Source of the DNA: a virus | Length of the DNA: 27,320 bases | Virus record (IMG/VR): IMGVR_UViG_3300032893_000239 | Span: 1 to 27,320 of that record | Strand: one strand, 5' to 3' | Shown: piece by piece, positions 1 to 27,320 of the stretch | How positions within the stretch are numbered: position 1 is the first letter of the stretch | Layout of the letters: each line of letters opens with the position of its first letter | Notes under the pieces: generated by a model | Databases searched by the model: none | What the model saw: only the letters and a program-made list of their open reading frames with translations | Told to the model about the DNA's origin: nothing | Made by a program: the position numbers and the translations under genes

Positions 1-1
1 C

Positions 2-142
2 GCGCGCGCCATGGGCCAGGCGGCCGCCGCGACGCAGAAGCACACGTACATCACCGCACACGGGTCGGGGGACCTGGTGGCGGTGCCAGCGCTCACCGAT
101 GGGCCGAGCATGAAAAACGCGTCCCGAGAGGCGGCGGCGTGA
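2..142 (+). CDS. 3' end of an unidentified protein (partial)
   Basis: The frame is open to the left edge of the window, so this may be only the C-terminal part of a longer protein; an internal ATG at 11 would give a 43-residue product. The visible end contains TYITAHGSGD and DGPSMKNASR. I recognise no family. The stop overlaps a GTG start at 139 in the GTGA arrangement used throughout this window, which supports the frame being real. A low-complexity alanine stretch precedes the conserved-looking part. Confidence 0.4.
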   Translation, partial: ARAMGQAAAATQKHTYITAHGSGDLVAVPALTDGPSMKNASREAAA

Positions 143-210
143 GCGAGCGGGAGCACGTCGGGATGTTCGAAGATCCGCTGTCGTGCGGCAGGACGGGCTC
201 TCGCGGCTAG
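139..210 (+). CDS. Tiny coupled ORF, 23 aa
   Basis: It starts at a GTG that overlaps the upstream stop (GTGA) and ends at TAG 208-210, encoding VSEREHVGMF followed by EDPLSCGRTGSRG. The only support is the overlap geometry; no family is recognised. Bases 211-318 after it hold no gene that I can support. Confidence 0.25.
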   Translation: MSEREHVGMFEDPLSCGRTGSRG

Positions 211-318
211 AGCGGTCACCGGCGAACGGCGTCGGTCTCGAACTTGCGCGAGGAGTCGTCCAGTCCAGTTTTTCCAGTGGGCTGCGTCGGTCGCGAAACC
301 GTGCCGCGAGTATCCCGC

Positions 319-347
319 ATGACTCCCGCGCGGGACGTCGCTATTAG
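319..347 (+). promoter_or_regulatory. Rightward early promoter overlapped by the shared operator
   Basis: The -35 box ATGACT (319-324), a 17-bp spacer and the -10 box TATTAG (342-347) form a sigma70-type promoter pointing right. GACTCCCGCGCGGGAC begins inside the -35 box and fills the spacer, matching the operator found at 11523, 12778 and 14532 apart from a one-base insertion in the right arm. Transcription would start near 355 and run into the gene at 437. The leader contains a possible 19-aa ORF (387-446, MLSRDHTHPF...) preceded by CTGGAG, overlapping that gene's start. Confidence 0.6.
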
Positions 348-436
348 GAGCATGCAGAGGTCGCACTCTTGATCGTCCTACTGGAGATGCTCTCGAGAGA
401 CCACACGCATCCATTCAATGGGAAGGACTCGGACGC

Positions 437-628
437 ATGGGTCTGAACTTCTCGGGTTGGATGCGGGTGACGGACGCCGCCTCGCTGGTGCTCCAGTGGT
501 TGGACGAACTATTCGCAACCGTGCCCAGACTCGTAGACTCAGGCGAAGAAGTCGACCTTCGTTGTCGAAGGGTGGTACGTCCGAAGACGAAGACGAAGAC
601 GAAGAAGGCCAAGGTTCGATCGAGATGA
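437..628 (+). CDS. Small basic hypothetical protein, first gene of the rightward operon
   Basis: This 63-aa protein has a hydrophobic/acidic first half (MGLNFSGWMRVTDAASLVLQ) and a Lys/Arg-rich tail built from KTKTKTKK. A good ribosome-binding site GGAAGGA lies at 421-427. The stop overlaps the next start as ATGA at 625-628, so it is the translational leader of the following gene. The basic tail suggests nucleic-acid contact, which is inference only. An alternative annotation would extend the next gene upstream to 418 in another frame; I reject that because the extension is arginine-rich noise. Family not recognised. Confidence 0.55.
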   Translation: MGLNFSGWMRVTDAASLVLQWLDELFATVPRLVDSGEEVDLRCRRVVRPKTKTKTKKAKVRSR

Positions 629-1248
629 ACGAAGAGAACAAAGAAGAGATGGCGCTCGCGAAGAGGCACGAGGCTCCGTCGCTCTCTGCCATACAAGCGC
701 TCGACCAACTCGCGGTGCAGGTGCGCAAGGCGACGGACATGTTCTCGGTGATGGAGATGCAGACGCAGGCGAAGGCCTTCGAGCATTGGGTGCGCGCGCG
801 CGCCGGCGCCGACGCGCTCGCGCGCAAGGCCGCGGTGATCGTGCTCCGCGCCGAGCGACGCATCGGGCAGCTCTCGGCGAAGATCCCCGTCGTGCCTCCG
901 CCCGGTCCGGGAAGGACGAACCCGAAGAGCAAGGGCGCGATCCTTGAGGCCGCCGGCATCACGAAGCGCAGGGCATCGTCTGCCGAGCGCGTCGCGGAGG
1001 TGCACCCGAAGACCTTCGAGCACTACGTCAACACCGCGAAGCGCCCTACGGTCGGAGGCCTGCTCGTCGACCAAGGCCTGCGGAGCAAGTACGAATACCC
1101 GGCGGCGCTCCAGACGTGGAGAGCGATCGCACTCGACGCGGTCGCGCTTCTCGAGAGCAGCGGGGCGATGCGCGGCGAGACGCTGGCGCTGCGACGTCGC
1201 TGCTCGGACGCGATGATCGCCGACCGGAAGAACAGCAGAGAACCATGA
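625..1248 (+). CDS. Phage/plasmid protein with an RAERRIG motif, possible DNA-binding regulator
   Basis: The 207-aa product has a helical N-terminal half followed by ARKAAVIVLRAERRIGQL (about residues 71-88) and, after a Pro/Gly linker, AILEAAGITKRRASSAERVA (about 110-130), which reads like a helix-turn-helix. Proteins with RAERRIGE...LGI...S patterns are common in phages and integrative elements next to ParB-like or methylase genes; I recall this from memory and have not searched it. Start ATG 625 is coupled (ATGA) to the upstream small gene, and the stop is coupled (ATGA 1245-1248) to the next. A DNA-binding or regulatory role is inferred. Confidence 0.65.
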   Translation: MNEENKEEMALAKRHEAPSLSAIQALDQLAVQVRKATDMFSVMEMQTQAKAFEHWVRARAGADALARKAAVIVLRAERRIGQLSAKIPVVPPPGPGRTNPKSKGAILEAAGITKRRASSAERVAEVHPKTFEHYVNTAKRPTVGGLLVDQGLRSKYEYPAALQTWRAIALDAVALLESSGAMRGETLALRRRCSDAMIADRKNSREP

Positions 1249-1463
1249 TCCGCCGCCGGCAAAACGTCGTCCCGTCCGAGGTCGCGCGGTTCGCCGCCGG
1301 GCTCGCGCTGCTCGTCGGCATCGTCGGAGACCAATGCGCGAACCGATGGGAGCCAGCCGCCTCGCGAGGGCTCGTCGTGATCGCCGTCGTGATCGCGTCG
1401 TGGCACGGACTGCGGTTCGTCCGATGGCTTTTCGATGACGAGGACAGGAGCAGGAGCAAATGA
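1245..1463 (+). CDS. Small membrane protein, two predicted TM helices
   Basis: This 72-aa protein carries two hydrophobic segments, ARFAAGLALLVGIVGDQC (about 14-31) and GLVVIAVVIASWHGL (about 43-57), then an acidic/basic tail DDEDRSRSK. The size and topology would fit a holin-like or other phage inner-membrane protein, but no lysozyme gene is nearby, so I leave the function open. The start overlaps the upstream stop (ATGA) and the stop overlaps the next start. Confidence 0.6.
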   Translation: MIRRRQNVVPSEVARFAAGLALLVGIVGDQCANRWEPAASRGLVVIAVVIASWHGLRFVRWLFDDEDRSRSK

Positions 1464-1696
1464 GATCGTGGTCTATTCTTGGGGTGCTGATGGCGACGGT
1501 CGTCTCGAGGACAGCGTTCGATCGCGAGGAACTGGAAGAGAACGGCAAGCGGATCGCGCGAGCGCGCGTGCCCGCTCCAGGGCCGGAGCGCCACGAGGTC
1601 CCCGACATCGGGATCGACGTGGTCGAGAGCGTCGACGTTCCGGAAGACGTCGCCATCATGCGAAGCGGAGAGAGCGCCGCATCGCTGAAGCTGTAG
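1460..1696 (+). CDS. Hypothetical protein with an N-terminal membrane/signal segment
   Basis: This 78-aa protein starts at ATG 1460, coupled to the preceding stop at 1461-1463. Residues 1-16 (MRSWSILGVLMATVVS) resemble a signal peptide or a short membrane anchor, and the rest is charged (FDREELEENGKRIARAR). Next to a two-TM protein this could be part of an envelope-interacting pair, but no lipobox or cysteine is visible and I assign no function. Confidence 0.5.
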   Translation: MRSWSILGVLMATVVSRTAFDREELEENGKRIARARVPAPGPERHEVPDIGIDVVESVDVPEDVAIMRSGESAASLKL

Positions 1697-1700
1697 ACCG

Positions 1701-1940
1701 ATGGCGCGCGAGTATCGAGCGCGGCTCATCGACCGCGACGGCTTCGCGTTCGACGCGACCGTGACCAAGCCATTCCCGCCGAACATCGTTCGAGCGTGCG
1801 CGAGGTCGTTGGCTGCAGCGATCACGTCGAGCGAATCGATCAGCACGCGCAATGTCCAGATCGAGACGGTGTGCTTCGAATACCTCGGCGTCGAGGTCGA
1901 CAAATCCGGCGTCTGGGTCACGTACGAAGAACGTTCTTGA
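1701..1940 (+). CDS. Hypothetical protein, 79 aa
   Basis: It encodes MAREYRARLIDRDGFAFDAT and ends in GVWVTYEERS. The start lies four bases after the upstream TAG and lacks a clear Shine-Dalgarno, so translation is probably re-initiation. The mixed alpha/beta character and G/C-rich third positions argue that it is real. No family recognised. Confidence 0.5.
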   Translation: MAREYRARLIDRDGFAFDATVTKPFPPNIVRACARSLAAAITSSESISTRNVQIETVCFEYLGVEVDKSGVWVTYEERS

Positions 1941-1984
1941 TCGGAATCCCGGTCGGGGTCATCCTCGGGAACCGGAGGAAACAC

Positions 1985-2206
1985 ATGCGACACCAATTGA
2001 AGAAGCCGATCCAGATCTCGGAGCCGATGCAAGACATCGAGGTCACCGCCGTTACGATCATGCTCGACGCGAAGAAGATCCGCGTCGCGGTCATGGCCGC
2101 AAACCGGATGGGTCATCAGCGCATCCTCGAGACCGACCTTCCCGACGACATCGGGAGGCTCACGCAGGCGTGGCTCGACGCGCAACTCGAGAAGCTCGAA
2201 GCGTGA
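1985..2206 (+). CDS. Hypothetical protein, 73 aa, last gene of the first operon
   Basis: ATG 1985 is preceded by a strong ribosome-binding site, CCGGAGGAAACAC, which decides against the longer upstream ORF in the same frame. The product (MRHQLKKPIQISEPMQDIEV ... TQAWLDAQLEKLEA) has an even alpha/beta composition and an amphipathic C-terminal helix. A hairpin terminator follows immediately. No family recognised. Confidence 0.6.
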   Translation: MRHQLKKPIQISEPMQDIEVTAVTIMLDAKKIRVAVMAANRMGHQRILETDLPDDIGRLTQAWLDAQLEKLEA

Positions 2207-2212
2207 CGGAAG

Positions 2213-2240
2213 GCGCCCGCCTCTTCGCCGGGGCGGGCGC
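2213..2240 (+). terminator. Hairpin terminator after the first rightward operon
   Basis: GCGCCCGCC (2213-2221) and GGCGGGCGC (2232-2240) form a 9-bp perfect stem with a 10-base loop, followed by ATTTCGG. The T-tract is poor, so termination may be partial. It sits 7 bases after a stop codon and just before a new promoter. Confidence 0.6.
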
Positions 2241-2258
2241 ATTTCGGTGGCCGCTGGC

Positions 2259-2287
2259 TTGACAGAAAACGCATCCCGAACGACACT
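2259..2287 (+). promoter_or_regulatory. Sigma70-type promoter, probably giving a leaderless transcript
   Basis: A perfect -35 box TTGACA (2259-2264) is followed by a 17-bp spacer and a weak -10 box GACACT (2282-2287). The expected start site is near the A of the ATG at 2294, and no ribosome-binding site lies before that ATG, so the first gene may be translated from a leaderless mRNA. It carries no copy of the GACTCCCGC operator. Confidence 0.5.
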
Positions 2288-2293
2288 CACGCC

Positions 2294-2491
2294 ATGAACA
2301 TCGGAGTGAAGAACATCTCGAGTCGTCCGACGCCCACGGTCCTTTGGTACTTCGACCACGCATCGAAGGCGATCGTCTCTGCCGTCACCGGTCAGCGCTT
2401 CGCCGTCGAAGACATCGCGGCCGCGGGATGGAACACGAAGGGGCTCGAGCTTCTGCCGTCGATCGACGGGCCGCGCATCGTGTCGCGATGA
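2294..2491 (+). CDS. Hypothetical protein, 65 aa
   Basis: The protein (MNIGVKNISSRPTPTVLWYF ... PSIDGPRIVSR) is compact and probably mostly beta. It is the first gene downstream of the 2259 promoter and has no Shine-Dalgarno, consistent with leaderless translation. The stop is coupled (ATGA 2488-2491) to the next gene. Not recognised. Confidence 0.55.
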   Translation: MNIGVKNISSRPTPTVLWYFDHASKAIVSAVTGQRFAVEDIAAAGWNTKGLELLPSIDGPRIVSR

Positions 2492-2841
2492 TCGTGTCGA
2501 AGCTCACGGTGTCGATGCAATGTCTCGACTGCGGTCGTGACATTGGAATCGTCCGAGCCATCGAAGATGGCGCAGACGTGGGCGCGATGCATGAAGCGAT
2601 GTCACACGAGGTCCTCAGTCGCTCGTATAGGCGCGGATGGCACGAGATCGCCGGGAAAGGCAATCAGTGCGGGCGGTGCCGCGACAAGGACCACGACGAG
2701 GCGGCGCCCGCACCCGCAGCACAACCGCCGGCGCCGAGTCAGCTTCAACTCGAGGACCTGAAGCGTCAGCTCCGCGAGCGCGTGGAGATCGAGGAGTCGT
2801 TGCGAAAGCTGATCGCGCAGTCCGCCGTGATCGCGAAGTAG
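2488..2841 (+). CDS. Zinc-ribbon-like protein with a C-terminal coiled coil
   Basis: The 117-aa product has CLDCG near residue 11 and CGRCRDKD near residue 55, two CxxC knuckles as in a treble-clef or zinc-ribbon fold. A Pro/Ala linker (APAPAAQPPAPSQ) leads to a charged helix (LEDLKRQLRERVEIEESL) likely to form a coiled coil. Such proteins can bind nucleic acid or act as phage modulators of host complexes; this is inference. The start is coupled by ATGA to the upstream gene. Confidence 0.6.
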   Translation: MIVSKLTVSMQCLDCGRDIGIVRAIEDGADVGAMHEAMSHEVLSRSYRRGWHEIAGKGNQCGRCRDKDHDEAAPAPAAQPPAPSQLQLEDLKRQLRERVEIEESLRKLIAQSAVIAK

Positions 2842-2861
2842 AAGGAACGAGGGAGGCCAGC

Positions 2862-3158
2862 ATGCAAGAGGAATTCTGGAAGGTCGTCTGCGACAACACG
2901 ACGACGTACGTGATCGCGCACAACGAAGACGAGGCGCTTGACTTGGTCGACGACCAGGTTGGCTTTTCGGGCGAAGGTGACGAACCGGTCGTGACGAAGC
3001 TCGAGCGACACGAGCTGCTCACGATCACGATCCCCGACACCGACGCCGATCCGCATGGGCTCGGGGTTGGTCAGCACACGAAGACCATCGACGAGTGGCT
3101 CCGCCACGAACGAGAGATCGCCGACATTCGAGGCATCTTCAAGATCTCGGACGACTGA
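2862..3158 (+). CDS. Acidic hypothetical protein, 98 aa
   Basis: ATG 2862 follows the ribosome-binding site GGGAGGCCAGC. The protein (MQEEFWKVVCDNTTTYVIAH ... IRGIFKISDD) is acidic, with EDEALDLVDD and IPDTDADPHG. Small acidic early phage proteins are sometimes DNA mimics or inhibitors, but nothing here is diagnostic. No family recognised. Confidence 0.6.
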   Translation: MQEEFWKVVCDNTTTYVIAHNEDEALDLVDDQVGFSGEGDEPVVTKLERHELLTITIPDTDADPHGLGVGQHTKTIDEWLRHEREIADIRGIFKISDD

Positions 3159-3160
3159 AG

Positions 3161-3269
3161 ATGGCGCACGATCACGTCTACGTCTTCGACCCGAAAAGAT
3201 TCCAGCGAATCGACGTCGAATTCACGTTCGAAGCTCTCCTCGACGCGCTACTCGGGCTCGCGTCCGATG
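3161..3269 (+). other. Coding-like N-terminus whose frame is abandoned near 3267
   Basis: ATG 3161 starts MAHDHVYVFDPKRFQRIDVE FTFEALLDALLGLAS with good third-position G/C. From about 3267 the coding signal moves to another frame (the gene at 3267-3446), while this frame stays open and arginine-rich until it merges with the DUF1643 gene ending at 4033. Either a base was lost or gained, or a +1 frameshift is used, or the two genes overlap unusually. A conservative annotator could draw one CDS 3161-4033. Confidence 0.35.
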
Positions 3270-3446
3270 ATCTCGCAGCGCGCCTTCCGAGGGGAACCCA
3301 TCGTCATAGACTCGTCGACCGAGCACCGCATCTGCGCGCTGACCCCGCTGTCGTTCGTGCTCGCGAGAGGTCGAGCAGCGCTCGGATCGGATTGGCGCTT
3401 CGACCGATCACGGAGCGACGGCGCGAAGTGGTCGTCGTCTCCATGA
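3267..3446 (+). CDS. Hypothetical protein, 59 aa, possibly the 3' part of a frameshifted gene
   Basis: The frame encodes MISQRAFRGEPIVIDSSTEH and then RICALTPLSFVLARGRAALG, with G/C-biased third positions, unlike the overlapping frame. Its stop overlaps the start of the DUF1643 gene as ATGA (3443-3446). There is no clear ribosome-binding site before ATG 3267, which favours it being the continuation of the reading frame that begins at 3161. Family unknown. Confidence 0.45.
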   Translation: MISQRAFRGEPIVIDSSTEHRICALTPLSFVLARGRAALGSDWRFDRSRSDGAKWSSSP

Positions 3447-4033
3447 CAAGGCAGCTCGAGCGCCTGCGCAAGTGGGAAGACGCCGGGTGCGTCGTCCTCG
3501 GCAACGAGAACGCGGGCGCGCTCTTCAGCCGAGATATGGTCCACCGTTACCTGCTTTGGCGCACCTTCAACGGAGACCTTTTCAGCAGCCAAGAGGCCCG
3601 CGGCGCTCTCTCAATCTGCATGCTCAATCCGTCGACGGCGGACCATCTACAGCTCGATCCGACGATCCGCCGCGTCGTCGACTTTGCCTCGCGCGAGGGT
3701 TGCGGAGGCGTGATCGTTCACAACCTCTTCGCGTTGCGATCGACGGATCCCGACGAGCTGACGCGCCAAGCTCTCAAGGGCGTCGACATCCGCGGACCGC
3801 TGAATCTCGACATCCTTCGCGAGCCAGGGTCGCCGCTCGAAGGCGTACGCGTGCGCGTCGGCGCGTGGGGTTCGTTCCCGTCGAAGACGGTGCGCGCGCT
3901 CGCCGTCGACTCGATTGCTCAGTGGTCGCGCTCGCCGTACGCTGTTCTCGGCTTCACGAAGGGCGGCGAGCCGAGACATCCGCTATTCGTTCCGAAGGTC
4001 ACGCCGCTCTCGTGGTGGTCGAAGCGGACGTAG
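3443..4033 (+). CDS. DUF1643 family protein
   Basis: This 196-aa protein contains the DUF1643 signature: SICMLNPSTADHLQLDPTIR (about 54-73), then a Gly-rich turn and IVHNLFALRSTDPDEL (about 88-103). Family members are common in phages and mobile elements and have no established biochemical role; a nucleotide- or DNA-related function has been supposed. I chose ATG 3443 because it is coupled to the preceding stop and because family members begin shortly before the YLLWR strand. The frame is open further upstream to 3161, but that part looks non-coding in this frame. Confidence 0.75.
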   Translation: MTRQLERLRKWEDAGCVVLGNENAGALFSRDMVHRYLLWRTFNGDLFSSQEARGALSICMLNPSTADHLQLDPTIRRVVDFASREGCGGVIVHNLFALRSTDPDELTRQALKGVDIRGPLNLDILREPGSPLEGVRVRVGAWGSFPSKTVRALAVDSIAQWSRSPYAVLGFTKGGEPRHPLFVPKVTPLSWWSKRT

Positions 4034-4042
4034 GAGGGCAAG

Positions 4043-4309
4043 ATGGCAACGAAGAAGTCGAAGGCCGCGGTGATGACACGCTACCGCATCAGCCTGAATG
4101 GCGGAACGGTGCTCGCGTGCGGCGTCGTGCAAGGCGCAGGAGGTCCGATGGTCGGCGTTCCGGGGCTCGAGCGTCTTCGCCGGATGGCGTCGCCGCAGCG
4201 CTCGATCGAGGTGACCGTCTATCCCGAATGGACGGCGCAAGCGAGCGGGCCCGCGGTCGTCGTGAACCTCTCAGGCGCGACCGTCGACATCGAAAGCGGC
4301 GAGCGGTGA
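4043..4309 (+). CDS. Hypothetical protein, 88 aa
   Basis: ATG 4043 is preceded by AGGAGGGCAAG, a strong ribosome-binding site. The sequence begins MATKKSKAAVMTRYRISLNG and is predicted to be mostly beta (GGTVLACGVVQ, AVVVNLSGATVDI). The stop is coupled as GTGA to the next gene at 4306. No family recognised. Confidence 0.6.
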   Translation: MATKKSKAAVMTRYRISLNGGTVLACGVVQGAGGPMVGVPGLERLRRMASPQRSIEVTVYPEWTAQASGPAVVVNLSGATVDIESGER

Positions 4310-4539
4310 GCCTCCTTGTGCTCCTCGCGCTCTGCTTCGGTGTCGGCTTCGTCGCCGGAATGGCGCTGATGGCTCGCGAAGCCGAGCGCCAGCGGCTCGT
4401 GCGCGAGCAACTCGAACCGCCGCGCGAGGTCCAACGCGCGATCAATGACGAGTTTGTGCGTCTTTCGCGCTGCACCTGCCCACGCCCAACCGCGTATCGC
4501 AGCGCGTGTCCGGTGCATCGTGGAGAGGGCTCGTCGTGA
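4306..4539 (+). CDS. Single-span membrane protein, 77 aa
   Basis: GTG 4306 overlaps the previous stop. Residues 2-24 (SLLVLLALCFGVGFVAGMAL...) form one transmembrane helix, followed by a charged helix (REAERQRLVREQLEPPREVQ) and a cysteine-bearing tail (CTCPRPTAYRSACPVH). An N-terminal anchor plus soluble helix resembles i-spanins in outline, but no overlapping o-spanin is present, so I leave it as an unknown membrane protein. After its stop, a seven-codon ORF (4536-4559) links by GTGA and ATGA to the next gene. Confidence 0.6.
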   Translation: MSLLVLLALCFGVGFVAGMALMAREAERQRLVREQLEPPREVQRAINDEFVRLSRCTCPRPTAYRSACPVHRGEGSS

Positions 4540-4555
4540 AGATCGAGCACTTCCG

Positions 4556-4771
4556 ATGACGGCGCCCGCGGTCGTTCACGTCTGGGGCTCGCCAGACGAA
4601 GCGCTCGAAGCTGACGAGATGCTTTGCACCGAGGAGACACCCTTCACCGAAGAGATGCGCGATCGCGTCCGAGTCGCGTTCCATCCGTGGAGCGTGATCG
4701 GTCCTCCTCCGCACTACGACTACGCGTGCCGCTGGTGCCAGACGTCAACTAGGCGAGGTCAGACACAATGA
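4556..4771 (+). CDS. Hypothetical protein, 71 aa, with a CxxC pair
   Basis: MTAPAVVHVWGSPDEALEAD starts at ATG 4556, and the C-terminus has YACRWCQTSTRRGQTQ. A single CxxC plus one earlier Cys might bind a metal. The start shares ATGA with a 7-aa ORF at 4536-4559, and the stop shares ATGA with the next gene, so it sits in a coupled chain. The upstream in-frame ATG at 4445 would overlap the membrane-protein gene and looks spurious. Confidence 0.5.
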   Translation: MTAPAVVHVWGSPDEALEADEMLCTEETPFTEEMRDRVRVAFHPWSVIGPPPHYDYACRWCQTSTRRGQTQ

Positions 4772-5016
4772 AGAAGAACCGCAAGATCGTGGTCATCATC
4801 TCGCTCGTCGACGACGAAGCGAAGAAGGCACTGCCGATCGGCAAGATCGACATCGCAGGCGACGGCGCGCTTGGCGGCATCTCCGTGCGCGCGCGCGACG
4901 TCGGCACCGGCGCGAGCTTCGCGACGGAGCTTCTGCCGTCGCCTGGCCAAGAGCCAAGCGCGTGGACGATCATCGCGCAGGCGATCGAGCGCGTCGCGAA
5001 GGAATGGAAAGGCTAG
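4768..5016 (+). CDS. Hypothetical protein, 82 aa, ending in a tandem repeat
   Basis: The protein (MKKNRKIVVIISLVDDEAKK ... AIERVAKEWKG) starts at ATG 4768, coupled to the previous stop. Its last codons and stop lie in the first copy of a 20-bp tandem repeat (4996-5055), so slippage there would not alter the protein. No family recognised; the beta-rich N-terminal half reads as a small phage accessory protein. Confidence 0.55.
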   Translation: MKKNRKIVVIISLVDDEAKKALPIGKIDIAGDGALGGISVRARDVGTGASFATELLPSPGQEPSAWTIIAQAIERVAKEWKG

Positions 5017-5055
5017 CGAAGGAATGGAAAGGCTAGCGAAGGAATGGAAAGGCTA
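4996..5055 (+). repeat. Three perfect tandem copies of a 20-bp unit
   Basis: GCGAAGGAATGGAAAGGCTA occurs at 4996-5015, 5016-5035 and 5036-5055. Each copy carries purine-rich ribosome-binding-site-like runs (GAAGGA, GGAAAGG), an ATG and, across its junction, a TAG. The gene at 5060 uses the last GGAAAGG as its ribosome-binding site. Because 20 is not a multiple of three, ATGs at 5004 and 5024 each open a 10-codon ORF, MERLAKEWKG. Confidence 0.95.
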
Positions 5056-5059
5056 GCCA

Positions 5060-5419
5060 ATGGAGACCATGACGACCGTCCGCGGCAAAGACTTCATCGT
5101 GCAGGTCGACGGCATCCCTCCGCTTCGCGTGCGCACCGTCCGCATCACGGATCCGGCCGGCGATCGAGTCGAAGCGCGGATCGTGTTCTACCTGCACATG
5201 CATGAGCGCGGCTCCGACGACTTCCAAGAGCTGCCGTCGTCAGAAGCTCTCGAGGGCAAGCGGCTCTTGCTGCGCGTCGGGAACCTCGGAGGTGTCGGCT
5301 ACGCCTACCGCATCGACCGCGCGCGAGTCTCCGTGCTCGCCGGCGCGCGGAAGCGATCAGTGTACGGCGTGATGGATCTGAACTTGTGGGCGGTGCGAGC
5401 GATACCATTTCGAGGCTGA
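5060..5419 (+). CDS. Hypothetical protein, 119 aa
   Basis: ATG 5060 lies 8 bases after GGAAAGG in the last 20-bp repeat; an alternative ATG is at 5069. The product (METMTTVRGKDFIVQVDGIP ... LNLWAVRAIPFRG) looks like a small beta-barrel or beta-sandwich domain with LRVRTVRITD and RLLLRVGNLGG. Its ribosome-binding site is copied three times upstream, so expression could depend on repeat number. No family recognised. Confidence 0.6.
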   Translation: METMTTVRGKDFIVQVDGIPPLRVRTVRITDPAGDRVEARIVFYLHMHERGSDDFQELPSSEALEGKRLLLRVGNLGGVGYAYRIDRARVSVLAGARKRSVYGVMDLNLWAVRAIPFRG

Positions 5420-5424
5420 CGGTG

Positions 5425-5453
5425 TTGACTCCGCCCGTCGAGTGACATACGTT
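5425..5453 (+). promoter_or_regulatory. Sigma70-type promoter for the structured RNA and the 5582 gene
   Basis: TTGACT (5425-5430), a 17-bp spacer and TACGTT (5448-5453) give a well-spaced promoter. The predicted start is near 5460, exactly where the structured RNA at 5459-5562 begins. It lacks the GACTCCCGC operator (it reads TTGACTCCGCCC), so it is probably under different control. Confidence 0.6.
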
Positions 5454-5458
5454 TGGGA

Positions 5459-5562
5459 TGCCTCCGCGGTGCGCTGGAACCGAGTGCTTCACCCAGTGGG
5501 CGATGCGTGTCGGACCGTCCGAATGGTTCGGGCGTGACGGCACACTCTGCACCGCGGAGGCA
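5459..5562 (+). ncRNA. Candidate structured RNA or leader with its ends paired
   Basis: TGCCTCCGCGGTGC (5459-5472) is perfectly complementary to GCACCGCGGAGGCA (5549-5562), a 14-bp closing stem. Inside, GTGTCG (5507-5512) pairs with CGGCAC (5538-5543). After a symmetric 3x3 internal loop, CGTCCGAA (5516-5523) pairs with TTCGGGCG (5527-5534). A weaker arm CTGG/CCAG lies at 5474-5496. The RNA would start at the predicted transcription start and end 8 bases before the ribosome-binding site of the 5582 gene. There is no T-tract, so it may be a cis leader rather than a free RNA. It matches no class I can name. Confidence 0.55.
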
Positions 5563-5581
5563 ATCTATTGGAGAACGCGCC

Positions 5582-5836
5582 ATGTCAACGACACCGATCT
5601 ACGAGAAGCCGAGCCAGACACAAAACGGCATGGTGCACCCCCACCAGCACCACCAGCCGCACGATCAGCGCGTCCGCGTCACCGACATCGAGATGCGCTT
5701 CGGGTCGATGGTCGTCTTCATGCTCAAGTGGGCGATCGCGAGCATCCCAGCGGCGATCGTGCTCTCCGTCCTGCTCACGCTCGCCGGCGCGCTCTTCATG
5801 ATCGTCATGGCAGCGCTCGGCTCGGCGCTTCGGTGA
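5582..5836 (+). CDS. Small membrane protein with a His-rich N-terminus
   Basis: The 84-aa protein starts at ATG 5582 (ribosome-binding site TTGGAG). It has a polar N-terminus with HPHQHHQPHDQ (about 19-29) and a long hydrophobic stretch, SMVVFMLKWAIASIPAAIVL then SVLLTLAGALFMIVMAAL (about 42-79), probably two TM helices. The His cluster may bind metal. It lies behind its own promoter and a structured leader, which suggests dedicated regulation. No terminator is seen after it, so transcription could continue into the repeat array. Function unknown. Confidence 0.65.
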   Translation: MSTTPIYEKPSQTQNGMVHPHQHHQPHDQRVRVTDIEMRFGSMVVFMLKWAIASIPAAIVLSVLLTLAGALFMIVMAALGSALR

Positions 5837-5888
5837 GCAAGCCGCTCTACTGACCATCGAGACTTCCCAGCCCTGTTTCCGTCCGACT

Positions 5889-6531
5889 CGACAAACCACA
5901 CCGGACCACACCGACCCGACGCAGTTTCTCGCCCACGCGACCTACCTGGCCGCTCCCCTTCTCTGCGACGCGCCCCGCCGACCCGATGCATCCCGCGTGA
6001 CGTTCCTGCTGCTTCACCGGAACCTTCCTGGCCGACAAACCCAGCCTTCCCGTGGGCGACGTTCCGCTCTCTGCCAACCCGGTACGACGTTCCGAAGCTC
6101 CTCGGGCCAACTCGACAAACCACGCTGCGCCGAATCGACACTCCTGGCCCTTGTGGCCCGTCGTCGACTCGATCCGCCTCGACGTTCCTCGCCCGGTCGG
6201 TTCCAGCGCGACTTACCAGGTCGATTCCTTGCGACAGACCATACCCATCTTGCCCCGAGCCATTGGACGCTCCCAATCATCTCCGAGCCAGTTCGACTTT
6301 CCGCGCTCACTGCGACGTGCCGAGTCGACCCATCATTCCCGCGCCGGTTCGACGACTCCGACAAACCACACACCCGAGCGACGCTCCTGGACCGACCCCG
6401 ACCAGACCGCTCCGAGCCTGGGCGACCCCTGCGACGTACCCTGCCACTACGTTCCGAAGCTCCTCGACTTTCCTTCTCAGCTCGACACGCCGGGCCGCGC
6501 CCGCTCCTCGCCCACCCCCCTGCGACGAACC
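5889..6531 (+). repeat. Gene-free array 1 of the motif CGACnnnCC
   Basis: Nineteen exact CGACnnnCC copies start at 5889, 5938, 5966, 6033, 6057, 6085, 6113, 6136, 6180, 6209, 6232, 6294, 6313, 6359, 6379, 6432, 6465, 6483 and 6523, all on the + strand. There are also near-copies such as TGACGTTCC (5998). The base before CGAC is usually G or T. Intervals cluster around 18-35 bp with a few gaps of about twice that. The sequence between motifs is C-rich, G-poor and variable. No convincing ORF exists here; 5837-6606 has no gene I can support. The promoter of the next gene abuts its right end. Confidence 0.75.
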
Positions 6532-6533
6532 GC

Positions 6534-6562
6534 TTGACACTAGACGGGTGAGGACTAATCAT
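6534..6562 (+). promoter_or_regulatory. Sigma70-type promoter of the RAMP-like gene
   Basis: A perfect -35 box TTGACA (6534-6539), a 17-bp spacer and AATCAT (6557-6562) point right, with the start expected near 6570. The gene at 6607 follows with the strong ribosome-binding site AGAAGGAGAACCAAC. The last array motif (6523-6531) ends two bases before the -35 box, so a protein binding the array could affect this promoter. Confidence 0.6.
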
Positions 6563-6606
6563 GGCCTCGTATCCCGAACGGGAGCCATACCAGAAGGAGA
6601 ACCAAC

Positions 6607-7416
6607 ATGAGCAATTTCAATCGTGACGACTTCAACCCGCGGAAGCTGTACGACATCTATTACGTGAAGCTCCACGCGGTGGATCGGATCTGCGGCGGCC
6701 GCCCGAAGAACCCGGAGCTGATCCGCTCGTGGGTCGAGTCGACGACGGGCCACAAGGACGACCAGTCGGAGGCGCTCACGAAGCAGGCGCTCGAGGAGTT
6801 GGTTGACGAGACGACGGAGAAATCCTGGAACGGCTTCCCCGGCGACGCGCACGGCATCTTCCTCGCGGCTCGCCAGATCAAAGCGCTCTTCAAGGAGTGC
6901 GCGACGATGCGACGCGTGACGGTCGACAAGCGCGGCTCGAAGCAGATCTTCCAGCACGGATTCGAGATCAAGGCGACGCCGGAGCAAGAGAAGATGACCG
7001 GCCATGCCGATCGGATCTACATGACCTTCGACGGCGAGGTGGTGAAGGAGTCGCACGGCTTCGATGAAGGGCCGATCCACGTCCAGACGCCGCAAGGCCC
7101 GCGAACGGCGCTCAAGCGCGTCGACTACGTCGAAGACGTCGACATCGAATTCGAGATCTGGGTGATGGGCACGGCGAGCGCAGAGACGCGTCACGTCGGC
7201 GAAGTCGAGATTATCGACATGCTCACCTTCGGGCAAGAGAACGGCCTCGGCGCGGATCGCTCTCAGGGGCACGGCAAGTTCCGCGTGGTCGACTTCCATG
7301 TGGTCCAGAAGGCTGCGCTGAAGAAGAAGGCGGCGGCGGACGAAGAGACGTCCGCGGAGAAGAAGCCGGCGAAAAAGAACGCCGCTTCGAAGAGCGCCAG
7401 CGCCGACGCGGAGTGA
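6607..7416 (+). CDS. Phage protein with a RAMP (Cas7/Cas6)-like glycine-rich loop
   Basis: This 269-aa protein has an N-terminal segment KLYDIYYVKLHAVDRICGGR, a central GIFLAARQIKALFKECATMR (about 87-106), VQTPQGPRTALKR (about 160-172) and a C-terminal MLTFGQENGLGADRSQGHGK FRVVDF (about 206-231). It ends in a Lys/Ala-rich disordered tail. GLGADRSQGHGKF matches the G-rich loop pattern of RAMP-superfamily RNA-binding proteins. From memory, unnamed actinophage proteins share GPQGPR and ENGLGA-RSQG motifs, but I have not checked this. An RNA- or DNA-coating role is inferred. It has its own promoter and terminator and lies between two CGACnnnCC arrays. Confidence 0.7.
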   Translation: MSNFNRDDFNPRKLYDIYYVKLHAVDRICGGRPKNPELIRSWVESTTGHKDDQSEALTKQALEELVDETTEKSWNGFPGDAHGIFLAARQIKALFKECATMRRVTVDKRGSKQIFQHGFEIKATPEQEKMTGHADRIYMTFDGEVVKESHGFDEGPIHVQTPQGPRTALKRVDYVEDVDIEFEIWVMGTASAETRHVGEVEIIDMLTFGQENGLGADRSQGHGKFRVVDFHVVQKAALKKKAAADEETSAEKKPAKKNAASKSASADAE

Positions 7417-7430
7417 GGTAGATCGATCGA

Positions 7431-7471
7431 GCCCGGAGAGGTCTCGCGCTGGACGCGGTGCCTCTTCGGGC
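7431..7471 (+). terminator. Intrinsic terminator after the RAMP-like gene
   Basis: GCCCGGAGAGG (7431-7441) pairs with CCTCTTCGGGC (7461-7471), 11 bp with one G-T wobble, and is followed by GTTTCGTGTTT. It lies 15 bases after the stop of the 6607 gene, making that gene a single-gene transcription unit. Confidence 0.7.
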
Positions 7472-7491
7472 GTTTCGTGTTTCGACCCTTG

Positions 7492-8129
7492 CGACAAGCC
7501 TATTTCCCGCCAAGTCGGCACGACGGATCAACCTCAATCGAGCCATCTCGATCGACGGGCCTCGCCCAGTCGCGCGACGTACCCCTTCGCTTCTCCCCAC
7601 GACGACACGCCGAGCCAGCTCGCGTCTTTGAGACACACCGCACCTCGTTCTCGCCACATCGACGAGCTAGATCGATCCTGATCGTTGCGACTCACCTCGC
7701 CTCTTGCCTGCCACATCAGGCCGACGCGACAAGCCACTCCACGCCCTTTGCGCATCGGGCCGCGCCAATCAGACGTGACGTTCCGACTCCCACCGCCTTC
7801 GACTCGACACACCTGCGCTACCCGTTCCGCGCCGACCCACGCGACGTGACAGCCCCCGACCTGCCGCGCCCTTCCCAGCCGACGCCAACGCGACGTGCCT
7901 GCATCGCCACGGTCGCATCGACCCTCGACGACAGACCGCTCCGAGCCTGGGCGACGCGCCACGCCCGGTCTCTTCGAATCCATTCCCCTGCGACCTACCC
8001 TGCCACTACGTTCCGAAGCTCCTCGACCTACCACGCCGACGCGCCGCCGCTCCGCCGCGACTAACCAACTCGAACCGCCGCGCGACGAACCAAGCCGCCG
8101 CACTTCGCTCCCCACCCCGTCGACTAGCC
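7492..8129 (+). repeat. Gene-free array 2 of the motif CGACnnnCC
   Basis: Sixteen exact copies start at 7492, 7575, 7603, 7688, 7727, 7805, 7857, 7891, 7929, 7952, 7991, 8024, 8037, 8058, 8083 and 8121, all on the + strand. Two blocks are shared exactly with array 1: 7932-7955 equals 6403-6426, and 7996-8027 equals 6437-6468 except for nothing I can see. Between them array 2 carries about 30 extra bases, as expected for unit gain or loss by recombination. No supported gene exists between 7417 and 8184. Confidence 0.75.
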
Positions 8130-8184
8130 TTTCGCTCGAGCTATGAACGTGGCAATCTCTGCCCCGTCACATAGGAGGGCTACC

Positions 8185-8217
8185 ATGTGCAGCGAACGTC
8201 GGGCAGACTCGTGGTGA
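8185..8217 (+). CDS. Possible 10-aa leader peptide overlapping the next gene's start
   Basis: ATG 8185 follows AGGAGGG by five bases and encodes MCSERRADSW, ending at TGA 8215-8217, which overlaps an in-frame ATG (8217) of the large downstream gene. The same ribosome-binding site also fits the GTG at 8187 in the large gene's frame, so the peptide may be accidental. I list it because two similar tiny coupled ORFs occur at 4536 and 9486. Confidence 0.25.
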   Translation: MCSERRADSW

Positions 8218-9200
8218 TGGCGTACGACCAGCGCCGCCAAGGCAACGAAAACGAACACCTGCCCGCGCGAGACGATTCGGCGCTCCTAGCCGGAGACATC
8301 GTCGATCTCCGCTGGTTCTGGCAAGACGCCGAGGCCGAATGCGGCGTGCGCTCGAACTTCGGCGCGCAGCTCGAAGCCTCCTACCTTTGGCCCGACGACG
8401 CGCGCACTGCGCGACGCTCCGAATGGTCATGGAATGGGCCGCGCGCCGAGGCCTACGAGGGAGCGAACGAGGCGGCGCTCAGCGAAGACGACTTCGCGAT
8501 GGCGTTCGACCCGGCGTATGGGCCGGTGCACGTCCACGAGACACGGTCGCTGCACTGGAGCGATCCCTACGACGACATCCAGCTTGGCGCCGTGCGGCGA
8601 GCGAACCGCATCCGCGCGACGCTGCGATCGATGCGACTCCCGAACGTGTTCGTCCTCTTCGCCGTCTACGGCCAGCGGCGCGCCGACGACGAGACGACCG
8701 ACTTGCGCACGCGCTTCGGCGATCTCGTCGGCATCGTCACCGCGGCCGTGAAGGCAAGCATGCAAGACCTCGCGCTCGCCGAGAGCAACGGCGAGGAGAC
8801 GCAGTACAAGCGATGGGGCATCTACTCGACGACGTCGACGACGCCGCTCGCGCGCTTCCACTTCGCGAAGCACGCCATCGCGTACAAGCGGATCGCATAC
8901 CCTCGCCGCAAGGAGATCGTCGTCAGGCCGATCCCTTGGTCCACGCCGCCGACGAATTGGTTGGACGCGCGCGCGATCGCGTGCTCGCACCTCTCCGACT
9001 CGACGTTCGTGCGCATGCAGAAGCTCTCCGCGCAGAAGCTCATCGAGCGCGCCGGCGAGGACTACGTGAAGCGCGCGCCGCGCTACTGCGAAGACTGCAG
9101 GCGTCGAGTGTCCGACGAAGATCCGCACGCGCGGTCGTGTCCGGGATTGCTGCACGAACGTTTCCACGGCAGGATTGGGCAACCCCGAAAGGGACGTTGA
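8187..9200 (+). CDS. Hypothetical protein with a C-terminal zinc-knuckle-like motif
   Basis: The GTG start at 8187 lies seven bases after AGGAGGG; ATG 8217 is the alternative start. The 327-337-aa product has a long helical centre (DIQLGAVRRANRIRATLRSM, NVFVLFAVYGQRRADDE, GDLVGIVTAAVKASMQDLAL) and a C-terminal CEDCRRRVSDEDPHARSCPG (about 308-327), which may bind zinc. I do not recognise the family. It stands alone after array 2, with a possible weak promoter TCGACT-N16-TATGAA at about 8120-8147, where the -35 box is the last array motif. Confidence 0.65.
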   Translation: MQRTSGRLVVMAYDQRRQGNENEHLPARDDSALLAGDIVDLRWFWQDAEAECGVRSNFGAQLEASYLWPDDARTARRSEWSWNGPRAEAYEGANEAALSEDDFAMAFDPAYGPVHVHETRSLHWSDPYDDIQLGAVRRANRIRATLRSMRLPNVFVLFAVYGQRRADDETTDLRTRFGDLVGIVTAAVKASMQDLALAESNGEETQYKRWGIYSTTSTTPLARFHFAKHAIAYKRIAYPRRKEIVVRPIPWSTPPTNWLDARAIACSHLSDSTFVRMQKLSAQKLIERAGEDYVKRAPRYCEDCRRRVSDEDPHARSCPGLLHERFHGRIGQPRKGR

Positions 9201-9213
9201 AGGAGAATTTGCC

Positions 9214-9441
9214 ATGGCTACTTCGAAGGATCCGCAAGACACCTACCAGCTCGTCTTGGTCGGCAGCGGCAAGCAGATCACCCGCATCCGCGCTCCGGGC
9301 GGCTTGGCGGATGCGCAGTCGTACGCCCAGGCGCGCGCGACCGCGGATGGCGTGAGTCTCTTGCTCATCGCCGTCCACAACTCGGAAGACCCGACGCAGT
9401 ACAACTCGGTCGGGACGCCGGCGATCACGCTCGACATCTGA
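9214..9441 (+). CDS. Hypothetical protein, 75 aa
   Basis: ATG 9214 is preceded by GAAGGAGAATTTGCC. The protein (MATSKDPQDTYQLVLVGSGK ... YNSVGTPAITLDI) is compact and alpha/beta. It follows the zinc-knuckle gene by 13 bases and probably shares its mRNA. No family recognised. Confidence 0.6.
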   Translation: MATSKDPQDTYQLVLVGSGKQITRIRAPGGLADAQSYAQARATADGVSLLLIAVHNSEDPTQYNSVGTPAITLDI

Positions 9442-9485
9442 GCGGCGCTCGTCGAGGGGGGCTTTCTCGTTTCCAGGAGGGCATC

Positions 9486-9524
9486 GTGGAGAACAGAGCG
9501 AAGAGCATCGAGGCGCGCGCGTGA
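9486..9524 (+). CDS. Possible 12-aa leader peptide
   Basis: GTG 9486 follows CAGGAGGGCATC, a strong ribosome-binding site, and encodes VENRAKSIEARA. The stop overlaps GTG 9521 of the next gene as GTGA. The next gene has no ribosome-binding site of its own, so this peptide may serve to deliver ribosomes to it. Confidence 0.4.
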   Translation: MENRAKSIEARA

Positions 9525-9856
9525 CGCGAGAGACAGCGCCGCCGCCGGTCGACCTTGTGTCGCTGGCAGACCTCGCGCGAGAGCGCGGCATGGATGCGCG
9601 CGTGCTGCTCGCTCGCCTCGAGATCATGGATCGAGAGCTGGGCGGCAAGCTCATCATCCGTCGCGGCGGCAAGGGCAGCCACCGGTGGATCAACCGCGCG
9701 CTGCTTCGAGCCCAGAACGAAGGCGCGCGCCGGAGCGTGGAAGACCGGCTCTCGGATGCAGAGGCCGCGCTCAAGGATCACGAGCGGCGCATCCTCGACT
9801 TGGAAGCGCGCGCGTCGACGCCTAGGCGATACCGCCCAGACGGCGAGCCAGTGTAG
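9521..9856 (+). CDS. Small DNA-binding-like protein with a C-terminal coiled coil
   Basis: This 111-aa product reads VDLVSLADLARERGMDARVL LARLEIMDRELGGKLIIRRG GKGSHRWINRALL (about 10-62), the layout of an excisionase- or MerR-like winged helix: helix, turn, helix, then a two-stranded wing. A heptad-like helix VEDRLSDAEAALKDHERRIL (about 72-91) follows. A DNA-binding accessory role is plausible but inferred. Translation starts at GTG 9521, coupled to the tiny ORF before it. Confidence 0.6.
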   Translation: MTRETAPPPVDLVSLADLARERGMDARVLLARLEIMDRELGGKLIIRRGGKGSHRWINRALLRAQNEGARRSVEDRLSDAEAALKDHERRILDLEARASTPRRYRPDGEPV

Positions 9857-9938
9857 ACGAATGCGTCGCGATTCGTCGGAGCACGTGAGCTTGCGTCGCG
9901 TTGCGTGAGCTAGCATTGCTGACCCTACGGGTAAGGCC

Positions 9939-10439
9939 ATGGCACGCGTGTATCTACTCAGGCACGGAGACGCAGGCGCCACGATTGCGGGCGACCCTGC
10001 GGCGGACGACGCTCGTTCGCTGTCGCCAGAGGGTCGCGCGCAGATCGAGCGTCTCGCCGAATGGATGGACGAGAACGGCGAGGAGCCGAGCGAGGTCTAC
10101 GCCTGCCCGCTTCCGCGCACGATGGAGACAGCGAAGATCGTCGCGAAGCAGTTCGGCTTGAAGGTCCAGCCGCAGACCGGTCTCCGAGAGGCGCGCGCAG
10201 GTCGCGGCGTCATCACGAACGCGCTCGGTGACGACGCGGTCAGCCGCCCGCTCTTCGTCACGCATGACCATGTCATCGTCGACGCACTCGAGGCGCTTGG
10301 CGACGACGGCGAGCGCGTCGACGTGCCAGCGAAGGGCGAACTTCGCATCCTGAAGATGAAGCGCAAGAGCGGCGAGTGGAAAGAGAAGCGCCGCATCCTC
10401 CCGAGCGACCTCGATGGAGACGCTGCAGACCAGTTCTAG
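9939..10439 (+). CDS. SixA-like histidine phosphatase
   Basis: The 166-aa protein opens with MARVYLLRHGDA, the histidine phosphatase RHG motif with catalytic His9. Arg60 in PLPRTMETAKIVA (57-69) and His109 in LFVTHDHVI (105-113) occupy the other active-site positions. The usual GH(N/D) pair here reads TH-D-H. SixA enzymes dephosphorylate phosphohistidine, for example on phosphotransfer proteins. In a phage region it could alter host signalling, which is inference. Bases 9857-9938 hold no gene; a direct repeat TGCGTCGCG occurs there at 9862 and 9892. Confidence 0.8.
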   Translation: MARVYLLRHGDAGATIAGDPAADDARSLSPEGRAQIERLAEWMDENGEEPSEVYACPLPRTMETAKIVAKQFGLKVQPQTGLREARAGRGVITNALGDDAVSRPLFVTHDHVIVDALEALGDDGERVDVPAKGELRILKMKRKSGEWKEKRRILPSDLDGDAADQF

Positions 10440-10650
10440 CGTGCAAGCGCGGTGGATCCCGCGCGACGCGTGGCGTGAATGGCGCCGGCGCATGAAAGAG
10501 ATCGACGTGCTGCGACGCGAAGGCGCGCACGAGGCCGATCTACGCTTTCAGCGCCGCGAGCTGGACGCCTTCGTCTGCGCGCAACCATGGGGCCCGTACC
10601 TGGTTGCCGTGCGCGACACGAAGCACCGCGCCGCCCCTTTGCCCCCCTAG
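10414..10650 (+). CDS. Hypothetical protein, 78 aa, last rightward gene before the leftward module
   Basis: ATG 10414 overlaps the phosphatase gene by 26 bases. The product (METLQTSSSVQARWIPRDAW ... LVAVRDTKHRAAPLPP) is basic, with a charged helix REWRRRMKEIDVLRREGAHE. Its stop lies in the left arm region of the terminator at 10623-10666. A later start is possible but no in-frame start has a better ribosome-binding site. No family recognised. Confidence 0.5.
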   Translation: METLQTSSSVQARWIPRDAWREWRRRMKEIDVLRREGAHEADLRFQRRELDAFVCAQPWGPYLVAVRDTKHRAAPLPP

Positions 10651-10673
10651 GGGAAGGGCGCGGTGCACTTTTT
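10623..10673 (+). terminator. Strong intrinsic terminator between converging genes
   Basis: GCACCGCGCC (10623-10632) pairs with GGCGCGGTGC (10657-10666). An inner CCCCT/AGGGG pairing extends the stem, and ACTTTTT follows. It ends the rightward unit; the leftward gene's stop at 10673 lies against its T-tract. Confidence 0.85.
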
Positions 10674-10891
10674 CAGGCCTTGCGGCGTTCGGCTTCGAAC
10701 TTCGTGAGGCCGGCTACGAGAGATTCGCGAATCACGTCCGCGCGCGTCGCGATGCGCCCGCGACGTTCCGTGAAGTACTCCACCAACGCATCCGCGCGTT
10801 CGAGGATCTCCGGGTTGATCCGCATCGTCGTCTGGATCGACAATTGGTCGGAGGAAGCCGTCTTTCGTTTTCCGTTTCGCTTGCTAGCCAT
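10673..10891 (-). CDS. Ribbon-helix-helix (CopG/Arc-like) regulator, candidate operator-binding repressor
   Basis: The 72-aa product has a basic N-terminus (MASKRNGKRKTASSDQ), a beta strand SIQTTMRI and two helices NPEILERADALVEYFTERRG and ATRADVIRESLVAGLTKFEA: the ribbon-helix-helix layout, which binds DNA as a dimer through the strand. ATG 10891 is preferred because the extension to GTG 10960 is composition noise and because the promoter at 10898-10926 would start transcription right at this ATG. GTG 10960, which overlaps the upstream stop, is the alternative. The operator motif TTGACTCCCG overlaps its promoter, suggesting autoregulation. Confidence 0.75.
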   Translation of the reverse strand: MASKRNGKRKTASSDQLSIQTTMRINPEILERADALVEYFTERRGRIATRADVIRESLVAGLTKFEAERRKA

Positions 10892-10897
10892 GGCGCC

Positions 10898-10926
10898 ATC
10901 TTGACTCCCGATTGAATCGCGGTCAA
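10898..10926 (-). promoter_or_regulatory. Leftward promoter with operator half-site for the RHH gene
   Basis: On the minus strand, TTGACC (10926-10921), a 17-bp spacer and CAAGAT (10903-10898) form a promoter whose start would fall at the ATG at 10891. The plus strand of the same segment reads TTGACTCCCG (10901-10910), a half-operator shared with the sites at 319, 11523, 12778 and 14532, within an imperfect inverted repeat (TTGACTCCCGA ... TCGCGGTCAA). Confidence 0.5.
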
Positions 10927-10952
10927 TAGGTGTCGCGTTTGGGGTGCGTCCG

Positions 10953-11213
10953 TTACTCACGGCGAGATGCCTTTCGAGGGAAGAGCGCTAGCAAATGCTG
11001 GGTGAACCGAGCGTGACCTAGAAGCGTGAACGTATCGTCAAGCACGAGATCGGGGCGCGCGCGCTTGAACGCGGCCGCGTGCTCGTGAACGAAAAGAAGG
11101 AAGCCCGCGAGCACGCCGCCGGGGTAGCGCTCGCGGTCGTGCGCTAGCGCGTCCGCTGGATCGTCGAATCCGATCGATCGAGCGTACGCCACGAAGCGAG
11201 GATTGTACGTCAC
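10953..11213 (-). CDS. Hypothetical protein, 86 aa, of the leftward module
   Basis: GTG at 11213 overlaps the lipoprotein stop (GTGA). The product (VTYNPRFVAYARSIGFDDPA ... HLLALFPRKASRRE) is helical with FLLFVHEHAAAFKRARPDLV, and it has no membrane segment long enough to be sure of. Helical proteins with similar composition occur in phage cargo regions; I cannot name the family. It is translated together with the lipoprotein. Confidence 0.55.
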   Translation of the reverse strand: MTYNPRFVAYARSIGFDDPADALAHDRERYPGGVLAGFLLFVHEHAAAFKRARPDLVLDDTFTLLGHARFTQHLLALFPRKASRRE

Positions 11214-11494
11214 GAGCACGGCCCGGCGTCCGGAATCGGAGCGCCGAAGCAATCGCGGAGCACGCCCCCCGCGGAGCAAAACGAGGGGCACTCGTTCGCG
11301 GCGTCCGGTGCCGTCTCCGCGCCTGCGTCCGCCGGCGGAATCGTTGCCGCCGGCGCATCGATGAAAGGAGCCGCGGGAGACTCTTGCGAAGGCGACGGCG
11401 TCGGGTCGATCGACCCACCGCACGCGGCGGCCGCGGCGAGCACCGTGGCGAGAGGGAGGAAACGGATCGCGATGTAAAGCGGTTGCATGGTCAT
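11210..11494 (-). CDS. Lipoprotein, 94 aa, Pro/Ala-rich
   Basis: A signal peptide MTMQPLYIAIRFLPLATVLA AAAACGG ends in a lipobox with the acylated Cys near residue 25. A Pro/Ala/Asp-rich linker and a small Cys-containing end (CPSFCSAGGVLRDCFGAP) follow. The protein is probably anchored in the outer or inner membrane. Expressed from an operator-controlled leftward promoter, it could act in superinfection exclusion or lysogenic conversion (inference). An o-spanin role is less likely because no i-spanin overlaps it. The ribosome-binding site is AGGAG, 8 bases before ATG 11494. Confidence 0.75.
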   Translation of the reverse strand: MTMQPLYIAIRFLPLATVLAAAAACGGSIDPTPSPSQESPAAPFIDAPAATIPPADAGAETAPDAANECPSFCSAGGVLRDCFGAPIPDAGPCS

Positions 11495-11514
11495 GGCTGG
11501 ATCTCCTGAATAGC

Positions 11515-11542
11515 AAGGTAACGACTCCCGCGCGGGAGTCAA
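11515..11542 (-). promoter_or_regulatory. Leftward promoter fully overlapped by the palindromic operator
   Basis: The minus strand has TTGACT (11542-11537), a 16-bp spacer and TACCTT (11520-11515). The perfect 18-bp palindrome GACTCCCGCGCGGGAGTC occupies 11523-11540, covering part of the -35 box and most of the spacer. It drives the lipoprotein gene and probably the two genes after it. Confidence 0.65.
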
Positions 11543-11546
11543 GTGC

Positions 11547-12032
11547 CTACTTCCGAAAGAAGGCTTCGAGGTCCTCGTAAACGTAATCGGTGTCGTCCTC
11601 TTCCGCACGTTGTAGCTCGGACGCGAGCACGACTTCCGTCCGCCATACGTGGAACGCGTCGACGCCGTGATCTCGGAGTAGGCCGATCGCGATCTGGAAG
11701 TGCCGATGGCACTTCGCCGGGGCGCCGCATGCGCACATGACCATCGCGTGGCGCTTTCGTCCGCCGTAATCCCGCGCGAGCATCGCGATCGATGCTGGCG
11801 ACGCGGGAGGTCCCGATCGGCCGTTGCGTTGGCCGTTCCCGAGCGAGGGAACGTGCACGTAAGGCACGCCTACCCCGGCGCATGTTGAAAGGACCTCGCG
11901 AGACTGGAAGCCTCGTTTGATCCTTCCTCCTGACGCGCGTTGGCGCGCGTCGATCACGCTGGCGCGGAGACGCGCGGCGAGCCGCGCGATCTCGTCTGCC
12001 GTGTGCTCATAATACCCGACCGTGAAAATCAC
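11547..12032 (-). CDS. DUF488 family protein
   Basis: The 161-aa protein begins VIFTVGYYEHTADEIARLAA, has VIDARQRASGGRIKRGFQS (about 26-44) with the family's D-x-R after strand 2, YVHVPSLGNG (about 58-67) and CACGAPAKCHRHF (about 95-107), the C-x-CHR end motif of DUF488. The function of the family is not established; members are widespread in bacteria and phages and have been likened to nucleic-acid or nucleotide enzymes. GTG 12032 overlaps the stop of the upstream gene (GTGA), so the two are translated together. Confidence 0.8.
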   Translation of the reverse strand: MIFTVGYYEHTADEIARLAARLRASVIDARQRASGGRIKRGFQSREVLSTCAGVGVPYVHVPSLGNGQRNGRSGPPASPASIAMLARDYGGRKRHAMVMCACGAPAKCHRHFQIAIGLLRDHGVDAFHVWRTEVVLASELQRAEEDDTDYVYEDLEAFFRK

Positions 12033-12730
12033 GATGCACCCATCGCGATCGAGACGTCGCGCGCGACGGCGCGTCCGTAGGACGTGGCCGCGAGACCGGG
12101 ACGAGCGAACGACGGAAGGGCGAAGGTCGCGACGTCGGCGCACTTGCCGATCGCATGATCTGCCGTGCGGAGCATCATGCGCCCGCGCGCACCCCACCGC
12201 ACAAGCATCGCGCCGAGCGAGAACGGCGGAGACGAGTAGCGGCGGACGATCTGGACGCTTTGCACGTCGACCGTTTGGAGAATCGCGAGAAGCCGGCGGC
12301 CGTCGACGTAGATCGCGCCGTTCTCGTCTTCGAATCGGAGCCATTCCGGACGGCGCGCGCGTAGCATCGTAAGGAGCGCCGTCGCGTCGATCTCTCCGCC
12401 CACGATCGCGCCGTGGATCCATTCCCCGGCGCACGGAAGGGAAGCGGCGAAAGCGCTTTCCGCGGCGCTCGCCTTCTGACGTTTGCCGTCCGTGACGCTC
12501 GCCTTGTGACGTTCGAGCGCCTGACGGACGAGCGCGACCGGGTCGCGACTGCACTCGAGTTGGACGCGCGCCCACGCGAGCATGCGCGTGGTCGTGCCGT
12601 CGGGAAGGATCGCCCGCGCGATCGGTTCGACGTTCTCGAGCGCCCACGCGCGGAAGGATTCGGTTCCTTCCGGCGTGTTTTCGGTAAGCTTCACTTCGCG
12701 GGCGATCCGCGCTGGCGTGATGGTTCGCAT
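12029..12730 (-). CDS. Hypothetical protein, 233 aa, of the leftward module
   Basis: The product (MRTITPARIAREVKLTENTP ... GRAVARDVSIAMGAS) has an N-terminal helical half and a region EWLRFEDENGAIYVDGRRLL AILQTVDVQSVQIVRRYSSP (about 127-166). No catalytic motif is visible. ATG 12730 has AGGAG ten bases upstream. It is the first gene after the operator-promoter at 12769-12797, and its stop is coupled to the DUF488 gene. No family recognised. Confidence 0.65.
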   Translation of the reverse strand: MRTITPARIAREVKLTENTPEGTESFRAWALENVEPIARAILPDGTTTRMLAWARVQLECSRDPVALVRQALERHKASVTDGKRQKASAAESAFAASLPCAGEWIHGAIVGGEIDATALLTMLRARRPEWLRFEDENGAIYVDGRRLLAILQTVDVQSVQIVRRYSSPPFSLGAMLVRWGARGRMMLRTADHAIGKCADVATFALPSFARPGLAATSYGRAVARDVSIAMGAS

Positions 12731-12768
12731 GTGGGTCCGTCTCCTGTTCTGAATCCCCTAGGAAGGAA

Positions 12769-12797
12769 AAAGTAAGCGACTCCCGCGCGGGAGTCAA
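12769..12797 (-). promoter_or_regulatory. Leftward promoter with the same palindromic operator
   Basis: On the minus strand TTGACT (12797-12792), a 17-bp spacer and TACTTT (12774-12769) form a promoter. The perfect palindrome GACTCCCGCGCGGGAGTC lies at 12778-12795. The TGA stop of the upstream leftward gene (12796-12794) is embedded in the -35 box, so the operator and the gene end share bases. Confidence 0.7.
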
Positions 12798-14035
12798 GCG
12801 GACTGCGAGATCTTGCACCGCTGTACGATGGTTTGCGCTTCGCCGCGATACTCGCCGTGTTCCTTCACGGTTCCGACGAGCGTGAAGCACGCGCCTTCAT
12901 GCGCGCGCCCGATGTCGAAGCCCTTGTCATCCGTCGCGGGGCGAGAGGCGCGCCACACGATCGCGGCGCCGTCGTCTCTCGAGAAAACGTAAAGCGTTGT
13001 AATCCCGTATGGGGTTTCGTATTGGTGCACGCGTTCGAGGCACACCTTTTGGAACGTCTCGCGCTTGCCGATGGTGCCTACGTGAACCGTCGACGGGAGG
13101 CGCTTGCGCGGTCCGTTGACGGCGACGCCTTGCGCGCGCTGGTAGGCCGGGACGATCGACGCCGCGATTCCCGCGGTGCGACGCGTGACGAGGCCTTCGC
13201 GGCCGATCACGCGGACATTGTGGAGATAGTCGCCCGTCGCATCGTTGACTTGCTCGTCCGTGAGGCTTTCCGCCCACGCGGCCGCGCGCTCGCCTTCGTC
13301 GCGATCCGCTTGCGTGATCTCCGCTCGCCGTTCGACGGCGCGCGGGAGATGCGAGGACGCGACGAAGATCGACTCGTCCGCCGTTGACACGATCGGCTCA
13401 TACGAGTTTTGAGCTTGCGTGCGCGAGATCCATCCTGCGGTTCGGACGGAATGCGCCACGACGGCAAGGAACGACGCGAGGCGTCCGACCCACGGCCCGG
13501 AGCCTTCGCCGCTGGATTCCGCGCCGCTTTCCGCGATCTCGCCTGCGATCGCGAGGATCTCCGCCGCCGCGGCAAGCTTCGCCGCGTCCGCCGATCCGAG
13601 GAAGTCGCCGATACACGACGATCCGACCTGAATCGTGCGGCCATCTTCGTGGCGGAGTACGTAGGTGTCATTGCGGCGACGCATCATGCGGCAATGGTCA
13701 CACATGGGCCCGCGCGTGCGGTATTCCGTCGGAAGCGCATCGCTACCCGGGACGGAGCGGATCACATTCTGGCCGTCAAGGTGTTGTAGCGCCGCGGCGA
13801 AGGTCCACCCCGCGAACCGGGGCGCGTCGCCTTCGATCCTGAGATCGACGCGGTCGATCGTGACCTCCTTTTGTCCGAAGGTCCCTTTCACGGTGTAGGG
13901 ACGCCCGAACGTCCACGAGAGACGCGGTAGGCCCTTCCGTTCGGCGCGCTTGGCGAGCGCCTCGAGGCCTTCGGTTACGCGCGCGCGCTCCGAGAGGAGG
14001 ATCGCGAAGGTTCGGGGGGTAGCCATCTCAAACAT
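12794..14035 (-). CDS. Phage/plasmid protein with a CxxC zinc site and an RHEDGR...QVGSSC motif
   Basis: This 413-aa product contains GPMCDHCRMMRRRNDTYVLR (about 96-115) followed by HEDGRTIQVGSSCIGDFLG (about 116-134), a Cys-rich fold with CxxC and a later Cys, and a beta-rich C-terminal domain (TTLYVFSRDDGAAIVWRASR, ACFTLVGTVKEHGEYRGEAQ) that may be an OB-like fold. Very similar CxxC-R-R-...-QVGS-CL-DFLG proteins are common on plasmids and phages without assigned function; I know the pattern only from memory. ATG 14035 is preceded by CAGGAGAACC. The longer in-frame ORF upstream is spurious. Confidence 0.7.
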   Translation of the reverse strand: MFEMATPRTFAILLSERARVTEGLEALAKRAERKGLPRLSWTFGRPYTVKGTFGQKEVTIDRVDLRIEGDAPRFAGWTFAAALQHLDGQNVIRSVPGSDALPTEYRTRGPMCDHCRMMRRRNDTYVLRHEDGRTIQVGSSCIGDFLGSADAAKLAAAAEILAIAGEIAESGAESSGEGSGPWVGRLASFLAVVAHSVRTAGWISRTQAQNSYEPIVSTADESIFVASSHLPRAVERRAEITQADRDEGERAAAWAESLTDEQVNDATGDYLHNVRVIGREGLVTRRTAGIAASIVPAYQRAQGVAVNGPRKRLPSTVHVGTIGKRETFQKVCLERVHQYETPYGITTLYVFSRDDGAAIVWRASRPATDDKGFDIGRAHEGACFTLVGTVKEHGEYRGEAQTIVQRCKISQSA

Positions 14036-14061
14036 GGTTCGGTTCTCCTGTTCATTCCTGT

Positions 14062-14484
14062 TCACAAGGGCCACGGATCGAGCGGCACGTACGGAATCGG
14101 GACTGACCCGATCGCGTACGGCTTCCCGCATGCGGGAGTGACGGTGCACGTTGCACACCGCTTGCGCTTGGTTCCCGGTTGAATCCCCGTCGCGTGACAC
14201 GTTGGGCACGCCATGTAGATCTCGATCTCTACATCCGCGGCGTAAAGGAACGCGACGAACGACGGATCCGCGCCGGTCTCCGCGGCCTTCGCGGCCGCAC
14301 GATCGCGATTCGCGAGCCGATCGTTGCGAGCGAGCGACGCGCGCACGATCGCGGATTCGAGCGTTTCGGTAGCGAAGCCCGATGACGTACCGGTCCGATA
14401 CGTGAAGGCCGGGCGATGATGCGTCGTGCGCTGCGTTTCGTGAAGGCGGACGATGAAAGGTCGCCACGTGCGGTGCATGGTCAT
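14062..14484 (-). CDS. DnaJ-type zinc-finger-containing small protein
   Basis: The 140-aa protein begins MTMHRTWRPFIVRLHETQRT. Near residues 100-120 it has ACPTCHATGIQPGTKRKRCA TC, a CxxCxxxG ... CxxC knuckle like one unit of the DnaJ zinc finger. Start ATG 14484 has CGGAG eight bases upstream; ATG 14502 is the alternative and would lie at the predicted start of transcription. It is the first gene of the leftward module. A nucleic-acid- or protein-binding role is inferred. Confidence 0.65.
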   Translation of the reverse strand: MTMHRTWRPFIVRLHETQRTTHHRPAFTYRTGTSSGFATETLESAIVRASLARNDRLANRDRAAAKAAETGADPSFVAFLYAADVEIEIYMACPTCHATGIQPGTKRKRCATCTVTPACGKPYAIGSVPIPYVPLDPWPL

Positions 14485-14508
14485 GGTTCGCGCTCCGTTC
14501 ATCCTCTA

Positions 14509-14548
14509 TCTATACGGCCGTCCCAAGCGGGAGTCAAGCGGGAGTCAA
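14509..14548 (-). promoter_or_regulatory. Leftward promoter with tandem operator half-sites
   Basis: The minus strand has TTGACT (14537-14532), a 17-bp spacer and TATAGA (14514-14509), the best promoter in the window. TTGACTCCCGC occurs twice in a row with an 11-bp step (starting at 14548 and 14537), preceded by a partial TATCCCGC. So here the half-sites are direct repeats one helical turn apart rather than a palindrome. Confidence 0.75.
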
Positions 14549-14553
14549 GCGGG

Positions 14554-15162
14554 ATACCGTACAACCCGCGCGTGATCGCCGAGGCGAACAAGCGCAAGCT
14601 CCGTGCGATCATCGAGACGATCGGACTGCTCGCGGCGATCACGTGGAACGTGCGCACCGGCCATATCGTCGGCGGTCATCGCAGGCTCGAGGTGCTCGAC
14701 ATCCTCGACGAGACGAAGGGCAACTACACGCTGACGGTGAACCAGGTCGACCTCTCCGACAGCGAAGAGCGCGAAGCCAACATTGCGTTGAACAACCCCG
14801 ACGCGCAGGGCGATTTCGACCTCATGAAGCTCGAGGAGATGTTCGCCGCAAAGGACATGCGCCTTGCAGCGACCGGATGGGACCCGGCGGACGTCTTCCG
14901 CCTCTTCGGCGAGTCGCCGACGCTCGCAGCCATCCCGGGCGCGACCGACGCGCTCGCGGAGAAGATCCGAGAGACGCAGCGCAAGTACGAAGAGGTCTTG
15001 AACATCTCCGGGCGCCGCGACACCGCGGAGTTCTATCTCGTCGTGATCTTCCGAAGCACCGCAGAAGCCGACGCGTTCATCAAGGAACACGAGTTGCCCG
15101 ACAACCGCTACCAGTCGGCCGACGATCTGAAGCGCATCATCGCCGGTCCTCAAAAAGCCTGA
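14554..15162 (+). CDS. ParB/Srx-like domain protein, start unresolved, possibly 5'-truncated
   Basis: The frame encodes IPYNPRVIAEANKRKLRAII ETIGLLAAITWNVRTGHIVG GHRRLEVLDIL, the ParB-like nuclease/CTPase-fold domain with the GGHRR box, and then a helical C-terminal part. Family proteins need a short conserved lead before PYNPR, but here the frame runs back into the leftward promoter with no ATG or GTG having a ribosome-binding site. GTG 14572 falls inside the domain, and GTG or ATG codons further upstream lie antisense to the zinc-finger gene. Insertion of the leftward module could have removed its start. Such genes often precede terminase genes in phages. Confidence 0.65.
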   Translation: MPYNPRVIAEANKRKLRAIIETIGLLAAITWNVRTGHIVGGHRRLEVLDILDETKGNYTLTVNQVDLSDSEEREANIALNNPDAQGDFDLMKLEEMFAAKDMRLAATGWDPADVFRLFGESPTLAAIPGATDALAEKIRETQRKYEEVLNISGRRDTAEFYLVVIFRSTAEADAFIKEHELPDNRYQSADDLKRIIAGPQKA

Positions 15163-15168
15163 AGCAGC

Positions 15169-15238
15169 ACACGGTCCCATTCGGGACTGCACCGCACGGA
15201 GACGGAACGCTCCGCACCGCTCGTCAGCGAGAGAAGCC
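15169..15238 (+). promoter_or_regulatory. Conserved three-hairpin leader, copy 1 (before the small terminase gene)
   Basis: Three small hairpins, GTCCC/GGGAC (15174-15187), GGAG/CTCC (15198-15213) and CGCT/AGCG (15218-15229), are separated by CACCGCAC (15190-15197) and GCACC (15214-15218). They end in GAGAGAAGCC directly before ATG 15239. The same order, linkers and ending occur at 20119-20182. Stem sequences differ between copies while pairing is kept, which supports an RNA function. There is no strong separate ribosome-binding site, so translation control is likely. Confidence 0.55.
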
Positions 15239-15871
15239 ATGTCAAGCGAATTGCCTCCGGCGGCGCCACCGCCGAACACACCCCCCGATCCGCCTGCGCC
15301 TCCGGCGAAGAAGAAGCGACCGCCGCGCAAGCGCAAGGCAGCGTCGAAGGAGCCGAAGAAGCCGCGCCGGCAAACCTTCGTCGGACCCTACGTCAACCAG
15401 GGCCGCGGAGAGCCGACGGCGTGCACGCCCGACGTCCAAGACAAGATCATCGCGTGCGTCAAGCTTGGGATGTCGATCAGGCGCACGGCGCCGATCGTCG
15501 GCATCTCGCGCACGACGCTCGACAACTGGCGGGTCATGGCTCAAGGCGGAGTACAGCCCTACGCCGACTTTTGGAAGCGGTACGAAGCGGCGAAGGTCGA
15601 GGGAGAGGCCTTCTTCCTTGGCATCATCGCGAGCGCCGCGCCGAAGACGTGGCAGGCGGCCGCGTGGATGCTCGAGCGCACCAAGGGCAACCGCTACAAG
15701 CAGCAAGCCCGCTTCGAGCTGACCGGCAAGGGCGGCGGTCCGATCCTGAAGAGCGAGATCGTGGCGACGCTCAGCGACGACCAGATCGAACGCATGCTGA
15801 AGGGAGAGACACCGGCGGCGGTGCTCGGGGCCGCGGCCGCCGGCATCGTCTCCGATGACGAGGATGAATGA
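15239..15871 (+). CDS. terS: Terminase small subunit (helix-turn-helix)
   Basis: The 210-aa protein has a Pro/Lys-rich N-terminal tail (PPAKKKRPPRKRKAASKEPK), then TPDVQDKIIACVKLGMSIRR TAPIVGISRTTLDNWRVMAQ (about 62-101), a homeodomain-like helix-turn-helix, and a helical oligomerisation region. Small terminases of this kind recognise the packaging site and recruit the large subunit. The position just before the large terminase and the ATGA overlap (15868-15871) support the call. The family is diverse, so sequence alone would not prove it. Confidence 0.8.
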   Translation: MSSELPPAAPPPNTPPDPPAPPAKKKRPPRKRKAASKEPKKPRRQTFVGPYVNQGRGEPTACTPDVQDKIIACVKLGMSIRRTAPIVGISRTTLDNWRVMAQGGVQPYADFWKRYEAAKVEGEAFFLGIIASAAPKTWQAAAWMLERTKGNRYKQQARFELTGKGGGPILKSEIVATLSDDQIERMLKGETPAAVLGAAAAGIVSDDEDE

Positions 15872-17301
15872 ATCTCGTCGAGCAGCTCACGCTCGAGAAG
15901 GAGCGGCGTCGTCGCCATCGGCTCAAGACTGAGGATCTCGGAAGGTTCATCCCTCGCGTCACGCCGAGGTTCGAGGTTCCCGATCACGTGCGCCCGATCA
16001 TGAACGCGATCGAGCGTGCGTCGCGCGGCGAAGAGATCCGGCTTCTCGTCGCGATGCCTCCGCAGCACGGCAAGACGGAGACGACGAAGCACGGCCTCAT
16101 CTACACGGCCGAACGATCGCCGAGCCGCAAGCATGCATACTGCACGTATGCAGACAAGCGCGCATGGCGCATCGGCAAGGCGACGAAGACGATCGCCAAG
16201 AATGCAGGGCTCGAGGTCGGAGGTACACAAGACGCGTGGCTGCTCCCGATGGGCGGCATGGTGCGATGGGTCGGCATCGGAGGTCAGCTCACCGGCGATC
16301 CGATCGACGGCCTTGCGATCGTCGACGATCCCTATTCGAACATGGCCGCGGGGCAGTCGGCCGCCGTCCGCGAAGACGTCGACGACTGGTTTCGTTCCGT
16401 CCTGCTCACTCGCTGCAACCCGGGCAGCTCGATCATCGTCATCCACACCCGGTGGCACAACGACGACTTGATCGGCACCCTGCAGCGCGAAGGCGGATGG
16501 GAGTCGGTCAACATCCCGGCGATCAACGAAACGGACCGGAACGGCGATCTTGTCGATCCGACGCGCCCCGACGGCGCGCCGCTCTGGCCGTCGCATCGTC
16601 CGCTCGACTGGCTGCTCCAGCGAAAGAAGGACGTCGGCGACTTCATTTGGGCATCGCTCTACCAAGGGCGACCGCGCCCGCGTGGCGCGAACGTCTTCGA
16701 AGACGTTCGGCTCATCGCGCTCGATCAGCTTCGAAACGTCGAGTGGGTGCGATACGCGATCGGCGTCGACCTCGCGTACACGCGGCAGAAGTACAGCGAT
16801 TACTCCGTGGCCGTCGTGCTCGCGGAGATCCCGCCGATCCTCGGAGAGGACGGCAAGAAGCGACGCCGCTTCGTGGTCGCGGAGGTGCTGCGCAAGCAGG
16901 AGCGCGCGCCGCAGTTCGCGGCCCATCTCAAGGCGCTCCGCACGCGCTACCCGGGGGCGCCGACGTTCTCGTTCGTCGCCGGCACCGAGCTTGGCACCGT
17001 CGACTTCATGAACAGCCTCATGTCGCTCGGCATCACGGCGGTCCCAGCGTCGACGGACAAGTTCCAGCGCGCACTTCCCGTCTCCGCGGCATGGAATGAC
17101 GCGCGCATCTTCGTTCCCGACGTCTCGCAGCTCCCGGCCGAAGAACAACCCCAATGGGTGGACCCGTTCATCGCGGAGGTGATCTCGTTCACCGGCGTCG
17201 GCGACTCGCACGATGACCAGGTCGATGCGCTCGCGGGCGCCTTTGCGGCCTTCACCATGCGCGGGTCATCGCGCGATCTCTCGAACCTTCCACGTCAATA
17301 G
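15868..17301 (+). CDS. terL: Terminase large subunit (ATPase-nuclease)
   Basis: The 477-aa protein has a Walker A-type loop MPPQHGKT (63-70), a Walker B LAIVDDP (149-155) and the motif IIVIHTRWHNDDL (189-201). A C-terminal RNase H-like nuclease carries GVDLAYT (Asp301) and HDDQVDALA (448-456). It packages DNA into the prohead by ATP hydrolysis and cuts it. The length is typical for terminases of the DNA-packaging type with N-terminal P-loop and C-terminal nuclease. It is coupled to the small subunit by ATGA and followed by the portal gene after 9 bases. Confidence 0.95.
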   Translation: MNLVEQLTLEKERRRRHRLKTEDLGRFIPRVTPRFEVPDHVRPIMNAIERASRGEEIRLLVAMPPQHGKTETTKHGLIYTAERSPSRKHAYCTYADKRAWRIGKATKTIAKNAGLEVGGTQDAWLLPMGGMVRWVGIGGQLTGDPIDGLAIVDDPYSNMAAGQSAAVREDVDDWFRSVLLTRCNPGSSIIVIHTRWHNDDLIGTLQREGGWESVNIPAINETDRNGDLVDPTRPDGAPLWPSHRPLDWLLQRKKDVGDFIWASLYQGRPRPRGANVFEDVRLIALDQLRNVEWVRYAIGVDLAYTRQKYSDYSVAVVLAEIPPILGEDGKKRRRFVVAEVLRKQERAPQFAAHLKALRTRYPGAPTFSFVAGTELGTVDFMNSLMSLGITAVPASTDKFQRALPVSAAWNDARIFVPDVSQLPAEEQPQWVDPFIAEVISFTGVGDSHDDQVDALAGAFAAFTMRGSSRDLSNLPRQ

Positions 17302-17310
17302 GGGCGCAGC

Positions 17311-18969
17311 GTGCTCTACGAAATTCTCGCTCAAAAGAACGACAACTACCTCGGCAGGCTCTACGAAACCCTCGACGATCTCTACGTCGGCGGCTACCAG
17401 ATCCTCGCGCATGCGGAGAGCTTCCTCCCGCATCATTCGCAAGACACCGAGGGATCGCATAAGGATCGTCAACAGCTCGCGCTGTACAAGCCGTACTTCG
17501 GGCAGATCGTCGACCAGCTCGCGAGCTGGCTCTTCTCGCAAGAGGTCACGGTTCTCGCCGCGGCAGACGCCGAAGATCCGGAGACGCCCGGCGAGGTTCC
17601 CGACAAGCCGTTCTACGACAAGTTGACGAAGAACGCGGACGACGCAGGAACCTCGTTCGCCGAGCTGGTCAAGGGCTCGGTCAAGACGGCGCTCACCAAG
17701 CGTCGCGCGATCATCGGCGCCGACTTCCCGCGGGTCGAGCCCGGAGAGGAACCGCAGTCGCGCATCGAAGAGGACGCGATGGGCACATCGCGCGCCTACC
17801 TCTTCGAGGTCCCGATCGAGCAGATGATCGATTGGGAGACCGACTCGAAGACGAAAGCTCTTCGCTGGGCCGTCCTCTCTCGCGTCTTCTCGTCGCGCTC
17901 GTCGCCGACCGTGATGCGGTCAGCGATGGTCACCTACGAGTTCAAGGTCTGGGAGATCGACGAAAGCGGCTTCGCGAAGTGGTCGGTCTACTCGCGCGCG
18001 TACCCGAAAGACCAACAGCCGCGCAACGAAGACGACATCCCGATGACGAACGAAGGAACGACGTCCTTCAGAGAGATCCCGCTCTTCGTCCTCGAGTTGA
18101 GCGAAGGGCTTTGGGTCGGAAACAAGATCGGTCCGCTCTGCACGGCGCACTTCCAAGACGCGAGCAGCCTGCGCGCGGCGCAATGGAAGAGCATGATGGC
18201 GATCCCGGTCGCGGCGCTCGGGCCCGCGATCCCTGGCATTGGGCAAGCGTTGCCGGCCGAGATCACCGAGGACGAAAGTCGGCTCGACGATCCCGCCAAG
18301 CAGTTCCGCGAGAGGGGGTGGGTGAAGACGGGCGCAGACGACAAGCTCTACTTCGCCGAACCGACCGGATCGGCCTACAACCTGATCGCGGACGGCCTCG
18401 AGTCGCTGAAGGATGAGATCTTCCGCGTCGTGAATCTGATGGCGGCGTCCGTCGGCAACGGCAAGGCGCAGCTCGGTCGCAGCGGCGTCAGCAAGCAACA
18501 AGACAAGGCGGACACCGCGATCGTGCTGCAGGCGCTAGGCGCCGACGTGAGCAAGTACGCCGTTCGCATCTTCACCGCGGTCAGCCGCGCGCGCGGTGAG
18601 GACGTGAAGTGGAAGACACACGGCCTCGACGAATTCGCGACCGAAGATCGAGAGACGCTCATCGCCGAGGCGGTTGCGATGGATCAGATCTCGATCCCGT
18701 CGCCGACATGGAAGAAAGAGTACAAGACGGACATTGCGCTGAAGCTCCGGCCGAACCTCCCGCCGGAGACGCAGGAGCAAGTCCGCAAAGAGATCCAAGA
18801 CGGCGTCGACCAAGAGTTCGAGGTCAAGGACATCGCGCGCGACGCGGAGATCGAGCAGACGAAGGCGAACGCGGCCAACGCTCGCGCGCGCGGTGCTGCC
18901 CCGGTTGTCCCTCCGGCCGTCGTCCCACCCAAGACCTCTCCGCCGGCGCCGCCGCCGCCGCGTAAATGA
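17311..18969 (+). CDS. Portal protein
   Basis: The 552-aa protein starts at GTG 17311 (LYEILAQKNDNYLGRLYETL) and has the long helical core expected of portals: DRQQLALYKPYFGQIVDQLA (about 51-70), LVNMA-type central segments, and a C-terminal helical stretch EVKDIARDAEIEQTKANAAN with a Pro-rich tail. The portal is the dodecameric DNA channel at one capsid vertex. Location between large terminase and Mu F-like gene and the length support it; there is no single diagnostic motif. The stop is coupled to the next gene (ATGA 18966-18969). Confidence 0.85.
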   Translation: MLYEILAQKNDNYLGRLYETLDDLYVGGYQILAHAESFLPHHSQDTEGSHKDRQQLALYKPYFGQIVDQLASWLFSQEVTVLAAADAEDPETPGEVPDKPFYDKLTKNADDAGTSFAELVKGSVKTALTKRRAIIGADFPRVEPGEEPQSRIEEDAMGTSRAYLFEVPIEQMIDWETDSKTKALRWAVLSRVFSSRSSPTVMRSAMVTYEFKVWEIDESGFAKWSVYSRAYPKDQQPRNEDDIPMTNEGTTSFREIPLFVLELSEGLWVGNKIGPLCTAHFQDASSLRAAQWKSMMAIPVAALGPAIPGIGQALPAEITEDESRLDDPAKQFRERGWVKTGADDKLYFAEPTGSAYNLIADGLESLKDEIFRVVNLMAASVGNGKAQLGRSGVSKQQDKADTAIVLQALGADVSKYAVRIFTAVSRARGEDVKWKTHGLDEFATEDRETLIAEAVAMDQISIPSPTWKKEYKTDIALKLRPNLPPETQEQVRKEIQDGVDQEFEVKDIARDAEIEQTKANAANARARGAAPVVPPAVVPPKTSPPAPPPPRK

Positions 18970-19820
18970 CGGAGCGGCTCGACGCAGTACCCGCCGAGTG
19001 GCGGCCGGTACTTCGCTCGGCTCACGTAGCGCTCGTCAAGGCGGAGTTGCGCACGCTGCGCGACCTCCGAGAGGCCGTGCAGGGGGCGATGACGTCGGTG
19101 CACAATGCACGCTTCGGAGCCGACCGGAACGCGGCGCGCGCGCAAGCGGCGAGGCTCGTGCGCGACGTTGCGGGCCGCATGCGTGAGACGATCTCGAGCG
19201 CATTGCGCGATGCGCGCGTCGAAACGCGAAGCGCCGCGGCCACGCAGGTTGGTCGCGAGTTGGACATGATGACGCGAGAGCTTCGCTCCGTTGGCATCAA
19301 GGCGACCTTCGAGCGAGACGGATCGCTCGCCTACACGATCGACGAGCACGCCGACGTGCACAACGACACGCTCGGCGCCGCCATCAGCGTTGCATGGTCG
19401 CAAGCCGTGCTTCGTTCGATCGCGATCTGGCATGCGCGCGAGCAAGGATCGATTCGCGACGCGATCAGCGGGGCGACGGCCGAGCAAGATCATCGCCTTC
19501 GACGCATCGCGATCACCGAGACGACGCGCACGTTCAATCAGGCGCACGACGACGGAATCGGCTACGCGTTCGACAAGACGTCGCGCGCGCGGTGGATGGC
19601 CGGCGTCTTCAAGCGATGGGATGCGACGTTGGATCGTCGCGTGTGCGCCTACTGCAAGGACCAGCACGGGAGAATGGTCCCGTATGGGATGTCGTTCTCC
19701 GCCGGCATCCCCGGAATGGTGCACCCGTACTGCCGATGCGTGCAGTCGCTCGTGTTCATTCCGGCGCGCGTGCAGAGCGAAGAACAACGCGGGCACTACG
19801 TGCCTGAAGAGAGGATTTGA
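18966..19820 (+). CDS. Mu F-like / SPP1 gp7-like head morphogenesis protein
   Basis: The 284-aa protein contains RIAITETTRTFNQAHDDGIG (about 179-198), then DATLDRRVCAYCKDQHGRMV PYG (about 219-241) and GIPGMVHPYCRCVQSL (about 247-262). This is the Phage_Mu_F signature of a Cys/His cluster CxxC ... HPxCRC. These minor head proteins bind the portal or inner capsid and help assemble the head. An alpha-helical N-terminal region precedes the domain. It starts at ATG 18966, overlapping the portal stop. Confidence 0.9.
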   Translation: MTERLDAVPAEWRPVLRSAHVALVKAELRTLRDLREAVQGAMTSVHNARFGADRNAARAQAARLVRDVAGRMRETISSALRDARVETRSAAATQVGRELDMMTRELRSVGIKATFERDGSLAYTIDEHADVHNDTLGAAISVAWSQAVLRSIAIWHAREQGSIRDAISGATAEQDHRLRRIAITETTRTFNQAHDDGIGYAFDKTSRARWMAGVFKRWDATLDRRVCAYCKDQHGRMVPYGMSFSAGIPGMVHPYCRCVQSLVFIPARVQSEEQRGHYVPEERI

Positions 19821-19823
19821 TCC

Positions 19824-20105
19824 ATGCCGAAGGAAGCCAAGCCGCTGTCGGGGTTTCAGCGCCCCGCGGTCGTTCTCTACGACTCCGCCGAGAAGCTCTC
19901 ACCGAACAACGCGGCCGACATCGACTACCCCACCAAGGGGATTGTCGCGAATTCGACCGGGCAGGCGTTCGTGACCTTCTACGAGGACACGGACGGCACC
20001 GGCACGCTCATCACTCTCGAGGCCGGAGTCGTCTACGGCTACGTCGTGAAGCGGCTTTGGTCCGACTCCCTCACCGTCACCACCAGCATCATCGGGCTCT
20101 ACTGA
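19824..20105 (+). CDS. Small beta-rich virion-associated protein candidate
   Basis: MPKEAKPLSGFQRPAVVLYD starts at ATG 19824, 3 bases after the Mu F-like gene's stop. The 93-aa product is predicted to be all beta (AFVTFYEDTDGTGTLITLEA, VVYGYVVKRLWSDS). Proteins of this size between head morphogenesis and scaffold genes are often virion components, but I cannot assign one. It probably shares the late mRNA. Confidence 0.6.
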   Translation: MPKEAKPLSGFQRPAVVLYDSAEKLSPNNAADIDYPTKGIVANSTGQAFVTFYEDTDGTGTLITLEAGVVYGYVVKRLWSDSLTVTTSIIGLY

Positions 20106-20118
20106 TCCATCTCATCCC

Positions 20119-20182
20119 ACGGTCATCGTGACCGCACCGCACGAGGACGGAGATCCTCGCACCCGCTGAAAGGCGAGAGACC
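20119..20182 (+). promoter_or_regulatory. Conserved three-hairpin leader, copy 2 (before the scaffold gene)
   Basis: Hairpins CGGTCA/TGACCG (20120-20134), GAGGA/TCCTC (20143-20158) and CGC/GCG (20164-20175) flank CACCGCAC (20135-20142) and GCACC (20159-20163) and end in GAGAGACC before ATG 20183. Copy 1 is at 15169-15238. The single-stranded linkers are identical while the stems are compensated. An AAAGG in the third element is the probable ribosome-binding site, so folding could gate translation. Confidence 0.55.
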
Positions 20183-21019
20183 ATGAAGTTCCAATACAAA
20201 AACGGCGTCCCCCAGTTCATCCCCGCTTCCCTCTACATGAGCAACGACGGCACCAACGGCGCCGGCGGTGGCGCAGCCGGAGGTGAAGGTGGCGGCGGCG
20301 GCGGAGTCGCGTTCTCGGAGGTGCAGCTCAAACAGATCGGCGATGTCGCGGCCGAAGTGGCGAACCGTGCGATCACGGCTCGTAACAAGGCGTACGACAA
20401 GCGCTTCGAGGAGTTCTCGGCGACGACGATCAAGGCAGTCGAGAAGTCGATCGCCGAGATCTACAAGACGTTGCCGAACGCGAATGCGGCGGGCGGCGGC
20501 GAAGGCGCCGGCGGCGAAGGCGGCGACAAGGGCAAGGGCAAGTCGGCCGGCGGTACGCAAAACGTGATGGAGAGCCCCGAGGTTCGCGCGATGCGCCGCG
20601 AGCTGGACGAGTTGAAGCAGAAGTCGCAAGAGGCCGAGGCGAAGGCGAAAGAGGCCGAGGCGCTGAACAAGAAGCAGCAGCTCCGGGCGATGACGTCGGA
20701 GACGCTCGCGAAACACGGAGGCATGAAAGCGGACGCTGCGCGTCGCGCGATCGCGCTTCTCGAGGCCGACGGCCGGATCAAATACGACGACGACGATCAG
20801 CCGATCTTCGTCGGCGAAGACGGAGACATCAAGCTCGAACAGGGCATCAAGGACTGGCTGAAGACCGAAGACGGAAAGAGTTTCCTCCCCCCACGAGGCA
20901 CGCAGGGCTCGGGTGAACGCCCCGGGGCGGGGAAGCCGAACACCGGGAACCCTGGGCAACCTTCGCGCGCTGAATTGGGTGCGAAGCTTCTCCAGGCTCT
21001 CGATGGTCGGATCACCTGA
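20183..21019 (+). CDS. Capsid scaffolding protein
   Basis: The 278-aa protein has a Gly-rich linker (GAGGGAAGGEGGGGGGVAF), helical segments and a coiled coil MRRELDELKQKSQEAEAKAK EAEALNKKQQLR (about 138-169). An acidic segment DDDDQPIFVGEDGD and a C-terminal helix PSRAELGAKLLQALDGRIT follow. A charged coiled-coil protein directly before the major capsid gene is the usual scaffold. The C-terminal helix is probably the capsid-contacting part. It lies behind the conserved leader, so its dose relative to the capsid may be controlled in translation. Confidence 0.8.
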   Translation: MKFQYKNGVPQFIPASLYMSNDGTNGAGGGAAGGEGGGGGGVAFSEVQLKQIGDVAAEVANRAITARNKAYDKRFEEFSATTIKAVEKSIAEIYKTLPNANAAGGGEGAGGEGGDKGKGKSAGGTQNVMESPEVRAMRRELDELKQKSQEAEAKAKEAEALNKKQQLRAMTSETLAKHGGMKADAARRAIALLEADGRIKYDDDDQPIFVGEDGDIKLEQGIKDWLKTEDGKSFLPPRGTQGSGERPGAGKPNTGNPGQPSRAELGAKLLQALDGRIT

Positions 21020-21060
21020 CCAAACACCCAACAACATCGAGCCGATCGAGGTAGAACACC

Positions 21061-22131
21061 ATGGAGACGATTGCTTCACTGTTTGCAAGCCTGTCGCAGC
21101 TTTTTGCGCCGGACCTGCAACGCCAATACAACCGGCAGGCCGTTTTCGGATCGCTCATCGATTCCGAGGTCGGTCGCGGCGATGCGAAAAACGTGGCGTG
21201 GGGCGTCCAGTTCTCGGGCGCGACCGCGCAGGCCGTCGACGAAGGCTCGGACGTGGATCCGAGCGAGTTCGCGACCGACGTTCCGATCGACGCCATCCTC
21301 CCGTGGGCGACGTATCGATCGGCATTCCAGATCAGCGAGCAAGCGATCGACGCCGCGATCCGCTCGGCGGGCTCGCCCGAAGCGCTGATCGACATCTTCC
21401 AGGAGCGCGTCCTCAACGCGGGCACGATCCTCTCGTCGACGATCAACGGTGACCTGTTCAGCGGGACCGGCACGAGCGCCAGCGGGAAGCTGAACATCGT
21501 CGGCATCTTCGGCGGCGCGCTCGAGCAGTCGGGCGTCTACGCCGGCCTCTCGCGCTCGCTCTACAGCGAGTGGCAGAGCACCGTGCTCGGCAACAGCGGC
21601 ATCGCGCGCGCGCTGTCGTTCGACCTGCTCGCGCAACTCGAGGCGCAGATCTTCTCCAAGTGCGGAGAGACGCCCGACCTCATCATCACGACGGGCGGCA
21701 TCGTGCGCAAGTACGACCAGCTCTTCGAGACCACGCGCCGCATCCAGGGCTCGCGCGACCTCGTCTACTCGACGGGGCCGGAAGAGGCGATGGCGCCGCA
21801 GGCCGAGCAGCGCTACTGGCGCGGCATCCCGATCGTCCGCGATCGCAACGCGCCCGCGGGCTATCTCGCGATGGTGAACAGGAACTACTTCAAGATGAAG
21901 TACCTCCCCCACCGCAACCCCGGCGACGCGTTCGGCTACTCCGAGGGAGCGCTCCAGGGCTCGAGCGGCGGCCAAGGTGGCAAGACGCTCGTCACCCCGA
22001 TCAAGGTGCCGTACCGCATCGTGCTGCTCGGGAAGACGGGCGACAACGTCAAGGCCGAGATGAAGACGCTGGTGCAGCTCGCCACCACGCGCCCCAACTC
22101 GTCCGGCTACATCAAGGACATCGCGGAGTGA
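21061..22131 (+). CDS. Major capsid protein (HK97-fold type)
   Basis: The 356-aa protein begins METIASLFASLSQLFAPDLQ. Its layout fits an HK97-fold shell protein: an N-terminal arm, a long spine-helix region (SEQAIDAAIRSAGSPEALID) and a C-terminal P-domain with LIITTGGIVRKYDQLFETTR (about 216-235), RGIPIVRDRNAPAGYLAMVN (about 258-277) and PYRIVLLGKTGDNVKAEMKT. The ITTGG...Y and the G-PIV-D-N-P-G strands are common to this fold. It forms the icosahedral shell. Ribosome-binding site GAGGTAG; position after the scaffold supports the call. Confidence 0.85.
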   Translation: METIASLFASLSQLFAPDLQRQYNRQAVFGSLIDSEVGRGDAKNVAWGVQFSGATAQAVDEGSDVDPSEFATDVPIDAILPWATYRSAFQISEQAIDAAIRSAGSPEALIDIFQERVLNAGTILSSTINGDLFSGTGTSASGKLNIVGIFGGALEQSGVYAGLSRSLYSEWQSTVLGNSGIARALSFDLLAQLEAQIFSKCGETPDLIITTGGIVRKYDQLFETTRRIQGSRDLVYSTGPEEAMAPQAEQRYWRGIPIVRDRNAPAGYLAMVNRNYFKMKYLPHRNPGDAFGYSEGALQGSSGGQGGKTLVTPIKVPYRIVLLGKTGDNVKAEMKTLVQLATTRPNSSGYIKDIAE

Positions 22132-22151
22132 TCGAGGCGTAGGCCTCGATC
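22130..22151 (+). terminator. Hairpin right after the capsid stop (stabiliser or attenuator)
   Basis: GATCGAGGC (22130-22138) pairs perfectly with GCCTCGATC (22143-22151) around loop GTAG. The stem overlaps the capsid stop codon and has no T-tract. It is thus more likely a 3' end stabiliser or attenuator that raises capsid expression over the next gene than a full terminator. Confidence 0.5.
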
Positions 22152-22176
22152 CCTCGGAAAGCGAAGCGAAGAGAAG

Positions 22177-22947
22177 ATGCAAGCACGGAAGAACCCCGAC
22201 GCGATCGCCTTTGCCGTTCGGCAGGCGCTCGCCGACACCCGGAAGGGCAAGGCTTCGGCCTTGTCCTTCGCTTCGGGCCAGATCACGCTCGTTTCGGGCC
22301 ACGCGCAAGTCACCGGCAACCCCGGCGTGAAGCTGAATAGCTTCCTCGACTTCATGCTCGTCACCCCGAACGGGACGCTCGGCACGAACAAGAAGGTCGT
22401 TCTCACGACGGACGGTCAGTTCGACGTCTACTCCGTGGACACGACCGGATCGACGCAGACGGCGGACACGAGCATCCTGAAGTGGCGCTCGATGACCCCG
22501 TACTTCCACGGCGACAAGACGACGCAGTACATGAACGGGGACTACATGAACCCCGTCGCGACGCTGCTCACCGTCACCGCCGCCGCCGCGGTCGACCTCC
22601 CGACCTCGCTGGTTCTCGCGAACCAGATGAAGGCGGTCCTCAACATCCACATGGCGGAGGGCGACGAAGTCCACGTTACCGCCGACACGTGGAACGCGAT
22701 CTCGACGGCAGACGCGACGGACGAGACCTCGGCAGAGACGCTCGCGAATGCGATCAAGACCGCATTCAATGCGCACCTGACCCAGGCCGGCGTCCACGTG
22801 TGGGACGACTCGCTGAACAGCGTCTCCACGGCGAACGCCTCGAACCCGTCGACCCTCTGGGCGCTGCTCAACGCGCTCAAGGCGGCGGTCAACCTGCACC
22901 TCGCGTCGGCAGCCGCCGGCGAGAGCGTCGGGGTGACTCCGGAGTGA
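22177..22947 (+). CDS. Capsid-associated protein with internal NAHL-type repeats
   Basis: The 256-aa protein has a beta-rich N-terminal half (SFASGQITLVSGHAQVTGNP, FMLVTPNGTLGTNKKVVLTT) and at least three repeats in the C-terminal half: LNIHMAEGDEVHVTADTWNA, FNAHLTQAGVHVWDDSLNSV and VNLHLASAA. Each has a His after a helix and a T/S-A-D-N segment. Such repeats occur in virion structural proteins near the capsid gene, perhaps as decoration or fibre-like units, but no exact match is claimed. The leader AGCGAAGCGAAGAGAAG is purine-rich and serves as the ribosome-binding region. Confidence 0.65.
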   Translation: MQARKNPDAIAFAVRQALADTRKGKASALSFASGQITLVSGHAQVTGNPGVKLNSFLDFMLVTPNGTLGTNKKVVLTTDGQFDVYSVDTTGSTQTADTSILKWRSMTPYFHGDKTTQYMNGDYMNPVATLLTVTAAAAVDLPTSLVLANQMKAVLNIHMAEGDEVHVTADTWNAISTADATDETSAETLANAIKTAFNAHLTQAGVHVWDDSLNSVSTANASNPSTLWALLNALKAAVNLHLASAAAGESVGVTPE

Positions 22948-22955
22948 TCCGAAGA

Positions 22956-22989
22956 CGGCTCCCGCGTCCCGAAATAGGCGCGGGAGCCG
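22956..22989 (+). terminator. Strong hairpin without a T-tract
   Basis: CGGCTCCCGCG (22956-22966) and CGCGGGAGCCG (22979-22989) form an 11-bp perfect stem with a 12-base loop. It lies 8 bases after a stop codon but is followed by CTTGTCAG rather than T's. It may be a weak terminator or an mRNA 3'-end barrier, and it is separated by only 3 bases from the tRNA-like element. Confidence 0.55.
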
Positions 22990-22992
22990 CTT

Positions 22993-23048
22993 GTCAGAGA
23001 GAGCGCGACGGGCGCTCCTTCGAGAAGGTTCGACTCCTTCCTCTGACG
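22993..23048 (+). ncRNA. tRNA-like structure lacking a D-arm
   Basis: GTCAGAG (22993-22999) pairs fully with CTCTGAC (23041-23047) as a 7-bp acceptor stem with G as discriminator. GAAGG-TTCGACT-CCTTC (23024-23040) is a canonical T-arm (5-bp stem, 7-base TTCGACT loop, closing G-C pair). GAGCG-CGACGGG-CGCTC (23001-23017) is a 5-bp stem with a 7-base loop in the anticodon-arm place, joined by one base to the acceptor stem. The D-arm is absent, the loop lacks U33 (it has G) and the 3' end reads GCCG, not CCA. I see it as a tRNA mimic between late genes, perhaps an RNase P substrate; aminoacylation is doubtful. Confidence 0.55.
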
Positions 23049-23085
23049 CCGCTATCTTTGACCCAGACCCAGGAGGGCTTTTGCC

Positions 23086-23562
23086 ATGGCGAATCTCATC
23101 ACGACGCGAGACCGAGCGACTGCAGCGCTTCCGACTTCCCCGATGCACACGCGGTGGAAGAACCCGACGAACAAGACGATGGTGATCGACGTCTACACGG
23201 GCGCCGGTCGATCGGGTCGGACGCGCTACACGATCGAGCCCGGCGCCGAGCAGGACATCCCGAGCGAATACGACGACGCGATCTGCGAGGTCCGCAACGG
23301 CGTCGTGCAGGCCGGGCTTGCGCCGCTCGCGGTGAAGATCGGGACGGTCACGCACAACAAGTTCACGCCGTTCGAAGGCGTCGCCGAGGTGCATCCGTCG
23401 ATGGACCCCGCGAAGATCGAGGCGAAGGCGAAGGCCGATATCGAACAGGCGCTCGTCAACGAACGCACCGCGCAAGCGGAGATCGCGCGGCTCGTGAGCA
23501 CGGGCAAGGTCGCCGAAGCCGCGGAGCTGCAGCAGAAGCAGAAGCGCGAAAAGCAAGTCTGA
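23086..23562 (+). CDS. Virion-associated hypothetical protein with a C-terminal helix
   Basis: ATG 23086 follows AGGAGGGCTTTTGCC, a strong ribosome-binding site. The 158-aa protein has a beta-rich N-terminal domain (TMVIDVYTGAGRSGRTRYTI EPGAEQDIPSEY) and a C-terminal charged helix (IEAKAKADIEQALVNERTAQ ... QQKQKREKQV) that may be a coiled coil. It lies between the capsid-associated gene and the connector-like gene, so a head-associated role is plausible but unproven. Confidence 0.6.
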   Translation: MANLITTRDRATAALPTSPMHTRWKNPTNKTMVIDVYTGAGRSGRTRYTIEPGAEQDIPSEYDDAICEVRNGVVQAGLAPLAVKIGTVTHNKFTPFEGVAEVHPSMDPAKIEAKAKADIEQALVNERTAQAEIARLVSTGKVAEAAELQQKQKREKQV

Positions 23563-23575
23563 CCGGAGGGTCGTC

Positions 23576-24031
23576 ATGGGCCGAGTCTTCGCCGAGCCGG
23601 ACCGCGTCCAGGTTCGACATTTCATGGGGTACGCCGGCATCTTCGTTCAAGCCGATCTTCGGCTCGAGAACGCGATGACCAACGTGCAATCAGAACCCGA
23701 CGGAGGCTCCCGCCCGGACGATTCGACCGTCATCTACATTCTTGGGCCCGCGATTCCGGATGGAACCGGGCTCATCCCGCAGCTCCAAGACATCGAGGCC
23801 AAGCTGCAAAAGCTGTGGAAGCAGGCGCAGGCGCTCGAGATCGACGAGTTGAAGGTCGACCCCGCGCGTGGCATGCGAATGCTTCGCATGGAAGGCCGAC
23901 GTCTGGTAAATGGGATCTCCTCGATGCTGAGCACGTATCCCAGACGCGACATCTTCTCGTCGGCGGCCGCGCACCCCGCAGGAACGCCGTACCCGGACAT
24001 CTACAACAACCTCGACAGGTTCAGAGCGTGA
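23576..24031 (+). CDS. Hypothetical late protein, 151 aa, possible head-tail connector component
   Basis: The product (MGRVFAEPDRVQVRHFMGYA ... YPDIYNNLDRFRA) has a central helix LQDIEAKLQKLWKQAQALEI DELKVDPARGMRMLRMEGRR. The ribosome-binding site is CCGGAGGGTCGTC. Position after the capsid genes and size would fit a connector or head-completion factor, but no motif proves it. Its stop overlaps GTG 24028 in the GTGA pattern. Confidence 0.55.
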   Translation: MGRVFAEPDRVQVRHFMGYAGIFVQADLRLENAMTNVQSEPDGGSRPDDSTVIYILGPAIPDGTGLIPQLQDIEAKLQKLWKQAQALEIDELKVDPARGMRMLRMEGRRLVNGISSMLSTYPRRDIFSSAAAHPAGTPYPDIYNNLDRFRA

Positions 24032-24051
24032 GCGCGGGGGGGGCAAAAAAG

Positions 24052-24825
24052 ATGCGGCACCTCGTCATCGCGACGCCTTGCTACGACGGCAAAGTGGTTC
24101 GCGAGCACGAGATCGGCTTGATCGAGACGATGGCCGCGTGCCACGCGCACGGCATCCGTTGCACGATCCAGTCTTCGGAAGGCCATTCGCTCGTCACGGT
24201 CGCGCGCAACGTGGCCGTGCATCAGTTCTTGAAGGGCGACGCCGATGGCATGCTCTTCATCGACGCCGACGTAGGCTTCCGCCCGATCGACGTGCTCGCG
24301 CTCTTCCAATCGGGGCACGACGTCTGCGGAGGCACGTACGCGCGCAAGATGCTCGATGGTGACGCGATCGTAGCGGCCGTCGAGGCGGGCGCGCGCGGTC
24401 GAGAGATCAACCGCTTCGCGAGCGCGCTCGCGCTTGCCGCGCAGCCGTACGGGCTTGTGTTCGACGAATTCGGCTTCGCGCCCGTCGACTACTTGCCAGG
24501 CGGCTTCCTCTACATGTCGCGCGCGGCACTGCTTGCCATGTGCGACGCGTACCCGGAGCTTGCGTACGTAGGACAAGGCCATCAGGGCATCGACGGTGAA
24601 TCGCTCTATGCGCTCTTCGACTGCGAGATCAAAGAGGACGCTGACGGCGTCCGACGCTACTTCGGCGAGGACTTCATCTTTTGCCGGCGCTGGCGACGCA
24701 TCGGCGGTTCGCTGATGCTTTACAGCCACGCAAGACTGCGGCATGTTGGGGCGCACGTCTTCGAGGGCAACGTCGACGAACGACTCGTGCTCGGGACGGA
24801 CGCAGAGCGAGGATGGGGCAAATGA
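24052..24825 (+). CDS. GT-A-type glycosyltransferase-like protein
   Basis: The 257-aa protein begins MRHLVIATPCYDGKVVREHE, the typical first strand of GT-A folds. It has TVARNVAVHQFLKGDADGML FIDADVGFRP (about 50-79) with a DAD metal-binding motif, CGGTYARK and a substrate loop VDYLPGGFLYMSRAALL. It probably transfers a sugar from a nucleotide sugar to a virion protein, DNA base or host glycan; the acceptor is unknown. GTG 24028 overlaps the previous stop and gives an eight-residue longer N-terminus across a G8 and A6 run; ATG 24052 with the G-rich ribosome-binding region is my choice. Confidence 0.75.
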   Translation: MRHLVIATPCYDGKVVREHEIGLIETMAACHAHGIRCTIQSSEGHSLVTVARNVAVHQFLKGDADGMLFIDADVGFRPIDVLALFQSGHDVCGGTYARKMLDGDAIVAAVEAGARGREINRFASALALAAQPYGLVFDEFGFAPVDYLPGGFLYMSRAALLAMCDAYPELAYVGQGHQGIDGESLYALFDCEIKEDADGVRRYFGEDFIFCRRWRRIGGSLMLYSHARLRHVGAHVFEGNVDERLVLGTDAERGWGK

Positions 24826-25448
24826 CGATGACGCTCGAAGAGTCTCGCGCCTGGCGGCCCGAGCATCCAGGTTGGTCGATCGACATCCTGCCGTTCTACG
24901 AGGTGCTCGCGCAGCGCATCCCGAAGGGCGGCTCGTTCGCGGAGGTCGGCGTTTTTCTCGGGCGCTCGATCCGCTTCATGGCGGAGCGGCGTCCCGATCT
25001 CAAGATCTTCGCGATCGATCCGTGGGCCGATGGCGAATCGCAGGGCTACACCGGGCCTTGCGAGCACGCGGAGTACATCGCGAAGCACGGCTCGCTGTTC
25101 CGCGCGTTCCTCGCCTCGATGCCTGGTGACGTCCTCGATCGCTTGCGCATCCTGCGCGCGACCGCCGACGATCTCGAGCTGGTGGGCGTGCAGCTCGACG
25201 CGCTCTTCCTCGACGGCGCGCACGACTTTGCGAGCGTGCGCAAGGACATTCTCGTATTCGGCCCCTGCGTGCGCAGCGGCGGCATCATCGCCGGGCACGA
25301 CTACAACCACAACTTCGACCCGAGCACCGTTGGCAAAGACGACGGCCGCCTTGGCGTCATCACAGCCGTCGATCAGCTCGCCGATTCGCTCGAATCCGGT
25401 GCAAAGCCCCACCTCATGGGAACATGCTGGTGGGTCGACGTGCCGTGA
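24822..25448 (+). CDS. Class I SAM-dependent methyltransferase
   Basis: The 208-aa protein has motif I FAEVGVFLGRSIRFMAERRP (about 38-57), motif II KIFAIDPWADG (about 60-70), DALFLDGAHDFASVRKDI (about 128-145) and SGGIIAGHDYNHNF (about 152-165). This order fits the methyltransferase_24/TylF-like group, which methylates small molecules or sugars. Next to glycosyltransferases it may methylate a sugar. ATG 24822 is coupled by ATGA to the previous gene. Confidence 0.85.
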   Translation: MTMTLEESRAWRPEHPGWSIDILPFYEVLAQRIPKGGSFAEVGVFLGRSIRFMAERRPDLKIFAIDPWADGESQGYTGPCEHAEYIAKHGSLFRAFLASMPGDVLDRLRILRATADDLELVGVQLDALFLDGAHDFASVRKDILVFGPCVRSGGIIAGHDYNHNFDPSTVGKDDGRLGVITAVDQLADSLESGAKPHLMGTCWWVDVP

Positions 25449-26113
25449 CCAGTCGGGTCACGGTCGTTTCGACGGGGCTCTTCGCTCCGACGAAGGCCAT
25501 TTGCCTCGCGAGCGTCGCGGCGCAGCGAGGCGTTGCCGTCGATCACGTCTACATCGAAGCCGGCGAGCAAGCCGAGAGGCTCACGGTCTCCGAGAACCTC
25601 TTCAGGGCGATCCACGCGCTTCCGCCGGAACGCATCGTCGCGTGGATCGACGGAGACGACTGGCTCGCGCATCCGATGGCGCTCGCGCGCGCCGCGAAAG
25701 AGCACGAATCCGGCGCATGGGTGACGTACGGGCAGTTCATGTACGCCGACGGCGCTCCCGGCTTTGCGGCTCCGTACGCCGGAACCGAGGTGCGCGAGCA
25801 AGCGTGGAAGGCGACGCACCTGAAGACGTTCCGCGCCGGTCTGTTCCAGCGCATCGATGTCGACGATCTCCAGCTCGACGGCGAATGGGTCTCTCTCGCG
25901 GTGGACATGGCGATCATGTTCCCGATGCTCGAGATGGCTGGCCCCGGGCGCGCGCGCTTCATCAGCGACGTTCTCTACGTCTACAACTTCCGCTCGAGCT
26001 TTCAGGCGAACGCGAATCCGCGCGAGCGCGCGCGCGAGCTTGAATGCGATCGGAGGATCCGAGCGAAGCGCCCCTACGCCTTGCTCGAGGAGGGCGCACC
26101 ATGGGTATCGTGA
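25445..26113 (+). CDS. Glycosyltransferase family 2-like protein
   Basis: The 222-aa protein has SRVTVVSTGLFAPTKAICLA (about 3-22), then VAWIDGDDWLAHPMALARAA (about 62-81), with the DGDD metal and nucleotide-sugar motif of GT-A enzymes. Then KTFRAGLFQRIDVDDL and a terminal MFPMLEMAGPGRARFISDVL YVYNF (about 158-182) follow, which match the usual GT2 acceptor half. GTG 25445 is coupled by GTGA to the methyltransferase; an earlier ATG at 25424 would overlap it by 25 bases. Confidence 0.8.
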   Translation: MTSRVTVVSTGLFAPTKAICLASVAAQRGVAVDHVYIEAGEQAERLTVSENLFRAIHALPPERIVAWIDGDDWLAHPMALARAAKEHESGAWVTYGQFMYADGAPGFAAPYAGTEVREQAWKATHLKTFRAGLFQRIDVDDLQLDGEWVSLAVDMAIMFPMLEMAGPGRARFISDVLYVYNFRSSFQANANPRERARELECDRRIRAKRPYALLEEGAPWVS

Positions 26114-26952
26114 TCGGCGTCGCACACGCCGCGTTTCTTCCGGAACGAGCCGCGACGGTCGGCAGGCTGATGGACGTTGTCGCGAAGCTCGACATCGCCG
26201 GCGCGTATGTCTCGAAGAGCGAGAAGCGCGAGCACGCGAGCATTTGGGCGTCGCGGCTTTGGCGTCGCGCAGCGTCGGACTTCGCGGAGCACCACGTCGT
26301 CTGCTTGAATGATGACGTGCTGATCGGTGACGACTTCGCGCGCTACGTTGCCGCGCTCGTCTCCGTCTACCCGGACAAGATCATCGCGCTCCACACGACA
26401 GCGCCGGCGGCGCCGTCGCTCGCCTTCGCCGGGTGTCGAGCGTTCCTCTCGTACTGGCTCACGGGGCCCGCGTACGTGCTTCCTCCCGGCATCGCGAAGG
26501 ACCTTCTGAAGTTCTCCGCGCACGTACCGAAGGCGCTCGTCGGAGTCGTCAACGAAGACAACCTGATCATGCACTACGCGTGGCATCGTCAGGAGGGGAT
26601 CCTTCACTCCGTGCCTGCGCTCGCGCAGCACGACGTCAGCGTTCCTTCATCGCTCGGCTACGACAATCATCCGATGCGTCAAGCGTCGGTGACGTGGGAC
26701 AGTCCGATCTTCCACGCGCACGATCTGACGTCGCCCGACTTCTGGGAATCGAAAGGACCGCACCCGTGGATCGAGTGCCCATGGATGACGCGCGATCAGC
26801 TCGCAGGCGTCGAGCGGTGGATCACCGAAGGAACGAACGTCTGCTCGTTCTGTCTCGCCGAGCCGGGGGCACTTCGCGGAGCGAGCGGCGCGCGCATTTG
26901 CACCAAGTGCACGGTGAAGTTCATCGGGCTCGCCATGGAGCGGCCGCAATGA
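26101..26952 (+). CDS. Glycosyltransferase-like domain fused to a ClpX-type C4 zinc finger
   Basis: The 283-aa protein begins MGIVIGVAHAAFLPERAATV and has HVVCLNDDVLIGDDFARYVA (about 65-84) with a DD motif typical of GT-A folds. LTGPAYVLPPGIAKDLLKF and VNEDNLIMHYAWHRQEGI (about 150-167) form the acceptor half. The C-terminus NVCSFCLAEPGALRGASGAR ICTKCTVKF (about 246-274) is a CxxC...CxxC finger like the N-terminal domain of ClpX. A fusion with a C-terminal ClpX finger is unusual. The ribosome-binding site is GAGGAGGGC, and the gene overlaps the previous one by 13 bases. Confidence 0.7.
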   Translation: MGIVIGVAHAAFLPERAATVGRLMDVVAKLDIAGAYVSKSEKREHASIWASRLWRRAASDFAEHHVVCLNDDVLIGDDFARYVAALVSVYPDKIIALHTTAPAAPSLAFAGCRAFLSYWLTGPAYVLPPGIAKDLLKFSAHVPKALVGVVNEDNLIMHYAWHRQEGILHSVPALAQHDVSVPSSLGYDNHPMRQASVTWDSPIFHAHDLTSPDFWESKGPHPWIECPWMTRDQLAGVERWITEGTNVCSFCLAEPGALRGASGARICTKCTVKFIGLAMERPQ

Positions 26953-27320
26953 TCGTCGTCGCCAGCTCCGTTCGCGAGTTCGCTGACAAGATGGAGGCGC
27001 TCGCGACGAGCCCAGAGATCAAAGCGTTCTGGGCGGAGCAGCTCGAAAAGGGATCGCAAAGGTCGCCGCACGTCATCGTCGCGAATGACACGCCCAAGCA
27101 GGCGCACTTGGATCTCTACAAGATCCTCCTCGCGCTTGGCGAGTCGTACCCGGACGACTTCATCAGCCCCTACTCGACGCATTGGGCGGCGCACACGGTG
27201 AAGACTCCGACCTACTGCACGCCCGACGGCATGATCGGGACGTACGCGATCCCGTGGGAGGCGGCGTGGTCCTTCTTGTGGTGGGCGGAGGGAGATCTGC
27301 TTTCGGGCGTCGCCGAGCGG
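26949..27320 (+). CDS. Unidentified protein, 5' part, runs off the window
   Basis: ATG 26949 overlaps the previous stop (ATGA) and the frame stays open to the window edge (124 codons). The visible part (MIVVASSVREFADKMEALAT ... WWAEGDLLSGVAER) has helical and Trp-rich segments (IPWEAAWSFLWWAEG). No motif is recognised. It continues the sugar/methyl-transfer operon. Confidence 0.7.
   Translation, partial: MIVVASSVREFADKMEALATSPEIKAFWAEQLEKGSQRSPHVIVANDTPKQAHLDLYKILLALGESYPDDFISPYSTHWAAHTVKTPTYCTPDGMIGTYAIPWEAAWSFLWWAEGDLLSGVAER

What the first reader, a model, noticed from the sequence alone, without database searches (positions are those of the whole stretch)
319..14548. One operator family overlaps five promoters in both directions
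Seen in sequence: GACTCCCGCGCGGGAGTC (perfect 18-bp palindrome) at 11523-11540 and 12778-12795, an imperfect form at 321-338, tandem TTGACTCCCGC at 14532-14548, and TTGACTCCCG at 10901-10910. In each leftward case and at 319 the motif starts at the -35 box and fills the spacer of a promoter with 16-17 bp spacing. Inference: one regulator represses the early rightward promoter, the leftward operons and itself. The ribbon-helix-helix gene at 10673-10891, whose own promoter carries a half-site, is the best candidate.
Basis: partly seen in the sequence, partly recalled or inferred. Interest (0 to 1): 0.72.

Follow-up and report, generated by a model that had tools for sequence, protein, structure and literature searches.

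The report
Shared operator across a phage's promoters
A bacteriophage genome fragment carries the same short DNA control site at almost every gap where its genes could be switched on, so one phage regulator probably shuts several gene groups at once; this is a familiar kind of viral switch with a new DNA sequence, and the protein that reads it is not yet proven.

Summary
The motif is real and far above chance. GACTCCCGCGCGGGAGTC is exact at 11523 and 12778 and has 3 mismatches at 321. The 11-bp unit TTGACTCCCGC has 4 exact copies (0.02 expected) and 6 with at most one mismatch, all between genes. Each of the four gaps over 40 bp inside the leftward gene module carries it. I found two refinements: units sit in an 11-bp register with a neighbour, in direct or inverted orientation, and a further core (TCCCGAACGGGA, 6572) lies just downstream of a consensus-like promoter of the rightward operon. 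The best explanation is an operator family for one phage-specific repressor that blocks RNA polymerase. It is not a host-wide motif: 4 chance-like hits in 84,980 genomes, none in IMG/VR. New member of a known kind (phage multi-operator regulon).

The parts
308..338 (+). Operator O1: degenerate upstream unit (TATCCCGC) + ATGACTCCCGC (319-329) + inverted half GCGGGACGT; overlaps candidate rightward promoter ATGACT(319-324)-17-TATTAG(342-347) ahead of the first rightward ORFs (437/625)
   Evidence: 41-nt 76% inverted match with 14512-14552
6569..6586 (+). New weaker site: GTATCCCGAACGGGAGCC (core TCCCGNNCGGGA at 6572-6583), just downstream of consensus-like promoter TTGACA(6534-6539)-17-AATCAT(6557-6562), ahead of ORF 6607-7416
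   Evidence: core: 4 matches in window, 0.07 expected; promoter listed by the consensus scan; score within the random range on the full 18-bp matrix
10673..10891 (-). Candidate regulator: 72-aa ribbon-helix-helix-like protein
   Evidence: profile test against 12 RHH_1 proteins and shuffles; no curated family hit
10901..10922 (+). Operator O2 in the gap ahead of the RHH-like gene: TTGACTCCCGA + degenerate unit TTGAATCGCGG (8 of 11); lies across leftward candidate promoter TTGACC(10926-10921)-17-CAAGAT(10903-10898)
   Evidence: the 69 bp upstream of the ATG look non-coding
11521..11542 (-). Operator O3: perfect 18-bp palindrome (11523-11540) at -35/spacer of candidate promoter TTGACT-16-TACCTT (-10 at 11520-11515) for ORFs 11494-11210 and 11213-10953
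12776..12797 (-). Operator O4: perfect 18-bp palindrome (12778-12795) at -35/spacer of candidate promoter TTGACT-17-TACTTT (-10 at 12774-12769) for ORFs 12730-12029 and the DUF488-like ORF; overlaps the stop codon of ORF 14035-12794
   Evidence: also terminator-like in the consensus scan
14516..14559 (-). Operator O5: tandem array CGGTATCCCGC-TTGACTCCCGC-TTGACTCCCGC-TTGGGACGGCC in 11-bp steps; candidate promoter TTGACT(14537-14532)-17-TATAGA(14514-14509) for ORFs 14484-14062 and 14035-12794
14062..14484 (-). ORF of 140 aa with a CxxC...CxxC (zinc-finger-like) stretch, first gene behind O5
   Evidence: weak DnaJ zinc-finger matches
12794..14035 (-). ORF of 413 aa, phrog_2319 (unknown function)
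   Evidence: E 4.7e-66
12029..12730 (-). ORF of 233 aa behind O4, no family
11547..12029 (-). DUF488-like ORF (weak match)
   Evidence: E 0.016, under cut-off; weak PADLOC PDC-M19A match
11210..11494 (-). ORF of 94 aa with lipoprotein-like N-terminus behind O3
10953..11213 (-). ORF of 86 aa, second gene behind O3
10623..10673 (+). Strong hairpin followed by TTTTT: rightward terminator closing the rightward operon against the leftward module
   Evidence: -31.5 kcal/mol, z -4.4

Best explanation
The sites are operators of one phage-specific DNA-binding repressor. Its dimers occupy 11-bp units (TTGACTCCCGC) that lie next to each other in inverted orientation (two perfect palindromes) or direct orientation (the tandem arrays). 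Because the units overlap the -35 hexamer and spacer, bound protein would exclude RNA polymerase and hold off the leftward gene module (10673-14484), the first rightward promoter (319) and perhaps the promoter at 6534. Shown: the sites, their statistics, their position in every sizeable gap of the leftward module, and the 11-bp register. Inferred: that these are promoters, that binding represses, and that there is a single protein. The RHH-like product of 10673-10891, probably autoregulated, is the best candidate inside the window (about 0.4); an unsequenced phage repressor outside the fragment is about as likely.
For: Exact and near-exact copies far above chance. All six best units are intergenic, and each gap over 40 bp in the leftward module holds one. 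The offset from motif to a TA-starting hexamer is a constant 16-17 bp in four cases. Every unit has a partner exactly 11 bp away: inverted at 11532 and 12787 (9 of 11), direct at 14527/14538 (11 of 11), 10901 (8 of 11, p about 0.002) and 319 (7 of 11, p about 0.01). O1 and O5 share 41 nt at 76%. The motif is not in IMG/VR outside this record, and in 84,980 genomes it occurs 4 times: three inside long coding ORFs and one without clear promoter context. RHH-like profile score above 200 shuffles.
Against: The -10 boxes are weak and the consensus scan did not list these promoters. No relatives exist to show that the sites are conserved. The RHH-like gene has no curated family match, and its single-sequence model is one long helix with low pTM, which cannot test an intertwined dimer fold. 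Its own gap has no palindrome. The phage's lifestyle is unknown: no integrase or repressor was identified in the window.
Confidence: 0.7

Rival explanations
1. The regulator is not the RHH-like protein but a helix-turn-helix phage repressor (CI type) encoded in the part of the genome missing from this fragment; its dimer reads the 18-bp palindrome, as CI-type repressors do.
For: The record is 27,320 bases, with no tail genes identified and ORFs cut at both edges. An 18-bp perfect palindrome is a classic HTH-dimer site (general knowledge). The RHH-like gene's own gap has only a half-site plus a degenerate one.
Against: Direct tandem units at O5, O2 and O1 are not the usual arrangement for a symmetric HTH dimer. 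No such gene was recognised in the window.
Confidence: 0.4
2. The sites are operators of a host regulator that the phage has borrowed.
For: Phages do borrow host operators (general knowledge); the host of this phage is unknown.
Against: TTGACTCCCGNNCGGGAGTC occurs only 4 times in 84,980 genomes: three inside long coding ORFs and one without clear promoter context. The four genomes with a hit, searched with 2 mismatches, hold only 1-2 copies each, against 0-1 for the reversed control pattern.
Confidence: 0.1
3. The palindromes are intrinsic terminators or RNA hairpins, not operators.
For: 12778-12795 follows the stop of ORF 14035-12794, and on the - strand a T-rich stretch follows. The palindromes fold as a 7-bp stem with a 4-nt loop.
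Against: Only the 12778 copy has the T-run. The tandem units at 14527-14548 form no such hairpin. Folding is no better than shuffles (z -0.6 and -0.8). Four sites sit at the -35/spacer position.
Confidence: 0.07
4. The copies are only a duplicated promoter cassette (shared -35 and flank) with no regulator.
For: TTGAC is itself a -35 consensus, and the last two bases that would complete a 22-bp palindrome are not conserved.
Against: Symmetry extends over 18 bp and fills the spacer with a G/C-rich inverted repeat, which promoter function does not need. The O2 unit points the wrong way for the RHH-like gene, and the 6572 core lies downstream of its promoter.
Confidence: 0.08

Closest known systems
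omega2 (ParB_pSM19035), RHH regulator of plasmid pSM19035 (PMC9499535)
   Same: RHH dimers bind short contiguous DNA units in direct or inverted orientation, overlapping the promoters of several operons including the regulator's own
   Different: 7-bp heptads in long arrays on a plasmid with a second role in partition; here 11-bp units, 1-3 per site, in a phage, and the protein is unproven
MrpR and SPBRE sites of prophage SPbeta (PMC10516654)
   Same: One short element repeated at many promoters of one phage, recognised in silico long before the master repressor was found
   Different: SPBRE is a 15-bp motif read by a tyrosine-recombinase-fold protein; I did not compare the sequences
Cluster A mycobacteriophage immunity repressor with operators/stoperators (PMC6550527, PMC9283540)
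   Same: One repressor, many sites over the phage genome, some in promoters
   Different: Stoperators are asymmetric, mostly not in promoters and block elongation in one orientation; here sites are symmetric or tandem and lie in gaps between genes
RelB/Arc-type RHH repressors (PMC2812701)
   Same: Small RHH dimers bind adjacent half-sites about one helical turn apart and repress their own operon
   Different: Unit sequence and multi-operon reach differ; no toxin partner identified here

Membership tests
Phage multi-operator repressor regulon (SPbeta / Cluster A / lambda sense) | The same site recurs at several promoter regions of one phage, above chance | tested here: met
   intergenic in all six best cases
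Phage multi-operator repressor regulon (SPbeta / Cluster A / lambda sense) | Sites overlap promoters | tested here: inconclusive
   Spacing fits in four cases, but the -10 boxes are weak and unlisted by the consensus scan; starts are not mapped
Phage multi-operator repressor regulon (SPbeta / Cluster A / lambda sense) | A phage-encoded protein binds the site and represses | not testable with these tools
   needs EMSA, DAP-seq or reporters
Ribbon-helix-helix (MetJ/Arc) superfamily, for the 10673-10891 product | Sequence profile match | tested here: inconclusive
   Best of 206 against an RHH profile built here (9.2 vs 5.9 bits; hhalign score 21.0 vs at most 12.0 for 25 controls), but no hit in Pfam, NCBIfam, PHROGs and no meaningful PDB hit
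Ribbon-helix-helix (MetJ/Arc) superfamily, for the 10673-10891 product | Intertwined dimer with a two-stranded sheet | tested here: inconclusive
   single-chain, single-sequence model shows one helix, pTM 0.38; dimer not modelled
omega2-type RHH operator | Contiguous units of fixed step in direct or inverted orientation | tested here: met
   11-bp step at the five main sites
omega2-type RHH operator | 7-bp heptad units in arrays of several contiguous copies | tested here: not met
   units are 11 bp, with 1-3 copies per site; not filed as a member
Cluster A stoperator system | Many asymmetric sites outside promoters, oriented with transcription | tested here: not met
   Unit scan finds no intragenic copies with <=1 mismatch

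The most novel reading that the evidence does not exclude
A 72-aa RHH protein is the phage's master switch, reading 11-bp units in either orientation (inverted at two operons, direct at others) and thereby grading repression of several operons and itself, an omega2-like logic that I did not find described for a tailed phage.
Probability: 0.3. Interest if true: 0.5.

Novelty: new member of a known kind. Interest (0 to 1): 0.34.

Why it matters
The operator sequence is new and defines a testable regulon in a phage with no close sequenced relatives.

Tried and rejected
Close relatives were sought with the RHH-like, 413-aa, terminase, capsid, ParB-like and DUF488-like proteins in IMG/VR: none, or only about 27% identity; blastn of the module against phages gave none. 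Exact motif scans of IMG/VR gave none. The whole-genome motif scan gave 4 hits, read one by one and rejected as chance. An integrase at the left edge (1-141) was considered and dropped: no match in the right frame. The host could not be identified. A looser palindrome at 14124-14137 (TCCCGCATGCGGGA, inside ORF 14062-14484) has different spacing and was not counted; the one-mismatch cores at 1947, 14933, 19678 and 22364 are taken as chance (10 found, 3 expected), and 15175 is left open. A GTG start at 10960 for the RHH-like gene, which would put the site inside the gene, was judged less likely because those 69 bp lack the codon-position signal. AlphaFold of the 111-aa protein 9521-9856 gave low confidence, so it was not searched.

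Full report
What the window is. The window is a complete IMG/VR record of 27,320 bases from a tailed phage: terminase small subunit at 15239, terminase large subunit at 15868, portal at 17311, head morphogenesis at 18966 and major capsid at 21061. It is a fragment: ORFs run off both ends and no tail genes were identified. No tRNA, no Rfam family and no close relatives were found. From 437 to 10650 genes run right. From 14484 to 10673 seven genes run left, closed off at 10623-10673 by a strong rightward terminator hairpin. Packaging and head genes follow on the right.

Observation. The perfect 18-bp palindrome occurs at 11523 and 12778, with 3 mismatches at 321 (0.10 expected). The 11-bp unit TTGACTCCCGC has 4 exact copies (0.02 expected) and 6 with at most one mismatch (0.75 expected), all between genes. 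The leftward module has four gaps longer than 40 bp, and each holds a unit. The 18-bp matrix scores of the three best sites (29.6, 29.6, 21.5) exceed the best of 60 random sequences (19.3); the matrix was built from these sites, so this is a description rather than an independent test.

At 10901 the TTGACT is on the + strand, so it is not the -35 box of the leftward RHH-like gene. That gene's likely promoter is TTGACC-17-CAAGAT on the - strand, with the GGGAGTC half at the spacer/-10 end. The four other promoters have TTGACT or ATGACT and a spacing of 16-17, but their -10 hexamers match only 3-4 of 6 positions, and the consensus scan did not list them. So promoters are inferred, not shown.

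Refinements. First, the units lie in an 11-bp register with a neighbour: inverted at 11532 and 12787 (9 of 11), direct at 14527/14538 (11 of 11, plus a third at 7 of 11), direct at 10901 (8 of 11; random probability 0.0019) and at 319 (upstream unit 7 of 11; 0.011). O1 and O5 share 41 nt at 76%. Second, the core TCCCGNNCGGGA has four copies (0.07 expected), and the fourth, at 6572, lies just downstream of TTGACA-17-AATCAT at 6534-6562, which the consensus scan found on its own. That scan found 2 sites where shuffles give 1.4, so this promoter too is only a candidate. The full 18-bp score of the 6572 site is within the random range, so it is a weaker member. A one-mismatch core at 15175 lies in the gap before the terminase genes.

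Specificity. Neither the 18-mer nor the 17-mer occurs in IMG/VR outside this record. In 84,980 genomes TTGACTCCCGNNCGGGAGTC has four hits: three inside long coding ORFs, and one without clear promoter context. It is not a widespread host operator; the host itself is unknown and may not be in the collection.

The regulator. The 72-aa product of 10673-10891 reads as strand (IQTTMRIN), helix (PEILERADALVEYFTERRG), helix (TRADVIRESLVAGLTKFE). A profile built from 12 RHH_1 proteins (fetched) ranks it first of 206 sequences, with 9.2 bits against at most 5.9, and an hhalign score of 21.0 against at most 12.0 for 25 controls. Pfam, NCBIfam and PHROGs give no match and the PDB only a chance one, and a single-chain model cannot test a dimeric fold. 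RHH proteins typically bind direct or inverted repeats as tetramers (PMC7156744). omega2 of pSM19035 does so at several promoters including its own (PMC9499535). That fits the mix of orientations here, but it is an analogy. Other candidates in the window are weak (9521-9856), and the repressor may be off the fragment.

Mechanism. The most likely reading is that dimers of one repressor occupy adjacent 11-bp units over -35 and spacer, excluding RNA polymerase from the leftward operons and from the first rightward promoter. Steps shown: sites, statistics, register, placement between genes. Steps inferred: promoters, repression, identity of the protein.

Compared with what is known. It works like a phage multi-operator regulon such as SPBRE/MrpR (PMC10516654) and, for unit geometry, like omega2, though the 7-bp heptad that defines omega2 sites is not met. 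It is not a stoperator system: sites are not spread inside genes (PMC6550527). The sequence is new; the kind is known.

Noticed in passing
14549-15162: The ParB-like ORF starts abruptly at 14551, right at the tandem operator: phage relatives have 15-23 more N-terminal residues, and GC3 jumps from 0.55 to 0.90 there. The leftward module may have been inserted here, cutting the gene's start.
   Followed up: partly
5840-6600 and 7420-8180: Two C-rich, G-poor stretches of about 700 bp around ORF 6607-7416 lack a clear coding signal and share repeats (48 nt at 94% identity, 6426 and 7985; CGACGTTCC-like words). They may be untranslated leaders or Rho-loading regions.
   Followed up: partly
4996-5060: Three tandem 20-bp copies of GCGAAGGAATGGAAAGGCTA spanning the end of ORF 4768-5016 and the start region of the next gene.
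   Followed up: no
15163-15238: Gap before the terminase small subunit holds a one-mismatch core TCCCATTCGGGA at 15175 and a 38-nt stretch repeated at 20126 (76%).
   Followed up: no
3443-4033 and 9939-10439: Phage copies of a DUF1643 protein (phrog_3230) and a histidine phosphatase of branch 1, SixA-like in size (phrog_12933), in the rightward operon.
   Followed up: no

What the first reader, a model, noticed from the sequence alone, without database searches (positions are those of the whole stretch)
5889..8129. Two gene-free arrays of CGACnnnCC flank a RAMP-like phage gene
Seen in sequence: 19 exact CGACnnnCC copies in 5889-6531 and 16 in 7492-8129, all on the same strand, mostly 18-35 bp apart, with C-rich variable sequence between them. 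A rough composition estimate predicts only about one or two per array. Between them lies one gene with its own promoter and terminator, whose product has a Cas7/Cas6-like glycine-rich loop. Inference: the arrays are either binding sites (origin iterons, centromere or packaging sites, promoter-proximal operators) or a repeat-spacer-like RNA that the RAMP-like protein coats. The short conserved core and irregular spacers are unlike classical CRISPR. A Rho-utilisation region is a duller explanation.
Basis: partly seen in the sequence, partly recalled or inferred. Interest (0 to 1): 0.8.

Follow-up and report, generated by a model that had tools for sequence, protein, structure and literature searches.

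The report
Phage RNA-guide array beside RAMP gene
A phage carries a small CRISPR-like RNA-binding protein gene flanked by two stretches built of five-letter units, very probably guide RNAs of the newly described VIPR type, in an apparently different spelling that may read its target three letters at a time.

Summary
In detail: 19 and 17 CGACNNNCC copies against about 3 expected per array, essentially one strand. CGACnnnCC is only part of the pattern. Both arrays are tandem pentads NNNYC interrupted by GAC, so "CGAC" is a pentad's last C plus GAC and unit lengths are 5k+3. The gene encodes a RAMP (AlphaFold pLDDT 89; profile and fold hits are Cas7/Csm4/Csm3). In 179 unique homologous loci, a 5-nt-periodic array lies within 1 kb of the gene in 137 of 161 non-truncated loci (control flanks 4.5%). 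Clostridial relatives use GMNNN, window relatives NNNYC; the motif follows the protein tree. This matches VIPR (bioRxiv 2026, PMC13142463), a phage RAMP with pentad guide RNAs, but published guides are GGY/NN read with a one-base skip. Here three positions per pentad vary. Statistics in two array classes suggest the triplets form contiguous, in-frame coding sequence. One decoded guide (L194: FQVLTKR), picked by eye, matches 16 viral contigs exactly, all in frame. No target was found for the window's own guides. Verdict: new variant of a known kind; contiguous reading is inferred, not shown, and the paper's supplement, which I could not read, may already list this spelling.

The parts
5884..6533 (+). 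Array 1, upstream of the gene: tandem NNNYC pentads broken by GAC into units of a few pentads each; candidate guide RNAs.
   Evidence: 19 CGACNNNCC, lag-5 z 3.9, C at +3,+8,+13,+18,+23,+28 of CGAC
6534..6562 (+). Promoter-like site (TTGACA-17-AATCAT) directly after array 1, before the gene.
   Evidence: consensus match only
6607..7416 (+). RAMP (Vipr-like) protein, 269 aa, G-rich loop GLGADRSQGHGKF, low-confidence Lys/Ala-rich C-terminal tail.
   Evidence: profile hits type VII Cas7 1.7e-5, Csm4 2.6e-5; pLDDT 88.6; Foldseek 2e-7 type VII Cas7
7457..7474 (+). Terminator-like hairpin between the gene and array 2.
   Evidence: consensus match only
7483..8129 (+). Array 2, downstream of the gene: same NNNYC/GAC structure, shares near-identical stretches with array 1.
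   Evidence: 17 CGACNNNCC, lag-5 z 5.0

Best explanation
The locus is a VIPR-type RNA-guided system of a tailed phage. The gene at 6607-7416 makes a single small RAMP that coats RNA one subunit per five nucleotides. The two arrays are transcribed from the gene's strand into guide RNAs: in each pentad YC is the protein-bound anchor and NNN carries information, and GAC marks the edge of each guide (about 5-8 pentads in the clade, shorter and more degenerate in the window). The complex would bind matching DNA of competing phages or mobile elements and silence it, as published for VIPR type II. Shown here: the RAMP family, the pentad arrays, their linkage to the gene, direction and clade dependence, hypervariable triplets. 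Supported statistically: successive triplets within a unit mirror contiguous in-frame coding DNA, and contiguity stops at the unit edge. Inferred: transcription, RNA binding, contiguous (no-skip) target pairing and the silencing function.
For: RAMP: profile of 86 homologues hits only RAMPs at the top of the PDB, AlphaFold pLDDT 88.6, Foldseek hits type VII Cas7, Csm3, Cmr. Linkage: array within 1 kb in 137/161 loci against 4.5% of 286 control flanks, the strongest of which are themselves further arrays. Pentads: pooled lag-5 z 64 in clostridial and 20 in C-rich arrays; unit lengths quantised by 5 (26/31/36 and 23/28/33/38). HMM on 57 C-type arrays: NNN entropies 1.99/2.00/1.92 bits, and a 3-nt insert with flat starting emissions learned as GAC. 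Motif class follows the protein tree (5 changes C/G; per-label shuffled means above 40). Relation to characterised Vipr: SUSP1 protein aligns with the profile over the G-loop (hhalign E 2.5e-5, probability 75%), and GGTNN pentads are visible beside that gene. Code: N3-to-next-N1 pairs follow genomic adjacent-base preferences in both classes (permutation Z 3.5 and 3.5; column-shuffled, re-parsed controls centre on 0); in-frame stop triplets depleted 0.78 and 0.73; adjacency not seen across unit edges. Target: decoded L194 guide TTCCAGGTCCTGACCAAGCG exact in 16 IMG/VR contigs, all in frame in proteins sharing the FQVLTKR motif. Published precedent: PMC13142463.
Against: No target was found for any guide of the window itself. 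Only one convincing target was found at all, and that guide was picked by eye from 128 decoded guides. Two further pattern scans of one L016 guide, contiguous and skipped, found nothing. The window's arrays are more degenerate than those of relatives such as L016. The adjacency effects are modest (slopes 0.3-0.5 of genomic). The relation to SUSP1 Vipr is weak. No structured 3' tail was found. No expression data.
Confidence: 0.82

Rival explanations
1. A VIPR system using the published one-base-skip code: only two of the three variable positions pair, the third is unread and merely less constrained here.
For: The published code is xNN with the skipped base at the wobble position (PMC13142463). 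Third-position bias exists in some arrays (G 0.44 in L016).
Against: N3-to-next-N1 and N3-to-next-N2 pairs carry genomic lag-1 and lag-2 preferences in two array classes, which an unread base should not. In the L194 guide the third bases match real codons.
Confidence: 0.25
2. A protein-binding RNA scaffold or decoy without guide function: the RAMP coats a long pentad RNA and the variable bases simply drift.
For: Hypervariable positions near maximum entropy; arrays diverge fast and contain internal duplications; no targets for the window's own guides.
Against: Free drift gives no reason for contiguous, in-frame coding statistics across anchor bases, for the break of contiguity at unit edges or for the in-frame target of the L194 guide. 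Characterised relatives are guides.
Confidence: 0.12
3. DNA-level binding sites of the protein or of another factor (origin iterons, centromere, packaging site, operator).
For: Repeated short motif beside one gene in a phage; a ParB-like gene lies elsewhere in the window.
Against: Motif reads in the gene's direction in the fitted arrays; array either up- or downstream (51 and 91); C-rich or G-rich spelling tracks the RAMP clade; the protein fold is RNA-binding RAMP.
Confidence: 0.04
4. Rho-utilisation region or compositional accident.
For: C over G on the transcribed strand.
Against: 5-nt periodicity absent from shuffles; the same structure in G-rich clostridial arrays; linkage to one gene family.
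Confidence: 0.01

Closest known systems
VIPR (Viral Interference Programmable Repeat), PMC13142463 / bioRxiv 2026.04.26.720920; SUSP1 type II
   Same: Single small phage-encoded RAMP, flanking non-coding arrays of tandem pentanucleotides with fixed and hypervariable positions, array on either side of the gene, few accessory genes; weak but significant protein similarity to SUSP1 Vipr.
   Different: Window pentad is NNNYC (3 variable, 2 fixed) instead of GGY/NN (2 variable, 3 fixed). Units are bounded by GAC, 5k+3 long, about 5-8 pentads in the clade instead of 9-16, in one continuous array, without a detected structured 3' tail. Statistics suggest contiguous triplets rather than a one-base skip. 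The supplement of the paper (related consensuses, staggered arrays) could not be read, so these differences may already be known.
Class 1 CRISPR effectors (type VII Cas7, Csm3/Csm4)
   Same: RAMP fold and G-rich loop; RNA presented in steps of one subunit; repeat-spacer-like organisation with quantised lengths.
   Different: No conserved direct repeats of CRISPR length, no cas1/cas6/cas5 neighbours recognised; 5-nt instead of 6-nt quantum; spacer bases interrupted by anchors.
TRAP (trp RNA-binding attenuation protein), from memory
   Same: Protein oligomer binding RNA with 5-nt spaced short motifs.
   Different: Unrelated fold; TRAP sites are few, and their spacer bases carry no information.

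Membership tests
VIPR | Single small RAMP with RRM core and G-loop | tested here: met
   thumb domain not examined
VIPR | Sequence relation to a characterised Vipr (SUSP1) | tested here: inconclusive
   hhalign E 2.5e-5, probability 75%, 126 columns incl. G-loop
VIPR | Phage-borne locus with long non-coding flanks | tested here: met
   terminase, portal, head genes in the window; arrays 5884-6533 and 7483-8129
VIPR | Tandem pentanucleotides with fixed and hypervariable positions | tested here: met
VIPR | Pentad spelling GGY/NN exactly | tested here: not met
   window NNNYC, clostridial GMNNN; the paper allows 'a related consensus', details in an unread supplement, so this does not by itself exclude membership
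VIPR | 9-16 repeats followed by a structured 3' tail | tested here: inconclusive
   units of about 5-8 pentads in the clade bounded by GAC; arrays not more structured than shuffles on average; no tail search at array ends
VIPR | One-base-skip (xNN) DNA recognition | tested here: inconclusive
   favour contiguous triplets; one xNN and three contiguous pattern scans gave one target, contiguous
VIPR | Guide RNA expressed and bound by the protein | not testable with these tools
   needs RNA-seq and pull-down
VIPR | Accessory vap gene | tested here: inconclusive
   a conserved upstream gene in about 38 relatives, not seen in the window
CRISPR-Cas | Near-identical direct repeats of about 20-50 bp with unique spacers | tested here: not met
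   only NNNYC pentads and GAC
CRISPR-Cas | cas1/cas2 or multi-subunit cas operon | tested here: not met
   none among the window genes scanned

The most novel reading that the evidence does not exclude
A VIPR lineage with a gapless code: every pentad carries one whole codon of the target between two anchor bases, and GAC (or one extra G in clostridial arrays) separates many short guides packed in one array, so that the RNA is interrupted but the DNA target is contiguous and read in the coding frame.
Probability: 0.5. Interest if true: 0.85.

Novelty: new variant of a known kind. Interest (0 to 1): 0.72.

Why it matters
If true, the code of these ancestral RAMP guides is not fixed: some lineages would read every target base, three per subunit, which is closer to CRISPR and would show a step between gapped and continuous guides. 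It would also give a decoding rule for well over a hundred phage and prophage loci and so make their targets predictable.

Tried and rejected
Pfam, NCBIfam and PHROGs give no useful name (best: 6 members near Csm4, E 8e-4). Rfam: nothing in the window, no ribozymes in 12 relatives. RNA folding of arrays: no consistent structure. Target searches within the fetched loci, for clostridial guides under about eleven reading models: no excess over shuffles apart from an array matching its own copy, underpowered at 1 Mb. A search of C- and G-type guides over 1.9 Mb shows long matches only through loci that had been fetched with the L194 guide or the L162 hit. BLAST of decoded window and L016 triplets: best E about 1. 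L162 guide 24/24 in a Salmonella phage, E 0.2, antisense to the gene in a relative: treated as chance. DNA half-helix phasing (5.25 bp) rejected because super-periods are 31.0 and 28/33, not 31.5. In-frame stop depletion is weak in the small clean set of 128 guides, so it rests on the pooled sets.

Full report
What is there. Shuffled arrays give about three each, never more than ten. Aligning the arrays on CGAC shows a C every five bases (+3, +8, +13, +18, +23, +28) preceded by a pyrimidine in the first pentads, with three free bases between. A hidden Markov model started from a rough NNNYC guess, with flat insert states, learned from 57 arrays of this clade that the insert is mostly three bases long and reads GAC. 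Thus CGAC is the end of a pentad plus GAC, and units measure 5k+3: 23, 28, 33, 38. In L016 the pattern is almost pure: CGAC(NNNCC)k.

The protein. It has no Pfam family. A profile of 86 relatives finds type VII Cas7 (1.7e-5), Csm4 and, more weakly, Csm3, Cas6, Cas5 and Cmr6 in the PDB. The AlphaFold model is confident (pLDDT 88.6) and its closest solved folds are type VII Cas7 and Csm3/Cmr subunits. It is a RAMP with the G-rich loop GLGADRSQGHGKF.

The association. Homologues were gathered from viral contigs, genomes and phage records: 179 unique loci. A 5-nt-periodic array lies within 1 kb of the gene in 137 of 161 loci not cut by a contig end, against 4.5% of 286 flanks 1.8-3.8 kb away, the strongest of which are further arrays. 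The array lies downstream in 91 and upstream in 51 loci. In the fitted arrays the motif reads in the gene's direction. Two spellings occur: G-M-NNN in clostridial prophages, with units 26/31/36, and NNNYC in the window's relatives. The C/G spelling needs only five changes on the protein tree; each label shuffled over the tree needs more than forty. This suggests that the protein reads the spelling.

Identification. A literature search found VIPR (PMC13142463): phage RAMPs with guide RNAs of tandem GGY/NN pentads that recognise DNA with a one-base skip. The SUSP1 protein aligns weakly but significantly with this family over the G-loop, and its GGTNN pentads are visible next to the gene. The window's locus is of this kind. 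It differs in spelling, unit length, continuous GAC-bounded arrays, and lack of a detected tail.

The code. In both spellings three positions per pentad vary. If the variable triplets copy contiguous target DNA, the last base of one triplet and the first of the next should show the neighbour preferences of ordinary DNA, although two anchor bases separate them in the array. They do: permutation Z 3.5 in each class, 0 of 400 permutations, with the expected lag-2 fits (N3 to next N2: 3.5 and 2.7) and a null reversed-order control. When columns are shuffled and the arrays parsed again, the signal centres on zero. Triplets that are stop codons are depleted in the in-frame reading (0.78, z -3.4; 0.73, z -2.8; other frames weaker). 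The signal is not seen across GAC (n=738, limited power), and in clostridial arrays it runs into the boundary hexamer (Z 3.5, n=1287) but not beyond. I read this as one guide per unit.

A target. Of 128 clean decoded guides of this clade, one (L194) translates as FQVLTKR, which I recognised from memory as a motif of the DUF5131 (Gp37/Gp68) phage family. Its 20-mer is exact in 16 IMG/VR contigs, and in all 16 it lies in frame in a protein carrying that motif. I did not run a Pfam scan on these 16, so the family name is from memory; the shared motif is shown. The guide was chosen by eye, so its weight is limited. Three other scans, among them one with a guide shared by both arrays of the window, found nothing.

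Limits. The window's own guides have no known target, the window's arrays are more degenerate than those of relatives, nothing shows transcription, and the preprint's supplement may already include this spelling. The system is therefore filed as a new variant of a known kind, with contiguous reading as the open, testable point.

Noticed in passing
window 6438-6473 and 7997-8032; 6404-6427 and 7930-7953: The two arrays share near-identical stretches (CCCTGCCACTACGTTCCGAAGCTCCTCGAC; CAGACCGCTCCGAGCCTGGGCGAC), so one was partly copied from the other or both keep the same guide.
   Followed up: partly
L167 about 2540-3139 and about 37 other C-type loci: A conserved gene of unknown function lies upstream of the RAMP gene in about 38 relatives; a candidate accessory gene, not seen in the window.
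   Followed up: partly
L048 about 1500-2100, L031 about 1080-2220, L056 about 2380-4160: Strong 5-nt-periodic arrays 1.5-4.5 kb from the RAMP gene, possibly separate guide arrays.
   Followed up: no
L116 4502-4896: A 194-nt stretch of array is duplicated at 93% identity; arrays seem to grow by internal duplication (also L016, L043, L069).
   Followed up: no
window 3095-4033: DUF1643 gene (Pfam E 2e-24) upstream of the locus.
   Followed up: no
L162 near 3448: Decoded 24-nt guide matches a Salmonella phage exactly (E 0.2), in a relative antisense to the annotated gene; probably chance.
   Followed up: partly
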